Positions 1-64,000 of a stretch of DNA of 64,000 bases are shown here, in pieces (the stretch's first letter is position 1; each line of letters opens with the position of its first letter). The notes beneath the pieces were generated by a model. The model worked only from the letters and a program-made list of their open reading frames with translations, ran no database searches and was not told the DNA's origin. This DNA is from Streptomyces sp. NBC_00223. GTDB lineage: Bacteria > Actinomycetota > Actinomycetes > Streptomycetales > Streptomycetaceae. The stretch is from the NCBI RefSeq assembly GCF_036199905.1, contig NZ_CP108109.1, positions 3,271,501-3,335,500 on the forward strand. Direction: 5' to 3'. The position numbers were made by a program, and so were the translations under genes.

Positions 1-23
1 CGGTCGGCGGTCCAGCCGTTCAT
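1..23 (-). CDS. 5' end of a divergent gene, cut by window edge
   Basis: An ATG on the minus strand at 23 is preceded by a good Shine-Dalgarno (GAGGAG, seven bases upstream). Only the first residues (MNGWTAD) are inside the window, so the product cannot be named. It is divergent from the TetR gene at 160 and shares an operator-like intergenic region, so it is the probable target of that repressor. Confidence 0.55.
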
Positions 24-65
24 GGCGGGCTCCTCAGGGCAGGCGCGGGTACCGGTCCAGTTTGT

Positions 66-152
66 GACTGACTGGTTAGACACTTGAACCGTACGCCGGA
101 GTGCCGTCATTTGTAAACATCCGGTTAGTCAGTCGTGTCGCTGCCCTAGACT
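66..152. promoter_or_regulatory. Divergent promoter with operator-like inverted repeat
   Basis: GACTGACT at 66-73 is inverted as AGTCAGTC at 127-134, and GGTTAG occurs next to each arm. A -10 element TAGACT (147-152) sits seven bases before the ATG of the TetR gene, so that gene is probably leaderless. A related half site, GGTCAGTCAG, lies just after the TetR gene near 748. Inference: autorepression plus control of the divergent gene. Confidence 0.6.
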
Positions 153-159
153 GGCCTCC

Positions 160-741
160 ATGTCGACGAGGAACGCCGCAGCCACCAAGGCCCGCCTGCT
201 CCAGGCGGCCACCGACGAGTTCGCCACGTACGGCATCGCGGGTGCCCGGGTGGACCGCATCGCGGCGGCCGCGGCGGCGAACAAGAACCTGATCTACATG
301 TACTTCGGCAGCAAGGAGCAGCTTTTCGAGGCGGTCTGCGAGACCGCCATCGCCCGCCTCCTCGAAGCCGTCCCGCTGAACGCCTCCGACCTGCCGGGAT
401 ACGCGGGCGCGCTGTTCGACTTCAACCTCGCCCACCCGCGGCTCATCAGGCTGGCCCGCTGGCACAGCCTGGAACGCCCGGGGACGGTGGTCCTGCCGGC
501 CGCCGTCGAGGCGACCGCGGCCAAACTGTCGGCGATCGCCGAGGCCCAGGCGGCGGGCACCGTGGACGCGGGACTGCCGCCCCACGTGCTGCTCTCCCTG
601 CTGCTCTCCCTCACGTCCACCTGGACGGACGGCAGCCCGGAGCCCGTACCCCCGGACGCCACGGCGACGGAGATCGCCCTGCGCCGGCACGCGGTGGTTC
701 TCGCCGCCGCCCGCCTCACCCGGCCTCCGTCGGCGACCTGA
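160..741 (+). CDS. TetR-family transcriptional regulator
   Basis: 193 residues. The N-terminal region (about 8-54) reads as a TetR DNA-binding domain: a helix with KARLLQAATDEF, then the helix-turn-helix ending in NLIYMYFGSKEQLF. The rest is a helical ligand-binding domain without recognisable ligand residues. The start is chosen because TAGACT lies exactly seven bases upstream and no Shine-Dalgarno is present (leaderless pattern). It probably represses itself and the divergent gene truncated at the window edge. It is convergent with the DUF6295-like gene, from which a strong hairpin separates it. Ligand unknown. Confidence 0.9.
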   Translation: MSTRNAAATKARLLQAATDEFATYGIAGARVDRIAAAAAANKNLIYMYFGSKEQLFEAVCETAIARLLEAVPLNASDLPGYAGALFDFNLAHPRLIRLARWHSLERPGTVVLPAAVEATAAKLSAIAEAQAAGTVDAGLPPHVLLSLLLSLTSTWTDGSPEPVPPDATATEIALRRHAVVLAAARLTRPPSAT

Positions 742-758
742 CCATCCGGTCAGTCAGC

Positions 759-792
759 AGGTGCCCGGGGCGCGTACGCACCCCGGGCACCT
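759..792. terminator. Bidirectional hairpin between convergent genes
   Basis: A perfect 12-bp stem, AGGTGCCCGGGG (759-770) with CCCCGGGCACCT (781-792), encloses a 10-base loop. It sits between the convergent TetR and DUF6295-like genes. No U-tract, as usual for actinomycete terminators. Immediately after it, CCTTCGTACTC is present twice in tandem. Confidence 0.7.
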
Positions 793-841
793 TCGTACTC
801 ACCTTCGTACTCCCGCCGGAAGCCGCGCGGGCGGCAACGGC

Positions 842-1108
842 TCAGACCCGCATCTCCTCCGGGACCGCCGCCAGCGCCTCCTGGATCGCCGCCACCAGTT
901 GGCGCGCCGACTCCGCGGTCAGTTCGAGCGCGACCCGCGCCGCGGGGCCCTTCGAGGGGTCGGTGAAGTCGATGTTGAGGGTGTGCTCGGCCATCGCGTG
1001 GACCGGGTGGTCGAAGTAGACCGTCACATCGGTGACATGGAACCAGGACCCGCCCGGCCCCTTCGCGCTGCCGTCGATCGCGTCCTTGACCGTGGTGTAC
1101 GTGCACAT
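842..1108 (-). CDS. DUF6295-like small protein
   Basis: 88 residues, starting MCTYTT. The pattern MCTY...GSAKG..GW/SWF.VT..TVYFDHPVH...EHTLNIDF matches a small actinobacterial family that I recall as DUF6295; function unknown. No signal peptide or membrane segment, so likely cytoplasmic. The C-terminal part (about 57-85) is a predicted helix. It follows the dienelactone hydrolase gene with a gap of two bases, so the two are probably co-transcribed and may act on related small molecules. That functional link is inference only. Confidence 0.75.
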   Translation of the reverse strand: MCTYTTVKDAIDGSAKGPGGSWFHVTDVTVYFDHPVHAMAEHTLNIDFTDPSKGPAARVALELTAESARQLVAAIQEALAAVPEEMRV

Positions 1109-1110
1109 GG

Positions 1111-1866
1111 TCAGCTCCCCAGGTGAGTACCGTAAAAGGCGGCGATCCGCTCCCAGCCGTCGTTGGCGGCGGCCACGTCGTAGTTGGGCCGGTTCACCGC
1201 GAAGAAGCCGTGGCCCGCGCCCTCGTAGGTGTGGAACTCGAAGTCCTTGTCGTACTCGGTGAGGATCTGCCCCAGCTCGGCGACCTGCTCCTGGCTCGGG
1301 TGCGAGTCCTCGGCGCCGAACAGGCCCAGCAGCGGGGGCCGCAGGTTCGGCAGCTGGTCGACCAGGTTGGTGACCTTCAGCGGGATGCCCTCGGGGACCG
1401 TACCGGTGACGAAGGCGCCGTAGCAGTCGACGGCCGCGTCGAGGTCGAGGTTGCAGCCGGCGAGTACGGACTGCCGGCCGCCGGAGCAGTAACCGATCAC
1501 GCCCGCCTTGCCGTTGGAGGTGGGCAGCGCCCGCAGATACGCGGCGGCCGCGGCCACGTCGCCGACCAGCCGCTCGTCCGGTACGCCGCCCTGCGCGCGG
1601 GCGACCGCCGCCGCGTCGTCGGGCTCGGCCCCCGGCGCCTCGCGGGAGTACAGGTTGGGGCAGATCGCGTCGTAGCCCAGTTCGGCGAAGCGCCGCACGA
1701 TCTCCTTGGTCGCACGGTCGTATCCGGGCATGTGGTGGATGACGACGACCCCGCCGCGGCGCGTGTTGTCCTCCGGACGGGCCAGATACGCCTCGATCGC
1801 GTCGCCGCCGTGGCCGGTGATGCCGACAGTGGTCGCGGTCAGGGAACCAGTGGGGGATTGACTCAT
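1111..1866 (-). CDS. Dienelactone hydrolase family protein
   Basis: 251 residues, alpha/beta hydrolase fold, normal length for the family. The triad is visible: nucleophile Cys127 in GYCSGG, acid Asp187 in GAEDSHP, and His219 in GAGHGF. A cysteine nucleophile is the hallmark of dienelactone hydrolases (carboxymethylenebutenolidase type) as opposed to serine esterases. Substrate unknown. The start ATG has AGGTGG four bases upstream, and a -10 TATGAT on the minus strand (1884-1879). It is divergent from the MarR gene, and the palindrome ACTGATCAGT lies between the two, so MarR control is likely. The DUF6295-like gene follows directly. Confidence 0.88.
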   Translation of the reverse strand: MSQSPTGSLTATTVGITGHGGDAIEAYLARPEDNTRRGGVVVIHHMPGYDRATKEIVRRFAELGYDAICPNLYSREAPGAEPDDAAAVARAQGGVPDERLVGDVAAAAAYLRALPTSNGKAGVIGYCSGGRQSVLAGCNLDLDAAVDCYGAFVTGTVPEGIPLKVTNLVDQLPNLRPPLLGLFGAEDSHPSQEQVAELGQILTEYDKDFEFHTYEGAGHGFFAVNRPNYDVAAANDGWERIAAFYGTHLGS

Positions 1867-1878
1867 GTCGCCACCTAT

Positions 1879-1908
1879 ATCATAAGCCTGGACTGATCAG
1901 TTTATACT
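1879..1908. promoter_or_regulatory. MarR operator and divergent promoters
   Basis: A perfect palindrome ACTGATCAGT lies at 1892-1901. It is flanked by a rightward -10 TATACT (1903-1908), seven bases before the MarR ATG (leaderless), and a leftward -10 TATGAT (1884-1879) for the hydrolase. A palindrome placed between both promoters is what a MarR autorepressor would use. Confidence 0.65.
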
Positions 1909-1915
1909 GCCGATC

Positions 1916-2497
1916 ATGTCATCCCACGGCACCGAGGACCGCACGGACGAGCACACCGGGCACACCGGGGTCGGCCCCAGCGCCGAGTACGCGGAGACCG
2001 CCGCGGACGCCACCGACGCCCGCGCCGAGGACCGTACCGACAACGGCGGTGAGCGCGACAGCGACCGTGCCGAGTCCGCCGCCCGTATCGCCACGGATCT
2101 GCGGGCCGCCCTCGGTCCGCTGGTCCGCAGACTGCGGCAGTTCAGGCCGGACGACGAGGCCACCCTCTCCCAGACCTCGGTACTGGTCCGGCTCGACCGC
2201 GAGGGCCCGGCGACCGCCTCCGAGCTGGCCGCGGCCGAGGGCATCCGCCCGCAGTCGATGTGCACGATCGTCAACACGCTGGGGGAACGCGGCCTGGTGA
2301 CCCGTCACCCCGACCCGCACGACGGCCGGCGCATGGTCGTCTCGCTCACCGCCGAGGGCCGCGACGGACTCAACGGCGCCCGCCGCGAGCGCGGCCGCCG
2401 GCTGGCCCTGGCGATATCCGAGGAGCTGACCCCACAGGAGCAGAAGCAACTGGCCGCCGCGATCCCACTGTTGGAGAGGATCACCCCCCGTGTCTGA
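1916..2497 (+). CDS. MarR-family transcriptional regulator
   Basis: 193 residues. A charged, low-complexity N-terminal tail of about 55 residues precedes a typical MarR winged helix: LVRLDREGPATASELAAAE (helix-turn-helix), then MVVSLTAEGRDGL (wing region with the DGRRMV loop that contacts DNA). The tail is unusual; an internal start is possible, but the ATG at 1916 has TATACT exactly seven bases upstream, which fits a leaderless transcript. It overlaps the MFS gene by eight bases, and the pair is the common MarR-efflux arrangement: the pump substrate probably relieves repression. Confidence 0.88.
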   Translation: MSSHGTEDRTDEHTGHTGVGPSAEYAETAADATDARAEDRTDNGGERDSDRAESAARIATDLRAALGPLVRRLRQFRPDDEATLSQTSVLVRLDREGPATASELAAAEGIRPQSMCTIVNTLGERGLVTRHPDPHDGRRMVVSLTAEGRDGLNGARRERGRRLALAISEELTPQEQKQLAAAIPLLERITPRV

Positions 2498-4217
2498 CCG
2501 CCCGGGCGCCACCGTCACCGCCGACCCCGCCGACAGGCCGGGGGACCGCCCCGGCCGCTACAAGTGGATCGCGCTGACCAACACCAGCCTCGGAATGTTC
2601 ATGGCGACCGTGGACGCCTCGATCGTGATCATCTCGATGCCCGCGATCTTCCGCGGCATCCACCTGGACCCCTTCGCGCCGGGGAACATCAGCTATCTGC
2701 TGTGGATGATCATGGGCTATCTGCTGGTCACCGCGGTGCTGGTGGTGACGCTCGGCCGGCTGGGCGACATCGTCGGCCGGGTCCGCATCTACAACCTCGG
2801 CTTCGTCGTCTTCACCCTGGCCTCGATCGCGCTGTCCTTCGACCCGTTCGACGGCGCCCACGGCGCGCTGTGGCTGATCGGCTGGCGGGTCGTCCAGGCG
2901 CTGGGCGGCTCGATGCTGATGGCGAACTCGGCGGCGATCCTCACCGACGCCTTCCCTGCCCATCAGCGCGGTATGGCGCTGGGCATCAATCAGATCTCGG
3001 CGCTGTCCGGGCAGTTCATCGGCCTGGTGCTCGGCGGGCTGCTCTCCGCGTGGGACTGGCGTGCGGTGTTCTGGGTGAACGTGCCCGTCGGGATCTTCGG
3101 CACCATCTGGGCGTACCGCTCGCTGCGGGAGATCTCGGAGCGCCAGCCGGCCCGGATCGACTGGTGGGGCAATCTGACCTTCGCCCTGGGCTGCGGGCTG
3201 CTGCTGGTGTCGATCACCTACGGCATCCAGCCGTACGGCCACGACACCATGGGCTGGCTGAGCCCCAAGGTGCTGACCGGGCTCGGCCTCGGGGCGCTGC
3301 TGCTGGTGGCCTTCATCGTCATCGAGACACGGGTGGCGCAGCCGATGTTCTATCTCGGGCTCTTCCGCAACCGGCACTTCGCGGCCGGGAACGCGGCCTC
3401 GCTGCTGGCCTCGATCGCCCGCGGCGGGTTGCAGTTCATGCTGATCATCTGGCTCCAGGGCATCTGGCTGCCGCTGCACGGGTACAACTTCGACGACGCG
3501 CCGCTGTGGGCCGGCATCTTCCTGCTGCCGCTCACCGCGGGTTTCCTGATCTCCGGGCCGCTGTCGGGCTATCTGTCCGACCGGCTCGGGGTGCGGTACT
3601 TCACCACCGGCGGGCTGCTGCTGTTCGGCGCGAGCTTCGTGGGGCTGCTCCTGCTGCCGATCACCTTCCCGTACTGGGCGTTCGCGCTGCTCATCATGGC
3701 CAACGGGATGGGGTCGGGGATGTTCTCGGCGCCGAACACCTCGTCGATCATGAGCAGCGTCCCGGCCTCCTACCGGGGAGCGGCCTCGGGGATGCGGTCC
3801 ACCTTCCAGAACTCCGGGATGGCGCTGTCGATCGGCGTCTTCTTCTCGCTGCTGATCGCGGGCCTCGCCAACCGGCTGCCGGGCACGCTCTACGCGGGGC
3901 TGCGGGCGCAGGGCGTACCGCCGGACATCGCCCACCACGCGGCGGAGCTACCGCCGGTCTCGACGGTGTTCTCGGCGTTCCTCGGGGTGAACCCGGTGCA
4001 GACGCTGCTCGGGCCGAGCGGGGTGCTCGACCGGTTGCCCGCGCACAACCGGGCGGTGCTGACCGGCAAGGAGTTCTTCCCGCATCTGATCTCCTCGCCC
4101 TTCCACCACGGCCTGGTGATCGTCTTCGCGACGGCCACGGGGATGGCGCTGCTGGCTGCCACGGCGTCCGCGCTGCGGGGGACGCCTGGGGAGGATCTGG
4201 AGGAGGGGAAGGGCTGA
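2490..4217 (+). CDS. MFS multidrug transporter, DHA2 (14-TM) type
   Basis: 575 residues, the size of EmrB/QacA-type drug:proton antiporters with 14 membrane helices. The first helix carries FMATVDASIVIISMPAI, the motif D1 region of the DHA2 family, and LGRLGDIVGRVRIYN is motif A between helices 2 and 3. About residues 470-535 form a long periplasmic/exterior loop before the last helix. Starts at GTG 2490 behind GGAGAGGA (2473-2480), overlapping the MarR stop by eight bases, so the two are translationally coupled. Likely exports a toxic organic compound; substrate not readable. Confidence 0.9.
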   Translation: MSDRPGATVTADPADRPGDRPGRYKWIALTNTSLGMFMATVDASIVIISMPAIFRGIHLDPFAPGNISYLLWMIMGYLLVTAVLVVTLGRLGDIVGRVRIYNLGFVVFTLASIALSFDPFDGAHGALWLIGWRVVQALGGSMLMANSAAILTDAFPAHQRGMALGINQISALSGQFIGLVLGGLLSAWDWRAVFWVNVPVGIFGTIWAYRSLREISERQPARIDWWGNLTFALGCGLLLVSITYGIQPYGHDTMGWLSPKVLTGLGLGALLLVAFIVIETRVAQPMFYLGLFRNRHFAAGNAASLLASIARGGLQFMLIIWLQGIWLPLHGYNFDDAPLWAGIFLLPLTAGFLISGPLSGYLSDRLGVRYFTTGGLLLFGASFVGLLLLPITFPYWAFALLIMANGMGSGMFSAPNTSSIMSSVPASYRGAASGMRSTFQNSGMALSIGVFFSLLIAGLANRLPGTLYAGLRAQGVPPDIAHHAAELPPVSTVFSAFLGVNPVQTLLGPSGVLDRLPAHNRAVLTGKEFFPHLISSPFHHGLVIVFATATGMALLAATASALRGTPGEDLEEGKG

Positions 4218-4591
4218 GGCGGGAGCGGGTCTGGGCGCGGCGGGCGTCGCGCGGCGCGCGGACGGATTCCGGCGCCGGTCGGGGGCGGGCCGGGTCGGCG
4301 CCGGGCCTGCGTACGCCCGCCGGGCCGGTTGGCGGGAGCGGGTCTGGACGCGGCGCGCGGCGCGCGGGTTTCGGCGCCGGGCCGCGGCGGGGCCCGGTGG
4401 GTCCGGACGGCGCCGGGCCTGTGTACGCCGCCTCGCCCGGCCGGTTAACGGGAGCGGGTCGGCGCGCGAGGCGCGACGGGCCCGGCGCGGGCGGGTTTCG
4501 TTACAGCGGTCCGGCGCCGTACCGGTCCGGCGGCTGCGCACACAGGCCGGGCCCCGCCCCCGACCGCCGGACGGCGGCCCCGCGGCCGACC
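4218..4591. repeat. Gene-free GC-rich region with three degenerate repeats
   Basis: Between two convergent genes. GGGAGCGGGTC recurs at 4221, 4334 and 4450, that is every 113-116 bases, each time followed by GGCGCG-rich sequence and preceded (second and third) by GCCGGTTRRCG. I see no gene here; long open frames are a by-product of the extreme GC content. Confidence 0.6.
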
Positions 4592-5539
4592 TCAGCCCTC
4601 CCGCTCGGGAAATTCGGGAAATTCGGGGAAGCGCATGCCCGCCAGCCGGTCCGGGTCGGCGAGGATGTGGATCTGCTTGATCAGGCCGTCCCGCACGGTG
4701 AACGCCATCAGCGCCACCGGGTTGCCGCCGGGCGCCGTGACGATGCCCGCCGCGCCGTTGATCAGCACCGGCCGGCCGTACGCCGCGGCGGCCGAGTACA
4801 TCAGCGCCGACTCCGCCACCGCACGGGCGCCGCGGATCTCCTTCGAGACGCCGGGCAGGCCCGCGCCGGCGTCCGCGCGCAGCACCACGTCGGGGTCGAG
4901 TACGGCGACCAGCGCGTCGAAGTCGCCTCCGCGCGAGGCCGCGAGGAAGGCGTCCACGACCACCCGCTGCCGCCGCAGATCGGGGTCGGGCGCGGCGTCC
5001 GCGCCGCGCACCCGGCGCCGGGCCCGGCTGGCGAGCTGCCGGGCGGCCGCCGGGGTACGGCCGACGACGGGCGCGATGTCGTCGAACGGCACGTGGAACA
5101 TGTCGTGCAGCACGAACGCCAGCCGTTCGGCGGGCCCGAGGGTGTCGAGGACGACGAGCAGCGCGAGCCCGACGGAGTCGGCGAGCAGCGCCTGCTGCTC
5201 GGGGTCGGACCCGGCCGCCCCGCTCACCACGGGGTCCGGTACGTGCGTGTCCAACGGTTCCTCGCGCCGGGAGGTGCGCGAGCGCAGGATGTCGAGGCAG
5301 ACCCGCGCGGTGACGGTGGTCAGCCAGCCGCCGAGGTTGTCCACTCCGGCCGCGCCCGTACGGTTCAGCCGCAGCCACGCCTCCTGCACGGCGTCGTCGG
5401 CCTCGCTCAGCGAGCCGAGCATCCGATAGCCGACCGCCCGCAGGTGCGCGCGGTGCTCCTCGAAGCGGTCGACCAACGTCTCGGCGTCCGGCCGGCCGCC
5501 GCCCGAGGAGACGCCCGAGTCATCACGGGGAAAGTCCAT
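4592..5539 (-). CDS. ECF41-type RNA polymerase sigma factor with SnoaL-like domain
   Basis: 315 residues from ATG 5539. Sigma-70 region 2 (LRAVGYRMLGSLSEADDAVQ, DAVQEAWLR), region 4 (AERLAFVLHDMFHVPFDDIA, GRTPAAARQLASRARRRV), then about 120 residues of SnoaL-like fold ending NPVALMAF...GLIKQIHILADPDRL. This extra C-terminal domain defines the ECF41/SigJ-type groups, in which it tunes activity instead of an anti-sigma. The protein ends in an unusual FPE triplet repeat encoded by a short microsatellite. GTG 5551 is an alternative, leaderless start. A perfect ECF41-type promoter lies upstream. The usual ECF41 partner (carboxymuconolactone decarboxylase or oxidoreductase) is not adjacent. Confidence 0.9.
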   Translation of the reverse strand: MDFPRDDSGVSSGGGRPDAETLVDRFEEHRAHLRAVGYRMLGSLSEADDAVQEAWLRLNRTGAAGVDNLGGWLTTVTARVCLDILRSRTSRREEPLDTHVPDPVVSGAAGSDPEQQALLADSVGLALLVVLDTLGPAERLAFVLHDMFHVPFDDIAPVVGRTPAAARQLASRARRRVRGADAAPDPDLRRQRVVVDAFLAASRGGDFDALVAVLDPDVVLRADAGAGLPGVSKEIRGARAVAESALMYSAAAAYGRPVLINGAAGIVTAPGGNPVALMAFTVRDGLIKQIHILADPDRLAGMRFPEFPEFPEREG

Positions 5540-5559
5540 CAACGCGTTCACACCCCCCT

Positions 5560-5586
5560 GACGTCCCGCCCGCGCCGAATGTGACA
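5560..5586 (-). promoter_or_regulatory. ECF41-type autoregulatory promoter
   Basis: On the minus strand TGTCACA (5586-5580), exactly 16 bases, then CGTC (5563-5560). This equals the published ECF41 target motif (TGTCACA, 16-bp spacer, CGTC). It lies directly before the sigma gene, putting transcription start within a few bases of GTG 5551. The sigma factor therefore very probably drives its own gene. Confidence 0.85.
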
Positions 5587-5599
5587 CGTCCCGCGGTCC

Positions 5600-6043
5600 T
5601 CCACGACCCGATTCTCTCCGCCCGCCCCACGCAGGCACGCGCACGGCTCCCGAACCGACGCCCACCCGACGGCAGGGCTGAGTCAGCGTCGACCGGCGTC
5701 ACCCCGGGGCGAGGCCGTCGGGGGCACGGATTCGTAGCGTGCGGCATTCTGTCCGCCCGCCCCCGCATCCCCCACCCGGGCGCGCGCACGGCCCCCGAAC
5801 CGGCGCGCCCACCCCACGGCGGGTGAGTCGGCGTCGACCGGCGTCACCCGGGGCGACGCCGTCGGGGGCACGGATTCGTAGCGCGCGGCATTCTGTCCGC
5901 CCGCCCCCGCATCCCCCACGCGGGCACGCGCACGGCCCCCGAACCGGCGCGCCCACCCCACGGCGGGTGAGTCGGCGTCGACCGGCGTCACCCCGGATGT
6001 CACACCGCGGGGTGACGCCGTCGGGGGCGGGGATTCGTAGCGT
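5600..6043 (+). repeat. 145-bp tandem repeat array with promoter-like core
   Basis: GTCGACCGGCGTC recurs at 5688, 5833 and 5978, exactly 145 bases apart. Two copies are nearly complete; a more diverged partial copy precedes them (from about 5600), and the last copy breaks off. Each unit contains CGTCGGGGGC(A)CGGATTCGTAGCG, which in the last copy stands just upstream of the gene at 6112. Tandem duplication of an upstream regulatory region is the simplest reading. Confidence 0.8.
5984..6019. promoter_or_regulatory. 12-bp inverted repeat upstream of the 6112 gene
   Basis: GGCGTCACCCCG (5984-5995) and CGGGGTGACGCC (6008-6019) are a perfect inverted repeat around a 12-base loop containing TGTCACA (5998-6004). 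TGTCACA followed by CGTC (6019-6022) resembles the ECF41 promoter, but the spacer is 14 instead of 16, so recognition by the neighbouring sigma factor is uncertain. It could also be an operator or hairpin. Confidence 0.45.
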
Positions 6044-6111
6044 CGAATTCGTCAACACCGCAGGTGGTGGGCCGTTCGCTCGCCGCCGCACCCCGTCCGG
6101 AGGAGACATCC

Positions 6112-6612
6112 GTGCTTGAGGCCCTGGCCGTCGTCGCGATCGTGGTCTACGTCATCGGCCGTCAGCTGCGCGGCGGCCCGCTGCGGGGCAAGCGGGTGAT
6201 CCGGCTGCCGCTGCTCCTGGTGGTCGTCGGGCTCTTCACCCTCGGCAAGCACGGCCCGGTCGGCGCGGCCGATGTCGTCTGCCTGGCCGCCGGCGCGGTG
6301 ATCGCCGCCGCGATCGGCGCCGGGCAGGGCTCGGTGATCCGGCTCGAAGAGCGCGACGGCGGGCTGTGGGGCCGGATGCCGGTCTACGGGCTGTGGCTGT
6401 GGGGCGCGCTGATCGCCTCGCGGATCGTGATGGCGCTGCTCGCGGGCTCGATGGACGCCCATGTGGCGGCCTCGACTGCGCCGATCGTGCTGATGCTGGG
6501 GGTCAACCGGCTCGGCCAGGCCGCGATGATCACCCGCCGGGCGCACAGCGCGGGCATCGCCTTCGCCCCGGAGAAGGACGGCTCGGTGTTCCCGGCCGGA
6601 CGGACCCGTTGA
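6112..6612 (+). CDS. Small membrane protein, DUF1453-like
   Basis: 166 residues from GTG 6112, chosen because GGAGGAG lies six bases upstream. Four or five hydrophobic helices are visible: about 2-18, 30-45, 50-75, 90-112, 120-138. Positively charged loops (LRGGPLRGKRVIRLP) suggest inner-membrane insertion. I think it belongs to the DUF1453/CcdC-like group of Streptomyces membrane proteins, but no catalytic residues can be seen. It stands alone behind the 145-bp repeat array and is not obviously part of the two-component operon that follows. Confidence 0.75.
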   Translation: MLEALAVVAIVVYVIGRQLRGGPLRGKRVIRLPLLLVVVGLFTLGKHGPVGAADVVCLAAGAVIAAAIGAGQGSVIRLEERDGGLWGRMPVYGLWLWGALIASRIVMALLAGSMDAHVAASTAPIVLMLGVNRLGQAAMITRRAHSAGIAFAPEKDGSVFPAGRTR

Positions 6613-7013
6613 CGGCGCCGCGGCCGGACGTCAGAGACGGACCGGCGACCCCGCCCCGCGTACGACCCGAACCGGCATGTCCGGCACCGCCGACAACCGC
6701 CGTCCCGTGTCCCACCGCGGCGGCGGACGTCGGAGGCGGACCGGCGACCCGCGTACGACCCGAACCGGCACGTCCGGCACCGCCGACAACCGCCGTCCCG
6801 TGTCCCACCGCGGCGGCGGAAGAAGGGGGCACACGCCGACACTCCCCTTCGTCCCCGCTACCCGGGGCAGCCACGCCCGCCACAGCGCGAGCCGTCCCCG
6901 TCCGCCGCGACGGCGGGACGACAGACGGCGCGAACCGGCGGCGCCGGCCCCCGTTGCCCGCAGGGCAGCGCCCATCACGGTCCGGCCCCGCGTCCGGCGG
7001 TTATCGTGCTGTC
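6613..7013. repeat. Intergenic tandem duplication of about 99 bp
   Basis: CGGACGTCRGAGRCGGACCG starts at about 6623 and again at 6722; the roughly 99-base units are almost identical through CCGCCGTCCCGTGTCCCACCG. The remainder up to 7001 is GC-rich without a gene. A -10 TATCGT (7002-7007) at the end serves the kinase gene. Confidence 0.75.
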
Positions 7014-8165
7014 GTGCCGCGCATGGTGTCCTGGCTGATCAGGGCGGGGGTCTTCGCGCTGGTCGGCGTCCAGGTCCTCACCGTGGCGCCGGGCGGCCCG
7101 GTCGCGCTGCCCGTGACCGTCGCCGGGTACGCGCTGAGCGGGCTGCTGATGGCGCTCTGGGCGGTGCTGGATCTGCGGCGGGGCGCGGGGCCGTACTCGC
7201 GGTGGCTGCCGTACGCGCTCGGCGGGGTGATGGTCGCCTCCGGCGCCGTGGCGATGCTGCCGGACACGGGCAGCATGATCGCGCTCACGTTGATGGCGGC
7301 GATGTACGCGGGAAACCGGACCCCGCTGCCCGCCGCCTGGGCGCTGTTCGGTGCCGCTCTGCCGGTCATGGTGGTGAGCGCCGTGCTCGGCGGCGTGGAC
7401 CGGGCCACCGCGTTCGGCTTCCCCCTGCTGCTCGCCGTGATCATGCTGGCGGGCCGCAACCGCCGCTCCTACCGCGCACAGGCCGAGCAGGCCGCGGCGA
7501 TGCTCGCGCAGGTCGAGCAGTTGCGCGAGCAGCAGCGGCAGGTCGCCGTGCTCGACGAACGCACCCGGATCGCCCGCGAGATCCACGACGTGCTCGCCCA
7601 CTCGCTGGGCGCGCTGGGCATCCAGATCCAGGCCGCCCGCGCGCTGCTGACCGACGGCGGGGAGGGGCCGGACGTCGAGCGGGCGGTGGGCGTACTGTCC
7701 GTGGCGCAGCGCATCGCGTCGGACGGGCTGACCGAGACCCGCCGGGCGGTGCACGCGCTGCGTACGGACACCCCGCCGCTGGACGAGGAGTTGGCCCGGA
7801 TGACGGCCACGCACGAACAGCGTCACGGCTCGCCGGTGACGCTGACCGTCGAGGGCGCGGCCGTACCGCTGCCCCCGGAACAGACGCTGGCCCTGGTGCG
7901 TACGGCCCAGGAGTCGCTGACCAACTCCGCCAAGCACGCGCCGCACCGGCCCGTGACCCTCACCCTGCGCTACGCGGACGACGGCGTGACGCTGACCGTC
8001 TCCAACCCGCCGGGCACCGCCGGGGCCGGGGCGGGCGGCTTCGCCACAGTGGACGGCGGTTACGGCCTGACCGGGATGCGCGAGCGGCTGCTGCTGCTCG
8101 GCGGCACTCTCGCGGCGGGGGTACGGGACGGGCGCTGGGTCGTCACCGCGCGGGTGCCGAAGTGA
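7014..8165 (+). CDS. NarL-type sensor histidine kinase
   Basis: 383 residues. Five or six N-terminal membrane helices (about 5-150) with almost no extracellular loops, so it probably senses a membrane signal. A short coiled coil (YRAQAEQAAAMLAQVEQLRE) leads into HisKA_3: ERTRIAREIHDVLAHSLG with phospho-acceptor His191. The HATPase domain follows, with TAQESLTNSAKHA (N box) and GGYGLTGMRERL (G box). GTG 7014 is chosen because TATCGT lies six bases upstream (leaderless); ATG 7023 is possible. The stop overlaps the response regulator by four bases. Signal unknown. Confidence 0.92.
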   Translation: MPRMVSWLIRAGVFALVGVQVLTVAPGGPVALPVTVAGYALSGLLMALWAVLDLRRGAGPYSRWLPYALGGVMVASGAVAMLPDTGSMIALTLMAAMYAGNRTPLPAAWALFGAALPVMVVSAVLGGVDRATAFGFPLLLAVIMLAGRNRRSYRAQAEQAAAMLAQVEQLREQQRQVAVLDERTRIAREIHDVLAHSLGALGIQIQAARALLTDGGEGPDVERAVGVLSVAQRIASDGLTETRRAVHALRTDTPPLDEELARMTATHEQRHGSPVTLTVEGAAVPLPPEQTLALVRTAQESLTNSAKHAPHRPVTLTLRYADDGVTLTVSNPPGTAGAGAGGFATVDGGYGLTGMRERLLLLGGTLAAGVRDGRWVVTARVPK

Positions 8166-8818
8166 GCGCGCCGGAACGGCCGTTGCGGGTCGTGGTGGCC
8201 GACGACCAGGCGACCGTACGGGAGGGCCTGGTCCTCATGCTCGACCTGATGCCGGACATCGACGTGGTCGGCTCGGCCGCGGACGGGCAGCAGGCGCTCG
8301 ATCAGGTGGCCGAGCACCGCCCGGACGCGATCCTGCTCGATCTGCACATGCCGGTGATGGACGGGATCGAGGCGACGCGGCGGCTCACCGCCGACCACCC
8401 CGAGGTCGCGATCGTCGTCCTGACGACGTACGCGGACGACCGTTCGGTGCTGGACACGCTGCGGGCGGGGGCACGCAGCTACCTCACGAAGGACGCCGAC
8501 CGCCGGCACATCGCGCAGACGCTGCGCGGGGCCGTCGCGGGGCTGACCGTGCTCGACCCGCAGGTGCAGGCGACGCTGCTGGCCGCGACGCTCCCGGCGC
8601 CCGCGCCGGCGGCCGCCGAGCCGCCGGACGGGCTCACCCGGCGCGAGGCGGAGATCCTCACGCTCATCGCGCGGGGGATGACGAACGCGGAGATCGCCGC
8701 GGAGCTCTTCCTCAGCGGCAACACGGTCAAGACGCACATCAACCGGATCTTCGCCAAGACCGGCTCGCGCGACCGCGCCGCCGCCACGCGCTACGCGGGT
8801 CGGCACGGCCTGGTCTGA
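8162..8818 (+). CDS. NarL/FixJ-type response regulator
   Basis: 218 residues from GTG 8162, coupled to the kinase by overlap. Receiver domain: acidic pair DD near residue 14, phospho-acceptor Asp60 in ILLDLHMP, Thr in VVLTTY, and Lys in SYLTKDA. A linker of about 15 alanine/proline-rich residues leads to a LuxR-type DNA-binding domain: GLTRREAEILTLIARGMTN and GNTVKTHINRIFAKTG. It is the cognate partner of the kinase; target genes are not evident here. A strong hairpin closes the transcript. Confidence 0.94.
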   Translation: MSAPERPLRVVVADDQATVREGLVLMLDLMPDIDVVGSAADGQQALDQVAEHRPDAILLDLHMPVMDGIEATRRLTADHPEVAIVVLTTYADDRSVLDTLRAGARSYLTKDADRRHIAQTLRGAVAGLTVLDPQVQATLLAATLPAPAPAAAEPPDGLTRREAEILTLIARGMTNAEIAAELFLSGNTVKTHINRIFAKTGSRDRAAATRYAGRHGLV

Positions 8819-8877
8819 CGGGGGCCTGCTGCGCGCCCTGCCGTACGGGCCCCCATCGGGCCGCCCCGGCAAAGGAG

Positions 8878-8904
8878 CGGACGGCTCCCTGGGGGAGCCG
8901 TCCG
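8878..8904. terminator. Strong bidirectional hairpin terminator
   Basis: CGGACGGCTCCC (8878-8889), loop TGG, GGGAGCCGTCCG (8893-8904): a perfect 12-bp stem between the convergent response regulator and SPW genes. Confidence 0.85.
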
Positions 8905-8927
8905 TGTGGGGGTGCGCCGAGTGGGGA

Positions 8928-9413
8928 TCAGCGGGCGGTACGCCGCCTCATCAGGCCCATCCCCATGGTGGCCAGCCCAAGCAGGCACGCCACACCTCCA
9001 ACGATCGCGTTGTTCGTGATCGTCTTGTGCGTGTCGAAGTGCCCCGCGATCACCCACGGCGCGATGATCGTCCACACACCGATCCCGATGGCGACCCAGC
9101 CCAGCCCGTGGGTCCGCTCCAGCACGGAGCCGAAGCCCATGGCCAGGACCGCCAGCGCGATTCCGGTGATCAGATTGCTCATCCGCAGCGGGGCGAGTGA
9201 CTGGAAGCCCACCACCCACGGCGAGATCGCCAGGTACAGACCGGTCAGCAGGCACAGCCCCTCGACCAGTCCCGCCACCGGCTTCGCGGAGATGGCCGCG
9301 TACCGGTCGCGCATGGCCACGATGTCCGGGTGGCTGTCCATCTGAGCCGTCTGCGTCGTCTTCGTCGTCTGGGTGTTGGGTGTCCTCGGAGAATTTGATG
9401 CATCGGTGGCCAT
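8928..9413 (-). CDS. SPW-repeat membrane protein
   Basis: 161 residues from ATG 9413; GGGAGGT lies seven bases upstream, which is better than the in-frame GTG at 9422. A threonine-rich polar N-terminus of about 45 residues precedes four hydrophobic helices. The two tandem SPW modules are clear: YLAISPWVVGF and WTIIAPWVIAG (second with A for S), each in a helix pair. SPW (PF03779) proteins are small inner-membrane proteins of unknown role, often induced by stress. The C-terminus is a short basic RRRTAR. It stands alone with its own promoter region of about 165 bases. Confidence 0.85.
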   Translation of the reverse strand: MATDASNSPRTPNTQTTKTTQTAQMDSHPDIVAMRDRYAAISAKPVAGLVEGLCLLTGLYLAISPWVVGFQSLAPLRMSNLITGIALAVLAMGFGSVLERTHGLGWVAIGIGVWTIIAPWVIAGHFDTHKTITNNAIVGGVACLLGLATMGMGLMRRRTAR

Positions 9414-9578
9414 GTAAGCCACCTCCCTCGCAAGTGCAGTTGCAGTCGCTTCTACAGCAGGATGTCCTTCGGTTCTCCATTCCGAAGCTGCCGCATCCTT
9501 ACTCAGCGTAAAACTCCTGACTGCCAGGCTGCCACCCGAGCGGGTGACGTTTTGGGATGATCTCGGCGGTAAAGGGGG

Positions 9579-10265
9579 TCAGGCGCCGGCCGCGACCCGC
9601 CCGGCCCCGGGCTCAGGACCCTGCGCGACGGCCACCCCGGACTCCCCGACGGCCTCAGCGACCTGAGCGGCCCGAACACTCTGCTCGGCCGCCCGCGGCG
9701 CCGCGTCCAGCAGCGCGGCGGCGGCCTCGCGGGCCGTACTGGCGGCGGACGGGTCGCGGTCCATCCGGGCGGAGAGCAGCGAGCCGTCGTAGAGCAGGTG
9801 CAACTGCCGGGCCAGCCCCTCCGGATCGGCGACGCCCGCCTCGGCGGAGAGGTCGGTGAGGAGCGTACGGATCCACGCCCGGTAGTCGTCCGCCGCGTGC
9901 TCGACGACCCCGCCGCGCGGCGACTCGGCGCTCGCGGCGACGAACGCGCAGCCGTTGAACTCCGGCGCGGTGAAGATCTCGCCCTGGGCGTCGAAGATGC
10001 CCAGCAGGCGCTCGCGCGGGGTGCGGAAGCGGGTCAGGGCCCGGGTGATACGGTCCCGGGTGCGCTCGTGGCGGGACGCCAGATAGGCGCTGACCAGGCC
10101 CTCTTTGTTGCCGAAGGTGTTGTACAGCGAGGCCTTGGCGACCCCGGCGTGCTCGATGATGCGATCGATGCCGACGGTGTGGACGCCCTCGCGGTAGAAC
10201 AGCTCGTTGGCGGACGCGAGCAGGCGCTCACGCGCGCTCGGCTTGGCCGCGGTACCGGTCGCCAT
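9579..10265 (-). CDS. TetR-family repressor of the adjacent MFS pump
   Basis: 228 residues from ATG 10265. TetR DNA-binding domain at about 10-58: ARERLLASANELFYREGVH, GIDRIIEHAGVAKASLYNTF, GNKEGLVSAYL. The ligand domain carries NGCAFVAASAE, common in this subgroup. The C-terminal 40 residues are alanine-rich and probably disordered. Its own promoter (-10 TAGAAT at 10305-10300) is overlapped by CAGACAGGTCTGTCTA, and the same palindrome lies between -35 and -10 of the MFS gene. So it most likely represses both. Confidence 0.92.
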   Translation of the reverse strand: MATGTAAKPSARERLLASANELFYREGVHTVGIDRIIEHAGVAKASLYNTFGNKEGLVSAYLASRHERTRDRITRALTRFRTPRERLLGIFDAQGEIFTAPEFNGCAFVAASAESPRGGVVEHAADDYRAWIRTLLTDLSAEAGVADPEGLARQLHLLYDGSLLSARMDRDPSAASTAREAAAALLDAAPRAAEQSVRAAQVAEAVGESGVAVAQGPEPGAGRVAAGA

Positions 10266-10284
10266 CACCCTCACCCTCTCGTCC

Positions 10285-10305
10285 CAGACAGGTCTGTCTA
10301 TTCTA
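10285..10305 (-). promoter_or_regulatory. TetR operator at the repressor's own promoter
   Basis: CAGACAGGTCTGTCTA (10285-10300), arms AGACAG/CTGTCT, directly follows the leftward -10 TAGAAT (10305-10300). Nearly identical to the operator at 11787-11802. Confidence 0.8.
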
Positions 10306-10353
10306 CCGTTCGGCCCGGCGCCGGGTCCATCCAGCGGCCCGGACCGCGGCCGC

Positions 10354-11709
10354 TCACGCCTCTGTCACGGCCCGGGGCGCGCGGCCCCCGAACAGCAGCC
10401 CGGCCAGCGCGGCGCCCGCGAGCACGATCACCGCGGCGCCGTACTCCCGCGCGGTGTCCAGCAGCCCGCCGCCGTCCACCACCAGCACCCCGCCGATCAC
10501 CGCGGGCACGCCCATGCCCAGGTACGACACGACGTACAGCAGCGACAGCACCCCGGACCGCTCATGCGCCCTGACCTGCGGGATCACCAGCCGTATCCCG
10601 CCCTGGAAGCCGGCGCCGAAGCCGAATCCGGCCACCGCGCTGCCGGCGAAGAAGCCGATCTCCGCGCCGGTGCCGCCCTCCCCCGAGCCGATCGCGAGCA
10701 GGGTGACGGCCACGCCCACGATGAGGGTGACGACGCCGAGGACCATGACCGTACGGGCCGGCACCGCGCGCAGCAGCAGGACCGACAGGGCCGCGGACCC
10801 GGCCAGGACGAACAGGCCCAGCCCGCCGTACACCACCGAGTGGGAGTGGGTCAGCCGGGCGGTGAGGGCCGGGCCGAGCGAACCGTAGAACCCGGCGAGC
10901 GCCCACACGGCGAACAGCACGGGAGCCGCGACGGCCACCGAGGCGCGGGCCGAGCGGGGCAGCTTGATCTCCGGGGTCATGCTGGCCAGCGCGCCCGGCT
11001 TGCGGGTCGCCGTCTCGGGCAGCAGGACCAGGCCGACCGCCTGGAGCGCGAAGACGCCGAGCAGCGCCAGATAGATCAGGTGGGTCGGGGCGGGCAGGAA
11101 CCGCACGACGAGTCCGGAGGCCAGCGCGCCGGTGGCGGTGCCGGTCGCGGGGGCGAAGGAGTTGGCCAGGGCGCCCTTGACCCGGTCGATGTCGAGCATT
11201 CCCGCGCCGATCGCGCCGATCGCGGCGCCGGTGGAGACCCCCTGGACGACCCGGGCGACCATCAGCGCCGAGACGCTTCCCGCCGTGGCGAAGACGACCA
11301 TGGCCGCGATCTGCCCGGCCAGCGCCGTGAAGAGCACCGGGCGGCGGCCGACGTGGTCCGAGATCTTGCCGAAGGTCAGCAGCGCGGCCAGGACGGCGAG
11401 CGCGTAGACGCCGAAGACCACGGTCGTGGTGATGGGCGAGAAGCCCCACTTCTGCTGGTACACCGCGTAGAGCGGCGTCGGGGCGCTGGAGGCGGCCAGC
11501 AGCGAGACGATGATCGACGCGAGCAGGACGAGCGAGGCGGTCGCGCCGAGCCCCCGACGCCCGGACCCCTGCCGCCCGGACCCCTGCCGCCCGAGCCCCC
11601 GTCCCCCGAGCCCTCGTCGCCGCCCGGCTCCGGGCGGTGCCGACCGCTCCCCGCCCGGCGCCCCCGCCGTGACGGCCGTCTTCCGCTGCAACGCCGTGGT
11701 GCTGGTCAT
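10354..11709 (-). CDS. MFS transporter (probable drug efflux)
   Basis: 451 residues from ATG 11709 (AGGGAGCAGGACC upstream); a longer frame exists but crosses the operator. A glycine/arginine-rich, internally repetitive tail of about 55 residues precedes 12 predicted membrane helices. Motif A is visible as GKISDHVGRRPVLF after helix 2, and ARVVQGVSTGAAIGAIGAGM marks helices 4-5. Downstream is the TetR repressor. The promoter has -35 TTGACG and -10 TATGGT with the TetR palindrome filling the 18-base spacer, so expression is expected only when the repressor is released. Substrate unknown. Confidence 0.9.
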   Translation of the reverse strand: MTSTTALQRKTAVTAGAPGGERSAPPGAGRRRGLGGRGLGRQGSGRQGSGRRGLGATASLVLLASIIVSLLAASSAPTPLYAVYQQKWGFSPITTTVVFGVYALAVLAALLTFGKISDHVGRRPVLFTALAGQIAAMVVFATAGSVSALMVARVVQGVSTGAAIGAIGAGMLDIDRVKGALANSFAPATGTATGALASGLVVRFLPAPTHLIYLALLGVFALQAVGLVLLPETATRKPGALASMTPEIKLPRSARASVAVAAPVLFAVWALAGFYGSLGPALTARLTHSHSVVYGGLGLFVLAGSAALSVLLLRAVPARTVMVLGVVTLIVGVAVTLLAIGSGEGGTGAEIGFFAGSAVAGFGFGAGFQGGIRLVIPQVRAHERSGVLSLLYVVSYLGMGVPAVIGGVLVVDGGGLLDTAREYGAAVIVLAGAALAGLLFGGRAPRAVTEA

Positions 11710-11758
11710 GGTCCTGCTCCCTGGTCGCGCGAAGGCCACCCGGTGGCCCAGCAGTAGA

Positions 11759-11812
11759 CCGAGCTGTCTATTGCACTCGCCGACCATAGACAGACCTGTC
11801 TATCCACGTCAA
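11759..11812 (-). promoter_or_regulatory. MFS promoter with TetR operator in the spacer
   Basis: On the minus strand -35 TTGACG (11812-11807), 18-base spacer, -10 TATGGT (11788-11783). The spacer contains TAGACAGACCTGTCTA (11787-11802), a palindrome with 7-bp arms and a 2-base centre. Extra half sites CTGTCTA lie at 11764-11770 and near 11892. Confidence 0.88.
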
Positions 11813-11970
11813 GTGTGAGCACGGACACCCAGCTGGAGCCGGTGGAGAGCAACCGCCTCGGCACGTCCAGCGCGACCCCACCAGACCGCACTGTCTACCG
11901 GACGGATTCACCCCCCTATTCGGTACGAAGGGGGGAAGTCGGGAGTGACGGCGTGACTACAGTGGCTGGG

Positions 11971-12690
11971 ATGGAATTGGCGACGTGGGGTGAGGCGACC
12001 GGCCAGGGGTGGGCTCAGGTCGGGGAATTGGGGCTGGCGTTCGTGCTGTCGGCCGCCATCGGGATGGAACGCGAGGTGCGGCAGAAGAGCGCCGGGCTGC
12101 GGACGCACACCCTGGTGGGCGTCGGGGCCGCGCTGATCATGCTGGTGTCGAAGTACGGCTTCTCCGACGTGCTCGGCGGCCACACCGTGCTCGACCCGTC
12201 GCGGGTGGCCGCGCAGATCGTCTCCGGCATCGGCTTCATCGGCGGCGGGCTGATCTTCGTCCGGCAGGACGTGGTGCGCGGGCTGACCACGGCGGCCGTG
12301 GTGTGGATCACCGCGGCGGTCGGGATGGCGGCCGGGGCCGGGCTGCCGGTGCTCGCGCTGGTGGTGACCGCCGGGCACTTCCTGATCGTGCTGGGCTTCG
12401 CGCCGCTGGCCGCGCGTATCCCGGGCTCGACCCGCGCCCCGGCCTGGCTGCGGATCGACTACGACGACGGGCGCGGGGTGCTGCGTACCGCGCTGAGTTC
12501 CTGCACCGCCATGGGCTTCAACGTGATCGACCTGTCCGCGGAGCACGAGCACGCGCCCGAGCAGCGCGGCACGGTCACCGTCCATCTCACCGTGCAGGGC
12601 CCGCGCCCGGTGGTCGAGTTGGCCACCGCGCTGTCCGAGATCGACGGTGTGCACCGGGTCAGTACCACCCAGGACAACACGATCGAGTGA
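11971..12690 (+). CDS. MgtC/SapB-family membrane protein
   Basis: 239 residues. The membrane part (about 15-150) has the family's hallmark sequences: AIGMEREVRQKSAGLRTHTLVGVG and VSGIGFIGGGLIFV. A soluble C-terminal domain of about 80 residues follows (WLRIDYDDGRGVL...VTVHLTVQG...EIDGVHRV), ACT-like in layout. MgtC proteins modulate ATP synthase or help survival at low magnesium; the exact role here is not readable. ATG 11971 is chosen because TACAGT lies seven bases upstream (leaderless). GTG 11953, with GGGAG upstream, is an alternative. Convergent with the ABC transporter gene. Confidence 0.88.
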   Translation: MELATWGEATGQGWAQVGELGLAFVLSAAIGMEREVRQKSAGLRTHTLVGVGAALIMLVSKYGFSDVLGGHTVLDPSRVAAQIVSGIGFIGGGLIFVRQDVVRGLTTAAVVWITAAVGMAAGAGLPVLALVVTAGHFLIVLGFAPLAARIPGSTRAPAWLRIDYDDGRGVLRTALSSCTAMGFNVIDLSAEHEHAPEQRGTVTVHLTVQGPRPVVELATALSEIDGVHRVSTTQDNTIE

Positions 12691-12733
12691 CAGCGCGGCG
12701 GCCGGCGGGGCCGGGTGACCGGAGAGGCCCCCG

Positions 12734-14677
12734 TCAGAGGTCGAGCCAGCGCATCCCCGGGTTGCCGCGCTGGGCCCGGCGCCACTGTTCGAGCGCGTCC
12801 GCGCCCGCCGCGAGCACTTCGGGCTCATCGGCGTCGAAGGCTTCCAGGGAGTCCAGGTCGTCCGGTACGCCCGTACCGTCCGGCGGCGCCGTGTCGGAGA
12901 GCAACTGGCCCTGGACCAGCTCCCGGTAGACCTCGTTGTCGGCGAGCAGTTCATGGTGGGTGCCGCTGCCCGCGATCCGGCCGCCGGACAGCACGATGAT
13001 CTGATCGGCCTCGACCACCGTGGACAGCCGGTGCGCGACCGTGACGACCGTGCACTGCGGGCCCGCGACACTGCGTACGGTGTCGCGCATCGCCAGTTCG
13101 TTGAGCGCGTCGAGCTGCGAGGTGGCCTCGTCGAGCAGCAGGACACGGGGGGCGCCGAGCAGCGCGCGGGCGATGGCGATCCGCTGACGCTCACCGCCCG
13201 ACATCAGCACGCCGGCGTCGCCGACGTCGGTGTCCAGTCCGTCCGGGAGCCGTTCGACCAGGCCGGTCAGCCCGACCCTGGCCACCACGGCGGCCACCTC
13301 GGCGTCGTCGGCGTCCGGGCAGGCGTAGCGGATGTTCGCGCCGACCGTGCCGGCCAGCACGGGTGTCTCCTGCTCGACGTAGGCGATCATCCGGCGCAGT
13401 CCGTTGAGCGGGACCTCGGTCACATCGAGCCCGTCGACCAGCACCCGGCCGGCGTCCGCCTCGTAGAAGCGCTCGACCAGGGCCAGCACGGTGGACTTGC
13501 CCGCGCCCGAGGGACCGACGATCGCGGTGTGGCTGCCGGGCGCGATCCGGAGGCTGACGCCGTTGAGTATCCGGCGCTCCAGATAGCCGAACTCGACGCC
13601 CTCGAAGACGATTTCGGCGGCGCCGCCGTGGCCCGCGGTGTGCGCCACGGTCTCCGGTTCACGCGCGGGCGCGCCGATCTCCTGCTCCAGCGGGAGGTTG
13701 AGGATCTCGTTGACCCGGTTGAAGGAGACCAGACCGCGCTGGAGGTCCGACATCAGCTGCCCGACGCTCACCAGCGGCACCGCCAGCGTCGTCAAGTACA
13801 GCAGGAAGGTGATCAGTTGGGAGATCGTCAGATGCCCGGTGGCCACCTGCCCGCCGCCCAGACCGAGGACGACCAGGAAGGAACCGTGGACGCCGAGGGT
13901 GATCGCGGGGGTGATCTGCGACTGGATCAGGGAGAGTTTCAGCCCGCCCGCGTACGCGCTCTGGGCCTGCTCCTCGATCTCGCGCAGTTCGCGGTCCTCG
14001 GCACGGCTCGCCTTGACCGTGCGGATCGCCCGCAGCGCGCGGTCCAGGACGGCGATCAGCCGGCCGATACTCGCCTGCGTCTGCATCGCGGCCGGCTTGA
14101 CCCGCGGCAGGATGGTGAAGACCACGCCGAAACTGACCGCCATGGTGGCCGCGGTGACGCCGAGCAGCGTCACGTCCACCATGCCCATCAGCACCAGCGA
14201 GGCGACCAGCGTGATGGCCCCGGTGATCGCGGCGACCGGGCCCGACGTGACGATGGACCGCAGCAGCATGGTGTCGCCGCTGGCCCGGGAGAGCAGATCG
14301 CCCGAACGCCGCTGGTCGTGCTCGGCGATCCGCAGATAGAGCAGATGCGCGCCGAGCCGGATGCGCAGATCGCGGACGACCGCCTCACCGGTCCGGCTGA
14401 GCACATAGCCGCCGACCCCGGTCAGCACCGCGCCGACCACGAAGATCGCCACGAGCAGCAGAATGATCCAGCGGATCTGCCGCCCGCCCACGACCGCGTC
14501 CAACAGCCGCCCGGTGACCAGGGGTTGGGCCAGGGTCGCGGCGTCGGCGACCAGTACCAGAAGGAACGCGCCGAACAGCGCGGCCCTGCGCTCGGCCGCG
14601 AAGCGCAGCAGACCGCGCACCCCCGGCTCGTACGAGGGCTGCGCGCCGCGCGCGGTTGTCGAGGGGTGTACGGCCAT
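12734..14677 (-). CDS. ABC exporter, fused permease and ATPase, downstream of the precursor-like genes
   Basis: 647 residues, half-size exporter of the MsbA/LmrA type. Six helices in the first 320 residues; nucleotide-binding domain with Walker A GPSGAGKST (about 387), signature MSGGERQRIA (about 492), Walker B RVLLLDEATS and switch His in VAHRLS. There is no C39 peptidase domain, so it would export an already cleaved or intact substrate. A tail of about 65 residues after the ATPase core is acidic and unusual. It follows three small paralogous genes in the same direction after 73 bases, behind AAAGGACGG, so it is the likely exporter of their product. Confidence 0.9.
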   Translation of the reverse strand: MAVHPSTTARGAQPSYEPGVRGLLRFAAERRAALFGAFLLVLVADAATLAQPLVTGRLLDAVVGGRQIRWIILLLVAIFVVGAVLTGVGGYVLSRTGEAVVRDLRIRLGAHLLYLRIAEHDQRRSGDLLSRASGDTMLLRSIVTSGPVAAITGAITLVASLVLMGMVDVTLLGVTAATMAVSFGVVFTILPRVKPAAMQTQASIGRLIAVLDRALRAIRTVKASRAEDRELREIEEQAQSAYAGGLKLSLIQSQITPAITLGVHGSFLVVLGLGGGQVATGHLTISQLITFLLYLTTLAVPLVSVGQLMSDLQRGLVSFNRVNEILNLPLEQEIGAPAREPETVAHTAGHGGAAEIVFEGVEFGYLERRILNGVSLRIAPGSHTAIVGPSGAGKSTVLALVERFYEADAGRVLVDGLDVTEVPLNGLRRMIAYVEQETPVLAGTVGANIRYACPDADDAEVAAVVARVGLTGLVERLPDGLDTDVGDAGVLMSGGERQRIAIARALLGAPRVLLLDEATSQLDALNELAMRDTVRSVAGPQCTVVTVAHRLSTVVEADQIIVLSGGRIAGSGTHHELLADNEVYRELVQGQLLSDTAPPDGTGVPDDLDSLEAFDADEPEVLAAGADALEQWRRAQRGNPGMRWLDL

Positions 14678-14750
14678 GGGGGTGTGCCGTCCTTTCCCGC
14701 ATGCCCAGAGGGCGGCGGAGCAGGCTGCTCCGCCGCCCCCGGGGTCGAGG

Positions 14751-15125
14751 TCAGTACTCGGTGGGCCAGAGCATCTGGCCCTGATCGAACGTGAGGGTCA
14801 TCTTGCGGGTGGTGTCCGGCAGGTACTTGACCACGCAGAACACGGTCGGACGGTCGTCGGCGAACCGGGACCGCTGGATCACCACGCCCTCCGGCGGGGC
14901 GATCCCGCGTGCGGCCAGCGCCTCGGGGTTGAGCAGCACCGTCCGCACGAACAGGGTCTTCGCCTCCAGCGTGGGGAGTTCGTTCATCTCCGCCAGGACC
15001 GCCTGGAATCCCGGGGTGCGCGCATAGGTGTAGATGTCCATGAGCGCGTCGAGCATCCAGGCCCGCTTGGTCTCCAGATCGACGTCGTCGATCGACACCG
15101 TCCCGGCCGCCGTGTCCGCCGTCAT
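14751..15125 (-). CDS. Precursor-like protein 3 (nitrile-hydratase-leader-like)
   Basis: 124 residues from ATG 15125, overlapping the previous stop by four bases. A paralogue of the next two genes: helical N-terminus (MLDALMDIYTYARTPGFQAV), then VLLNPEALAARGIAPPEG, VVIQRSRFADDRPTVFCV, and a polar tail ending GQMLWPTEY. The LxxPxAL..RGI..PEG pattern resembles nitrile-hydratase-like leader peptides (NHLP/TOMM leaders) of RiPP precursors. One cysteine only. Followed by an ABC exporter and divergent from two radical SAM enzymes. A precursor role is inference; it could instead be a small structural subunit. No assigned family known to me. Confidence 0.6.
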   Translation of the reverse strand: MTADTAAGTVSIDDVDLETKRAWMLDALMDIYTYARTPGFQAVLAEMNELPTLEAKTLFVRTVLLNPEALAARGIAPPEGVVIQRSRFADDRPTVFCVVKYLPDTTRKMTLTFDQGQMLWPTEY

Positions 15126-15529
15126 CCGATACCGCCCTCCTCCACCGGAAAGCTGTTGCCGTGGTCGAACGTGATGGTGATGCGTTTCCACTGCGCGCCT
15201 TCGGGCAGGGCCTGGCTGACGCAGAAAACTGTCGGCCGTTGGTCGCCGAACTCCGAGCGCTGGATACGGATGCCCTCCGGCGGCGTCAGGCCCCGGCGGG
15301 CCAGTTCCTCCGAGTTGAGCAGGACGCTACGGACGAAGTGCGACTTCTCCTCGAAGGACATCGCCGCCATCTCGCCGTAGAACATCCGCTGGAACGGCTC
15401 GGACGCGGTGTACCGCCCGATCGCGGCCAGCCCCTCGGCCATCCACCGGGACAGCTCGGGGTGCACCCCGCTGGCCAGCAGATCGCCTTCGTCCTCCGCG
15501 TCGACCAGCGTCAGGGGCCCGGCGGTCAC
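15122..15529 (-). CDS. Precursor-like protein 2 (nitrile-hydratase-leader-like)
   Basis: 135 residues from GTG 15529, overlapping the upstream stop (GTGA). About half of its central residues match precursor-like protein 3: LLNSEELARRGLTPPEG, IRIQRSEFGDQRPTVFCV. The helical front part reads WMAEGLAAIGRYTASEPFQR. The tail ITITFDHGNSFPVEEGGIG replaces LTFDQGQMLWPTEY. One cysteine within PTVFCV. Both copies keep IQRSxFxDxRPTVFCV almost unchanged while the tails differ, a pattern expected for leader plus variable core, or for a duplicated subunit. Confidence 0.6.
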   Translation of the reverse strand: MTAGPLTLVDAEDEGDLLASGVHPELSRWMAEGLAAIGRYTASEPFQRMFYGEMAAMSFEEKSHFVRSVLLNSEELARRGLTPPEGIRIQRSEFGDQRPTVFCVSQALPEGAQWKRITITFDHGNSFPVEEGGIG

Positions 15530-15891
15530 GCGGCCGGAGAGGAGCCGTAGGAGACGCAGACGATCTCCCCGACCGACACGCACAGGGTGGGGGCGGTGGA
15601 GATCGGCGCGGTGGTCGTCGTGTTGGAGTGGGCGAGCACGTCCTCGGCGGACAGCGCGCCGGCCGTCGGCGGCTCGAACCAGCGCGGGCTGATGCGCAGC
15701 GCCTCGGGGATCTCCAGGCCGCGCTCACGCAGGGCCTCCGGGGTCAGCCGCGCCGCGGTGGCCTCGAAGCGGTCGTCCACGGGCAGGGCGTTGATCTCGG
15801 CGGCGAGCGCGAGGTACTCGGGGCTCGTCACGACCCGGATGAGCTGCTCACTGGCGTCGCGTACGGCCTCGGGACTCAGGTCCTCGTTCAT
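15526..15891 (-). CDS. Precursor-like protein 1 with two-cysteine Ser/Thr-rich tail
   Basis: 121 residues from ATG 15891 (GGGAGG six bases upstream). The front half is a diverged copy of the two following proteins: EQLIRVVTSPEYLALAAEIN and LTPEALRERGLEIPEALRI. The last 35 residues are quite different from a globular protein: SNTTTTAPISTAPTLCV, then SVGEIVCVSYGSSPAA, with two cysteines nine residues apart. That is a plausible core for thioether chemistry by a radical SAM enzyme. First gene of the leftward operon. Identity as a RiPP precursor is a hypothesis. Confidence 0.6.
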   Translation of the reverse strand: MNEDLSPEAVRDASEQLIRVVTSPEYLALAAEINALPVDDRFEATAARLTPEALRERGLEIPEALRISPRWFEPPTAGALSAEDVLAHSNTTTTAPISTAPTLCVSVGEIVCVSYGSSPAA

Positions 15892-16124
15892 GTGCGTCCT
15901 CCCGGACTTCCGTTGGACTTGCGTCTGCTGGACTTCCCGCCACCCGGCGCCGGAGCGACCGGGGGCTGCTGGTGAACGAAGCTAGGAGTCGCCGGTTCAG
16001 GAGCGGTATCGCACAGGTATACGGACGAACAGTGCGCACGCCAGGATGGGTTGGCGGGCTGCGGCTTACCGGAAATGAACCGGCGGCAAGCCGACGTGAA
16101 AGTACGGTCGGCCATGCTCGCGGC
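15892..16124. promoter_or_regulatory. Divergent control region of the radical SAM cluster
   Basis: 233 bases between the leftward precursor-like operon and the rightward radical SAM operon. GGACTT occurs three times in one orientation (15904, 15915, 15930), the first two 11 bases apart, the spacing typical of SARP heptamer sites; but they lie very close to the start codon, so this is weak. TACGGT (16103-16108) is a possible -10 for the radical SAM gene. A GTATAC palindrome lies near 16018. Confidence 0.35.
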
Positions 16125-17243
16125 ATGCATCTGGCGGAGTACCTGGCGCTGCGGCCGGTTCCGGCGGCGGGCGTCGTCCTGTCGCTGACAGGGCGCTGCA
16201 CCTTGCGCTGCGCGCACTGCTCGACGGACTCCACGGGGGCGGGTACGGACCTTCCGGCGGGTGAACTGGTCCGCTTCGCGGCGGGGTTCGGGTCCCGGGC
16301 GGCCGGGCGCGACGCCGTCGGCGTATGTGCTCCGGCGGGTGCCCGGGCTTCCGACAACGCGCCCGTGCCGCCTGTGCCGCCCGCCGTCGCCCTGCTCACC
16401 GGGGGCGAACCGCTGCTGCGGCCCCGCCTGGTCCGTGAACTGGCCGACCTCTGCCGGGAGTCCGGCACCGCCACTTTTCTGCTCACCGGCATGTTCTACG
16501 CCCGGGCCGCCCGCGTACCGGCCCCCGTCGCCGCCGCGCTCGACGCGGTCGACCATGTGTCGGCCAGCCTGGACCGCTTCCACGAGGCCGAGGTGCCCAG
16601 GGAGGCGGTCTTCCGCGCGCTGCGGGAGCTGCTGGACCGGGGCAAGGACGTCAGCCTCCATCTGCTGGCCTCGGACGGCGACGACCCCTACCCGGACGAG
16701 ACGGCGGCCGCGGTGCGGCGCGAGTTCGGCGACCGGGTTCCCATGCTGGTCGGGCGGCTGGCCCCGGTGGGCCGGGCCCGTACGCTGCTGTTCGCCGCAC
16801 GGGGGCGAACGCCGGACCTGCCCGCTCCGGCCTCCGACGCCGGGCCCTGCGCGATGGCCGCGTGGCCCGTCGTCGGACCGGACGGCACGGTCACCGCGTG
16901 CTGCAACCAGGACGTGCTCGATCTGCGGCCGGTGCCCCCGCACCTCCTGCTCGGGCACGTCGGGCGCGACGACTGGTCGGAGATCCGCTCCCGTACGCTC
17001 GGCTCCCCCGCGCTGCGGGCGATTCGCACCCTCGGCGCCGGGTCCTGCGCCCGCTGCCGCGAACTGCGCGGTACGGAGCCGCGGACCGACGCGCTGGCGG
17101 CCGTACTGGAGGGCCCGGTACGGCAGTTGCAGGCACGCGCGGGGGCGGCCGGGTTCGCCCGGCGGTACGGGTCGGCCCGTCACGCCGACCTCGTTCTGCT
17201 CGGCGCCGCCGCCGACCCGGGGGCGGCGCCGTGCGCCGGCTGA
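16125..17243 (+). CDS. Radical SAM/SPASM-type protein 1
   Basis: 372 residues. The [4Fe-4S] motif CTLRCAHC sits at 25-32 (CxxxCxxC), followed by LLTGGEPLL, the SAM-binding GGEP loop. C-terminal cysteines GPCAMAAW, TACCNQDV and SCARCREL form a short SPASM/twitch-like cluster region for one or two extra iron-sulfur centres, usual in peptide-modifying enzymes. ATG 16125 is chosen from the start of homology; no Shine-Dalgarno is visible. First gene of a seven-gene operon, overlapping the second radical SAM gene by 13 bases. Likely a peptide maturase acting on the divergent small proteins; the bond made cannot be predicted. Confidence 0.85.
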   Translation: MHLAEYLALRPVPAAGVVLSLTGRCTLRCAHCSTDSTGAGTDLPAGELVRFAAGFGSRAAGRDAVGVCAPAGARASDNAPVPPVPPAVALLTGGEPLLRPRLVRELADLCRESGTATFLLTGMFYARAARVPAPVAAALDAVDHVSASLDRFHEAEVPREAVFRALRELLDRGKDVSLHLLASDGDDPYPDETAAAVRREFGDRVPMLVGRLAPVGRARTLLFAARGRTPDLPAPASDAGPCAMAAWPVVGPDGTVTACCNQDVLDLRPVPPHLLLGHVGRDDWSEIRSRTLGSPALRAIRTLGAGSCARCRELRGTEPRTDALAAVLEGPVRQLQARAGAAGFARRYGSARHADLVLLGAAADPGAAPCAG

Positions 17244-18682
17244 CGCTGGACGAGGTGGCGGCCGCGCGTGAGGAGCGCGGCCGCGCGGCGCTGCTCTACC
17301 TCACCGACCGCTGCCCGGTCGGCTGCGCGCACTGCTCGGTCGACGCGCGGCCGCTGGGGCCGCGGATCACCGACTGGGAACGGTTCGAGCAGGTGCTCGA
17401 CCTGCTGTGCGCGGAGGAACCGCTGTCCGTGGTGGGCGTGTCCGGCGGGGAGCCCTTCGTCGAGCGCCGAGGTCTGACGCTGGCCGCGCGGCGGCTCACC
17501 GACGCGGGCAAGCACCTTGTGCCGTACACCAGCGGGAACTGGGCCGCGTCCGGGCGGGTTCCGGCGTGGATACGGGAGGTGCTGCGGCTCAGCGCGTGTC
17601 TGGTGCTCAGCACGGACAGCTTCCACGCCGCCCGGCTGCCCTCGGCCGCGTTCGTGAACGCGGCGCGGACGGCGGCGGAGGAAGGCGTCTGGATCGGCTG
17701 CCAGGTCCTCGCGGACGGCGGACAGCCGGACGCGGCCCGCCGGTTGCTCCACGAGGCCCTCGGCCCGAACTGGCCCTCCTACGCGGAGATCAAACCCGTC
17801 CCCCTGCTCCCCTACGGCCGCGCCGCCACCCCCGACCCCGCGCCGACGGCCTCCCGGCCCGCGACCGGGTCTCGGCTCGCGCCGAACTCCCGGCCCGGGA
17901 CGACGGCCTCGCGGCCGACAGCGACCAACCCGTGGTCACCGAACGCGACTCTGCCGTCGGCAGAGGAGAACTCCCGGCCCGGCGGGGACGACTCGCCACT
18001 CACGGCGGGCAACACGGCTTCCACGAAAGCGGATTCGCAACCCGAAGAATCCAACCCGCGCCCCGCGACCCAGGCGCCCCCACGAGCCGCCGCGACCGGC
18101 TCACCCTCAACGACGGGGGCCTCGCCGTCCGGGGCCGACTCACCCGGCGCCGTAACCGGCTCATCGCCCGCGGCGGCGAACTCGCGGGGCGCCGCGACCG
18201 ACTCCCGGTTTACGGCAACAGACTCGCTGCCCGAGGCGGAGAACTCCCGGCCCGTCGGGGCCGACTCGGCGGCGGCGACGGGTGGTTCGCCTTCCGAGGG
18301 CGGGCTCGGGGTGGGGCGGTGTGGGGTGGCCGGGGCGCCGGTTGTGCGGTACGACGGGCGGATCGCGGTCTGCTGCAACGAGGTCGTGGCGGCCGGCGGC
18401 GGGCCTGCGGGGCTGCGCCGCGACAGCCGCGAGCCCGACGTGCTCGCCCGGCTCGCGGCCGACCCGTACCTCACCGTCCTCGGCGGCCCCGGCGCGGCCG
18501 CGCTGACCGCCCTGCCCGCGTACCGCGACCTCGCAGACCATCCGCGCACGGACCTGTGCGCGCTGTGCTGGCGGATGGCCGCCCGCCCCCCGGCCGGGCC
18601 CGCCCTGCGCGCCCTGGCCCTGCTGACCGCCGGTACGGCGGGCCCGTCCCGGTCACGGCCAGGCGCGGGGAGCGCGTCGTGA
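17231..18682 (+). CDS. Radical SAM protein 2 with long low-complexity insertion
   Basis: 483 residues from GTG 17231. CPVGCAHC (28-35) binds the iron-sulfur cluster; GVSGGEPFVE binds SAM. The C-terminal cysteine part GRCGVAG, IAVCCNEV and DLCALCWRM mirrors radical SAM protein 1. Between about residues 196 and 358 lies an insertion of some 160 residues made almost only of Ser, Thr, Ala, Pro, Gly, Asn and Arg, with recurrent NSRP and ADS words and no predicted fold. Such an insert between barrel and SPASM part is very unusual. Stop overlaps the next GTG by four bases. Possibly the two radical SAM proteins work as a pair. Confidence 0.85.
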   Translation: MRRLTLDEVAAAREERGRAALLYLTDRCPVGCAHCSVDARPLGPRITDWERFEQVLDLLCAEEPLSVVGVSGGEPFVERRGLTLAARRLTDAGKHLVPYTSGNWAASGRVPAWIREVLRLSACLVLSTDSFHAARLPSAAFVNAARTAAEEGVWIGCQVLADGGQPDAARRLLHEALGPNWPSYAEIKPVPLLPYGRAATPDPAPTASRPATGSRLAPNSRPGTTASRPTATNPWSPNATLPSAEENSRPGGDDSPLTAGNTASTKADSQPEESNPRPATQAPPRAAATGSPSTTGASPSGADSPGAVTGSSPAAANSRGAATDSRFTATDSLPEAENSRPVGADSAAATGGSPSEGGLGVGRCGVAGAPVVRYDGRIAVCCNEVVAAGGGPAGLRRDSREPDVLARLAADPYLTVLGGPGAAALTALPAYRDLADHPRTDLCALCWRMAARPPAGPALRALALLTAGTAGPSRSRPGAGSAS

Positions 18683-19371
18683 CCGGGCGGGCGGCGGCCC
18701 TGCGGGGCAAGACCGGCGTGGCGATGCCGGCGCTGCTGGGGGCCACCCGCCGGGTGTGGCGCGGCGACCGCCCGGCCGAGCGGTACGCCGAGTACCTGTG
18801 CCTGATGCATGCCGTGGTCCGCGCGAGCGTCCCGCTGATGACCGCGGCCGCCGCCCGCTGCGACGAACTGGCGGGGCAGGACCCCGTGGCCGGACCGCTC
18901 GCCGCCTACCTGCGTGAGCACTGCGTCGAGGAACGCGACCACGACGCCTGGCTGCTGGCCGACCTGGCGGCGATCGGCCGGGACCCGGCCGAGCCGGTCC
19001 GGCGCGTACCGCCGCCCGTCGTCGCGGAGTTGGTCGGCGCGCAGTACTACTGGCTGCTCCACCACCACCCGGTGGGCCTGCTCGGCTACATCGCCGTGCT
19101 GGAGGAGCAGCCGGGACCGCCGGAGCTGCCGGACCGGCTGGCCGCGCGTACCGGTCTGCCCCCGGAGGGCTTCCGTACGCTGCGCGCGCACGTCGCCGAG
19201 GACCCGGCGCACCGCGCGCGGCTGGACGAGGTGCTGGACGCCCTGCCGCTGGCGCCCGACCACGAGGCGCTGGTGGCCCTCAGCGCGCTGCACACCGTTT
19301 CGGCCGCGACGCGGCTCTTCGCTTGGCTGGCGGACCGCCGGCCGATGGGGGTGGACGCCCATGCCGTATGA
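18679..19371 (+). CDS. Haem-oxygenase-fold (HDO-like) iron enzyme
   Basis: 230 residues from GTG 18679 behind GGGGAG. All-helical, with the spacing of His and Glu ligands found in haem-oxygenase-like diiron oxidases: LMHAVVRASVPLM, REHCVEERDHDAWLLADL, YYWLLHHHPVGLLGYIAVLEE. It resembles the 'iron-containing redox enzyme' family; TenA-like proteins share the fold. In RiPP and other natural-product clusters such enzymes do oxidative C-C or C-N cleavage. Coupled to the radical SAM genes on one side and overlapping the small gene by 11 bases on the other. Reaction here is unknown. Confidence 0.75.
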   Translation: MTGRAAALRGKTGVAMPALLGATRRVWRGDRPAERYAEYLCLMHAVVRASVPLMTAAAARCDELAGQDPVAGPLAAYLREHCVEERDHDAWLLADLAAIGRDPAEPVRRVPPPVVAELVGAQYYWLLHHHPVGLLGYIAVLEEQPGPPELPDRLAARTGLPPEGFRTLRAHVAEDPAHRARLDEVLDALPLAPDHEALVALSALHTVSAATRLFAWLADRRPMGVDAHAV

Positions 19372-19714
19372 CAGCGCACCGAACGATCCGCGGGACCCGC
19401 GCGAACAGCGGGACCCGGCACCGGCCCGGGACCAGCGGGACCCGCACGACCCGAATCCGGCCCGGGACCAGCGGGACCCGGAACCGGCCTGGGACCCGCA
19501 CGACCCGGACACCCCGGACCGGGTCCACCCGCTGGACGCCCTCGCCGACGCGGGCTTCCCCGTCGCCGGCATGCCCCCGGAGCAGCGTGCCGTTCTCGCG
19601 GCCCTCACGCCCGCCGAGACCGACGTGCTGCTGGAGATCAAGCGGCGGCTGGACGACTCCGAGCCGGAGGTGCTGGCGCACGAAGCGGGCCTCATCGGCG
19701 GCCTGTTCTTCTGA
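19361..19714 (+). CDS. Small 'aroma-sacti cluster'-like protein
   Basis: 117 residues. The first 55 are a disordered Asp/Pro/Arg tract of near-repeats (PARDQRDPHDPN, PARDQRDPEPAW). The last 60 are conserved-looking: PLDALADAGFPVAGMPPEQR, AVLAALTPAETDVLLEIKRRLD, ending GLIGGLFF. This agrees with a small actinobacterial family that I remember being named 'aroma-sacti cluster domain', found beside radical SAM RiPP genes; I cannot verify that here. It could be a second kind of precursor or a small partner protein. ATG 19361 overlaps the upstream stop by 11 bases. Confidence 0.65.
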   Translation: MPYDSAPNDPRDPREQRDPAPARDQRDPHDPNPARDQRDPEPAWDPHDPDTPDRVHPLDALADAGFPVAGMPPEQRAVLAALTPAETDVLLEIKRRLDDSEPEVLAHEAGLIGGLFF

Positions 19715-19727
19715 CCGGGAGGTTGCG

Positions 19728-22700
19728 ATGAGCGACACCGCACGCTGCCCGCACTGCTCCGCCGCCGTCCCGGAGCAGGCCCGCTTCTGCCCGTACTGCG
19801 GCGCCGAGACCGCGCACGACCCGGCGTCGGACGCGCCCGAGGCCCGCAAGCTGGTCACCGTCGTCTTCTGCGACCTGACCGGCTCCACCGAGCTGTCCGG
19901 GCGGCTGGACGCGGAGGCCCTGCGGGCGGTCACCCTGCGGTACTTCGCGGTGATGCGCGAACGCCTTGAGCGGCACGGCGGCACCGTCGAGAAGTTCATC
20001 GGCGACGCGGTGATGGCCGTCTTCGGCGTGCCCGTGCTGCACGAGGACGACGCCCAGCGCGCGGTCCGGGCCGCGCTGGAGATGCTCACCGCGCTCGACC
20101 GGCTCAACGAGGAGCTGGAGCGCGACCACGGCGTCCGCCTCAACGTCCGTATCGGCATCAACACCGGTGAGGTCGTGGCGACCGGCGACCCCTTCGCCCG
20201 CCAGGTGCTGGTCTCCGGCGAGGTGGTCAATGTCGCCGCCCGGCTGGAGCAGAACGCGCGTCCCGGCGAGATCCTGATCGGCCCGCAGACCTACCGGGCC
20301 GTGCACCGCCTGGTGGTGACCGAGGTGGTCGGCCCGCTGCGGCTCAAGGGCAAGGCCGACACGGTGACCGGGCGCCGGCTGCTCGACCTGCGCGGCGACG
20401 ACCCGGCCGTGCTGCGCCGCTTCGACTCGCCGTTCGTCGGCCGCGCGGACGAGCTGCGCGAGGTGCGGCTGATCGCCGAGCGGGCGGTACGCGGACGGCA
20501 GGTCCAGCTGCTGACCCTCTTCGGCGACGCGGGCATCGGCAAGACCCGGCTGGCCAGGCACTGGCTGGCGCAGGCGTCGGCCGAGGGCATGCTGGTGGGC
20601 TCCGGCCGCTGCCGCCCGTACGGGGAGGGCGGTTCGCTGCTGGCCCTCGCGGACGCGGTACGGCCGCTGGCGGACGCCGTGGGCCGGGCCGACGGGCCCG
20701 GACACCCGGACGCGGCCGAGGCATTGGCGGTGCTGCGCGGCGGGCTGCTGTTGGACGGCGCGCCGAGCCCGTCGCTGGAGGACACCTGCTGGGCGGTGAC
20801 CTGGCTGCTGGAGGCGGCCGGCCGGGACCGCCCGCTCGCGCTGGTGCTCGACGACTGCCACTGGGCGTCCCCGGTGCTGTACGACGTGGTGGACCACATC
20901 GTCGCGGAGGTGCGGGACACCCCGGTGGTCGTGCTGTGCACCGCGCGGCCCGAAATGCTCGACCGGCGGCCCGGCTGGGGCGGCGGGGTGCTCAACGCGA
21001 GCGCCACCGTCGTACCGCCGCTGACGCCGGACGAAGTACGGCTGCTCGCGGGCCACTTGACCGGCGGGGCACGGCGGGAGGTGGTCGCGCACGCCTCGGA
21101 GGGGGCCGACGCGCTGCTGGACCGGGCCGAGGGCAATCCGCTGTATCTGGAGCAACTGCTCGCCATGGTGGGCGAGTCCGGGCCGGGGGACGGCGAATCC
21201 GGGACGGCGGACGGTGTCTGCCCGCCGGACACGCTTCCGCCGACGATGCACGCGCTGCTCGCCGCCCGGATCGAGGCGCTGGAGCCGGGCCAGCGGGCCA
21301 CCCTGGACGTCGCGGCGGTCGCCGGGCGGGACTTCACCCTGGACGAGGTGGGGGCCGTGCTCGGCGCGAGCGCCCACCCCGCGCGGGCCGCGGAGGTCGA
21401 GCCCGCCGTGCACGCGCTGGTCCGCCGCCGCCTGGTCGAGCCGTCGCGCACCGCGGCCCGCCGCCGGGGCACCCCGTACCGCTTCGCGAGCGCGCTGATC
21501 CGCGAGGTGGCGTACGGCGGGATGGCCAAGCGGACCAGGGCCGAGCGGCACGAACGGCTCGCCGACCATCTGCTGGCCCGCGGCGCCGACGACGAGACGG
21601 TCGGCGCCCATCTGGAGCGGGCCCACCGGCTGCGTACCGAACTCGGGCCCCACGACACGGCGTTGGAGCCGCTGCGGCAGGCCGCCGCCCGGCATCTGGG
21701 CGCCGCGGGCCTCACCGCGGCCGACCGCTGCGACCTGATCCGGGCCGCCGATCTGCTGGAGCGGGCGGTCCATCTGCACGGCCGGGGCAGCCCGGAGGGC
21801 CTGCCCGCCGCCCAGCGGCTCGGCGAGGTGCTGTGCGGGCTCGGCCGCGCGGAGGAGGGCCGTACGCTGATCGCCACCGTCCACACGGACGCGACGGCCG
21901 CGGGTGAGCGCCGGATCGCCGCGCACGCCCGGCTCCATCTGGCCTGCACCGACCCGGCGGGCGACTTCGCGGCCTCGGTACGGGCGGCCACCGGGACCGC
22001 GCCGGTCTTCGAGGCGTACGGCGACCATCTGGGCCTGGCCCGGGTGACATTGCGGCTGGGCCAGCACGAGCAGGTGCAGGGCCGGTTCGCGGCCAGCCGT
22101 ACGCACCTCGAACAGGCCCTGGCGCACGCGGACTCGGCGGGCGCGGGCACCGAGACCGCCAACGCCCTGGGCGCGCTGGCCATCGCGCTGTGGCTCGGCC
22201 CGACCCCGGCCGCCGAGGCGGTCGTCCGCTGCCGGGCGCTGCTGGACGCGCACGCCGACCGGCGGGCGGTACGGGCGGCGGTCCACTACCCGCTGGCCGT
22301 ACTGCACGCGCTGCGCGGGGAGTTCGAGCCCGCGCGGGCCGGACTGGCCGTCGCCGAGCCGATCATGCGCGATCTGGGCCTGGGCCACGCGCAGGCGTTC
22401 ACCGCGCTGTTCACCGCGTCCGTGGACCTGCTGGCCGGCCGGCTCGGCGACGCGGAGACCCGGCTGCGGGAGTCCCGTACGGCCGCCCAGCGGCTCGGCG
22501 ACAGCGCGCTGACCGCCACCGCGGCCCGCAACCTCACCCGGGTGCTGCTGATGCGCGGCCGCTACGACGAGGCCGCCCGGGAGATCGAGGCCGTCACCGC
22601 GGAGCCGTCCTCGCCGGTGGACGCGGCCGAGACCGACGGCGTACGGGCCAGGATCCTGGCCGAACGCGGCGACGGCGAGCAGGGGTTGCGGCTGGCCGAC

Positions 22701-22901
22701 CGCGCGGTGGCCGCCGCCGCGCGCACCGACTGTCCGGCCGGGCTCGGCACCGCCCGGCTCGACCGGGCCCGGGTGCTGGCCTCGCTCGGCCGGGGCGGGG
22801 AGGCCGCGGCGGCGGCGCGGGCCGCCCGCGCGGAGTTCCTGCGCAAGGACCATCAGGTCGGCCGCGGTTGGGCCGACGCCTTCCTCGACGGGTTGGAGTG
22901 A
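19728..22901 (+). CDS. Zinc ribbon - class III cyclase - ATPase - TPR regulator
   Basis: 1,057 residues from ATG 19728 (GGGAGG upstream). Domains: zinc ribbon CPHC...CPYC (7-24); class III nucleotidyl cyclase domain (about 40-215) with metal Asp49 in VVFCDLTGSTEL and the second Asp in KFIGDAVMAVFG, plus NVRIGINTGEV; STAND/AAA ATPase with Walker A GDAGIGKT (about 267) and ALVLDDCHW as Walker B; then about 500 residues of MalT/TPR-like helical repeats. Both metal aspartates are present, so cyclic nucleotide synthesis is possible. Such proteins act as large signalling switches. In a biosynthetic operon it may sense a peptide or partner. Confidence 0.88.
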   Translation: MSDTARCPHCSAAVPEQARFCPYCGAETAHDPASDAPEARKLVTVVFCDLTGSTELSGRLDAEALRAVTLRYFAVMRERLERHGGTVEKFIGDAVMAVFGVPVLHEDDAQRAVRAALEMLTALDRLNEELERDHGVRLNVRIGINTGEVVATGDPFARQVLVSGEVVNVAARLEQNARPGEILIGPQTYRAVHRLVVTEVVGPLRLKGKADTVTGRRLLDLRGDDPAVLRRFDSPFVGRADELREVRLIAERAVRGRQVQLLTLFGDAGIGKTRLARHWLAQASAEGMLVGSGRCRPYGEGGSLLALADAVRPLADAVGRADGPGHPDAAEALAVLRGGLLLDGAPSPSLEDTCWAVTWLLEAAGRDRPLALVLDDCHWASPVLYDVVDHIVAEVRDTPVVVLCTARPEMLDRRPGWGGGVLNASATVVPPLTPDEVRLLAGHLTGGARREVVAHASEGADALLDRAEGNPLYLEQLLAMVGESGPGDGESGTADGVCPPDTLPPTMHALLAARIEALEPGQRATLDVAAVAGRDFTLDEVGAVLGASAHPARAAEVEPAVHALVRRRLVEPSRTAARRRGTPYRFASALIREVAYGGMAKRTRAERHERLADHLLARGADDETVGAHLERAHRLRTELGPHDTALEPLRQAAARHLGAAGLTAADRCDLIRAADLLERAVHLHGRGSPEGLPAAQRLGEVLCGLGRAEEGRTLIATVHTDATAAGERRIAAHARLHLACTDPAGDFAASVRAATGTAPVFEAYGDHLGLARVTLRLGQHEQVQGRFAASRTHLEQALAHADSAGAGTETANALGALAIALWLGPTPAAEAVVRCRALLDAHADRRAVRAAVHYPLAVLHALRGEFEPARAGLAVAEPIMRDLGLGHAQAFTALFTASVDLLAGRLGDAETRLRESRTAAQRLGDSALTATAARNLTRVLLMRGRYDEAAREIEAVTAEPSSPVDAAETDGVRARILAERGDGEQGLRLADRAVAAAARTDCPAGLGTARLDRARVLASLGRGGEAAAAARAARAEFLRKDHQVGRGWADAFLDGLE

Positions 22902-22905
22902 CACC

Positions 22906-23760
22906 GTGACCGGTACAGCCGACGCCGCTCGTACCGCCCAGGCGCGTACGGGCACCTCGCTGACCTGGAGCCTGCTCACCCAGGAGCGCGGCACCGCGGA
23001 GGTCCCCGCCGCGTGGGGCGGGGAGGTCACGCCCGAGTGGGCCTGGGGCGGATCGACCGGCCGGGGGGTGCGGGTCTGCGTCGTGGACAGCGGGGTCGAG
23101 GCGGAGCATCCGATGATCGGCCCGGTGGACGGCTCCTGGGTGGTCGCCCCAGTGAACGGCTCGATCCGGGTGACCGAGACCGCGCCCGTCGACGTCTGCG
23201 GGCACGGCTCGGCGTGCGCGGGCATCATCCGCTCGCTCGCGCCCGAGTGCGAGATCCACAGTGTGCGGGTGCTCGGCGAGAGTTTCGGCGGCACCGGGGA
23301 CGTCTTCGTGGCGGGGCTGCGGTGGGCGGTGGAGCAGGGCTTCGACGTGATCAATCTGAGCCTGTCCACCTCCCGGCCCAAGTTCACCGCGCCGCTGCGG
23401 GAGGTCGCCGACGACGCGTTCTTCCGGCGCAGCGTGATCGTCGCGTCGGCGCACAACATGCGGGTGGAGAGCTTCCCCTGGCGGTTCTCCTCGGTGATCT
23501 CGGTCGGCAGCCACGACGTGGACGACCCGGATCTGGTGCTCTACAACCCGTCCCCGCCGGTGGAGTTCTTCGCGCAGGGACAGAACGTCGAGGTCGCGTG
23601 GCTGGGCGGCGCGCGGACCCGTAACACCGGCAACAGCTTCGCGACCCCGCGGATCTCCGGCCTGTGCGCGCTGATCCTCGCCAAGCATCCGCGGGTCACC
23701 GCCTTCCAGCTCAAGAACATCCTTTATCTGACCGCAGCGAACGTCCGAGGAGAGTCATGA
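22906..23760 (+). CDS. Cytoplasmic subtilisin-like (S8) serine protease
   Basis: 284 residues from GTG 22906, four bases after the cyclase stop. Catalytic triad Asp61 (CVVDSG), His100 (CGHGSAC) and Ser244 (GNSFATP), with oxyanion Asn184 in SAHN, all intact. There is no signal peptide and no propeptide of the usual length, so it is intracellular. In RiPP clusters an S8 protease often removes the leader peptide; here it is a good candidate for processing the three divergent small proteins. It overlaps the GAF gene by four bases. Confidence 0.88.
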   Translation: MTGTADAARTAQARTGTSLTWSLLTQERGTAEVPAAWGGEVTPEWAWGGSTGRGVRVCVVDSGVEAEHPMIGPVDGSWVVAPVNGSIRVTETAPVDVCGHGSACAGIIRSLAPECEIHSVRVLGESFGGTGDVFVAGLRWAVEQGFDVINLSLSTSRPKFTAPLREVADDAFFRRSVIVASAHNMRVESFPWRFSSVISVGSHDVDDPDLVLYNPSPPVEFFAQGQNVEVAWLGGARTRNTGNSFATPRISGLCALILAKHPRVTAFQLKNILYLTAANVRGES

Positions 23761-24410
23761 CCCACAGCAACGAGCTGCTGGCGGCGGTGTCGGCGGCGAT
23801 GGCGGATTCCGGCGCGGAGAGCCGCAGGCTGCTCCAGTCCGTGGTCGACGCCGCGCGCGCGATCTTCGGGGCGCAGGCCAGCTCCATCTTCCTGCTGGAC
23901 GAGGAGAGCGGCGAGCTGGTCTTCGAGGCGGTCGCCGGGCAGGGTGAGGAGTGGCTGGTCGGGCAGCGCTTCCCGCGCGACCGGGGGATCGCGGGGTGGG
24001 TGGCGAGCAGCGGCGAGGCGATGGTGGTCGACGACCTGTCGGCCAGCGCCTCCTTCGCCCGGGACATCGCCGAGTCCACCCGGTACGTGCCGCGTTCGCT
24101 GATGGCGGTGCCGCTGAGCTACGACGACCAGGTGCTCGGCGTGCTCGAAGTGCTGGACGCGAGCCCGCAGGCGCGGTCCGGGCTGGCCGAGTTGGAGCTG
24201 CTGGGGCTGTTCGCCAACCAGGCCGGGGTGGCGCTGCGGATCGTCTCGCGGACCCGGGCGGTACGCGGCGCGCTGGTCGGCGCGGGCGAGGACTTCAGCG
24301 AACTGGTCGGCCTGGTGCAGACGTTGCAGCGGCTGGACGGCGACCGCAGGGAGTCCGGCTTCCGGCTGATCGACTCCCTGCGCGACGTCCTGAGCCCGAC
24401 GGCGCCCTGA
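23757..24410 (+). CDS. GAF-domain protein
   Basis: 217 residues, ATGA overlap with the protease gene. A single GAF fold at about 25-165: SSIFLLDEESGELVFEAVAG, GIAGWVASSGEAMVVDDL, SLMAVPLSYDDQVLGVLEVL. No output domain; the C-terminal 45 residues are helical (FSELVGLVQTLQRLD). GAF domains bind cyclic nucleotides or small ligands, so it could respond to a product of the cyclase encoded two genes upstream. That link is inference. Last gene of the operon. Confidence 0.85.
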   Translation: MTHSNELLAAVSAAMADSGAESRRLLQSVVDAARAIFGAQASSIFLLDEESGELVFEAVAGQGEEWLVGQRFPRDRGIAGWVASSGEAMVVDDLSASASFARDIAESTRYVPRSLMAVPLSYDDQVLGVLEVLDASPQARSGLAELELLGLFANQAGVALRIVSRTRAVRGALVGAGEDFSELVGLVQTLQRLDGDRRESGFRLIDSLRDVLSPTAP

Positions 24411-24721
24411 CCGCGCCCTGACCGCGAGCGGGCCCGGGTACGGGGGACGGGCCCGGCGGGCGGTACGGGTCAGGTGATGCGGGCCCGGCGGTACGGGTCC
24501 GCGCCCCGGCACGGGCCGACGGCACGGGCCCGGTGGTACGGGTCCGGCGGTACGGGTCCGGCGGTACGGGTCCGGCGGTACGGGTCCGCGCCCCGGCACG
24601 GGCCGACGGCACGGGTCCGCGCCCGGGACGTGACGGGCGGGCCCTGGCCGCCGCGGTGGGGCCGGGCCCGCCCTTCCGGCCCCGCGCCGCGCGGGCGGGA
24701 CCCCGGCGGCGGAGGCCGGGG
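24411..24721. repeat. 14-bp tandem repeats and a 38-bp duplication between convergent genes
   Basis: GGTACGGGTCCGGC is repeated head to tail about four times (24535-24590), and GTACGGGTCCGCGCCCCGGC with about 18 following bases is present at 24491 and again at 24578. No gene. The repeats separate the GAF and SARP genes and may help terminate transcription. Confidence 0.75.
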
Positions 24722-26647
24722 TCAGCGGGTGGCGGTCCGGGCCCGCGCCGGGGTGAGTTCCCCCGACGGTTCCCGCTCCCGCTCCCACTCGCCTTCCTCC
24801 CGTGCCCGCTCCCGGGCGTACACCCGGACCGGGAACGGCAGCCGGTAGCACGCGTCTCCCTCGTCGCTCCCCCACGCGTGGAAGACCACCAGATGGGAGG
24901 CGATCAGCCGCTCCACGGCCTTCTCCGCCTGCGGCAGCCCGCAGCCGAGCGCCGCCGCGGCCTCGTGCAGCCCGAACTCGGCGTCCGTGAGCAGGGCGAC
25001 CCGGCGCAGGGTGGCCCGGTCGGCGGCGGGCAGGTCCTGGTACGCGCTGTCCAGCCGCGGCCGTACCCGTAGATCGCCCGCGACGAGTTCGTCGAGCAAC
25101 TGCCGTTCGTCGGCCAGCCGTCGGGCGTAGCGGGCGAGGGTGAGATGGCGCAGCGCGGCGAGATTCGCGCCGACGATCCGGATCGGCAGCGGTAACAGCC
25201 CGCACACGGCCACGAGATCGCGGGCGGTGACCGGTTCCTCGGCCACCCGGCGCTGGCCGATCAGCCGGCCGAGCAGGGCCAGGCCCTCGGTCTCGTCCAT
25301 CGGCTGGAGGTCGACATGCTCGACCGCTTCGAGGCCGACCAGCCGGCGCCGGCTGGTCACCACCACCCGGCTCTCGCCCGCGCCCGGCAGCATCGGTCTG
25401 ACCTGGGCCTCGTCCAGCGCGCCGTCCAGCACGACGAGCATCCGCCGGTCGGCGAGCAGCGTGCGGTAGAGCGCGGCGCGCTCGTCCAGCGCGCGCGGCA
25501 GCGGCCCGGACGCCCCTACCCCGCGCAGGAGTTCGGCGAGCACGTCGACCGCGGGGCGCGGCCGGTTCTGGCCGTTGCGCAGCCGGACCAGCACCCGCCC
25601 GTCCGGGAAACGCCGTCCCCACTGGTGGGCGCAGTGCACCGCGAGCGCCGTCTTGCCGACCCCGGCCAGCCCGGTGACCACCGTGGCGCGGTGCGGCGCG
25701 GACGCGTCGACGGCGGCCGTCAGCTCTCGGACGTGTATGTCGCGGCCGGTGAAGTCGGCCAGATCCTGGGGCAGTTGGGTGCGGTCGGTGCGGATGACGA
25801 CGGGCTTGGGGCGCTCCGCCGGTGACGGCTCAAGGCTGGGGTCGCCGCGCAGCATCGCCTCGTACAGCCGCCCGAGTACGGGGCTCGGCTGCATTCCGAG
25901 GTTGCGGACCAGGCCCTGCCGCATCGCGTCGAACTGCGCGAGCGCCTCCGCCTGCCGGCCGGACTGGTAGAGCGCGAGCATCTGGGCGTGCCGCAGCCGC
26001 TCGCGGTAGGGGTGGCGGCGGGCCAGCTCGTCGATGTCGTCCACGTGCTGGGCGTGGTGGCCGAGCGCCAACTCGGCCTGGCACCAGTCCTCGTAGACGG
26101 TCAGATAGCGGTCCTCCAGCTGCTCCGCCTCGCTGGCGAGCGCGGGGACCGACGCCAGGTCCGACAGCGCGGGGCCGCGCCACATGCCGACCGCCGTACC
26201 CAGCAGATGCGCTGCCTGGGTGCTGTCGCCGCTGCGCATGGCCAGCCGTCCGCCGCGCGCCAGCTCCTCGAAGCGCAGCAGGTCCAGCTGTTCGGCCTGG
26301 ACGTGGATCACATACCCGGGTGGTCTGCGGACGAGCACCTGCTGGTGCCCGTCCCCGGGACACCCGCGTTCCTCGTCCCCGCGTAACGCCTTGCGCAGCG
26401 CGGAGACGTACACCTGGAGGTTCTTGTGCGCGGTCCGGGGCGGCGCGCCCGACCACAGCGCCTCGCAGAAGGCGTCCACGGACACGATCCGGTTGGCCCG
26501 GCAGAGCAGCAGCCCCAGCACGACCCGTTGCTTCAGGGGACCGAGGTGCAGTGGATGCGTCCCCGTGTGGGCCTCCAGCGCTCCCAGTATCCGGAAGCGC
26601 ACGGGCGCCCTCGGTAAGGAGAGTTCCTCGACGACCCCTTCACCCAC
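24722..26647 (-). CDS. SARP-family regulator with NB-ARC ATPase domain
   Basis: 641 residues from GTG 26647 behind AGGAGG. Order: OmpR-like winged helix (VRFRILGALEAHTG, LGPLKQRVVLGLLLCRANR), bacterial transcriptional activation domain to about 260 (YLTVYEDWCQAELALG, HPYRERLRHAQMLALYQSGR), then an NB-ARC/STAND ATPase with Walker A TGLAGVGKTALAVH and Walker B MLVVLDGAL, and a helical C-terminus. This is the AfsR layout without the TPR part. SARPs activate natural-product clusters by binding direct heptamer repeats in the -35 area; it is the obvious pathway-specific activator here. An upstream in-frame extension is unlikely. Confidence 0.9.
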   Translation of the reverse strand: MGEGVVEELSLPRAPVRFRILGALEAHTGTHPLHLGPLKQRVVLGLLLCRANRIVSVDAFCEALWSGAPPRTAHKNLQVYVSALRKALRGDEERGCPGDGHQQVLVRRPPGYVIHVQAEQLDLLRFEELARGGRLAMRSGDSTQAAHLLGTAVGMWRGPALSDLASVPALASEAEQLEDRYLTVYEDWCQAELALGHHAQHVDDIDELARRHPYRERLRHAQMLALYQSGRQAEALAQFDAMRQGLVRNLGMQPSPVLGRLYEAMLRGDPSLEPSPAERPKPVVIRTDRTQLPQDLADFTGRDIHVRELTAAVDASAPHRATVVTGLAGVGKTALAVHCAHQWGRRFPDGRVLVRLRNGQNRPRPAVDVLAELLRGVGASGPLPRALDERAALYRTLLADRRMLVVLDGALDEAQVRPMLPGAGESRVVVTSRRRLVGLEAVEHVDLQPMDETEGLALLGRLIGQRRVAEEPVTARDLVAVCGLLPLPIRIVGANLAALRHLTLARYARRLADERQLLDELVAGDLRVRPRLDSAYQDLPAADRATLRRVALLTDAEFGLHEAAAALGCGLPQAEKAVERLIASHLVVFHAWGSDEGDACYRLPFPVRVYARERAREEGEWEREREPSGELTPARARTATR

Positions 26648-27401
26648 TGACCCTCCTGAGTTCGGTCGACTGTCCAGGTTCAGGTGCAGGCATGTACGGG
26701 TGGTGCGGACGTACGGCGTTGCCGACGTACGGCGGTACGGGCGCGCTGACGCGCGGACGGTGCTCGGGTGCGGCCGATACGTACCGCGGTGCGGTCGGTA
26801 CGTACGGTGTATTCCCCAAGCGCATGTTGGCACCGCCCGCAGCCGGGGTCCACAGGGCCTCCACCCCCCAACGGGGGCAGTACAACCGGAATTTAAGAAA
26901 TGCCTAACGCGGGCCGACCGGCCGACGCGGCACTTCCTCCCGGAAAATTCACCGCACGCGCCGCAATGACCCCTTGAGTCACATTGGACACGGTGACACG
27001 GACGTCAATGGGCGGCAAAGCCGGGCGGCGGAAATCCCTCACTCCTCGCCGGGCGGCGCCGTGCCCGGGGGTGGGCGCGGCCCGGCCCGCCACGGCCGAC
27101 GGCGGCGGGGCGCCGGGTGTCCGGCGGATCCCCGGTCCCGCGCGACGGGCGGGTCGGCGGAGAACGGCTCGGCGAAGCGGCACTCGCCGCCGCGGCAGCG
27201 CCGCCGGTGGGCTCCCCTACGGCGTTGACTGTGGCCACCACGGACGCTCATCGAATGCAACTCCCGGATGTGGAACGGGAATTGGGCGACAATTCGCTGC
27301 CGTACCGCGGAGATGTCACGGCCCGCCCCGAATCCCCCGTTGGTGACCGCGATCCGGCCAAGCCGGGGTCGGGCGGCCGGGCCCGCTGCCAGACTCGGCC
27401 C
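26648..27401. promoter_or_regulatory. Divergent intergenic region, SARP and caspase genes
   Basis: 754 bases without a recognisable gene. 26690-26810 is rich in CGTACGG and CGGTACG words. Just before the caspase gene CAGACT (27390-27395) lies six bases from the ATG, a leaderless promoter pattern. Several base runs near 26880-26990 are clearly less GC-rich than the surroundings. Confidence 0.5.
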
Positions 27402-29387
27402 ATGGGGATCAGCAGGGGGACCACCGGGCGCCGCGGCGCCGTCCACGCGCTTCTGGTGGGGATCAACGACTACGGACCGGACGCCGCCCACGCGGCCCTG
27501 CGCGGCTGCCGCAACGACGTCGCGGCCGTCCGCGAGTGGCTGGAAGAGAACGTCGCGGGGCCGCTGTCCGTACACGAACTGCTCGACGGCGACGCCACCC
27601 GGGCGGCGGTCACGGCCGCCGTGCGCGACCACCTCGGGCAGGTGGGGCCCGGGGACACGGCGCTGTTCTGGTTCTCCGGGCACGGCACGCACCTCGTCAC
27701 CGGTGACGGGGGCCGTCCGCGCAAGGAGAGCGCCGGGCGGGTCCCGGCGATGGCCTGCGTGGACGGGCCGGTGCTCGACCGGGAGCTCGGGGCGCTGCTC
27801 GACGGCGTGGCGGCGGGAGGCGCGCACACGGTGGCGGTGATGGACTGCTGCTACTCCGGGGGCCCGACGCGGGACACCGCCCTCACCCCCCGCTTTCTCG
27901 CCCCCTCCCCGCGGTGGCAACTCCCGGACCCCGCAGAGCCGTTCGGCGCCGCGACGGCCGCTCGCGCCGGCGCCGGGGCGGCGCCGGCCCGCCGGTACGT
28001 GGTGCTCGGGGCCGGCCGGCCGCGTCAACTCTCGTACGAGAAGCGGATCGAGGGCCGGGTGCACGGACTGTTCACGTGGTCGCTGCTGGACGCGCTGACC
28101 TCCGGGGCCTGGTCCGGCGCGACCTACCGCGAACTGCTGGTGGCCGCCCACGGCCGCGTGCAGACCATGGAGGCGCGGCAGCACCCCGTGCTGCTGCCGT
28201 CGGAGCCCGGCGGGGTCGCCGACCAGCCGTTCCTGGGCGGCGCGGTCCGCACCTCCGCCCCGCATCTGCTGCGGCACGGCCGCGAGGGGTGGGAGGTGGA
28301 CTGCGGCACCGCGCACGGCCTGCGCGGCGGGCGGAGCGCGGGCACGGAGTTCGCGGTCGCGGGCGAAGCCGTCCCGGCCTCCCGCACGGGACGGGTGCGG
28401 GCCGTCGACGTGCGCGTCGACCACACCCTGGTCGGCGCGTCCGGCTGGACGCCCGACGAGAGCCTGGTCTATCCGGTCGAGGTCTCCGCGCTGGCGCTGC
28501 CGCCCGCGACCGTCGTGGTCGACGACACCGCCGACCCGGCCGCCGGTCTGTGGCTGCGCGAGGCGATCGCCGGCGCGCACCCCGACGGTGGCCCGACTCC
28601 CCTGCTGCGTACGGAGGTTGTGGGCACCGAGGGCCACGGCGGTCTGCTGCGGCTGCGGGCGGTGCTGCGCGGCGGGCGGGCCGTACTGCTGCGGCGTGAC
28701 GGCACCCCGGCCGTACCGCCGCTGCCGCTCACCGAGCGCGCCGACGCCCGCCGGGTGGTGGCGTGCCTGATCCACCTCACCCGCTGGCACCAGGCCCGCG
28801 CGCTGTCCAACCCCGCGTCCCCGCTGGGCGGTCTGGTACGGATCGAGGTCGTGCCGTGGGACGGCGGCCCGCCGCTGACCGCCGCGCCGGGCGAGGACGT
28901 GGTCGTGCGGTACGGCGGGGCGCCGGGCCGCCGGCAGGAGCCGTGGGTGTCGCTGCGTATCCGCAACACCTCGCGGACCAGGACGCTTTGGTGCGCCCTG
29001 CTGGATCTCACCGACAGTTACGCGGGCCACAGCGCGCTCTTCCCCGGCGGCTTCATCGGCCCCGGCCGGACCGGATTCGCCCTGGACGGCGACCCCGTAC
29101 GGCTCTCGCTCCCGCCGTCGCGGCCGCCGCGGCCGGGGGCGTACGCGCGCGACTGGCTCAAACTCATCGTCGCGGAGGGGGAGTTGAACACGCTGCCGTT
29201 CCAGCTGCCGCCGTGGAACCCGGGCGGTCCCGCCACCGCGGGTCCGACGGGCCCGGCCGCCGACGGGGTGTGGCGGCTGGCCCCCGACGGCGCTCGGGAC
29301 GCGGACGTGACGCCCGGCCAGTGGGGTACGGCGCCGACCGTGGTCCTGCGTACGGTCGTCCCACCGGCCACGGCCTCCGGTACGTGA
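27402..29387 (+). CDS. Caspase-like (C14) peptidase with large C-terminal domain
   Basis: 661 residues. The N-terminal 250 residues are a caspase-hemoglobinase domain: ALLVGINDYG, catalytic His94 in WFSGHGTH, catalytic Cys150 in AVMDCCYSG. The His-Cys dyad is intact and the protein has no signal peptide. The other 400 residues are beta-rich (WVSLRIRNTSRTRTLWCALL, LFPGGFIG, FQLPPW), a C-terminal module commonly seen in bacterial caspase-like proteins, function unknown. CAGACT six bases upstream of ATG 27402 indicates a leaderless mRNA. Next to the SARP; might regulate the radical SAM cluster or be a separate stress or conflict protease. Confidence 0.88.
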   Translation: MGISRGTTGRRGAVHALLVGINDYGPDAAHAALRGCRNDVAAVREWLEENVAGPLSVHELLDGDATRAAVTAAVRDHLGQVGPGDTALFWFSGHGTHLVTGDGGRPRKESAGRVPAMACVDGPVLDRELGALLDGVAAGGAHTVAVMDCCYSGGPTRDTALTPRFLAPSPRWQLPDPAEPFGAATAARAGAGAAPARRYVVLGAGRPRQLSYEKRIEGRVHGLFTWSLLDALTSGAWSGATYRELLVAAHGRVQTMEARQHPVLLPSEPGGVADQPFLGGAVRTSAPHLLRHGREGWEVDCGTAHGLRGGRSAGTEFAVAGEAVPASRTGRVRAVDVRVDHTLVGASGWTPDESLVYPVEVSALALPPATVVVDDTADPAAGLWLREAIAGAHPDGGPTPLLRTEVVGTEGHGGLLRLRAVLRGGRAVLLRRDGTPAVPPLPLTERADARRVVACLIHLTRWHQARALSNPASPLGGLVRIEVVPWDGGPPLTAAPGEDVVVRYGGAPGRRQEPWVSLRIRNTSRTRTLWCALLDLTDSYAGHSALFPGGFIGPGRTGFALDGDPVRLSLPPSRPPRPGAYARDWLKLIVAEGELNTLPFQLPPWNPGGPATAGPTGPAADGVWRLAPDGARDADVTPGQWGTAPTVVLRTVVPPATASGT

Positions 29388-29455
29388 TCCCCGGGCCGGT
29401 CGCGCGGTTCGCCCGGTTTACCCGTCCGAAACACACACTGCGCACAATCGTCGGT

Positions 29456-29905
29456 ATGAAGATCGAACAAGTCCCGTGGTCGGACCCCGACGCCACCGCG
29501 CTGCGCACCGCCCAGCGCGCGGAGCTGACCGTGCGCTACGGAACTCCGGACAGCGAACCCGGCGTAGCCCCGTCGGAGGCGGACATCGCGGTGTTCTTCG
29601 TGGCCCGCGCGGACGACGGCACGGCGGTGGGCTGCGGCGGGCTGCGCCACCTCGGCGACGGCGTCGGCGAGATCAAGCGGATGTACGTCGACCCGGCGTC
29701 CCGCGGCTCCGGCGTCGCCCCGCGCCTCCTGCTCGCCCTGGAGGAGTGGGCCCGCGACCGGTCCTGGACCAGCCTCCGCCTGGAGACGGGCAACGCCCAG
29801 CCCGACGCCATCCGCTTCTACACCCGCTCCGGCTACACCCGCATCCCCAACTTCGGCGCCTACGCCACGTCCCCCATCTCCCTCTGCTTCGAACGCCCCC
29901 TCTGA
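29456..29905 (+). CDS. GNAT-family N-acetyltransferase
   Basis: 149 residues. Acetyl-CoA binding segment: GEIKRMYVDPASRGSGVAPRL (loop RGSGVA replacing RGxGxG/A), followed by SLRLETGNAQPDAIRFYTRSGY, the classical end of the fold. Acceptor unknown. CACAAT lies seven bases upstream of ATG 29456, so probably leaderless. It follows the caspase gene by 69 bases on the same strand but seems to have its own promoter. Convergent with the exopolysaccharide operon; a 6-bp GC hairpin (29925-29945) separates them. Confidence 0.88.
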   Translation: MKIEQVPWSDPDATALRTAQRAELTVRYGTPDSEPGVAPSEADIAVFFVARADDGTAVGCGGLRHLGDGVGEIKRMYVDPASRGSGVAPRLLLALEEWARDRSWTSLRLETGNAQPDAIRFYTRSGYTRIPNFGAYATSPISLCFERPL

Positions 29906-29945
29906 CCACCCCCAGCGCCGACGTCCCCGCTCGGGAGGGGCGGGG

Positions 29946-30821
29946 TCAGAGGGAGGTGGTGGTGAAGTCGCGGAAGGTGAGTTCGCAGTTGTCGGCGCGG
30001 AGGCCGACGCCGCCCGGGGGGCGGAGGGGGCCCGGGGTGTGGTCGTCGGCGGTCAGTACGGCTCTGCCGTCGATCTCCAGGCGCAGCCGCACCGCGCCCG
30101 AGGAGCGGTTCTCCACGCTCGCCCGGATGTGGTGCCACGTGTCGTACGCGAAGCCGTGGGCGGCCTCCGCGAGCGTGGCGTAGTCGCCGCCGTTGGCCGC
30201 CGCCGCGTCGTGCGCGGGGACCTTCCGCTTGATGACGACCTGCCCGTCGCGGCGGCGGAAGCTGAGCGCGTACAGCTCCTCGGGGCTGTGGTAGCGCAGC
30301 CAGACGTGCCCGCCGTCGTAGTCCTGGAGGGGGGTTCGCGCGGTGGTGACCGGGCGGCCGACCCGGACCGCGCAGCGCACCTCGACGTCGCCGAAGTCGC
30401 GCCGCCGGGTCACCATGCGGAAGACCGCAGAGTCGGTGAACCGGGCCGAGTCCGCGCCGGTCTCGCCGCCGTCGGGCCGCCCGGTCCAGCCGTCACCGTC
30501 CTTGGCGAAGAGCGAGCCGCTGGTGACCGACCAGTCCGGGTCGTTGACGGCGTCGGGGGCGTGCGGGCTGCGGTACGCGTACTCGTTGGTGACCAGGCCC
30601 GACCGCCCGAACCGCGCCGCGAACGGCGGGCTCGCCGGCAGCGCCGGCTCCCCGCCCCCGCCGCGCGTCTCCAGCACGGCCGCGGCGCCCGCGGCGGCGA
30701 GCACCACACCGCTGCCGACGCCGAACAGCAGCCGCCGCGAGATCCCGCCGGACGGACCCGGCTCCGGGCCCACGCCCAAAGCCCGCGGGCCCGCGCCCTC
30801 GTACTCCTCCGCCCCCGTCAC
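29946..30821 (-). CDS. Tat-exported LamG/DUF1080-like protein, last gene of exopolysaccharide operon
   Basis: 291 residues from GTG 30821, two bases after the deacetylase stop. A twin-arginine style signal ISRRLLFGVGSGVVLAAAGA begins near residue 28. The rest is a concanavalin-like jelly roll: DPDWSVTSGSLFAKDGDGW, HVWLRYHSPEELYALSFRR, DTWHHIRASVENRSSGAVRL, DNCELTFRDF. Proteins of this type bind or hydrolyse extracellular glycans; no catalytic residues can be claimed. It probably acts on, or retains, the polysaccharide made by the operon. Confidence 0.78.
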   Translation of the reverse strand: MTGAEEYEGAGPRALGVGPEPGPSGGISRRLLFGVGSGVVLAAAGAAAVLETRGGGGEPALPASPPFAARFGRSGLVTNEYAYRSPHAPDAVNDPDWSVTSGSLFAKDGDGWTGRPDGGETGADSARFTDSAVFRMVTRRRDFGDVEVRCAVRVGRPVTTARTPLQDYDGGHVWLRYHSPEELYALSFRRRDGQVVIKRKVPAHDAAAANGGDYATLAEAAHGFAYDTWHHIRASVENRSSGAVRLRLEIDGRAVLTADDHTPGPLRPPGGVGLRADNCELTFRDFTTTSL

Positions 30822-30823
30822 CC

Positions 30824-32944
30824 TCAGACCCCCGAAGCCACGGACGCCTCGATCAGCTCCGGCCACGTCCGCCGCGTCAGATCGCGGTACGCCGAGAACG
30901 CCACCCCACCGACCTCCCCCTTCGCGAGCAGATGCATCTGCGTGGTCTCGTCCACCGTGATCACCGTCGACCCGTCGCTGACGGCGACCGTGACCTTGTG
31001 CGAGGAAGCGGGGGTGAGCACCCGGGTGCCCACCAGATCCTGCTCGTCCGCGTCCCCGGAGAATACCTGCAACCGGTCCCTGGACACCTGCACGCTGATC
31101 GCCAGCGGGCTGCCGACCCGGACCCAGATCGCCCCGCTGACCCCGCTGGTGAGCAGCCGGTCCACGGTGCCGGACACCGTGTAGTCCGTCCACGCGCCGG
31201 TGGTGTCCGGCTGGAAGGCGCCGTAGACGGAGAGGTTCCGCCCGGTCCGCGGCTCGATACCGCTGTGCGAGACCCGCAGCGGCGCCTCCACCCCGGGCGC
31301 GCTGAGCCAGGTCGCCGCGGGGTCGAGCAGCGTCGCGTCACTGACCGCGAGTTGGTTCGCGCCGTCCTGCGGCCGGGCCGTGCCGCCCTCGCGCTCCATC
31401 TGCGTGATCCTGAGCGACTCGATGGCCGGCCACTCGACCCCGCCCCGGTTGGTGCCGACCCGGATGCCCACCCCGCCGGTGAGGTCCGCGCCCGTCAGCT
31501 TCGAGGTCCAGGTGAGCTTGGTGTCGCCGTCGACGGTGGCCGTGGTGATCGAGCCGCTGACCATCACCTTGAGGGTGTGCTCCTCGCGGATGGGAATGGT
31601 CTCGCTGCGCACCTGCTTGTTGTTGACCTGCATGCTCATCGTGCCCTGGCTGACGCTCACGGTGACCGGTTCCAGGCTGTCGGTCCGTACGGTCAGGGCG
31701 CCCTGGTTGGTGCCGTTGCCGAGGTTGCCGATCGTCGCGGTGGCCTCGTAGCCGGTCCAGTCGAGGCTGTTCTTCGGCCGGTAGTCGGCCGCCGCGTAAC
31801 GGGCCTTGGCGGGATGCGTGCCGCCGCCGGTGAAGGTGTCGAGCGTGGTGACCTGCGTACGGTCGCTCTTGACCCACAGCTTGGGCGTGGACAGCGGGTC
31901 GTCGGCGTTCGGCGGGACCTGGAGCCACGCGGCGACCTCACGGAGCAACTCGTCGGCCGTGGTGGTCTTGACGACCTCCAGCCGCTGTACGGTGTGCGCG
32001 GCCCCGGCCCGCCGGCTGGCGGTGAGCGGCCGGCTGGAGACGTCCGTCATGGTGGCGAGGAAGTGCTTCTCCAGCAGCTTCTGGGCGGTCAGATCGGTAT
32101 CGGTCACATTGGAGCGGTCGGTCGCCTCGGAGAAGGGGAACGCGAACAGCAGCGGCTTGGGCAGCCCGTGCCGGGTGATGTCGCTGATCGACCCGGTGAT
32201 GTCCTTCTCGACCCGGGCGTGGTACTCCGCCACGGTCTCCAGCCGGTTCTGCTCGGGCAGCCACAGCCGGTTGGCCAGCATGGAGCCGACATGCCCGGCC
32301 GCGTCCACCGGGGCCCGGCGGTGCGAGTCCTGGGTGTGGTCCTGGAAGTCCCAACGGCCGGAGCCGGCCATCCGCTTGATCTCGTTCCAGGTCAGATAGT
32401 ACGGGCGGTCGTGGTCCACCCGTCCGGTGATCAGGAACGAGGTCGCGTGCATGTGGTGCCGGGCCAGGATGCGGTCGCCGTACACCCACAGGCCGTTGGT
32501 GCCGTCGTCGAAGGTGATCAGCACCGAGCGCGGCGGCGCGACACCGCCGCGCAGATACGTGGCGAACTCGTCCGCGGTGAGCGTGCGGTAGCCCGCCTGT
32601 TCCAGCGCGGCCAGTTGGGCGTCGAACGCCTTCGGGGTGACGACGTACGGGCTGCTGCTGTGCGGGCTGATGTCGTGGTAGGTCAGCACCACGGGGGCGC
32701 CGGTGGCCGGCAGGCCCTTGGCCGACTTGGTCCACGCGGCGGCCTGGGCGCTGTCGATGTGCTCGGCGCTCAGCCCGGCCTGCGGGGTCATGTACTTCTG
32801 GTAGTGGTAGTACTCGGAGGCCGCGTAGAACGGCAGCGCGAGCACCGCCAGTGCCATCGCCATGAGCAGCAGGCGCAGCGGCCAGTGCGCCGGGCCCCGG
32901 CTGTGGCCGCTGTGCCGGGGGCCGAGGGAGGTTGGGCTGGTCAC
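30824..32944 (-). CDS. Membrane-anchored polysaccharide deacetylase (PgaB/IcaB-like) with beta-rich tail
   Basis: 706 residues from GTG 32944. A single membrane segment (about 24-44) anchors it outside. NodB domain at about 80-330: VLTYHDISPH, ITFDDGTNG (metal Asp pair), DHTQDSH (His ligands spaced as in PgaB/IcaB, unlike classical chitin deacetylases). Then two similar beta-sandwich domains (390-530 and 545-690), each carrying a WTxY start and an SV.V/VSVSQG...VNN pattern. Known PgaB/IcaB relatives remove acetyl groups from poly-N-acetylglucosamine during export. Overlaps the 36-residue gene by four bases. Probably equivalent to the deacetylase of the mat locus of streptomycetes; not certain. 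Confidence 0.87.
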   Translation of the reverse strand: MTSPTSLGPRHSGHSRGPAHWPLRLLLMAMALAVLALPFYAASEYYHYQKYMTPQAGLSAEHIDSAQAAAWTKSAKGLPATGAPVVLTYHDISPHSSSPYVVTPKAFDAQLAALEQAGYRTLTADEFATYLRGGVAPPRSVLITFDDGTNGLWVYGDRILARHHMHATSFLITGRVDHDRPYYLTWNEIKRMAGSGRWDFQDHTQDSHRRAPVDAAGHVGSMLANRLWLPEQNRLETVAEYHARVEKDITGSISDITRHGLPKPLLFAFPFSEATDRSNVTDTDLTAQKLLEKHFLATMTDVSSRPLTASRRAGAAHTVQRLEVVKTTTADELLREVAAWLQVPPNADDPLSTPKLWVKSDRTQVTTLDTFTGGGTHPAKARYAAADYRPKNSLDWTGYEATATIGNLGNGTNQGALTVRTDSLEPVTVSVSQGTMSMQVNNKQVRSETIPIREEHTLKVMVSGSITTATVDGDTKLTWTSKLTGADLTGGVGIRVGTNRGGVEWPAIESLRITQMEREGGTARPQDGANQLAVSDATLLDPAATWLSAPGVEAPLRVSHSGIEPRTGRNLSVYGAFQPDTTGAWTDYTVSGTVDRLLTSGVSGAIWVRVGSPLAISVQVSRDRLQVFSGDADEQDLVGTRVLTPASSHKVTVAVSDGSTVITVDETTQMHLLAKGEVGGVAFSAYRDLTRRTWPELIEASVASGV

Positions 32945-33051
32945 GGAAGGATGCTCCCCCGGGTGAGGACGACGGCGTAGACGCCGCAGACCACGGCGAC
33001 GGACAGCAGGGCGGCGATCAACCGGCCGACCCTGCGCAGGAGTTCGGTCAT
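32941..33051 (-). CDS. 36-residue single-helix membrane peptide
   Basis: Reads MTELLRRVGRLIAALLSVAV followed by 16 residues ending TRGSILP. A basic start (LLRR, GR) and a hydrophobic stretch of about 18 residues predict one membrane helix with the N-terminus inside. ATG 33051 has GAGGAGG upstream, and its stop (TGA in GTGA) overlaps the start of the deacetylase, while the glycosyltransferase ends 13 bases before. Coupling on both sides supports a real gene. By analogy with small partners of PNAG synthases (PgaD, IcaD) it may help the glycosyltransferase; no sequence similarity to them can be claimed. Confidence 0.7.
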   Translation of the reverse strand: MTELLRRVGRLIAALLSVAVVCGVYAVVLTRGSILP

Positions 33052-33064
33052 TACGGAGTCCTCC

Positions 33065-34921
33065 TCACAGGGTCCTGGACCAGACGCCGCGCCGGATGGT
33101 CGCGAAGGAGTACGGCAGCAGCCAGGCCAGCAGCGTCGCGGAGAGCAGGCTCATCAGCGGCCGGTAGCGCCAGCGGGCGTCGTGCGGGTTGTCGATCTTG
33201 AACGCCAGGCCCCAGACGCAGCCCTTGAGCACCACTCCGCACAGATAGAGCAGGGTCAGGAACGCGGCGCCGTGCAGCGGGGCCCAGACGATGTGCCGGA
33301 AGGCCATCAGCGGCGCGGCCACCACCCACAGGGCGTGCCCGTAGTAGAGGCAGGCCGGGCCGAAGCCGCGCCGCCACATGAACGAGCCGGTGAAGAACAG
33401 ATTCCGGATGAAGCTCTTCTTCCAGCGGATCTGCTGCTTCATGAACGGCCGGAAGTGCTCGGGGACGTTGGTCCACACCTTGGCCGACTGGACATAGCCG
33501 ATACGCCACTTGCGCTCGGGGTAGTTCTGCGCGGTGACGAACGGCGAGTCCGCGTACTGCTCCTTGAGCTTCTTGCCGCGCCACTTCTGCCCGAGCACAT
33601 AGCCGGTCAGCTGACGGTCGGTGGCGAAGCGGAAGGGCGCGCCCATGAAGCGGTCGCCGGCCCAGGCCGGGAGGTAGTTGTAGATGGCGTCGCGGCGGAA
33701 GACCGCGAGCGGTCCGGAGACGCAGGTGACCGAGCCGAAGGTGGACTCGGCGGCCTTGGCCACCCGGAACTGCCCCTCGTACCAGACGTCCTGGGCCTTG
33801 GTGAAGATCGACGCCGTGACGTTGAGCGCCCGGCAGTGGCCGCTGACCGCGCCGAGTTCGGGGTGGTCGACCAGTGACTGCACACAGCGGCGCAGCGCGT
33901 CGGGCGCCATGATGCAGTCGGAGTCGGTGAAGGCGATGACATCGCCGTCGGCCAGCTCGCAGGCGCGGACCAGGGCGTGCTTCTTGCCGAGGTTCTTCTC
34001 CAGGTTGATCACGGTGATGCCCAGCTCGACCGACAGCCGTTGCAGGATCTCCCGGGTGCCGTCCTCGGAGAGGTCGTCGACCACGATGATCTGGAGATCG
34101 GGGTAGTCGCTGTCGGCCATCGAGCGGACACAGTCCTCGATGCACTCGGCCTCGTCCTTGACCGCGAGCAGGAAGCTCACCCGCGGCACGTCCGGCAGGG
34201 ACGGGAACGAGCCGAGGTTGCGCGGCCGCTTGCGGAGCGTACGGGTCGAGGGGTCGTCGTAGCGGCTGTAGGCGATGAAGAGCATCGCGATCGTGCCGAC
34301 CAGCACGGTGAAGCCGTAGCCGAGGATGAGCGGGCTCTGCAGCAGCCGGGGGGCCTCGCGGGCCAGCACCAGCAGCAGCGGCAGCAGACACAGCAGGGTG
34401 AGCACCCGTCGCACACCGTGGCGGATCGCGGGGTGCATCCGGTCGAGCGAGCGGCGGACCGGGCCGGGCGGGCGGACGGCCGCCTCGGCGGAGCGCAGCG
34501 GCGGCAGCGGCCGCGGGGTCCGCGCGGGACGCGGGACGCTCGCCGTAACGGGCGGCGGCGCCTGCCGCGGGATGTGCGTCCCGGTCTCGGGCCCGCCGTA
34601 GTGCCCGGCCGCCGCGGGGGCGAGGGCCGGCACGGGTACGGAGTCGTACGCGGCCACCGAGTCCCAGTCGTACGCGGGACGCTCGGCGTGCTCGTAGGCC
34701 GGCAGCTCGGCGTGGTCGTACGAAGCCGGCGGAGCGTACGCGTACGGCGGCTCGGTGTACTCGTGGGGCGCGGGCTCGGCGTAGTCGTACGTGGGCGGCG
34801 CGGGGTACGGGTCCTGCGGGGAGTGCCCGCCGTACGCCTGACCGCCGCTCCGACCGCCGTTCGCCTGTCCCTCGCTGTCCTTGTCCGGGTCCGTGGTCTC
34901 GCGGAACCAGGCGTCGCTCAC
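33065..34921 (-). CDS. Processive family 2 glycosyltransferase (PNAG-synthase-like)
   Basis: 618 residues from GTG 34921, overlapping the dehydrogenase stop. The first 150 residues are a Tyr/Pro/Ala-rich cytoplasmic tail (repeats of YDYAEPAPHEY and AELPAYEHAERPAYD type). Two helices (175-230), then the GT2 domain: FLLAVKDEAE, IIVVDDLSEDGT, FTDSDCIMAP, and the processivity motif QQIRW; three or four helices end the protein. This is the layout of PgaC/IcaA and of the Mat synthase. Product probably a beta-linked aminosugar polymer at the cell surface. The tyrosine-rich tail could be phosphorylated; inference. Confidence 0.9.
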   Translation of the reverse strand: MSDAWFRETTDPDKDSEGQANGGRSGGQAYGGHSPQDPYPAPPTYDYAEPAPHEYTEPPYAYAPPASYDHAELPAYEHAERPAYDWDSVAAYDSVPVPALAPAAAGHYGGPETGTHIPRQAPPPVTASVPRPARTPRPLPPLRSAEAAVRPPGPVRRSLDRMHPAIRHGVRRVLTLLCLLPLLLVLAREAPRLLQSPLILGYGFTVLVGTIAMLFIAYSRYDDPSTRTLRKRPRNLGSFPSLPDVPRVSFLLAVKDEAECIEDCVRSMADSDYPDLQIIVVDDLSEDGTREILQRLSVELGITVINLEKNLGKKHALVRACELADGDVIAFTDSDCIMAPDALRRCVQSLVDHPELGAVSGHCRALNVTASIFTKAQDVWYEGQFRVAKAAESTFGSVTCVSGPLAVFRRDAIYNYLPAWAGDRFMGAPFRFATDRQLTGYVLGQKWRGKKLKEQYADSPFVTAQNYPERKWRIGYVQSAKVWTNVPEHFRPFMKQQIRWKKSFIRNLFFTGSFMWRRGFGPACLYYGHALWVVAAPLMAFRHIVWAPLHGAAFLTLLYLCGVVLKGCVWGLAFKIDNPHDARWRYRPLMSLLSATLLAWLLPYSFATIRRGVWSRTL

Positions 34922-36243
34922 AGGACCGCCTTCGCGGGGACGCCGGCCAGCCGGTAGGTCGCGTCCAGGACGTCCACGCGTCCGTCGAGCCACGCCAGGT
35001 CGGCACCCGGGTGGACGGTGTGCACCAGCACCAGGTCCCACGGCTGGTCCTCGGGCGCGGCCACGCTCTCCTGGAGCACCCCGCCCAGCCGCGCGGTCCG
35101 CACCAGCGGATCGGTGAAGCGCACCTCGGCGCCGGCGGCGGCCAGCTCCTCGATGATCTCCAGCGCGGGCGACTCGCGCAGGTCCGCGACGCCGGGCTTG
35201 TAGGCGATGCCGACGACCAGGACGCGCGCGCCGACCGTGGCAAGACCCCGCTCGCCCAGCAGCTCGCGCACCCGGCGGACCACCATGCCGGGACGGCCGG
35301 CGATGGCGGTCATGGCGGCCTCGATCACCGGCGAGGCGGTCCGCTCGGCGCGGAGCTGCCAGAGCAGGTAGTGCGGGTCGCAGGGTATGCAGTGCCCGCC
35401 GACGCCGGGTCCCGGGTAGAAGGGCATGAAGCCGTACGGCTTGGTGGCCGCGGCCTCGATCACCGGGATCGGGTCGATGCCGAGCGTGCGGCAGTTCTCG
35501 GCGAACTCGTTGGCCAGCGCGATGTTGACCGCGCGGAAGGTGTTCTCCCACAGCTTGGTCATCTCGGCGGCCTCGGGCGAGGGCAGGACGTGCACCGAGG
35601 GGGCGGTACGGGCCAGCACCGCGGCGGCCCTGTCGGTGGTCTCACGGCCGGTGCCGCCGACCACACGCGGAGTGGTGTCCTGGGTGTGCCGGGCGTTCCC
35701 GGGGTCGATCCGCTCGGGCGAGAAGGCCACGAAGATGTCCTCGCCGACCACGAAGCCGCGGGCGGTCAGCGGCTCGACCAGCAGGTCACGGGTGGTGCCG
35801 ACGTAGGTGGTGGAGGTCAGCATCAGCAGCTGACCCGGCACGGCGTGCTCCACGACCGAGGCGCAGGCGGCGCTGAGGGCGCCGAGGTCCGGGACCAGGT
35901 GACGGTCGACCGGGGTGGGCACGCAGACGAGTACGGTCCTGGCGCGGGCCAGCGCCGCCGGGTCGCCGGTGAGCGTGAACCGGGGGTCGCCGGCGTGGGC
36001 GGCCAGGCGCTCGCGGTCGCTGGGCAGAAGGTCGACGTCGCCGCCGCGGATGTCGTCCAGGCGGCGGGCGCTCACGTCGAGGCCGATGACCTCGTTGCCC
36101 GCGGCGAGCAGGGCGAGCGCGGTGGGGAGTCCGACGTAACCGAGGCCGACCACCGCCACGGCCCCCTGCGCGGCATCCTCCTCGGGATTCCGGTCGGCGG
36201 TCTCGCCGAGCGTGTCGTCGGGGTGGAGGAGATGCAGTGACAT
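34918..36243 (-). CDS. UDP-glucose/GDP-mannose dehydrogenase family protein
   Basis: 441 residues from ATG 36243 (GGAG upstream). NAD-binding AVVGLGYVGLPTALALL at about 29-45, VPTPVD, STTYVGTT, catalytic Lys region MTKLWENTFRAVNIAL and nucleophile Cys in GVGGHCIPCDPHYLL, then the C-terminal UDP-binding domain (VVGIAYKPGVADLRESPA). All residues needed for two-step oxidation of a nucleotide sugar C6 are seen. WecC/VipA-like members oxidise UDP-ManNAc or UDP-GlcNAc, which would fit an aminosugar polymer with uronic acid. First gene of the operon. Confidence 0.92.
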   Translation of the reverse strand: MSLHLLHPDDTLGETADRNPEEDAAQGAVAVVGLGYVGLPTALALLAAGNEVIGLDVSARRLDDIRGGDVDLLPSDRERLAAHAGDPRFTLTGDPAALARARTVLVCVPTPVDRHLVPDLGALSAACASVVEHAVPGQLLMLTSTTYVGTTRDLLVEPLTARGFVVGEDIFVAFSPERIDPGNARHTQDTTPRVVGGTGRETTDRAAAVLARTAPSVHVLPSPEAAEMTKLWENTFRAVNIALANEFAENCRTLGIDPIPVIEAAATKPYGFMPFYPGPGVGGHCIPCDPHYLLWQLRAERTASPVIEAAMTAIAGRPGMVVRRVRELLGERGLATVGARVLVVGIAYKPGVADLRESPALEIIEELAAAGAEVRFTDPLVRTARLGGVLQESVAAPEDQPWDLVLVHTVHPGADLAWLDGRVDVLDATYRLAGVPAKAVL

Positions 36244-36458
36244 GAAGACTCCGCGGACGAACGAATGTGATGCCGGTCGACCGACACACAGGCGTTGCCG
36301 CGAACCTCGCGCCGTGACCCCCCACGTGAACTGCCGCCAAGCCGCGTAAGCATCTGCGAGGCACTGTCTTGGGTCAAGCTTGCTCCAAGCACTGCATAAC
36401 GATGCAAAGCAGACATTCGCCCGGTGTCTCATGTGGCGCCACCACGGCGTACGGCATC
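36244..36458. promoter_or_regulatory. Upstream region of the exopolysaccharide operon with palindromes
   Basis: Contains CTTGGGTCAAGCTTGCTCCA plus AG (36368-36389), an imperfect palindrome around CAAGCTTG, and TGCATAACGATGCA (36393-36406) with 5-bp arms. They lie 125-165 bases from the dehydrogenase start, suitable for a regulator of the operon. The transposase relic begins at 36459 on the other side. Confidence 0.5.
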
Positions 36459-36869
36459 ATGATCAGCGTGGAGAGCGAACTGGCGCGGCGACTGGTGCCC
36501 GACGGGCTGTGGGCGACGGTGGAGCCGCTGCTCCCGCCGTTCGCCCCGCGCCGCCAGGGCGGCGGCAGCGCGCCCGTGGACGAGCGGGCCGTGTTCACGG
36601 CGGTGGTCTACGTGCTGACCGACGGGTGCGCCTGGCGGGGGCTGCCGCCGTCCTTCGGGGTGTCCCCGGCCACGGCGCACCGCCGTTTCACGACGTGGAC
36701 CGAGGCGGGCGTGTGGCGGCGCCTGCACCGGGCGGCCGCGGACGGGTCCGCGGCCGCGACGGCGGCCGAGCCGACGGCGGGGTCGGGGCCGGCGGGCGGG
36801 TGCGAGCTGGACTGGGTGGCGGCGATCGCCGCGGCGGCGACGGCCCGGGGCCGGCGGGCCACCACATGA
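36459..36869 (+). pseudogene. IS5-type transposase N-terminal remnant (DUF4096)
   Basis: 136 codons. The first 95 match the IS5-family orfA start: RLVPDGLWATVEPLLPPF, GGGSAPVDERAVFTAVVYVL, GCAWRGLPPSFGVSPATAHR, RFTTWTEAGVWRRLHRA. The last part (GCELDWVAAIAAAATARG) reaches the beginning of the catalytic DDE domain and then stops. No orfB or catalytic domain follows; an AT-rich patch and repeats take its place. No flanking inverted repeats recognised. A decayed insertion sequence. Confidence 0.8.
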
Positions 36870-36894
36870 GACGGCGCCGGACGGTGCACACAGC

Positions 36895-36995
36895 CCGTTT
36901 TAGCTCGACTTGATGCTAAATAATGATCGATCGTGGAACATAATTATGTGATGAAGTTGTGATGATTGACCGTTCTACCACTGAGCCCCACCACA
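36895..36995. other. AT-rich patch with 12-bp palindrome
   Basis: About 100 bases of roughly 60 percent AT in a segment otherwise over 70 percent GC. ACATAATTATGT (36938-36949) is a perfect 12-bp palindrome, with GATCGATC just before it. It follows the transposase relic directly and probably entered with it. No gene. Confidence 0.7.
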
Positions 36996-37044
36996 ACCCA
37001 AGTGACCCAAGCGCCCCCTGTTGCACCACCCACGAGCGCGAGCA

Positions 37045-37290
37045 ATAGGGCCACGAGAACCGCGCGCCCAGCCCCCACCGACCCGCACCCGCAAGGGGCG
37101 CGAGGAACCGCGCGCCCAGCCCCCCACCGGCCGGTGGCCAAGGACCCACCCGCAAGGGGCAGCGCCCCGTAAGGGGCGCGGGGAACTGCGCGACCAGCCC
37201 CCACCGGCTGGCAGCCGGACGACGACCGCAAGGGGCACCCCCTCAGGGGCGCGAGGAACTGCGCGCCCAGCCCCCACCGGCCGGTGGGAA
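37045..37290 (+). repeat. Cluster of four short GC-rich intergenic repeats
   Basis: The motif AGGGGCGCGRGGAACYGCGC followed by GMCCAGCCCCCACCGGCCGG recurs at about 37048, 37090, 37171 and 37244. The same element occurs again after 39,460. This is a dispersed intergenic repeat of streptomycete genomes. Confidence 0.85.
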
Positions 37291-37308
37291 ACGGCCCTCA
37301 CGGTTCCT

Positions 37309-38040
37309 TCACATCCGCCCCGCCCGGGCCCGGGCCACATAGACCGTGTTCGCAGCCGAGCGCCCCTGCAAGGGATTCTCAAACCCCACCACATGAGCCA
37401 CCCCCTCCCCGAAAACCCCCAGAAGCCCGGCCATGAACCCCTGATCCGGCGGATCGTTCGACCAGAGCGCGAACACACCCCCGGGCCTCAGCCGCGCGGC
37501 CAGCGCCCTCAGCCCGTCCTCCCGATAAAACCCCGCATGGCTCGCGTGCAGAACGTGCCGCGGCGAATGATCGACGTCCAACAAGATCGCGTCGAAGCGC
37601 CTCCCCGGCGCCTCGGGGTCCAGCCCGTCCCCCTCCTCCCCGACCATCGCGAAGAAGTCCCCCTCGACGAGTCGGCACCGAGGATCGGCCGCCAGCCCCG
37701 CCCCCATGGGCACGAGCCCGCGCCGATGCCACCCGATCACCTCACCGATCGCGTCCACCACGATCAGTGACCCCACCCGCGGATCGTCCAGCGCCGCCCG
37801 CGCCGTATAGCCCAGCCCCAGCCCGCCCACGGCGACGTCCAGCGCATCGCCCTCCGCCTGCGCCAGGCCGAGCCGGGTGAGGGCGACCTCGCCCTCGGTG
37901 AAGAGGCTGGACATCAGGTACTCGTCGCCGAGCTTCACCTCGTAGACGTCCTCGCCGGACGCCGGGTCCCGCCTGCGCCGCAGGCTGATCTCGCCCCTCG
38001 GCGTCGGCTGCCAGTCCAGCTCCTCGAAGCGCGCGCTCAT
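37309..38040 (-). CDS. Spermidine-synthase-like methyltransferase-fold protein
   Basis: 243 residues from ATG 38040. Rossmann fold with GGLGLGYTARAAL (cofactor loop), SLIVVDAIGEVIGWH (acidic residue after strand 2), DAILLDVDHSPRHVLH, and GVFALWSNDPPD. This is the polyamine-synthase (PABS) superfamily, but the residues for the aminopropyl acceptor are not clearly kept, and actinobacterial members are generally of unknown function. Stands alone; the intergenic region behind its stop is full of short repeats. Confidence 0.82.
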   Translation of the reverse strand: MSARFEELDWQPTPRGEISLRRRRDPASGEDVYEVKLGDEYLMSSLFTEGEVALTRLGLAQAEGDALDVAVGGLGLGYTARAALDDPRVGSLIVVDAIGEVIGWHRRGLVPMGAGLAADPRCRLVEGDFFAMVGEEGDGLDPEAPGRRFDAILLDVDHSPRHVLHASHAGFYREDGLRALAARLRPGGVFALWSNDPPDQGFMAGLLGVFGEGVAHVVGFENPLQGRSAANTVYVARARAGRM

Positions 38041-38521
38041 CCGTTCACCCTTCTCCAGGGGCCGGTCGGGGCCCCGCCACCGTGAGCGTCGCTCCGGCCC
38101 CGGCAACCTACCGGCCCGCGGGCGCCCGGCGCGGCCCGCCCCGACGCCCGCCGCTCCGCCGGCCGCGGGCCTGTCGTACGGCCGCCGCGGGCCCGCCACC
38201 CGCCCGCCGCAGCCCGCCGGGGCCCGCCGGGGCCCGCAGAAACGGGCCGTACGGCACCCCCTGAATTCGACCACATACCGCGTTTTTCCGGTCACGCGGA
38301 ATGACCGCCGGGAGGCCGCCGTGTGACCTCCTCTATAGGACGTGCGTCACATACTAAGCAGCTTAGTGGGCCGTACTCCCGTCATATGGCGAATGCATGC
38401 CGATCCCTCTGCACCTCACCGTTCCGCTACGCCTCCGGGTCGTAGGCGGGGGCGTTGACCTTTGAATTCGGAACCTTTAACAATTCACTGGTCCGCGAGT
38501 AACGGAAGAGGTAATCCCTAA
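38041..38521 (+). promoter_or_regulatory. Long upstream region of the lytic transglycosylase gene
   Basis: About 480 bases. ACTAAGCAGCTTAGT (38353-38367) is a perfect palindrome with 7-bp arms. TGTGAC (38322-38327) and GTCACA (38346-38351) form a wider inverted repeat around TATAGG. TTGACC (38455-38460) with TTTAAC/AACAAT about 17 bases downstream is a promoter candidate, and GAGGT near 38508 is the ribosome site. A long leader is possible. Confidence 0.55.
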
Positions 38522-39376
38522 ATGCAGCTCCCCACGATCCCGAAGTTCTCCTCGTTCAACCGTCTGTCCAAGAAGCGCAAGTACACGGCAGTCGGCGCAG
38601 CCGCCGCCGCGGCACTGGTGCTGACGGTCACGGGCCTGGAGGCCACCGCAGGGACCGCGTCGGCGTCCGCCGGGACCGCGTCCGCGACATCGAAGACCAC
38701 GTCCGCGAAGGCGGCGGGCGACTCCACCGGGTTCTCGGCCCTGACCGGCGACGGCGACCACGTCAAGAACATCGACGCGAAGGCCGGTGTGGCCTCGCAG
38801 CACGTTCTGAAGGCCGCCACGCCGAAGAAGGCCGCTCCCAAGCCCGTCGTCCCCGCGGCGAAGAAGCCGCACACCACCACCGCGAAGAAGCACGCGACCG
38901 AGGCCGCGAAGGCCGAGCACGCCAAGAAGGCGACGACCGCGAGCCGCTCCGCGAAGCGGGCCGAGGCCCCCAAGAAGGTCACGGTCCACAAGTCGACCGT
39001 CGCCGCGCCGAAGAAGACGCACACGGTGGCGCCGAAGACAGCGGCCAAGAGCTACCCGAACAACCTGGACGGCTGGATCCGCCAGTCGCTCGACATCATG
39101 CACTCGAAGGGTATTCCCGGTACGTACGAGGGAATTCACCGCAACATCATTCGTGAGTCGAGCGGTAACCCGAAGGCGATCAACCTGTGGGACATCAATG
39201 CCCGCAACGGCATTCCTTCGAAGGGTCTGCTCCAGGTGATCAACCCGACGTTCAACCGGTACCACGTGTCCGGTACGTCGTGGGACATCTACAACCCGGT
39301 CTCGAACATCACAGCGGCGTGCAATTACGCTGCCGCTCGTTACGGCACGATGGACAACGTGAACTCCGCGTACTGA
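38522..39376 (+). CDS. Secreted lytic-transglycosylase-like protein
   Basis: 284 residues. Signal peptide with basic start KKRKYTAVGAAAAAALVLTV and a likely cleavage near residue 45. A long Lys/Ala/Thr-rich linker (75-175) suits passage through the wall. The C-terminal 100 residues are an SLT/lysozyme-like domain: IIRESSGNPKAINLWD (catalytic Glu in RESS), GIPSKGLLQVINPTF, YNPVSNITAACNYAAARYG. It probably cleaves peptidoglycan during growth or sporulation. Preceded by an unusually large regulatory region; followed by intergenic repeats. Confidence 0.9.
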   Translation: MQLPTIPKFSSFNRLSKKRKYTAVGAAAAAALVLTVTGLEATAGTASASAGTASATSKTTSAKAAGDSTGFSALTGDGDHVKNIDAKAGVASQHVLKAATPKKAAPKPVVPAAKKPHTTTAKKHATEAAKAEHAKKATTASRSAKRAEAPKKVTVHKSTVAAPKKTHTVAPKTAAKSYPNNLDGWIRQSLDIMHSKGIPGTYEGIHRNIIRESSGNPKAINLWDINARNGIPSKGLLQVINPTFNRYHVSGTSWDIYNPVSNITAACNYAAARYGTMDNVNSAY

Positions 39377-39459
39377 TCCATCCGTCCCGCACCCGGCCCG
39401 GGTCCGCTGCCCCCGCAGCGGCCCCGGGCCGCTCCACGTCCCGGCCCGCCGAACGTCCC

Positions 39460-39786
39460 GCCAGGGGCGCTGGGGGTACCCCCAGGCGAAGCTCTGGGGG
39501 CGGAACTGCGCGCCCAGCCCCCACCGGCCCGCAGCCGGCCATCCAGCCTGAGGGGGCACGGCCCCGTTAGGGGCGCGGGGAACTGCGCGAGCAACCACCA
39601 CCGGCCGGTAGCCGGAAAACCACCCCAGGGGGCACGGCCCCGTCAGGGGCGCGAGGAACTGCGCGAGCAACCACCACCGGCCGGTAGCCGGAAAACCACC
39701 CGCAAGGGGCTGCCCCCTGGGGCTGGGACCCGACCGCAGGCCCGTGACGGGCTGAGCGCGCAGTTCCTCGCGCCCCTGCGGGGGCG
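39460..39786. repeat. Second cluster of short GC-rich repeats, direct and inverted
   Basis: Copies of AGGGGCGCGRGGAACTGCGC lie near 39463 (interrupted by the palindrome CTGGGGGTACCCCCAG at 39470-39485), 39569 and 39645, and one inverted copy (GCGCAGTTCCTCGCGCCCCT) near 39758. The direct and inverted copies can pair, so the region can act as a terminator for the two convergent genes. Confidence 0.85.
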
Positions 39787-41310
39787 TTAGTGGGAGAGGG
39801 CGCGGGCGAGGCGGTCGAGGCGGGGGGCGTCGAGGGGGGTGCGGTGGGCGAGACGGTTGCGCGCGTCCCAGAAGACGCGCAACCGTTCCGCCTCCGTACG
39901 CTTCAGCGAGACGTCCGCGTTGACGTGCGCACCCCACATCGCACCGAGCTCCAGACCGCTCAGCCCCCTCGCCGTACTCTCCGCGACAGGCACCACGACC
40001 CCACCCACCGGACGCGACCGGTAACGCTCGGCCAGCTGGGCGAGCGGCAACCGCGACCTCACCCGTATCACCTCCGTGAAGTCCTCCCGCGCGTCGTCCA
40101 GCAACGGCAGCAGCGCCCGGTTCTGCGCGAGCCAGACCCGCTTGCGCAGCGTGTCCTCGTGCTCACGCCCGAGCTCGCGCCGCGGGTCGTACCGCAGCTG
40201 CCCGTCCCACGCGTCGACCTGGCCGGCGTTCCAGGCGGGCCGTATCGCCATGTCCGGCTGCTGGACCGAGCTGCCCGCCCGGTCGCTCCTCCCGAGCACC
40301 GGGTACCCGACCCCGCCCGACGCCGACGCCGAACCCGACGCCGTATCCGCCCCCGGCCCCGCCGCCCCCACCGCCCGCAGCAGCGCCTCCGGCAGACTCT
40401 CCGGCACCCCGTCCCACCCGGCCGCCAGCTCCGCCGCGACGTCGAGGAAGGGCCCGCAGACCTCGACGATCGTCGCCTGCGTCACGAACTCCAGCAGCCG
40501 CCGGTGCGCGGCAGGCCCCGGCCGGCTCGGCCGGGCGGTCGAGACGACGGTCGCGGTGTCGAGCCGGCCGACCGCGCCCCACCACCAGTGGACGCCGATG
40601 TTCTCCCGGGCCATCTGATCGGGCAGCTCCGGCGGCAACGCCGAGTACGTGGCCAGCACCAGCAGCCGCGGCCGGGCGCCCGGCGGAAGCCCCGCCTCCT
40701 TGACCGCCGCCGACAGCCTGCGCAGCAGATCCGTGGCCACCGTGGAGACGGCCTCGTGCCAGGCCCTGACGACGATCACCCGGGTCTCGGCGGCCGTCCC
40801 CGGGCCGCCGCCGGTCAGCCGGCTCAGGATCTCCTCCATCCGGTCCTCCGGCTCACCGGCGGCCTCGCGCGGCATCGCGGGCAGCTCCTTGGCGAGCCGC
40901 CCGAGCAGATCGGCGTCGGCCCGTACGGGAGGCGGCACGACGCGGTCCTCGGCCGCCGCCGGGGCCCGCGGGGCGGACCCGAAGCCCGCCAGCCCGTCGT
41001 CGTAGTCCAGCAGCGCGTCGGCGCCGCCCCACACCGTGGGCGCGAGCGCGGGCACCGACGCGGGCCCGGCGAGGGCTGGCGCCTCCCCCGGGTCCGCGCC
41101 CGCCTCTCCGGGCGCGACCAGCAGAAAGTCCCCGAGTTCGTGCAGCAGCTCGTCCATCAGGGCCTCGGCCCCCACCCCCTGGTGCCCGATCTGCGCGTCG
41201 GGCACCAGCCACAGACAGCTACGGCCCGCCCGCAGATCGTCGAGCAGGCGGCGCAGCCACAGCCGTACCCCCGGCAGGGACGTCGTCCCCACCGGTGACC
41301 CGACGCTCAC
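39787..41310 (-). CDS. Partner of the giant ATPase, with C-terminal RNxxxH (HEPN-like) motif
   Basis: 507 residues from GTG 41310, overlapping the ATPase stop (GTGA). The front part looks like a P-loop fold without Walker A (RSCLWLVPDAQIG; RVIVVRAWHEA; RPRLLVLATYSALPPE). The region 290-340 is low complexity. The last 50 residues read VSLKRTEAERLRVFWDARNR, then LAHRTPLDAPRLDRL: RNRLAH fits the R-x4-H motif of HEPN ribonucleases. HEPN domains are toxins or effectors in many defence systems. The motif alone does not prove activity. Not assigned to a known family. Confidence 0.65.
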   Translation of the reverse strand: MSVGSPVGTTSLPGVRLWLRRLLDDLRAGRSCLWLVPDAQIGHQGVGAEALMDELLHELGDFLLVAPGEAGADPGEAPALAGPASVPALAPTVWGGADALLDYDDGLAGFGSAPRAPAAAEDRVVPPPVRADADLLGRLAKELPAMPREAAGEPEDRMEEILSRLTGGGPGTAAETRVIVVRAWHEAVSTVATDLLRRLSAAVKEAGLPPGARPRLLVLATYSALPPELPDQMARENIGVHWWWGAVGRLDTATVVSTARPSRPGPAAHRRLLEFVTQATIVEVCGPFLDVAAELAAGWDGVPESLPEALLRAVGAAGPGADTASGSASASGGVGYPVLGRSDRAGSSVQQPDMAIRPAWNAGQVDAWDGQLRYDPRRELGREHEDTLRKRVWLAQNRALLPLLDDAREDFTEVIRVRSRLPLAQLAERYRSRPVGGVVVPVAESTARGLSGLELGAMWGAHVNADVSLKRTEAERLRVFWDARNRLAHRTPLDAPRLDRLARALSH

Positions 41311-44300
41311 CCCGCGCCCCCGAGCCCCGCGTCCCCGAGCCCCGCGCCCCGCCGGCCGGCCGCCGGGGCCCCCGCGACCGAGACCCCCGCGACCGGCGCG
41401 TCCCGGAGCGTCGTCAGCGCCCGGAAGGTGACGCGGTCCAGCGCGTACCCGTCGTCGCCGTCGTCCAGCACGCCCAGCTCGGTGAGGCGCCGCATCAGGG
41501 TGTGCACGTCCGCCGGCGCCAGGCCGGTGACCGAGGCGATGTCCGCGACGTTCGCGCCCTCGCCAGGGTCCACGTACCCCGTCCAGCCGGTCAGCAGCTT
41601 GACCAGGGAGTCGTCGAGGTTGACCCGGGCCAGATGGCCGCGGGCGGCGTCGACCGTGGCCGTGAACTCGTCCGTCCGCTGGAGCGCGGCCTCCAGCGTG
41701 GCCCCCTCGCGCGAGGTGCGGTGGACCGTACGCTCGACCAGGTTCGGCCAGCCGCCGGTGACCTCCACCAGGCGGCGCCGCTTGTCCGGCGTGTCGAACG
41801 GGCACTCCGGCCAGGCCCGCAGACTGTCCGCGCTCCACCGCTCCGGGTGGACGACCGTGGTCACCCGCTCGTCCGCGCGCCCGTCCCACAGCACCGGGTC
41901 GACCAGCAGCACCGCCGCCCGGTGCTGGTTCGTGGCCGGGCGCGAGACATGGGCGTGCAGCCGCCGTACGCAGTCGTCGAGCGCGGGGCCGTCGCAGCCG
42001 TGGAGGTCGGCCAGGATCACGCTGTGCCTGCGCTCCCTGGCGGCCTCGGCCAGCACGTCCGCGAGGTTCTTCACCGTGGCCGGCCGCACCTGGAGGCCCC
42101 GGGCCTCGGAGTACGACCGTACGGCCGCGCTGACCAGTTGCGGCCCGTAGACGGCGGCCAGGCCCACCACCGACACCCCGGCGCCCGTGACCTGGTGGAG
42201 CTGATGTTCCGTCAACGGGCTGTAGCGCGAGATGCCCTGTGCGTCGTGGCCCACGAAACGCCGGGAGAAGCGCGGGTTGTAGTCGTACGGGAGGTCGAAC
42301 TCGGTCTGGCGCAGTTCGAGTTCGAGGTCCTCACGGGTGCCGAGCATGTGGACGACGTTCGGGCTGCGCACCGCGTAGTGCCGCCGGTCGGCCTGCCGGA
42401 TGAGCAGGCCGAGGCCCTCCATCTCGTCCAGGTAGATCTGGACGTCGCTGGCGGTCAGCGAGGTGAAGCCCTCACGCCAGTGCTGCTTGGCCATGCTCAG
42501 CAACTCGTCTGCGCGGTAACCCCGGTTGAAGCCGTCCATCTGGCTGCGCAGGGCGATCACCAGGGCGAGTACGCGGTAGCGGTCCTCCAGGTTGATCGTG
42601 ATCCGCAGCCGCTCGGCGATGTGCCGGTGCACCGACTCGGAGTTGGCGACCGCGCGCACGTCCTCCTCGGTCACCACCGCCGGCCACCGCGCCGAGCCGA
42701 GCGGCTTCTGCCGGAGGGCGACGACCAGTTGCTCGCAGAAGATCTGCACCAGGCACGCCTGGTAGTTGGTCGCCGCGAGCACCCGCCAGACCAGCTCCGG
42801 CCGTTCGAACCGGTAGCCGAACGCGGCCATCGGTTCGACCACCAGCCGCTGCGCCTCGGCCGGCTTGAGCGGGCCGATCAGCACATCGGGACCGCCGTGG
42901 GTCAGCGGGACGTTGGACAGATGGCTGAACCGCTGGACCTGGTGGAGACCCGCGAAGACGACCTTGAAGCGCCGGTCGGTGCGGTCCATCAGCCCTTTGA
43001 GCCGCAGGACGTTGGGGAAGGTGGCCTCGCCGCCCCGGCCCGGCACCGGCTTGGAGTCCGCGGTGAGGAAGGCGTCGGCCTCGTCGGCCAGGACCAGCAC
43101 CCGCCGGCCCTGGTCCTCCTCCAGCCACTCCTGCACCTTGCTGAGCAGCACATCGGGCCCGACCTCGGAGGACACCTTGGCGCCGAGCACGCCCACCCGT
43201 TTGAGCTCGTTCGCCAGCACCCGCCAGATCCGCTCGGCGGGCTCGGCCTCCCCGACCCCGCGCGCCTTCAGATCGAGGTAGACGGCCTTGCGCAGCGGAT
43301 TGCTCGGGAAAGTCGCCTCGACCTTGCGCAGCAGCGCCGACTTGCCCAACTGCCGTCCGCCGTAAAGGAAGAGGGCGCCGAGCGGATCGGTCACGGTCGC
43401 CATCTCGCGGCTGCGCCCGTAGAACACCTCCGGCGGCACCAGCCCGGCCACGAAGGGCGTGTACGGGTTGAAGGCCGTCCACGGCAGCGTCACCCGCTGC
43501 GCGGCCCGGAAGGAGTGCGGCGAACGCGCGGCCACCCACCCGAAGACCGCCGGGTCGACCACCAGCGCCTGCTGGGAGGACGTACGGGCCTGCGCGGCCA
43601 GATCCCTGCGGCCCTGGAGCCCCAGCGGGTAGAGGTAGATGATCAGGCACGCGCCGGTGTCGCTGCTGTCCAGCAACTCCAGCGGACTGCGCCCGCGTTG
43701 CTCGTTGGAGACCACCAGGATGGTGAAGGCCGACGCCGCCGACCCCAGCGCCGCCACATAGCCCGGCGCCGTCCCGCCCGAGGTCACCCGGGCCGTCAGC
43801 CGCAGCACGCCGACCACCTGCCGCCGGTGCTCACGTACCGGGGTCTGCCGGCATTCGAGACCGAGCAGGCTCAGCACCGACGGGACATGCCGCTGCCATT
43901 CCGAACCGAGGGTCTGCGGACGGCACAGCGCCTCCCAGGAGCCGAGCGCGCTGCGGGCCGCCTCGGTGAGCGGCTTGCCGTCCAGGAAGCGTTCGGCCCA
44001 GGGCCGCGCCGAATAGCCGCGCGGGCCCGGCTTGGTGCGCGGCGGCGCCTCCATTCCGGCGGCGAACTGGGCCAGTTCGGCACCCCAGTCCGTACCGCTC
44101 CAGTCCGGCAGCGGGTCGCCCTTGCGCAGCAGGGCCAGGCACTCCTCGGCCGTGACCGTGTCCCCGGCCTCCAGCAGCGCGATCAGCCGGGCCTCGTCCT
44201 CGGCGGGCAGATTCAGCTCGCCCAGGCTGCCGCGCAGGCGCTGGACGTACTCCGCCACCCGCGCGCGCAACTCGCCCTCCAGACTCCGCAGATCCGCGAT

Positions 44301-47273
44301 CGTCTGCCCGAAGGCGCCCTCCGGCGTAGTACGGCTCAGCTGCTCCAGCCGCCCGTCGAGCGCGCGTTCGGTCTGCGGGCTGAGGTTCTGCTGCGTCCGC
44401 AACTCGGCCAGCAGCCCGTACGCGACGCGGTGCGCCTCCCGGTGCGCGTTCTGCCAGCGTGTCCACTCGGCGTCCCGCAACTGCCGCCAGCCGCTGGGCA
44501 CCGAGTCGAGACCGGCCGGGACGGCCGGGACACGGTCCTGCTCCAGCGCGGCGACGAAGAGGTCGGCCAGGTGCAGATCGCCGCGCTCGACGTACGTCCG
44601 CAGGACCGCGCGCGTCTCGACCGGGCCCAGCAGGGTCAGCACGGCCTCGGCGAAACCGGGCTCGTCGGGCAGCGGCTCACCGTCGGGGCTGCGCGGCAAC
44701 GAGGCCGCTGCCAGCAGGGGTTCGCTGCCGGGCCGGTCGCCGCCGCCGTCACCGTCACCGGGGTGGCGCTCGCCGTGCTCGGTGACGGGGACGAGCGTCG
44801 CGGGCCGGTCCTCGCCCAACAGCCAGGCGAACAGCCGGAACGCGGCCGCGCCCTCGACGGTCGACGGCGGCTCCGAACCCCGGACCGCGTCCAGCGCGTG
44901 CCGCAACCCGACCACGGTGTCGGTGCGTTCGTCGACCGCAGGCGCCGCGAGCGCCCGGGACCGGGACACCAGATCGGACACCTGGCCGATGCAGCGCAGC
45001 AGCGCCCGCTTGGCGGCGGCCTCGATCGGCTCCCTGGCCTGCTTCGGGGTGCGGATGGCGGCGTCCGCCTCCTCGATCATCCGCTCGGCCGCGCCGCGCT
45101 TGCGGAACAGCTCCCAGATCTCGTCCAGTTCGGTCGCCCGGCCCCGGCCGCCGGCCCAGGCCGCCACCGTCGCCAGCGCCTTGCCCAGGGGCTGTTCGGT
45201 CTGGAGCAGCCGGGACTTGACCTGGGTCGCGCGGTTGTAGCCGATCCGCTGCCGGGGCAGGTCCGCGAGCGCGACGGCGGCCTCCTCGGCCAGGCTCTCC
45301 CGGCTCAGCAGGGGCTCGCTGTCGGGGCCGAGCCAGGTCACGGCGGGGTCGAGCCGCTGGTAGTGCCGCAGCACCTCGGCCGCCCGCGCGACCAGCCGCA
45401 CCCAGGGGCCGGGCAGGGTCGTGACGGCCGGGTCGGTCTGGATGATCAGGTCGTTGGGCCAGCCCGCGAGCAGGCTGGCCCGCAGCGAGGCGACGACCGC
45501 GAGCGTGAGGGCCGGCCGGTCGCTCTGCAACGCGTCGAGGTCGGGGTCGAACCCGGTCATCACCTCGGCGGCCTCCTCGCCGGTCCGGCAGGAGAACGCG
45601 GCGGCGGCGAAGGCGAGGCACTGGGCGCGGTGGGCGGGCTCGGCGGAACCGGCGGTCAGCCAATAGGCCTCGGTGAGGCGGCCGTCGAGGACGAGACGGG
45701 CGACGGGGGCGGGGTCCTCGGGGCCGAGGTGGGCGAGGGCGGCGGTGGTCGGGTCGAGGGCCGACCACGGGAGGAGGCCGGGGGGCGCGGGTTCGGCGAC
45801 GGGGGCGGGTTCAGGCGCCTGGTCCTCGCGGACGGCGGGCGGTTCGTTCGCGTCCGCGTCGGTGTGGGTCTCCGGTACGTCGTCGCCCGCGCCCGGCTCG
45901 GGGGTCTCGGGGGCCAAGTCCTCGTGGACGGGCGGCGGTTCGCTCGCCTCGGCGTCGGTGACGGGCTCCGGTACGTCATCGCCCGCGCCCGGCTCGGGGG
46001 CCTGTTCGGGCGCCGAGTCCTCCGGGGCGGCGGACGGTTCACCCGCCTCCGCGTCGGTGTGGGCCTCCGGTACGTCGTCGCCCGCGTCCGGCTCGGACGT
46101 CGTGGCCGCTACGTCCGGCGTGGCCGTTACGTTGCGCGGGGCCGGTACGACCGGCGGCGCGTCCCGTACCTCGGGCCCGTCCCGTAAGCCCGTCTCGACC
46201 GCCACGGCCGGCTCGGGCCGTACGACCTGCTCGGCCGGTGCCTCGGGAGCGGCCGCCTCCGGTGCGGCGGGCTCGCGTACGCCCGGCTCACGTACGGCGG
46301 CCTCACGTACGGCGGCCTCGGGTGGTGCGGACAGCTCCGCGATCCGTTCCTCAAGGAGGGCGACCGACTGCCGCAGCGGGTCCACATGGGGAGCGCCGGG
46401 CGGGGCCGCGTCCAGGACGGCACGCAGCTGGTCGCGTTGCTCGGTCAGCTTCGCGCACTCGGCCGCGCGCTCCTCCGCCTCCCGGGTCCGCGCCCGCAAC
46501 TCCTCGGCGATGCCGCCAAGTTCCGCGAAGCCGTCGTCGGCCGCCCACGTGTGGCCGCCCGCCGCGAGCCAGGTCGTGAGTTCGGCCCGCTGCCGTGCCC
46601 AGACCGCCAACTGCCCGGCCAACGTGCTGTCGAACTCCCGCCCCGCGTCGATCCGGGCGACCGCCTCTTGCAGCACCTCGATCAGCGAACCCGCGTGCCC
46701 CTCCAGGGCAGCGGTCCGATCGGCCAGATTCCGCTCGGTCACATCGCCCGCCCGGCCGTCGGTCACATCGTCCGATCGGCCCTCGGCCTCGTCGTCCGCC
46801 ACGACACCGTCCTCATCGTCGTCTTCCGATGTACCGCCGGGGAGTTGTGCCGCTCGCAGCAGTTCGTCCCAGTGCTCCGCGACCAGCGGGCCGCTGGGGT
46901 GCTGCCCGGACACCATCCCGTACATGGCCAGTTGGGCGAGTACGGGTTCGAGTCGGCCGAATATCCGCGCGAGCGTGGACGGTTCCGGTTCCTTGAAGTC
47001 CTGCTCCTCGAAGCCGAACACCTGCGTCAGCTGAAACTCCGCGTACGCCACGCCGAACTGCGCGACGCTCTTGATCTCCCGTGCCGTGGCGCGCCCCAAC
47101 CAGGCGCGGGCACGCAGAATCTCGCGCCGACCGGCGTGAAGTGCCCCACCGCTACGAGACGTTCCGACCCCGCACGCATACGGCAGGGGTCCCGGGAGCA
47201 GCAGCAATTCGCGCAGCTCGGCGTCGTGCAGTCCGGTCAGCCATAACCTCAGGCCACCACCCGCGTTCGCCAT
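41307..47273 (-). CDS. Giant STAND-like ATPase (1,988 residues)
   Basis: From ATG 47273 (AGGA upstream). N-terminal helical part, a coiled coil at 270-320 (ELRARTREAEERAAECAKL), an acidic low-complexity zone (400-510) made of three about 33-residue repeats with PGAGDDVPE, then a long helical region. P-loop ATPase at about 1280-1480: FYGRSREM, Walker A LYGGRQLGKSALL (about 1300), Walker B VLVLADEADAF (about 1395), FAGLHQVQRF as sensor 1. Winged-helix domains follow (GFTSLTASDVQIYLDEMEG, ANVADIASVTGLAPADVH). STAND proteins are sensor switches of conflict systems; translationally coupled with the HEPN-motif protein. Confidence 0.82.
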   Translation of the reverse strand: MANAGGGLRLWLTGLHDAELRELLLLPGPLPYACGVGTSRSGGALHAGRREILRARAWLGRATAREIKSVAQFGVAYAEFQLTQVFGFEEQDFKEPEPSTLARIFGRLEPVLAQLAMYGMVSGQHPSGPLVAEHWDELLRAAQLPGGTSEDDDEDGVVADDEAEGRSDDVTDGRAGDVTERNLADRTAALEGHAGSLIEVLQEAVARIDAGREFDSTLAGQLAVWARQRAELTTWLAAGGHTWAADDGFAELGGIAEELRARTREAEERAAECAKLTEQRDQLRAVLDAAPPGAPHVDPLRQSVALLEERIAELSAPPEAAVREAAVREPGVREPAAPEAAAPEAPAEQVVRPEPAVAVETGLRDGPEVRDAPPVVPAPRNVTATPDVAATTSEPDAGDDVPEAHTDAEAGEPSAAPEDSAPEQAPEPGAGDDVPEPVTDAEASEPPPVHEDLAPETPEPGAGDDVPETHTDADANEPPAVREDQAPEPAPVAEPAPPGLLPWSALDPTTAALAHLGPEDPAPVARLVLDGRLTEAYWLTAGSAEPAHRAQCLAFAAAAFSCRTGEEAAEVMTGFDPDLDALQSDRPALTLAVVASLRASLLAGWPNDLIIQTDPAVTTLPGPWVRLVARAAEVLRHYQRLDPAVTWLGPDSEPLLSRESLAEEAAVALADLPRQRIGYNRATQVKSRLLQTEQPLGKALATVAAWAGGRGRATELDEIWELFRKRGAAERMIEEADAAIRTPKQAREPIEAAAKRALLRCIGQVSDLVSRSRALAAPAVDERTDTVVGLRHALDAVRGSEPPSTVEGAAAFRLFAWLLGEDRPATLVPVTEHGERHPGDGDGGGDRPGSEPLLAAASLPRSPDGEPLPDEPGFAEAVLTLLGPVETRAVLRTYVERGDLHLADLFVAALEQDRVPAVPAGLDSVPSGWRQLRDAEWTRWQNAHREAHRVAYGLLAELRTQQNLSPQTERALDGRLEQLSRTTPEGAFGQTIADLRSLEGELRARVAEYVQRLRGSLGELNLPAEDEARLIALLEAGDTVTAEECLALLRKGDPLPDWSGTDWGAELAQFAAGMEAPPRTKPGPRGYSARPWAERFLDGKPLTEAARSALGSWEALCRPQTLGSEWQRHVPSVLSLLGLECRQTPVREHRRQVVGVLRLTARVTSGGTAPGYVAALGSAASAFTILVVSNEQRGRSPLELLDSSDTGACLIIYLYPLGLQGRRDLAAQARTSSQQALVVDPAVFGWVAARSPHSFRAAQRVTLPWTAFNPYTPFVAGLVPPEVFYGRSREMATVTDPLGALFLYGGRQLGKSALLRKVEATFPSNPLRKAVYLDLKARGVGEAEPAERIWRVLANELKRVGVLGAKVSSEVGPDVLLSKVQEWLEEDQGRRVLVLADEADAFLTADSKPVPGRGGEATFPNVLRLKGLMDRTDRRFKVVFAGLHQVQRFSHLSNVPLTHGGPDVLIGPLKPAEAQRLVVEPMAAFGYRFERPELVWRVLAATNYQACLVQIFCEQLVVALRQKPLGSARWPAVVTEEDVRAVANSESVHRHIAERLRITINLEDRYRVLALVIALRSQMDGFNRGYRADELLSMAKQHWREGFTSLTASDVQIYLDEMEGLGLLIRQADRRHYAVRSPNVVHMLGTREDLELELRQTEFDLPYDYNPRFSRRFVGHDAQGISRYSPLTEHQLHQVTGAGVSVVGLAAVYGPQLVSAAVRSYSEARGLQVRPATVKNLADVLAEAARERRHSVILADLHGCDGPALDDCVRRLHAHVSRPATNQHRAAVLLVDPVLWDGRADERVTTVVHPERWSADSLRAWPECPFDTPDKRRRLVEVTGGWPNLVERTVHRTSREGATLEAALQRTDEFTATVDAARGHLARVNLDDSLVKLLTGWTGYVDPGEGANVADIASVTGLAPADVHTLMRRLTELGVLDDGDDGYALDRVTFRALTTLRDAPVAGVSVAGAPAAGRRGAGLGDAGLGGAG

Positions 47274-47512
47274 GCGGAGATCCTGCCAGAGCCCCCACCC
47301 CCGGCCAACCGATTCGCCCCGCTCCGACCGCGTGGCGTCATGACGGACCGGCGATCACCCACGGTGACAACCCAGCGACCTCGCCCTTTCCGGCACCGCG
47401 TCGGGTCCCCCTTTCGAGTCAATCCGTAACGAGCCATTTACGGAGTGAGATCAATCACGTTAGTCTTGTGCGCAGTCGGGAGGTAGTACCGCGCAGAACG
47501 AGGGGGTTGACG
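47274..47512. promoter_or_regulatory. Divergent region, giant ATPase and XRE genes
   Basis: 239 bases. AGGGGG lies about eight bases before the XRE start. No strong palindrome; the segment near 47440-47480 (ATTTACGGAGTGAGATCAAT) is less GC-rich and could hold the promoters. Confidence 0.35.
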
Positions 47513-48310
47513 ATGAGCAACAAGTACGGAGAGTGGTTGCGCTCGCAGCGCAGGTCGGCGGGTCTCACACAGGAGGCGCTGGCCCAGGCGGCGATCATGA
47601 CGCGCTCGCACATCGCCCACATCGAGGCGGGTCGCCGTATCCCGTCGAAGTCGGACGCGCTGCGCCTGGACAAGGCCCTCAACACGGGTGACGTGCTGAG
47701 CAACTTCCGGCCGAGGCAGGACGAGGATGCGATCGCCGACTACTTCGAGGCGGCGCGCGAGCTGGAGCAGCAGGCCACGGAGATCCGTGAGTACGGTCTG
47801 GCCTACGTGCCCGGCATTCTCCAGACCGAGGCGTACGCGCGGGTGGTTCTGAGCAACACCCACCCGCCTCGGAGCAGCGAGGATCGTGACGGTCATGTCG
47901 TCACCCGAATGGAGCGGGGGAAGATCCTTTCCGACCCCTTGACGCCCGTAGTGTGGGCCCTACTGGACGAGACGATCCTCCGCCGCCCGATCGGCGGTCC
48001 GGACGTCATGGCCGAACAGCTCATGCACATCGTCGACCTGGTCGAGAGCGAGCGGATTCGTGCGCACGTCCTGCCGTTCGGTCTGGGCGTCCACCCGCTC
48101 ATGCAGGGGATGCTGACGCTGATGTGGTTCGAGGACCAGCCTCCGGCCGCGTACAGCGAAGGCGCGGCCTTCGGCAGGGTGCACGACTCTCCGGCTGTGG
48201 TCCAGCAACTCCAGAGCGTCTACGATTTGGCACTGGGCGACGCACTGCCGCTGCACGAGTCACTTGCCCTGCTGCGGGCCACGGCGAAGGATTACGGACA
48301 CTATGACTGA
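47513..48310 (+). CDS. XRE-family regulator with DUF5753-like domain
   Basis: 265 residues. Helix-turn-helix at 5-60: YGEWLRSQRRSAGLTQEALA, MTRSHIAHIEAGRRIP. Then a domain of about 190 residues (DUF5753) with YVPGILQTEAYARVVL, VVWALLDETILRRPIGG, RAHVLPFGLGVHPLMQGMLT and FGRVHDSP. This pair with DUF397 is found dozens of times in streptomycetes, and members such as WhiJ influence development and antibiotic formation. Overlaps the DUF397 gene by eight bases. Confidence 0.93.
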   Translation: MSNKYGEWLRSQRRSAGLTQEALAQAAIMTRSHIAHIEAGRRIPSKSDALRLDKALNTGDVLSNFRPRQDEDAIADYFEAARELEQQATEIREYGLAYVPGILQTEAYARVVLSNTHPPRSSEDRDGHVVTRMERGKILSDPLTPVVWALLDETILRRPIGGPDVMAEQLMHIVDLVESERIRAHVLPFGLGVHPLMQGMLTLMWFEDQPPAAYSEGAAFGRVHDSPAVVQQLQSVYDLALGDALPLHESLALLRATAKDYGHYD

Positions 48311-48533
48311 GCACCTCATCGCGGACGCGTCGGCGCTGAACGGCTGGCGCAAGTCCTCGTACAGCGGTAACGAGGGGGGCAGTTGCGTCGAGGTTCTGGA
48401 CCACCACACCGTCGGCGTCCCGGTCCGCGACTCCAAGAACCCCCACGGCCCGGCCCTCGTCCTCCCGCCCGCCGCGTGGTCCTCCTTCCTCACGGCCGTA
48501 AAAACGGACACCCTCTCCGCCCACAGCCAGTAA
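48303..48533 (+). CDS. DUF397 protein, partner of the XRE regulator
   Basis: 76 residues. Standard family features: WRKSSYSGNEGGSCVEV, VPVRDSKNPHGPALVL, PAAWSSFL. DUF397 proteins are small acidic-to-neutral cytoplasmic partners that antagonise or assist the adjacent XRE protein. ATG 48303 lies inside the end of the XRE gene, so the two are coupled. Confidence 0.95.
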   Translation: MTEHLIADASALNGWRKSSYSGNEGGSCVEVLDHHTVGVPVRDSKNPHGPALVLPPAAWSSFLTAVKTDTLSAHSQ

Positions 48534-48612
48534 GGGCGTTGGTCCGGCCCGGCGCTGTCGGTGCCGTGCGCTTCAGCTCTACTCGGAGCGACCTGCGGCA
48601 CAAGGCCAACCG

Positions 48613-49176
48613 TCATCTCGTAGGGTCGAACTGGCGCCGGTCGGCAAAGCCCCATTCGGCCTCGGCCGCGACTTCGAATGCCCGAGGGCCCGAGGCGAGG
48701 CGGGTCAGAACGCCCAGGAGCAGTTTGTGCGAGACGGCAATGATGCCTCCGCCCTGCTCCGCAGCGGTCGCGGACAGGTAATCGGCACAGTGGCCGGCCC
48801 TGTCGTGAAGGTCGGCGAGGCTCTCTCCGTCCAGGCAGGAGACCGAGGGGTCGGCCGCGCGCTGTTCTCGCCAAACGAGGTAGGCGGCCGGATAGTTGTC
48901 TGGCGTACGGCCCAGAATGACGCTCGGTGCACGCCACTCGGTCAACAGGGCGGAAGTCTCGATCACCGGCAGGCCGGTGAGGTGGGACAAGAGGTCCGCG
49001 GTCTGCCGGCCGCGCAAGATCGGGCTGGTGATGATCCCGCTGACGTCGTCCGGCAGAGGCAGTGAGCGTCGGATCTGGTCTCGCCCCTCGTCGGAGAGGG
49101 CCGCGTCGGGTGGGGCGTGGTGGCCGGGGCGGTGGCCCTCGTAGGCGCCGTGGCGCATGAGCCAGATGTCAGCCAA
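48613..49176 (-). CDS. Histidine phosphatase superfamily protein
   Basis: 187 residues. LMRHGAYEG contains the catalytic RHG (His9); ITSPILRGRQTADLL carries the second Arg; the general acid Glu is in TEWRAPSV; IAVSHKLLLGV the second His. All four features of the phosphoglycerate-mutase-like fold are kept, so it should be an active phosphomonoesterase. Last gene of the leftward part of the island: it overlaps the SDR gene by eight bases. Substrate probably a phosphorylated intermediate of this pathway. Confidence 0.88.
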   Translation of the reverse strand: MADIWLMRHGAYEGHRPGHHAPPDAALSDEGRDQIRRSLPLPDDVSGIITSPILRGRQTADLLSHLTGLPVIETSALLTEWRAPSVILGRTPDNYPAAYLVWREQRAADPSVSCLDGESLADLHDRAGHCADYLSATAAEQGGGIIAVSHKLLLGVLTRLASGPRAFEVAAEAEWGFADRRQFDPTR

Positions 49177-49930
49177 GGAGCCAGCCTCCGTCGACCCGGA
49201 GGGTGTGGCCGGTGATGAAGGCGGCGCCGTCGGTGGCGAGGAAGGCGACGGCTGCGGCGATGTCAGCCGGGTGACCCCGGCGCTGGATGCACTGGCGCGC
49301 GAGTTGGCGCGCGTTCATCGCCTCGGGATCGGGAACTACGGCGTCTTCGGCAGGGACGCGGATGGAGCCGGGGGCCACACAGTTGGCGGTGATGTTGACC
49401 GGGCCGAGTTCGCGGGCGAGGGCGCGGGTGAGTCCTTCGAGACCTGCTTTGGCGCTGATGTAGCCGGAGAGATCGTGGCGGCCGACGGTGGCGAGGACAG
49501 AGCCGAGGGTGATGATCCGGCCCCACCCACCGGAGGCCATGTCGGGAGTGAGTTCGCGGGCCAGAAGGTAGTGGCTCGTGAGGTTGGTGGCGAGCATGTC
49601 GTCCCAGACTTCGGGGGTCATTTCCGCCCAGGCGGTACGGGGATAGGCGCCCGCGTTGCTGATGAGGATGTCGATGGGTCCTGGGCGTTCGCCGGCCTCA
49701 AGGCAGAGAGCGCGCACCGCAAGAGGGTCCCGTAGATCCGCTTCCAGGGGACGTGCGGTTCCGCCGTTGCTGATGATGTCCTCGCTGAGCGCGCAAGCGG
49801 CGTCCCAGTCGTCGAGGTGGGCCACGACCACAGCAGCGCCATCGGCGGCCATGCGGTGGGCAATGGCCGATCCGATGCCGCCGGTGGCTCCTGTGACCAG
49901 GGCGGTGTGTCCGTTCAAGGGGCCGCGCAT
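49169..49930 (-). CDS. Short-chain dehydrogenase/reductase
   Basis: 253 residues, classical SDR. NAD(P) loop TGATGGIGSAIA (14-25), NAG in ISNAGAYP, catalytic Ser in TLGSVL, Tyr-Lys in YISAKAG, end-of-fold ITGHTLRVDGG. Asp-Asp (HLDDWD) after the second strand suggests NADH rather than NADPH. It overlaps the APH-like gene by 16 bases and the phosphatase by eight. A role in oxidising or reducing a sugar or polyol of the pathway is likely but not shown. Confidence 0.92.
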   Translation of the reverse strand: MRGPLNGHTALVTGATGGIGSAIAHRMAADGAAVVVAHLDDWDAACALSEDIISNGGTARPLEADLRDPLAVRALCLEAGERPGPIDILISNAGAYPRTAWAEMTPEVWDDMLATNLTSHYLLARELTPDMASGGWGRIITLGSVLATVGRHDLSGYISAKAGLEGLTRALARELGPVNITANCVAPGSIRVPAEDAVVPDPEAMNARQLARQCIQRRGHPADIAAAVAFLATDGAAFITGHTLRVDGGWLLG

Positions 49931-51051
49931 GGTGCCTCCTGGGTGAAGAAGAACGTGGCGGGGTCGAACGACGGGCTCATGGCCTCGGCCAGTCGGACCA
50001 GGAGGAGAAGCCGGTCGGTGGGGGCGAGGTCGGCCAGGTTGTAGACGGTGAGTATGCGCATGGCCACATAGGGGCGCAGGAGTTCGCCGAGGTTCCTGTC
50101 GGGCCAGAACTTGTCCGCGACAGGTAGGACGAGCCGGTCCCAGTAGGAGGCTGCGGCTGCTCGTCGGGACGCGGCGAGGGCAGCTGCGTAGTCGACGTGG
50201 ATCGTGCGGGCGACGTGGTTCACGCGCACCTGCTGGAGGGTGGGCCGATTGACCGTTACGCAGTCGAAGGTGGCGGGATGGTCAGCGAAGGCGGCGGGGT
50301 TGTAGGTGGGGACCAGCCAGCCGCCGAGCGCGGTGGTGTACCAGAGGAAGTTGGCGAACTCGCCGAGGATGCTGTTGAGTCCGGCGGTGTCGTAGTCGAG
50401 CCAGCCCAGGGGATTCGCCAGGTTGACGTCGGTGGGATCCCCTTGGGTCAGCGCGGCCCAAACGGGTTCGCTCTGCTGGTAGTGGCTGCGTAGCCGGCGC
50501 AGGGTGGCCGTCCAACCGATCCGGAGCGGTCGGCCGTTGACGACCAGCACGTACTCGGCGAGGCGAGTGACCGGCAGGTCGACCATGCCGTCGGCCACGG
50601 CGAAGCTGGAGTCCTCGTAGTACGTGTCGAGGCGCCCGCCCGGCACGGCTCGGTCCCAGTAGAGCTTGCGGACGATTGAAGAGGGCGCTGCTTCCTGAGC
50701 TGTATCGAGGATGACCCTGCCGTAGGTCTTTGTGAGTTCGTCCATGTACCGGAGAAGCTCCGCGCTCGGCTTCTCGCGGTTGAGCAGGTCGAGCAGCAAT
50801 CCCCGGTCAGGGCCGTACGGCAGTCGCTCATAGGCCAACAGCCATCCGCCAGGTACGCGCAGTTGGGCGTGGAGTGCCGGGACCCGGTAGTGGTGGACCA
50901 GGTGGGCGTGGCCGCTGATCTCCTGGCGGGCCTCGCCTGCGTTGCGCGTGTACTTGATCAGGAGTGGGCGGCCGTTGAGGTCCAGCGGGAGCAGGAGGTT
51001 GCGGGTGGCGCGGCGGAGGCGGCCGACCCGCCATCGGGGCTCCGCGGTCAT
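49915..51051 (-). CDS. APH-fold kinase-like protein
   Basis: 378 residues. Begins with a strand pair containing the ATP-binding Lys (RPLLIKYTRNAGEARQEISG), hinge GWLLAYERLPYG, and the catalytic segment GDPTDVNLANPLGWLDYDTA, which corresponds to HGDxxxxN...D of aminoglycoside phosphotransferases, with Asp, Asn and metal Asp in place (Gly-Asp; the leading His is missing). Small-molecule kinase is the best guess. Overlaps the GT9-like gene by four bases. Confidence 0.72.
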   Translation of the reverse strand: MTAEPRWRVGRLRRATRNLLLPLDLNGRPLLIKYTRNAGEARQEISGHAHLVHHYRVPALHAQLRVPGGWLLAYERLPYGPDRGLLLDLLNREKPSAELLRYMDELTKTYGRVILDTAQEAAPSSIVRKLYWDRAVPGGRLDTYYEDSSFAVADGMVDLPVTRLAEYVLVVNGRPLRIGWTATLRRLRSHYQQSEPVWAALTQGDPTDVNLANPLGWLDYDTAGLNSILGEFANFLWYTTALGGWLVPTYNPAAFADHPATFDCVTVNRPTLQQVRVNHVARTIHVDYAAALAASRRAAAASYWDRLVLPVADKFWPDRNLGELLRPYVAMRILTVYNLADLAPTDRLLLLVRLAEAMSPSFDPATFFFTQEAPCAAP

Positions 51052-52208
51052 TGCGGTGTTCCGCCCAGCAGGTCCACGCAGACGCGGGCTACGGCGGCGG
51101 GGAGGATCCCGCTGAGGTCGGCGCCGGCGTCCGGAGTGACGCCGTCGCGTACGGGACAGAGGTCACCCTGATGCATGCGTTCCGAGAAGGGGCTGGCGAC
51201 CGCGTGGTGGTGGGGCAGGCCGGTGCGCCACTTGCTGTGCGAGTGCCGGGCGTAGAGGCCGAGTACAGGCGGCCCGCCGCCATCGGCTCGACGGGCCATC
51301 GCCGCCAGGTGGGTGAGTCCGGTGTCGTTGCCGAGTACGAGGTCGCAGTTCGGGAGTACGTCGGCCAGAGCGTCGGCGGGGAGGCCGTCGAGGTGCAGGA
51401 TGCGAACGCCTCGGACAGCACCCGCTGCGGCGACGCGGACGCAGCCGTTCTGGTCGCCGCCGACGAGCAGGAGACGCACTGGTGTCTTCCGGGCGTCGGC
51501 GATGCGGCAGGCCACCTCCGTGAAACGTTCGGCGGTGTAGTCCTTGTGCTCGGGCCAACTCGTGGCGGTGATGGCGACAACGGTCAGGCCGTCGAACCAT
51601 CCTGCGGCCCGTAGCTGCCGGGTGAGCCGATTCGGGGCGGCGGTGAGCGTGGGCGCGAATGAACCCTGAGCCGGGAGTCGGAATCCGAGGCGGCGTTCGA
51701 GCGCGAGGTAGTGGCGCGCCGGCATGTCGGGGAATGCCCGGCCGTCGCTGGTCCAGCACGGTGGAGCGGCGGGATCACAGACCACGCGCAGATGGGCGTC
51801 GTCCGTGTGACGCTCGACGGATTCGCGATCTCCGATGACGACGAACTTGCCACCCATGGCTGCGCCCGGCGGATCGGTGAGCGTGCCGGTACGGGCGATG
51901 AGCTTGGCGTACGGCCCCTCAGCCTGCACGAGCAACGGGCCGGTGGGCGATTGCAGCGTGAGCCAGTCGTGCACCGCGCGGACGGCGCTGATTGCGAGGA
52001 GTGAATCGCCGAGCTTGCCGCGGAAGGACACGAGGACTCCGTCGCACTCGGCCAGACGGCAGACGAGTTCAGCACTCGGAGGTATCGGAAGGGGCGCTCC
52101 GACAGCGAGTTGCCGGCGCTCGTATCCGAGCGGAGTGGTGTGCACCGTGTCGGGGGAAAACACCTCCGCTCCCGAACAGAAGCGGATACCCGGCAGGGAA
52201 AACGTCAT
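51048..52208 (-). CDS. Glycosyltransferase family 9-like (heptosyltransferase-like) protein
   Basis: 386 residues from ATG 52208. GT-B halves: FRGKLGDSLLAISAVRAVHD (the GDxL.s.p.l. region of GT9), and AITATSWPEHKDYTAERFTE, LLLVGGDQNG, PNCDLVLGNDTGLTHLAAMA, the GND(T/S)G.xH..A motif of heptosyltransferases. The donor of GT9 is an ADP-sugar in Gram-negatives, but this bacterium lacks LPS, so another acceptor is to be expected. Couples to the phosphoribosyltransferase (ATGA). Confidence 0.82.
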   Translation of the reverse strand: MTFSLPGIRFCSGAEVFSPDTVHTTPLGYERRQLAVGAPLPIPPSAELVCRLAECDGVLVSFRGKLGDSLLAISAVRAVHDWLTLQSPTGPLLVQAEGPYAKLIARTGTLTDPPGAAMGGKFVVIGDRESVERHTDDAHLRVVCDPAAPPCWTSDGRAFPDMPARHYLALERRLGFRLPAQGSFAPTLTAAPNRLTRQLRAAGWFDGLTVVAITATSWPEHKDYTAERFTEVACRIADARKTPVRLLLVGGDQNGCVRVAAAGAVRGVRILHLDGLPADALADVLPNCDLVLGNDTGLTHLAAMARRADGGGPPVLGLYARHSHSKWRTGLPHHHAVASPFSERMHQGDLCPVRDGVTPDAGADLSGILPAAVARVCVDLLGGTPQ

Positions 52209-52780
52209 CGCCCCTCCCCCATCGTTGTCAGCGCGATCAGCGGGATGCCCAGCTCTCCGAGCAGAGCACGGGCGCCCTGCGTGGTGTCCTCCACGAGACA
52301 GGCCGCCGCGAGGGGCCGGGCGCCGGCTTCGCGGAGTCGCCGGGTCAGGTCGGCGAGGGTCTGTCCGGTCGTGACCTCGTCGTCGACGAGGATCATCTGC
52401 TGCCCCGGCGCGATCCCGTACGCGAAGACGTCCGTACGCATGGCGTGCGGTTCGCTGAACCGGACCGCGCCTTCGAGCGGCAGGTGCAGTTTCCACGCGA
52501 TCTTGTAGGGGAGTTGTGCCGCCGAGGCGAGGGAGACGGTGGGCAGGATTCCACCGGCGTCGAGACCCAGCAGGAAGTCCGCCGAGACGAGCACTCCGGG
52601 GACCTCCGCGACCACTCGCTCCCAAAGGGCGGTCCCGGTCGAAGCGAGGGCGTCGGGATGAACGGCATCCTCCAGACCGTCGAGCGTGTGGATCACCCGC
52701 TCGCGGCGGCTGCCGGGGCCGACGCCGAGCCGTTCGACGATGCGGGCCGAGAACGGCGGTACGGCCACGGTTTCGGGCAT
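52205..52780 (-). CDS. Phosphoribosyltransferase
   Basis: 191 residues from ATG 52780 (GGAG upstream). The PRPP motif MILVDDEVTTGQTL (about 128-141) is complete, with a flexible loop and hood region before it (AAQLPYKIAWKLHL, MRTDVFAYGI). Type I PRTase, most similar in style to adenine/orotate-like enzymes; base or acceptor not readable. In this operon it could form a nucleotide or split one to give PRPP. Confidence 0.85.
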   Translation of the reverse strand: MPETVAVPPFSARIVERLGVGPGSRRERVIHTLDGLEDAVHPDALASTGTALWERVVAEVPGVLVSADFLLGLDAGGILPTVSLASAAQLPYKIAWKLHLPLEGAVRFSEPHAMRTDVFAYGIAPGQQMILVDDEVTTGQTLADLTRRLREAGARPLAAACLVEDTTQGARALLGELGIPLIALTTMGEGR

Positions 52781-52828
52781 GGCGAAGCTCCATGTGGGGG
52801 AAGGGGGCAAGTACGGGGAGGGAGCGCT

Positions 52829-54646
52829 TCAGGCAGCGAGCTGGGCGGCGTACCAGGTCAGCAGTGCGTCCACCGCGACGAGAACGGGCGCGAGGACCTG
52901 TTCGCGGGGCTCGCGGGCGCCATCGCGCCAGGCAGCGGCGGTCTCGGCCAGTGTGGGCACGGACAGGGTCGGTAGGCCGGGCAGACTCGCGGCAGCTGCG
53001 AGGATGCGGTCGGGGCCTGTCTCCCATACGCCGTGCTCGCGCAGAAGGAGGCGGCAGGCGAGTACGAGGTGCTTGTACAGCGGACGCAGACGGTCCGGGT
53101 CGACCTCGGCTCGCAACCGCCTCATGGTGAGGATGACTTGAGGCAGTTCGTGGACGGCTGCCAGGCCGAGGTCGTCGCGGGTGATGTCGGGCAGCTCCAG
53201 TGCGGCGTCCGCATAGAGCACCGGCCGGTCGGCATGAAGCTGGTGGATCGCGAAGGCGACTCGTGGGGTGAGCCGTCGGGCTGCCAGCTCATTGCTGGTG
53301 GCGAGGGTGAGCCCGACGGAGGCCGCGTTGCCGAGGGCGAGCATGTACTGGTCCAGCGCTTTGCCGACGCCCGCTGCGATCGTGTGGTCAGCGACTATGA
53401 GCAGATCGAGGTCGGACCATCCGGGTATCCAAGTGCCCTCTCCGGTGCTTCCGGTGAGGGCGACAAGCTTCAAGGCACCCCGGTACGACCTGAGTTCGTC
53501 GACCAGGTCGGCCGTCGCGGCGGCGACAGGCCCGGGGAGGCCGAGCCCGTACGGTGTGGCGGTTCGCGGTACCGCTGGGATGGGTGGCGTCGCTATGCGG
53601 CGCAGTCGCGCCCTCAGGTCGATGATGCTGCCGGAGTTGTCGATCATGTGGTCTGCAATGCCGGCGACGAGATGTGCCCCTCGGCTCATTTTGACCTGGT
53701 CCTTGGCAGCCACGGCATCGGCCGTGGTGCCGGATCGTGTGACGCGTACGGCGAAAGGGGCGTCCAGGTAGACGATCTGCAGCCGGTCGGTCATCAGGTG
53801 CTTGAGTTCGGCGATGGAAGCGTCGTCGTGGACCGATTCGATGGTGATCAACCGGGAGTCCGCATGTGTGTTCGCGAATCGATTGAGTTCGTCGAGGAGA
53901 AGTTCCGCCTGACGCCGGGCGGAAAGCATGTACGGGTCGGCCAGCCCGTGTCTTCCGGCTGCCTGCCGCAACAGGTACCCGATCTTGAAACGCTGGGCGC
54001 CACAGACGCGTTGGACGAACTCAGCACTGGTGCTCTTGCCGCACTCGCTGAGTCCGCCGAATGCGATGACCCGTGCCAACCGGGAGCTCGGCTTGATCTC
54101 CGTGGCCTCGGCCTCGTCCCTGCCGTAGAGCTTGTGGCGGGCAGGAAGAGGCAGCCGGCGGACTCCCGCGGCGACATCGACGGTGAGTGAGTCGAGAGCG
54201 GTGCACAGCTCCTCCTGTTGCCTGTGGAGTGCCGACACGCGCCGCATCGCCAGGTCGTCCCGGTCCGAGGCCCGCTCACTGTGCCAGATCCGCAAGGTCA
54301 GTACCGACAGACGGTCGAGAACGGAGGCCAGCGTTTCGGTGTGCAGCGGAGCGTCGACCGGAGCGGACACGGCCAGGCTTACGAGGACTTCGTCCGCCCG
54401 CTCGGCGAGGGCGTTGCGTTCGGCATTGAGCTGGTCGATTTCCCGCTTGCAGTCGGCGATGTGCTCGGCGGACAGGCCGGCCGCTCGTACGCGGTCCTCG
54501 GCGTTCCACAGCAGCGCGTTGACCGCATGCAAGCGTGTCACCGCGTCGTCGAGGCGTCCGAGGTCCTTCTCCGGAAGTTTGGCGGCGATGCGGGTGAAGC
54601 CCGGTGGAAGGAACAGCCGTGGGGGGCTTCCCGGCGTGTACGTCAT
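52829..54646 (-). CDS. Fusion of DUF4254-like, P-loop kinase and nucleotidyltransferase domains
   Basis: 605 residues from ATG 54646, overlapping the thymidylate-kinase-like gene. Front (35-90): LHAVNALLWNAEDRVRAAGL, CKREIDQLNAERNALAERAD, resembling DUF4254. Middle: kinase P-loop AFGGLSECGKSTSAEF (about 185-200) with IVYLDAPFAVRVTR, like dephospho-CoA or nucleotide kinases. Rear: nucleotidyltransferase GSTGEGTWIPGWSDLDLLIV (GS...DxD), then a helical DUF4111-like tail. Such a three-part protein is not one I know. It may phosphorylate and then activate a sugar or nucleoside. Confidence 0.72.
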   Translation of the reverse strand: MTYTPGSPPRLFLPPGFTRIAAKLPEKDLGRLDDAVTRLHAVNALLWNAEDRVRAAGLSAEHIADCKREIDQLNAERNALAERADEVLVSLAVSAPVDAPLHTETLASVLDRLSVLTLRIWHSERASDRDDLAMRRVSALHRQQEELCTALDSLTVDVAAGVRRLPLPARHKLYGRDEAEATEIKPSSRLARVIAFGGLSECGKSTSAEFVQRVCGAQRFKIGYLLRQAAGRHGLADPYMLSARRQAELLLDELNRFANTHADSRLITIESVHDDASIAELKHLMTDRLQIVYLDAPFAVRVTRSGTTADAVAAKDQVKMSRGAHLVAGIADHMIDNSGSIIDLRARLRRIATPPIPAVPRTATPYGLGLPGPVAAATADLVDELRSYRGALKLVALTGSTGEGTWIPGWSDLDLLIVADHTIAAGVGKALDQYMLALGNAASVGLTLATSNELAARRLTPRVAFAIHQLHADRPVLYADAALELPDITRDDLGLAAVHELPQVILTMRRLRAEVDPDRLRPLYKHLVLACRLLLREHGVWETGPDRILAAAASLPGLPTLSVPTLAETAAAWRDGAREPREQVLAPVLVAVDALLTWYAAQLAA

Positions 54647-55302
54647 CGGTTGTCCCCTTCTGCGTGAGCCCGGGCAGGAAGGCGGGGGCCGATTTCCTTG
54701 ACGATCTCGTCGTGGACGTCGGAACCCGACCGCTGCTCGCAGTCCACAACGAGGTCGTATCTGCCCTGGTCGGCCTGGTGGAGCAGGATCGCGTGGAGCA
54801 CCTTCTGGTATGCGGGGTAGATCCCTGTCCACGGGCGGCCTTCCCGCGCGCTGGTGATTCCGTAGCTGCGACCCGGGTCGAGCGACGGAAGGAGAAGGAC
54901 CGAGATCTCCGGCGGGGCGGAGAACGGTCCCGCGATGTCGCCGACAGTCCGCAGGGCCTCCCGCGCCGACAGGCCCTCTTTGATCACACTGGTCGCCGCG
55001 GCGACGGCCATCAACATCGGCAGGCCGCGGTCGAGCAAGCCGATGCGCCCGGGCTCACGAGCAGTTGCACGTTTGGTGTGACCGCCGGCCAGCATCGACG
55101 TCAGCTCCACGGTCGTGGACCTCTCGAACCACCAGCTCGCGTAGCCTTCGCCCGCGACTCGTTCCCAAGCCGCGGGGTCGTGCTCGTGAACGGCCCCCAG
55201 CGCCTGGAATCTCTCCCAGCGCCGGGCCAGCCTCCGTAACTGCGTCGTCTTCCCGACGTTGTCGGGCCCGTTGAAGCTGATGAAGTCCGGCAGGTCCCCC
55301 AT
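54643..55302 (-). CDS. Thymidylate-kinase-like P-loop protein
   Basis: 219 residues. P-loop SFNGPDNVGKTTQLRRLA (9-26), DRGLP (33 aa before LSAREAL) in place of the DR(Y/H) motif, and ISVLLLPSLDPGRS as the third strand. The lid segment of true dTMP kinases (RxxxR) is not evident, so another nucleotide may be the substrate. Overlaps the fusion gene by four bases and follows the Nudix gene after six. Confidence 0.78.
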   Translation of the reverse strand: MGDLPDFISFNGPDNVGKTTQLRRLARRWERFQALGAVHEHDPAAWERVAGEGYASWWFERSTTVELTSMLAGGHTKRATAREPGRIGLLDRGLPMLMAVAAATSVIKEGLSAREALRTVGDIAGPFSAPPEISVLLLPSLDPGRSYGITSAREGRPWTGIYPAYQKVLHAILLHQADQGRYDLVVDCEQRSGSDVHDEIVKEIGPRLPARAHAEGDNR

Positions 55303-55308
55303 CAGCGG

Positions 55309-55776
55309 TCAGCCCTTCCGGATGACCGTGTCGAGGACGGAGACGATCGCGTCGACGTTGCCGGCCACGAAGTCGGCCAGCTCCGGGGGCATGAGGTTGA
55401 GGTCGCGGATGCTGTCGGCCGTGAAGGGGACGCGGACGATCTCGTAACCGCCGCGCTCCGGCTTGGAGAACTCCGTGCCGGTCCGCACGGACACGTCCAT
55501 GCCCGCCAGGCGGGCGGCGAAGATGTGCTGCACGCCGATGCCGCCGTCCAACTCGTCCGTGATGAGGTGAACCAGTTCGGCACGGTCGAGCGTGCCACCC
55601 AACTCCTCGAAGACCTCGCGGTGCAGCGCGGCTTCGATGCTGTCGTCCTCCTCCTCGACACCGCCGCCGACAGTGACCCAGTACGGGTCGCGGCCGGCCT
55701 TGACGCGCTTGATGAGGACCAGTTCGTCGCGGTCGAGCAGGATGGCGCGGGCGTTGCGCTTGATGATGTCGGACAT
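55309..55776 (-). CDS. Nudix hydrolase
   Basis: 155 residues from ATG 55776 (AGGAG upstream). The Nudix box runs from about 37 to 60: GGGVEEEDDSIEAALHREVF, EELGG. The REVxEExG end is perfect but the box has one extra residue and Asp where the first Glu is usual. Likely cleaves a nucleoside diphosphate linked to another moiety. First gene of the leftward operon; the regulator gene at 55954 is divergent. Confidence 0.87.
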   Translation of the reverse strand: MSDIIKRNARAILLDRDELVLIKRVKAGRDPYWVTVGGGVEEEDDSIEAALHREVFEELGGTLDRAELVHLITDELDGGIGVQHIFAARLAGMDVSVRTGTEFSKPERGGYEIVRVPFTADSIRDLNLMPPELADFVAGNVDAIVSVLDTVIRKG

Positions 55777-55953
55777 GCCGCAACTCCTTGCTGCGCAGGT
55801 GCTTTCGGGCCGGTCCATGTCGGCCCGGGGGAACAGCATGCTGCACACCGCTGACCGGATGTGACGTACAGATGCCGCACAAACGCCGTACCGCTGCCGA
55901 ACACAAGTGGTTACGCTGAGTATTTCGTCCGTGTCGGAGGGGAGGGAACGGTC
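55777..55953. promoter_or_regulatory. Divergent promoter region of the island
   Basis: 177 bases between the Nudix and XRE genes, the only place where both operons of the island can start. GGAGGGGAGGG precedes the XRE ATG. No clear palindrome; GTGACGTAC and GTTACGCTG near 55,860 and 55,910 are weak candidates. Confidence 0.4.
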
Positions 55954-57093
55954 ATGGTCACGGTGCAGAACTGGTCCGGAAAAGAGGCCCGGCTGCTGCG
56001 CGCGGCGATGCGCATGAGCATCCGCGACTTCGCCGCACACCTCGGCGTCAGCGACCGCGTCATCTCGAAGTGGGAGGCAGGCGGCGAGGGTTACTGTCCC
56101 CGCCCCGACTCACAGGCGGTCCTGGACACCGCGCTGGCCCGCTCCACCGACGAGACCCGCGTCCGATTCGCCGAAGCGCTGGGCCGACCGACGGCTGCGG
56201 CCCCGGGAACCGGCCGGATACGCGTCGACTCGCACAAGTTCCTACCGGTCTTCATCGGCGCCGAGCAGGCACGACGTCTACGGGCCGAGATGGGCGAGAG
56301 ATCGGCCGACAGTTGGCTGGAGTCCTCATCGGCACGCCTTGAACACTCGGACAAGCGGACGACATGCACCCTGCTCGTCTACGCCTGCGGGGTGGCCGTC
56401 TTCCACCTCGTCCAGCCCCAGGTTCCGGATTCCCTCACCGATCTGGCCGTGTGGCGGTACCGCTCGTACGTGACAGACCTGCCCTGGGCAGGTGCAACGC
56501 TACGGGACCTTCTGGGCTGGGACCCTGGTGCGCAACTCCATCCGGAATACGTACTGTCGCTCTATTGGGTCACGTCCGGTCCCTGGGCCGTCGGCGCCGA
56601 GTTCGATACCGCCCTGCGGTTGCTGTCCACCCCGTCCGTACTGGTCGACCGCGGTGCGGCGACCGGGCCCTCGCCGCTCCACCAGTCCGTTGAGGAGTCG
56701 CTGCTCACCACGGGCTTCGACCACCCGGACATCGTCTCCTTCGGCGTCCGCGGCGTCTCCACCGGTTACGCCGGCTGGTCCGGAGTGGCCTACGCCGCTC
56801 ACTCGCGCGAGCGCAGCCTCACCATCGACGAACTCATCGCCTGCGAACTCACAGTCCAGACCCTGTGGTGCTTCTCCCGCCAGATCCAGAAGCTCGTCGA
56901 AGACGGCGAGGACCCCTCGACCCCCGACGACTTCGGCTGGCGCTTCCTTCGCGCCGCCTATTCCCGTCTCACGACGGCCCGCGCCCAGGAGACAGCGCAG
57001 CATGTCCTGATGCGAGAGGCCATCATGAAGACAAGCGGACTCGCAGAACGGCTGCGAGCCGCGCAGGACGCCCTCCGGGACAGCGTCGGCTGA
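55954..57093 (+). CDS. XRE-type regulator with large C-terminal domain
   Basis: 379 residues from ATG 55954. Helix-turn-helix at 10-50: KEARLLRAAMRMSIRDFAAH, GVSDRVISKWEAGG. The rest is not DUF5753; it has a globular domain (TCTLLVYACGVAVFHLVQPQ, YVLSLYWVTSGPWAVGAEF) ending in long helices. Actinobacterial proteins of this plan often control nearby Nudix and nucleotide-related genes. Sitting between the two operons of the island it is the probable local regulator. Confidence 0.82.
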   Translation: MVTVQNWSGKEARLLRAAMRMSIRDFAAHLGVSDRVISKWEAGGEGYCPRPDSQAVLDTALARSTDETRVRFAEALGRPTAAAPGTGRIRVDSHKFLPVFIGAEQARRLRAEMGERSADSWLESSSARLEHSDKRTTCTLLVYACGVAVFHLVQPQVPDSLTDLAVWRYRSYVTDLPWAGATLRDLLGWDPGAQLHPEYVLSLYWVTSGPWAVGAEFDTALRLLSTPSVLVDRGAATGPSPLHQSVEESLLTTGFDHPDIVSFGVRGVSTGYAGWSGVAYAAHSRERSLTIDELIACELTVQTLWCFSRQIQKLVEDGEDPSTPDDFGWRFLRAAYSRLTTARAQETAQHVLMREAIMKTSGLAERLRAAQDALRDSVG

Positions 57094-57111
57094 CGACAGG
57101 AGACACCGCAC

Positions 57112-57681
57112 ATGGACATCGACCGCGCGGCCCTGATCGCCATCGACACACAGAACGGCTTCACCAACCACCACAGCCGGCACGCGATCCCCGTCATCTC
57201 GGGCTTGGTCGGTCGCTGGTCCGCCGCAGGCCTCCCGGTCGTCTTCACCCGCTACCACAACTACCCGGACAGCCCCTTCGAGCGTTTCTTCGGTTGGACC
57301 CGACTCCAGCACTCACCCGAAACCGACATTGTCCCAGAGTTGGCCGAGTACGCCGCGGCCTCGAACGCCGTCCTCGACAAGTTCGGATACTCCCTGTTCA
57401 CGGAAGAGGCGACCGAGCTGATCCGGGAAGCGGGTTGGACCGACCTCGTCTTCTGCGGCATCGCCACCGAAAGCTGCGTCCTGAAGTCCGCCGCCGACGC
57501 CTTCGAACGCGGCCACACCCCCTGGATCGTCACGGACGCCTCGGCCAGCGACGCCGGCCCCGCCGTCCACGACGCGGGCCTCCTCGTAGCACGCCGCCTC
57601 ATCGGCCGCAGACAGCTCGTCACGACCGACGACGTCCTACGGGAACTGGCCCCCAGGCTCCAAGAGCCGGTGTTGGAATAG
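57112..57681 (+). CDS. Isochorismatase-like cysteine hydrolase
   Basis: 189 residues. Triad: Asp12 (AIDTQNGF), Lys90 (LDKFGYS) and Cys122 (GIATESCV). The family hydrolyses amides or vinyl ethers: nicotinamide, ureido compounds, isochorismate. AGGAGA lies before the ATG; the flavoprotein gene follows after five bases. In a nucleotide-type pathway an amidase role is the more likely. Confidence 0.9.
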   Translation: MDIDRAALIAIDTQNGFTNHHSRHAIPVISGLVGRWSAAGLPVVFTRYHNYPDSPFERFFGWTRLQHSPETDIVPELAEYAAASNAVLDKFGYSLFTEEATELIREAGWTDLVFCGIATESCVLKSAADAFERGHTPWIVTDASASDAGPAVHDAGLLVARRLIGRRQLVTTDDVLRELAPRLQEPVLE

Positions 57682-57686
57682 ACGCT

Positions 57687-58628
57687 ATGGAAGCGAACCC
57701 ACGCCCCGGCAACAGCACCGACCTGATCATCGTCGGCGGGGGTCCCGCCGGATGTGCGGCAGCCCTGATGGCCGCAAGCGTCGGAATGCGGTCGGTCCTG
57801 ATCGAGGCCGATGTTCTCTGCGCCAAGCTCCGACAATTCTCGGCAGTCAACAACGTGGTGGGCGGCTATGCCAGCGGGCCCGAACTCGCCGCCGTAATCG
57901 CGAAGGACATCACCCGTAGCGACCTCTGCAATGTCGAACTCGGCGTACGGGCCACCGAGATCCACGCCTCCGACGACCGCGTGAGCGTCACTCTCGACAC
58001 CGGCGGCAGATTGACCGCGCCCTACGCCGTCGTGGCGACCGGCGTAGGACCACTGTCGGCAGTCGACGTGCCTTGGTTGACCACCCCCGACGACACTCTT
58101 CTGCCCACTCTCTGGGGAGCGAAGGTGGCCGACACTGACCACGGATGCCACCTCGTACTGGGCGCCGACCGCCCACTGGGCACCCTCCTGCGCGCCCACC
58201 CCACCCTCGAAGCGACGGTCTTGGTGGCGTACCCGCCGCAGGACGACTACAAGGTCCACGAGGTACGCGACGACCCCCGGGTCGCCCTTCTTCCTGTGAC
58301 GAGCCTCGCCGTACACGTCGGCGGAGATGCAGCGTTCACCGCCGAATGGACGGACCGGCAAGGGCAGCCCGGCACCCGAACCGCCGACGCCGTCTACCTC
58401 AACCTGGGGAGCACCCCCACTCCCCCCGCAGGCGCCGTCATTTCGGACAACACCGGCTATTGTCCGCCCGACCGCCAACACCCCCGTGTCCTGACCGCCG
58501 GCGACCTCCGCTCCTCCCGCTTCCAGCGCATCATGGCCGCGACCGGCTCCGGCAGCGAGGCTGCGCTCCGTGCCTACTACGCCTTGCATAGCTTGACTGC
58601 GGCGGCATCAAGCCGTCCCGGATATTGA
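57687..58628 (+). CDS. FAD-dependent oxidoreductase, thioredoxin-reductase-like without CxxC
   Basis: 313 residues. FAD loop IIVGGGPAGCAAALMAASVG (about 14-33), ATGVGPL after the first half, and the end GDLRSSRFQRIMAATGSGSEAA, the typical thioredoxin reductase C-terminus (GD.R....Q...A.G.G..AA). The redox CxxC in the middle domain is absent, as in 'thioredoxin reductase-like' enzymes of natural-product clusters. Could oxidise a small molecule. Convergent with the ABC permease. Confidence 0.85.
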   Translation: MEANPRPGNSTDLIIVGGGPAGCAAALMAASVGMRSVLIEADVLCAKLRQFSAVNNVVGGYASGPELAAVIAKDITRSDLCNVELGVRATEIHASDDRVSVTLDTGGRLTAPYAVVATGVGPLSAVDVPWLTTPDDTLLPTLWGAKVADTDHGCHLVLGADRPLGTLLRAHPTLEATVLVAYPPQDDYKVHEVRDDPRVALLPVTSLAVHVGGDAAFTAEWTDRQGQPGTRTADAVYLNLGSTPTPPAGAVISDNTGYCPPDRQHPRVLTAGDLRSSRFQRIMAATGSGSEAALRAYYALHSLTAAASSRPGY

Positions 58629-58660
58629 CCCGTTGGGCGGTGGTCGTCACGAGGCCGACC

Positions 58661-58676
58661 CCGCCTTGAGAGGCGG
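58661..58676. terminator. Small hairpin between convergent genes
   Basis: CCGCCT-TGAG-AGGCGG, a perfect 6-bp stem, lies in the 128-base gap after the flavoprotein gene. Confidence 0.45.
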
Positions 58677-58756
58677 CCCGGCCGTCGGGTCCGGGCAGGT
58701 GGTCCGGCGACGTGTCACCTGCGGCCGGGGCAGTGCGCCCGCTGCGGGGGGCGGGG

Positions 58757-59578
58757 TCAGTGGACCAGGAGGATGGCGATCCGGGCGGCGGCCCAGCGCA
58801 GCGCGAAGGCGCCCAGGAGCAGCAGATACGCCACCGGGACGAGGAGATCCGCGCCGAGATGGCCCAGCGAGGGGCCGCGGACGAGTTCGATGCTCTGGTA
58901 CAGCGGCAGGCACTCCACCACGATCTGGAGCCACCGGGGGTAGACGCCCAGCGGGTAGAAGGTGGTCGCGAAGAGGAACATCGGCAGCATCGCCAACTGG
59001 ATGAACTGGAAGTCCTGCCAGGTGCGCAGATAGCTGACCACCACCAGTCCGACCGAGCAGAACGCGAAGCCGATGAGTGCCGCGCCCGGGATCACCAGCA
59101 GGATGGCCGGCGAGTGGGCCAGACCGAGGACGCTCACCACGATCAGGAACCCGACGGTGATCAGAGTGCCGCGGACCACCGCCCACATGGCCTCGCCGAA
59201 GGCGATCTGCCGGGGTGACATGGGGGTGGCCTGGATCGCGTCGTAGGTGCGGTTCAGCTTCAGCTTCGCGAAGAGGTTGAACGTGGTCTCGTTCATGGCC
59301 CCGTTCATCGCCGTGGTGGCGAGCAGCGCCGGGGCGACAAAGGCGGAGTACGACACCTGGGCGTCGCCGAACCGGGTGGTGTGGCCGACGAGTTCGCCGA
59401 TCCCGACGCCCACCGAGAGCAGATAGAGAACCGGCTCGAAGACCTCGGCGAGCAGCAGGTACCAGGTGTGCCGGTAGATCATCAGATTGCGTTCGACCAT
59501 GTGCCGGGCCCCGGCGAGCAGCCCCTCGGGCCCGGGAACGGCGGCGTTAGCGGTCGTGGTGCTGGTTGTCGCGGTCAC
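58757..59578 (-). CDS. ABC-2 type permease (exporter subunit B)
   Basis: 273 residues from GTG 59578. Six membrane helices; ABC-2 signature FFQLAMLPMFLFATTFYPLG-like stretch (FQFIQLAMLPMFLFATTFYP) and LPLYQSIELVRG near the end, as in DrrB/NodJ. A paralogue of the permease encoded before it. Together with the ATPase at 60552 they form a drug or peptide exporter, probably for the product of the condensation-domain cluster. Confidence 0.9.
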   Translation of the reverse strand: MTATTSTTTANAAVPGPEGLLAGARHMVERNLMIYRHTWYLLLAEVFEPVLYLLSVGVGIGELVGHTTRFGDAQVSYSAFVAPALLATTAMNGAMNETTFNLFAKLKLNRTYDAIQATPMSPRQIAFGEAMWAVVRGTLITVGFLIVVSVLGLAHSPAILLVIPGAALIGFAFCSVGLVVVSYLRTWQDFQFIQLAMLPMFLFATTFYPLGVYPRWLQIVVECLPLYQSIELVRGPSLGHLGADLLVPVAYLLLLGAFALRWAAARIAILLVH

Positions 59579-59662
59579 GGTGTCGCCGCGCCTGCCTTTC
59601 GACGTCCGGTCGGTTCGCCGACGTGCGGGTCGGCCGGGCGCACCGCCCGGTCGGCCCGCACG

Positions 59663-60505
59663 TCAGCCGTGGAGATGACGGGTGTAGGTGCGCCGTCCGA
59701 TCAGCACCCCGGCGGTCGCCATGGCGACGAGATAGAGGAGGTGCACGGTGGTGGGACCGGCCGAGGCGGTCGAGAGAGCGATGCTCCGGCACAGTTGGAT
59801 CCCGTGGTAGAGCGGGGTCGCCATGACGACGGCGTGCAGCCAGCCGGGCAGTTGGTCCGGCGAGTAGAAGGTGCCGGAGAACATGTAGAGCGGCAGCAGC
59901 ACGAAGCGGAAGACACCGTTGATCCGGGTGAACTGGGTGACGGTGACCGCCCAGGCGGCCAGCGGGGCGGCGAAGGCGCAGCCGACCAGGGTGGCGACGG
60001 GCAGCAGCAGCAGACTCCGCTCCCAGGGCACCGCTCCGGCGACGGTGGCGACGAGGAGGAAGGCGAGGGCGCCGGAGGCGACGCGCATCGCCATGAAGAG
60101 CAGATGCCCGGCGAAGATGTCCGAGGGCCGCATCGGAGTGGCCGCCGCCGCCCGGTAGTTGCCGCGCGCGCGGGTGGACTGGAAGACCGGTCCCGCCGAG
60201 TCGACGAAGGCGTTCTGCATGGCGGCGGCGGCCAGCAGACCGGGGGCGAAGAAGTGCAGATACGGGGTGCCGTGCAGATAGTCGCTGCCGCCCTGGTTGA
60301 CGAGTTTGCCGAGGCCGGCGCCCATCGCGGCGAGGAACAGCAGGGGGTTGGCCACGCTGACCACGACCGTGCCGCGCCAGGTGCGCCGGTAGCGGTGCAG
60401 CCAGTAGCCGAACTCCCTTAGCGCGGGCGGCGGTACGCGAGGGGCGGCGGCGCCCGGCCGGGCGCCGCCGAGGGGTGGGGCGGCGGGGCTGGAGGTGAGG
60501 GACAT
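59663..60505 (-). CDS. ABC-2 type permease (exporter subunit A)
   Basis: 280 residues from ATG 60505. Polar N-terminus of 30 residues, then six helices with FRFVLLPLYMFSGTFYSPDQ and ATPLYHGIQLCRS, equivalent to the same places in the second permease. It follows the ATPase gene by 46 bases. A heterodimeric membrane part for one ATPase is known for NodIJ-like and DrrAB-like exporters. Confidence 0.9.
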   Translation of the reverse strand: MSLTSSPAAPPLGGARPGAAAPRVPPPALREFGYWLHRYRRTWRGTVVVSVANPLLFLAAMGAGLGKLVNQGGSDYLHGTPYLHFFAPGLLAAAAMQNAFVDSAGPVFQSTRARGNYRAAAATPMRPSDIFAGHLLFMAMRVASGALAFLLVATVAGAVPWERSLLLLPVATLVGCAFAAPLAAWAVTVTQFTRINGVFRFVLLPLYMFSGTFYSPDQLPGWLHAVVMATPLYHGIQLCRSIALSTASAGPTTVHLLYLVAMATAGVLIGRRTYTRHLHG

Positions 60506-60533
60506 CGGGGGCCTTTCGGCGGCGCGGTGCGGG

Positions 60534-60565
60534 CGTCAGTCGATGAGGGCGTCAGTCGATGAGGG
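60534..60565. repeat. 15-bp tandem duplication at the ATPase stop codon
   Basis: GGCGTCAGTCGATGA occurs twice head to tail; the second copy includes the stop codon of the ATPase gene (LID-stop). The first is just downstream. A recent slippage event without effect on the protein. Confidence 0.7.
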
Positions 60566-61493
60566 TGCGGCCGGTGAGAGTCAGGAACACGTCCTCCAGG
60601 CCGGCCCGCCGTACCAGGGCGGTGAGCGGGGAGATGTCCAGCGCGTGCACGGCGGCCAGCGCCGTCTCGCCGTCCTCGCAGTACAGCAGGGTGCGGTCGG
60701 GCAGGACTTCGACGCGGTCGCCGAGCGGCGCGATCTTCTCGGTCATGACCTGCTGCTCCGCCGGGGAGAAGCGCAGTTCGAGCACCTCGCGGGTGGCGTG
60801 CGCCTCGATCAGCCCGCTCGGGGAGCCCTCGGCCACGAACCGCCCGCCGTCCATGACGACGAGGCGGTCGCACAACTGCTCGGCCTCGTCCATGTAGTGG
60901 GTGGTGAGGACCAGGGTGACGCCGTCCGACTTGAGCTGGTACAGCCGCTCCCACAGCAGATGCCTGGCCTGCGGGTCGAGGCCGGTGGTGGGTTCGTCGA
61001 GCAGCAGGATCTCGGGTTCGTTGATCAGGGCGCGGGCGATGGTCAGCCGTCGGCGCATGCCTCCGGAGAGCGCCTCGACCCGGGCGTCCGACTTGTCGGT
61101 CAGCCGGGCGAACTCCAGCAACCGCGCGGCGCGTTCGCGGATCACCGGGCGGGGCAGGCCGAAGTAGCGTCCGTAGATCAACAGGTTCTCGCGGACGGTG
61201 AGTTCGGTGTCCAGGGTGTCGTCCTGCGGCACGACGCCGATCCGGGCGCGGATCGCGGCACCCTCCTCGGCCGCCTCCAGGCCGAAGATCCGCAGGGAGC
61301 CGCCGCTGCGCGGCGAGACGCACGCGATCATGCGCATGGTGGAGGACTTGCCGGCGCCGTTGGGGCCGAGGAAGCCGAACGCCTCGCCGCGGCGCAGTCG
61401 GAAGTCGATGCCGTCGACCGCGGTGAAGCCGGTCTCGTACGTCTTGCGCAGGTCGTGCGCCTCGACCAGGAAGTCGGCTGGGGGCTGCGTCAT
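60552..61493 (-). CDS. ABC transporter ATPase (NodI/DrrA type)
   Basis: 313 residues. Walker A FLGPNGAGKSSTMRMI (about 41-56), Q-loop VVPQDDTLD, signature VEALSGGMRRRLTIARAL, Walker B ILLLDEPTTGLDPQ, switch TTHYMDEAEQL. C-terminal 80 residues with VLELRFSPAEQQV... and ALVRRAGLEDVFLTLTGRTL are the DrrA/NodI end. Works with the two permeases downstream. These exporters give self-resistance to secondary metabolites. Confidence 0.95.
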   Translation of the reverse strand: MTQPPADFLVEAHDLRKTYETGFTAVDGIDFRLRRGEAFGFLGPNGAGKSSTMRMIACVSPRSGGSLRIFGLEAAEEGAAIRARIGVVPQDDTLDTELTVRENLLIYGRYFGLPRPVIRERAARLLEFARLTDKSDARVEALSGGMRRRLTIARALINEPEILLLDEPTTGLDPQARHLLWERLYQLKSDGVTLVLTTHYMDEAEQLCDRLVVMDGGRFVAEGSPSGLIEAHATREVLELRFSPAEQQVMTEKIAPLGDRVEVLPDRTLLYCEDGETALAAVHALDISPLTALVRRAGLEDVFLTLTGRTLID

Positions 61494-62238
61494 GTTCGCG
61501 TTCTCTCACTCGTGTGGTGTGCGGCCGGAAAGCCGGCGGGGTACGGGGTCGCGGCGATCGGCCCCGCGGGGCGCGGGCGCGTGACGCGCCGGGGCCCGCC
61601 GGTCTGCCGCCGCGGCCGGGAGGCGTGCCGCCCGCCGATCGGCCCCGCAGGGCGCGGGCGCGTGACGCGCCGGCCCCCGCCGGTCTGCGGCCACGGCCGG
61701 CAGGCGTGCCGCCCGGCCGCCCCGGGGTCCTCGCGGCCGGTGACCACCGGAGTGTCCGGGGATGGGCCGGGCCGACTCGGCGGGCCGGCCGTCGCACCGG
61801 CGCCGGAGCCCGGGCCGACGGCGGTACGGGCCGGCCCCGGGGTGGTGGTCTCCATCCGGCAGCGGGGGGGCGCCGGGGGCGGCGCAAGCCCGGGTCCCGT
61901 GCACACCGGCGACATCGGGCAGGACGCCGGGGCCCGCGCAAGCCCGGGTCCCGTGCACACCGGCGACATCGGGCCGGACGCCGGGGCCCGCGCAAGCCCG
62001 GGTCCCGTGCACACCGGCGACATCGGGCAGGACGCCGGGGCCCGCGCAGGCCCGGGTCTCATGCGCACCGGCGACATCGGGCAGGACGCCGGGGCCGGCG
62101 CAAGCCCGGGTCTCATGCGCACCGGCGACATCGGGCAGGACGCCGGGGCCCGCGCAGGCCCGGGTCTCATGCGCACCGGCGACGTCGGGCCGGGCGAATC
62201 CGGGGCCGCTCACGAACAGCACGCCGACCGGTCCGGGG
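61494..62238. repeat. Six 54-bp tandem repeats and an 80-bp duplication
   Basis: From 61882 to about 62205 six units of exactly 54 bases begin GCGCAAGCCCGGGTC (or GCGCAGGCC). The first three have CCGTGCACACC, the last three CTCATGCGCACC, so two block duplications can be seen. Before that, GATCGGCCCCGC with about 70 following bases is present at 61557 and 61637. 54 is divisible by three, so open frames run through it on both strands (18-residue repeats), but none has a ribosome site or a family. I find no gene. Confidence 0.88.
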
Positions 62239-62958
62239 TCAGCCGCCATCGACGGCCGCATCCACTGCGGGCCGGGCCGCGGGGGCCGGCCGGTGCCGGG
62301 CCAGGAAGGGGAGCACCTGGTCGAGGAAGGGGCCGGGCGCCTCCGCGTGCACCCCGTGCCCGGCCGGCACGGTGACGAAGGTCCCGTACGGCAGCAGCTC
62401 GGCCATCGCGGCGATCTCGTCCTGCGGCAGGTGGCTGGCCGGACCGCCGCCGATCACCAAGGCGGGTACGGGGGTCGACGCCAGGCCGGCCCGCCAGGCC
62501 GGGTCGGGCGCGTTGACCTGCCGGATGATCCGGCCGACGGCCCGCCGGTCGTACGGGCTGGGCGCGTCGGAGGCGGACGGGACCGGGCGGTCCAGCGGGA
62601 TCGGCGGCGGGGGCTCCTCCAGCACCATCGCGCGGACCCGGGAGGGCGCGAGCGCGGCCAGCAGGTAGGCGATCACCCCGCCCAGCGAGTGGCCGATCAC
62701 GGTGACCTCGGCGAGGCCGGCGTCGTCGAGGTAGCCGAGCACGTCGTCGCGCATCAGCTCGAACGAGTACTCCCGGGACCGGGGGCTGGCGCCGTGGCCG
62801 CGCAGGTCGGGGATGTGCAACCGCCAGGACTCCGCCAGCGCGGGCGCGACGCCGTCCCAGTCCTCACCGCTGCCCGTCAGCCCGTGCAGCAGCAGCAGGG
62901 GCGGCGCGTCGGACGCCCCGACGACCCGGCCGGCCAGCTCGATCCGGTCACCGCTCAT
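62239..62958 (-). CDS. Alpha/beta hydrolase
   Basis: 239 residues. LLLLHGLTGSGEDW (oxyanion HG), nucleophile Ser in VIGHSLGG, PALVIGGGPASH with the acid region, and His in VPAGHGVHAE. About the size of editing thioesterases or proline-iminopeptidase-like esterases. The start overlaps the condensation-domain gene by 11 bases, so it belongs to the same biosynthetic unit, perhaps releasing the product or clearing blocked carriers. Confidence 0.87.
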   Translation of the reverse strand: MSGDRIELAGRVVGASDAPPLLLLHGLTGSGEDWDGVAPALAESWRLHIPDLRGHGASPRSREYSFELMRDDVLGYLDDAGLAEVTVIGHSLGGVIAYLLAALAPSRVRAMVLEEPPPPIPLDRPVPSASDAPSPYDRRAVGRIIRQVNAPDPAWRAGLASTPVPALVIGGGPASHLPQDEIAAMAELLPYGTFVTVPAGHGVHAEAPGPFLDQVLPFLARHRPAPAARPAVDAAVDGG

Positions 62959-64000
62959 GGCTCAGCTCCTCCAGGGTGGGGTCGGCGGACGTGGCGGCCA
63001 GCACCAGCAGATCCTCCAGCCGTGCCAGGAAACCGGCCGCGTCCACGCCGGGCAGGAAGCGGCGGTCCTTGCACAGCCGCAGCACACAGCGCGGCCGCAC
63101 GTCGTGGAGGAAGACAAAGAACTTCGAGTCCATCTGGCGCCCGGCGTACGGCAGTTGGCGCAGCTCGGTGTCCGCACGCGCGGCCCGGATCTCGTCGGCG
63201 TCCGGCGGAAGCTCGCCGGGCGGCGCGGTGGTGACACCGCGGCCGGTGATGATGTCGTTGAAGAAGCAGTAGCTGCCGGGGGTGAAGCCGCGGGCGCGGG
63301 CGGCCTCGGCCACCGTCGCCTCGACCTGCCGGGGGTCGGCCTCGCAGGTGCGCAGAGCGCTGAGCGTGGCGGTGGAGACCCGGGCGAGGTAGTCGTCGAA
63401 GCGCCCGGGCGAGGTGTCGGTACGGATCAGCGCGTTCTGGTTGAAGGCGCCGACGAGCTCCTGGTCGTGCGGTTTGAAGCGGGTGGCCGTCAGGCTGCGC
63501 AGCAACGGGTGGTCCTCGCCGGTGAGCCGGGCGAGCAGCAGGCCGATCGAGCCGAGGACGACGGCGGAGGGTCCGACGCCGGACCGCGCCGAGACCCGCT
63601 GGACCGCCGTACCGAGCGCCCGCGAGTCGATCGACGCCCAGGCCAGATCGGCGTCCCGCGGCGTCGGGAGGTGTTCCAGGGTGGCGCGTGATCCGGTCTC
63701 GACGGCGCGCCGCCAGTGCGACAGGGTCCGCCCCGAGCGGGCCAGTCCGGCCTTGGACTCCTCGAAGTCCCTTCGCTCCAGGGGCTGTTGGGCGCGCGGC
63801 GGAAGCTCGGCGGCGGCGCCGTCGCGCAGCAGGGCGTCGAAGTCCCGCAGCACGATACGGAAGCTGCCGCCGTCCACCGCCATGTGCGCGATCACCAGCA
63901 CCACGGCGTGGGCCGTACCGCCGTGGCCGACGACAGCGGCCCGCACCGGCAGTTCCTCGCCCACCGCGAAGGCATGGCCGCCGAGTTCGGCCGCGAGGCG
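62948..64000 (-). CDS. Condensation-domain protein (NRPS type), 3' part, cut by window edge
   Basis: 351 codons are seen; the frame stays open to the window edge. The catalytic motif reads IAHMAVDGGS where HHxxxDG is canonical: the first His is Ala, the catalytic second His and the Asp-Gly are kept. Further condensation motifs: LLRSLTATRFKPHDQELVGAFNQNALIR-type region (VGAFNQNALIRTD), and SYCFFNDI. No carrier domain follows at the C-terminus, so it is the last domain of a larger enzyme or a free-standing condensation enzyme. Followed by the hydrolase and the exporter. Confidence 0.85.
   Translation of the reverse strand, partial: RLAAELGGHAFAVGEELPVRAAVVGHGGTAHAVVLVIAHMAVDGGSFRIVLRDFDALLRDGAAAELPPRAQQPLERRDFEESKAGLARSGRTLSHWRRAVETGSRATLEHLPTPRDADLAWASIDSRALGTAVQRVSARSGVGPSAVVLGSIGLLLARLTGEDHPLLRSLTATRFKPHDQELVGAFNQNALIRTDTSPGRFDDYLARVSTATLSALRTCEADPRQVEATVAEAARARGFTPGSYCFFNDIITGRGVTTAPPGELPPDADEIRAARADTELRQLPYAGRQMDSKFFVFLHDVRPRCVLRLCKDRRFLPGVDAAGFLARLEDLLVLAATSADPTLEELSHER

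Follow-up and report, generated by a model that had tools for sequence, protein, structure and literature searches.

The window analysed here is a 64,000-nucleotide stretch of DNA from Streptomyces sp. NBC_00223 (contig NZ_CP108109.1). It carries two radical SAM genes (rSAM1 and rSAM2) and a gene for a haem-oxygenase-fold oxidase (HDO) within the following neighborhood:

12734-14677, minus strand, ABC exporter (PF00664 and PF00005)
14751-15125, minus strand, small protein A3 (open reading frame)
15122-15529, minus strand, small protein A2 (open reading frame)
15526-15891, minus strand, small protein A1 (open reading frame)
16125-17243, plus strand, rSAM1, CxxxCxxC radical SAM protein with a SPASM-like auxiliary-cluster region (PF04055)
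17231-18682, plus strand, rSAM2, EpeE/YydG-like radical SAM protein (PF04055)
18679-19371, plus strand, HDO, haem-oxygenase-fold oxidase (PF14518)
19361-19714, plus strand, putative precursor peptide of 117 amino acids (NF045560)
19728-22901, plus strand, zinc ribbon, class III nucleotide cyclase (PF00211), AAA/STAND ATPase and TPR (domain matches)
22906-23760, plus strand, S8 subtilase (PF00082)
23757-24410, plus strand, GAF-domain protein (PF01590, E 2e-19)
24722-26647, minus strand, SARP/AfsR-type regulator (BTAD, E 1.4e-38; start codon chosen in this analysis)
27117-29387, plus strand, caspase-domain protein (PF00656, E 6.5e-17)

Every gene is open at these positions, which confirms the gene set of the original prediction. 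Family matches agree with its two radical SAM enzymes, HDO and GAF protein, and the exporter had no peptidase-domain match beside PF00664 and PF00005, as had been claimed. Both metal-Asp motifs of the cyclase are present, and the proposed S8 triad (Asp61/His100/Ser244) is conserved in 28/28, 28/28 and 27/28 sequences, respectively. The seven genes of the rightward operon are spaced by -13, -4, -11, +13, +4 and -4 nt, so they do overlap or nearly touch. Their number had been given correctly, but only six of them had been named and the gene at 19361-19714 was passed over. For rSAM1, an alternative GTG start is possible upstream at 15972.

The gene at 19361-19714 is most likely the precursor gene of a RiPP cluster and the key gene of the rightward operon, judging from its sequence. 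Its product has a repetitive N-terminal extension, a three-helix leader (residues 57-107) and the C-terminal tail PEVLAH-EAGLIGGLFF, ending in GGLFF. The leader matched the aroma-sacti domain NF045560 with 74.9 bits (E 4.3e-21), passing the curated cut-off of 30 bits, and the StsA-related NF045559 with 27.7 bits (E 2.7e-6), below the curated cut-off of 75 bits. In the structure model the pLDDT is 92-97 at residues 61-100 and 51-55 beyond; a Foldseek search with the model gave no match at E <= 0.001. By sequence, the protein is an aroma-sacti leader, predicted to fold, that carries a short core of the form G-x-hydrophobic-hydrophobic-aromatic-COOH. Among 58 distinct precursors, the last residue is aromatic in 56, and position -5 is Gly in 56. 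A terminal Trp is often replaced by Phe and in rare cases by His or Tyr, and the last residue is preceded by two that are hydrophobic with few exceptions. Apart from the final seven positions, Trp has a frequency of 0.03% and Cys occurs four times in total. Cores are variable in actinobacteria; those in proteobacteria, except for Paraburkholderia, are very short and near-constant (TVGGFVW or VVGGFVW). One tail type, ASGGWCW, has one Cys, and one locus (L075) encodes two extra leader-bearing peptides without aromatic ends.

The name of the NCBIfam leader model would point to a sactipeptide. StsA was reportedly described by Precord in 2023, and the leader domain is common to StsA-type sactipeptides (NF045559) and the aroma-sacti family (NF045560), the window precursor matching the former under its cut-off. 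However, the window precursor has no Cys, so the core residue for a thioether is absent, and the enzymes differ and include the HDO. Relatives that share the leader and do have Cys, at four StsA-like loci with CLCGAWSGSG tails, have no HDO, cyclase, S8 or GAF match. Sactipeptide chemistry was rejected for the window, and we regard this reading as extremely improbable.

The neighborhoods of rSAM2 homologs were compared at 46 loci other than the window, each with an rSAM2 match. Matches to rSAM2 were found in 24 genomes. Two loci on the same contigs as L029 and L032 (L066 and L083) and the incomplete L096 were left out before this count, and close relatives were kept. The precursor is present in 40 of the 46 loci, rSAM1 in 44 and HDO in 43. 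The cyclase was found in 28/46, the S8 protease in 27/46 and the GAF gene, which adjoins S8 in most loci having it, in 26/46, while SARP-like genes and MFS transporters occurred in 20/46 and 16/46. In the negative control, ten loci with weak rSAM2 matches outside the 46 (L097-L106), identical thresholds gave a precursor or HDO in 0/10. Chance does not account for the arrangement, as the same genes come together again in many other genomes. A small leader and core gene is co-conserved with modifying enzymes, as in a RiPP cluster, and rSAM1, rSAM2 and HDO are the conserved core machinery. Together with the precursor they were found in actinobacteria, Chloroflexota, one cyanobacterium and proteobacteria. 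There are exceptions: rSAM1 and HDO are both missing beside rSAM2 in L060 and L071, L058 has no HDO, and no precursor was found in six of the 46 loci, although for two of the six one lies about 20 kb away. Plasmid searches with the precursor and rSAM2 gave no match.

The original prediction of a RiPP-type cluster, including its S8 and cyclase/GAF module, is supported by this co-occurrence, but it took A1-A3 for the precursors, and these were found in 0/46 loci within the stretch examined. The SARP and caspase genes both stand beside the operon as predicted. The caspase gene was found in 0/46 loci, within the stretch examined, and not on the SARP-bearing contig of a same-genus relative (G075), and it was rejected as part of the cluster.

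In the alternative that the original prediction put forward, A1-A3 are the precursors on which the radical SAM enzymes act, and the ABC protein exports them. They are divergent neighbors of rSAM1 in the window and in G075, where A1-A2-A3-ABC is collinear, and the C-terminal tail of A1 contains Cys. They had been described as three paralogs, which holds for A2 and A3 (47%), while A1 is distant at best (window A3 against the A1 ortholog of the relative: 30.8% over 65 aa, E 0.004). An NCBIfam search of the three gave no leader model among the matches at E 1, and a Pfam search was uninformative. Within the class, the A2/A3 profile matched 1/394 genomes, the one that contains the window. The assembly of G075 has 670 contigs and breaks inside rSAM1; the S8, GAF and SARP orthologs are on another contig, and the cluster middle was not found by searches with the leader domain, the cyclase and window DNA, which had no positive control and carry low weight. 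Another genome (G182), which is not among the 24 with an rSAM2 match, has A-like genes. Leader-domain (NF045560) and cyclase searches of it were empty, again at low weight without a positive control; an S8 search was empty and the rSAM1 profile gave weak matches only, both searches being positive in G075. With 0/46 loci against 40/46 for the operon's own small gene, A1-A3 were rejected as precursors of the rSAM2 family, and we consider this alternative very unlikely. Their link to the family also falls under the refuting condition named in the original prediction. Within the genus the link is more than accidental, since the layout is repeated in G075. By its distribution, the leftward operon is a genus-level satellite, seen in one genus, and not the family precursor.

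Among solved structures, the peptide epimerase EpeE/YydG is nearest to both radical SAM enzymes (rSAM1, E 1.1e-8; rSAM2, E 6.7e-15 over 17-306/334). Their scores against TIGR04078, the EpeE/YydG epimerase model, are 18.8 and 30 bits, below its cut-off of 300 bits, and the SPASM match of rSAM1 is likewise under its cut-off. In rSAM2, a CC pair that includes the catalytic Cys of EpeE, in the auxiliary-cluster region, is kept in 47/47 sequences. The PDB sequence 8ai3 has Ala where rSAM2 has the second Cys, a site that, by the presumed construct offset, would be Cys223 of EpeE. The window rSAM2 also has a low-complexity insert of about 160 aa that is missing from eight aligned relatives. In 45 rSAM1 sequences, the auxiliary Cys is followed by C in 18, G in 15, S in 4, T in 2, P in 2, M in 1 and an unresolved residue in 3. 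Because the CC pair also occurs in the window rSAM1, in these 18/45 rSAM1 sequences and in 5/6 single enzymes, the division of labor between rSAM1 and rSAM2 is uncertain.

The structure model of the HDO has a pLDDT of 95.7, and its best match among the 50 listed is 3dde (Z 23.4). AetD, SznF and UndA are not among these 50 and are not thereby excluded. Since the model is about equally near true haem oxygenases, TenA proteins and HDOs, the ligand residues alone discriminate. The candidate 3-His/3-carboxylate ligands are E84 or E85, H88, E142, H171, D175 and H178, with conservation at every site in 43 or 44 of 44 sequences; they were assigned from conservation and spacing, and metal binding is predicted. 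The modeled haem-oxygenase fold and this ligand set would together make the protein an HDO.

With a leader-only profile, aromatic ends were found in 65/67 precursors with HDO in the locus against 2/13 without, a difference whose Fisher test overstates the association, since the 13 loci are a small, related set (about four tail types and two special cases). L125 and L130 were dropped here as duplicates of L057 and L059, and frames running off the ends of the stretch were excluded. Moreover, six loci with an rSAM1-type enzyme and HDO but no rSAM2 match retain the aromatic tail. In the loci compared, the aromatic tail tracks HDO rather than rSAM2. A motif V-x-[AG]-[HQ] lies upstream of the core in 50/54 precursors of loci with S8, against 12/26 in loci without, and the S8 subtilase is probably the leader protease; mycosin and QhpE models match it, both under their cut-offs. 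The same leader stands alongside cyclase, S8 and GAF in 5/13 loci without HDO. Coupling of the S8/GAF module to the leader is partial, because no S8 or GAF match was found in the other 8/13 and the five represent two types.

We think it rather probable that the cluster makes a RiPP from the 19361-19714 precursor. The EpeE-like rSAM2, with its catalytic Cys, would introduce D-residues among the aliphatics preceding the C-terminus, and rSAM1, an EpeE paralog, might abstract hydrogen on the same tail. The HDO would oxidize the final aromatic residue, which could hold iron through its free carboxylate; oxidative decarboxylation or desaturation would be the most likely reaction. In actinobacteria, S8 would then cut after V-x-A/G-H/Q and free a peptide of about 8-12 residues, approximately EAGLIGGLFF for the window. 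The cyclase-STAND protein, the GAF protein and the SARP, a probable cluster activator, would form a regulatory layer.

Of the known systems, epipeptides (EpeX/YydF with EpeE/YydG) are close, as rSAM2 aligns with EpeE near full length. EpeE acts on Val and Ile (PMC8326336), which resemble the target suggested for rSAM2. However, the present cluster pairs two EpeE-like enzymes with an HDO, its leader is a different one, its core ends in an aromatic residue, and its epimerization is predicted. Tryptophan-processing HDOs such as AetD and SktA share the fold and an aromatic amino acid substrate, and the iron in substrate-bound HDO structures is coordinated by the substrate (PMC13108848), but they use free brominated tryptophan, whereas the presumed substrate here is a peptide C-terminus. 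The thiovarsolin pathway likewise has a haem-oxygenase-like protein, VarO, which is suggested to be a dehydrogenase; it is a YcaO/TfuA pathway with a repeated precursor, and the seven genes described as sufficient include no radical SAM gene (PMC6511847).

VarO would also fit a different division of chemistry. In it, both radical SAM enzymes would make C-C or C-O cross-links to the ring of the last residue, and the target of the HDO would be an aliphatic residue that it hydroxylates or desaturates, as VarO may do in thiovarsolin. The almost obligatory aromatic end (56/58) would fit this, as would the frequent non-Cys residue after the auxiliary Cys of rSAM1, where no thiol H-donor would be needed. 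However, Trp is often replaced by Phe and rarely by His or Tyr, and the mostly hydrophobic two residues before it include no obvious ring-closing partner. The nearest solved enzyme is, moreover, an epimerase, and we find cross-linking quite unlikely.

In mycofactocin and PQQ synthesis, a radical SAM enzyme modifies a ribosomal peptide at an aromatic residue, a trait shared with the window cluster as proposed. The product might be a redox cofactor or internal signal, with the C-terminal aromatic residue and its neighbors excised and the small molecule kept in the cell. The proteobacterial cassette would fit, as its recognizable part consists of precursor, rSAM1, rSAM2 and HDO, with no S8 and no MFS or other exporter of the tested kinds found, and its core is very short and near-constant; a haem-oxygenase-fold protein also takes part in PQQ synthesis (PMC13108848). 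In contrast, the MFS and SARP-like genes at 16/46 and 20/46 loci suggest a secreted metabolite, actinobacterial cores vary, and clustering of flanking genes brought out, among the groups identified, no further family in at least three proteobacterial loci beyond core and precursor. Furthermore, the precursor matched no mycofactocin or PQQ model, and no PqqD- or MftB-type recognition protein is among the NCBIfam and Pfam matches of the operon. A cofactor or signal is an unlikely product, if a conceivable one.

To return to the epimerizing pathway, a literature search found, among the matches listed, no description of a cluster that combines a precursor, two radical SAM enzymes and an HDO. More tentatively, the family might be a RiPP class that spans phyla, with a dimetal HDO making an oxidative change such as decarboxylation to the ribosomally encoded aromatic residue at the end of a tail epimerized by an EpeE-like enzyme. 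The product would be a very short D-amino-acid peptide with an unusual C-terminus. The leader would then be a plug-in for several chemistries, in actinobacteria often coupled to one cyclase-STAND/subtilase/GAF control module. If this is true, RiPP chemistry would gain an HDO that acts on a peptide C-terminus, in a core cassette common to actinobacteria, Chloroflexota, a cyanobacterium and proteobacteria. As aromatic tails and the HDO are correlated, the oxidation site can be tested directly, and the cyclase/S8/GAF module, a frequent companion of the leader, gives access to a possible nucleotide-signaling gate for peptide maturation.

The genes of the original prediction were present as described, and the rightward ones overlapped or nearly touched (seven genes, spacings -13, -4, -11, +13, +4 and -4 nt). 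Six of the seven had been named: two radical SAM enzymes (rSAM1 and rSAM2), a haem-oxygenase-fold oxidase (HDO), a cyclase-STAND protein, an S8 subtilase, and a GAF protein. The seventh, at 19361-19714, had been left unnamed, and it is this gene that explains the cluster. It encodes 117 residues and matches NF045560 (aroma-sacti cluster domain), scoring 74.9 bits where the cut-off is 30. The N-terminal extension of this precursor is repetitive, with 27-36 nt tandem repeats at 19391-19509. The genome that holds the window is 7.96 Mb in size and assembled as a single contig. Elsewhere in the window, rSAM2 carries a Ser/Pro/Ala-rich insert of ~160 residues (17828-18304) that is absent from eight aligned relatives, and a leftward pair (30824-35551) resembles, below cut-offs, PgaB deacetylase and PgaC/NodC glycosyltransferases, and is possibly a polysaccharide locus.

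With the front part of rSAM2 as query, matches were found in 24 of the 297 genomes of the family, including the window's own; of the other 23, nine matched strongly (E at most 3.1e-46) and 14 weakly (E at least 3e-14). All nine strong neighbourhoods contained rSAM1, rSAM2, HDO, cyclase, S8, and GAF, and A1-A3, the small proteins of the leftward operon, were not found in them (tblastn, E 1e-3). Scanning contigs with the rSAM2 alignment yielded 50 loci (39 strong, one truncated, and ten weak). The strong loci include actinobacterial ones from Streptomyces, Kitasatospora, Nonomuraea, Planobispora, Catellatospora, and Glycomyces, and others from a Chloroflexota MAG, Symploca, Mesorhizobium, Jannaschia, Sphingorhabdus, Noviherbaspirillum, Limnobacter, Paraburkholderia, and Candidatus Endobugula. 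Once two duplicate contigs and the locus that is truncated had been set aside, the count covered 46 loci besides the window's, each in a stretch of at most ~22 kb; some are closely related and the counts are not independent. The precursor was in 40 of them, rSAM1 in 44, and HDO in 43, and because of these counts we regard precursor, rSAM1, rSAM2, and HDO as the core. The co-occurrence of cyclase (28), S8 (27), and GAF (26) with rSAM2, which had been proposed as a check, was observed. SARP-like genes were found in 20 loci, MFS genes in 16, and an ABC gene in one. In the proteobacterial loci the four core genes were all that was recognisable, and cyclase, S8, GAF, and SARP are actinobacterial additions to the core. 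Among the exceptions, HDO is missing from L058, and both rSAM1 and HDO from L060 and L071. These three, and L032, L033, and L074, showed no precursor within about 22 kb; L032 and L033 have a leader-bearing gene roughly 20 kb off in the same genome. Neither precursor nor HDO was present in the ten loci whose rSAM2 matches were weak.

A1-A3, previously taken as precursors, accompanied rSAM2 in none of the 46 other loci (stretches up to about 22 kb). A2-like genes were found in three of the 297 family genomes, the window's own among them, and the A2/A3 profile matched one of 394 class genomes, which was again the window's own. G075, from the same genus, has A1-A2-A3-ABC in the window's gene order (79% DNA identity) and again diverging from rSAM1, at which the contig breaks off; another contig carries S8 (84%), GAF (87%), and SARP (76%). 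A third genome, G182, has A-like genes without recognisable cluster genes. We conclude that the A1-A2-A3-ABC operon is a genus-level satellite. The caspase is a neighbour that is not linked to the cluster, with no match in the same 46 stretches or on the SARP-bearing contig of G075.

The 58 distinct precursors have leader and tail in common. The C-terminal residue is W in 34 precursors, F in 19, H in two, Y in one, and another residue in two, and both non-aromatic exceptions are extra peptides of a single locus, L075. These two leader-bearing peptides (13432-13960), one with two Cys, adjoin an HDO-type cluster. Gly is at position -5 in 56 of the 58; together with a leader Glu it makes up the only two invariant columns of a 48-row alignment. 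Trp outside the last seven residues is at 0.03%. The structure prediction gave three helices for the leader, with high confidence, and a flexible core. Two to four precursors stand in tandem in several loci, and in L063, L068, and L070 a single cluster holds, on opposite strands, two HDO genes and two precursors, one ending in AFVW and the other in GVLF. In L026 (oriented 8157-9662) and similarly in L027, L028, and L029, an MFS transporter gene continues in frame, stop-free, into a precursor, whose own ATG is preceded by a purine-rich Shine-Dalgarno-like stretch; the two readings are a fusion and a gene with a second start inside it.

The aromatic end was compared with enzyme content using a leader-only profile, from which the last 14 residues had been removed to avoid circularity. 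The loci searched included 19 stretches around NF045560 matches, with two duplicates dropped; NF045560 matches 12 of the 394 class genomes. An aromatic end was found in 65 of 67 precursors in HDO loci versus 2 of 13 in HDO-minus loci, a contrast whose Fisher value is inflated, since the loci are interrelated and the HDO-minus side amounts to about four tail types (LKLV, VKVV, IFRIG, and the Cys-bearing CLCGAWSGSG). The two aromatic HDO-minus precursors are from the L032 and L033 genomes, each of which has an HDO cluster elsewhere. An rSAM1-type enzyme and HDO occur without an rSAM2 match in six loci, whose tails still end in GGALF. Therefore, the aromatic end tracks HDO and rSAM1, not rSAM2. 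In L115 and L116, a precursor ending in IGGLLF lies beside secreted-protease-like and P450-like genes, roughly 20 kb from the cluster, and L115 also has SAM synthetase-like and MTA phosphorylase-like genes (named by eye from translations).

The best solved structure for both radical SAM profiles was the epimerase YydG/EpeE (rSAM2, E 6.7e-15, nearly full length; rSAM1, E 1.1e-8, front half). Its entry 8ai1 has a CC pair, and the PDB sequence 8ai3 has Ala for the second Cys, which we take to be Cys223. The pair is present in 47 of 47 rSAM2 sequences, in the window's rSAM1, and in five of the six single enzymes. Across 45 rSAM1 sequences, the second position of the pair holds C in 18, G in 15, S in four, T in two, P in two, M in one, and unresolved in three. 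In a midpoint-rooted tree, rSAM2 forms one clade and the single enzymes group with rSAM1. The hydrogen donor of EpeE is Cys223 (PMC8326336). Both enzymes would work in an EpeE-like manner; they are not filed as EpeE because neither reached the TIGR04078 cut-off.

The HDO model (pLDDT 95.7) was closest, among the matches listed, to 3dde (Z 23.4), followed by haem oxygenases (up to 20.3), CADD (19.9), TenA proteins (19.6), and HrmI (18.9). Since these score so close behind, the fold alone gives no assignment. Of 44 sequences, 43-44 keep the expected ligand residues. HDO structures with bound substrate have that substrate as an iron ligand, and tryptophan is rearranged by AetD and SktA (PMC13108848). 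By analogy, a free C-terminal aromatic residue would fit as the substrate here. In Mesorhizobium L072 (12722-14407), the gene after HDO encodes an Asp/Asn beta-hydroxylase-like protein with DUF6817, possibly a further modifying enzyme; the related L067 has a similar gene at that place.

The S8 protein keeps its triad and has one Pfam domain. The motif V-x-[AG]-[HQ], 5 to 14 residues from the end, is in 50 of 54 precursors of loci with S8 and in 12 of 26 without, all 12 actinobacterial; it was absent from the Chloroflexota, cyanobacterial, and proteobacterial precursors examined. It fits as a candidate cleavage site, with ancestry confounding the association. For the cyclase protein, similarity to the TOMM kinase/cyclase model was seen at a score under that model's cut-off. 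Cyclase, S8, and GAF stand beside the same leader in 5 of 13 HDO-minus loci (the similar L121-L124, and L138); therefore, the module partly accompanies the leader from one chemistry to another. In the other eight, S8 and GAF gave no match, and two of these loci have a cyclase at the stretch edge. L121-L124 have leader genes ending in LKLV with SARP, cyclase, S8, and GAF, and no match to rSAM1, rSAM2, or HDO in ~20 kb. In L138, the gene at 7596-9848, between a precursor ending in IFRIG and the cyclase-S8-GAF genes, encodes a radical SAM protein whose B12-binding-like domain scores below cut-off, and judging from sequence the same leader is paired there with another chemistry.

Among the matches listed in a literature search, with most subscription journals outside its scope, no paper described this combination. 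Since NCBIfam already has a model of the leader domain, curators know this type of precursor. The HDO-containing two-radical-SAM class with aromatic ends looks undescribed. We infer all chemical steps of the pathway, and the cluster is filed as a variant of RiPP biosynthesis.
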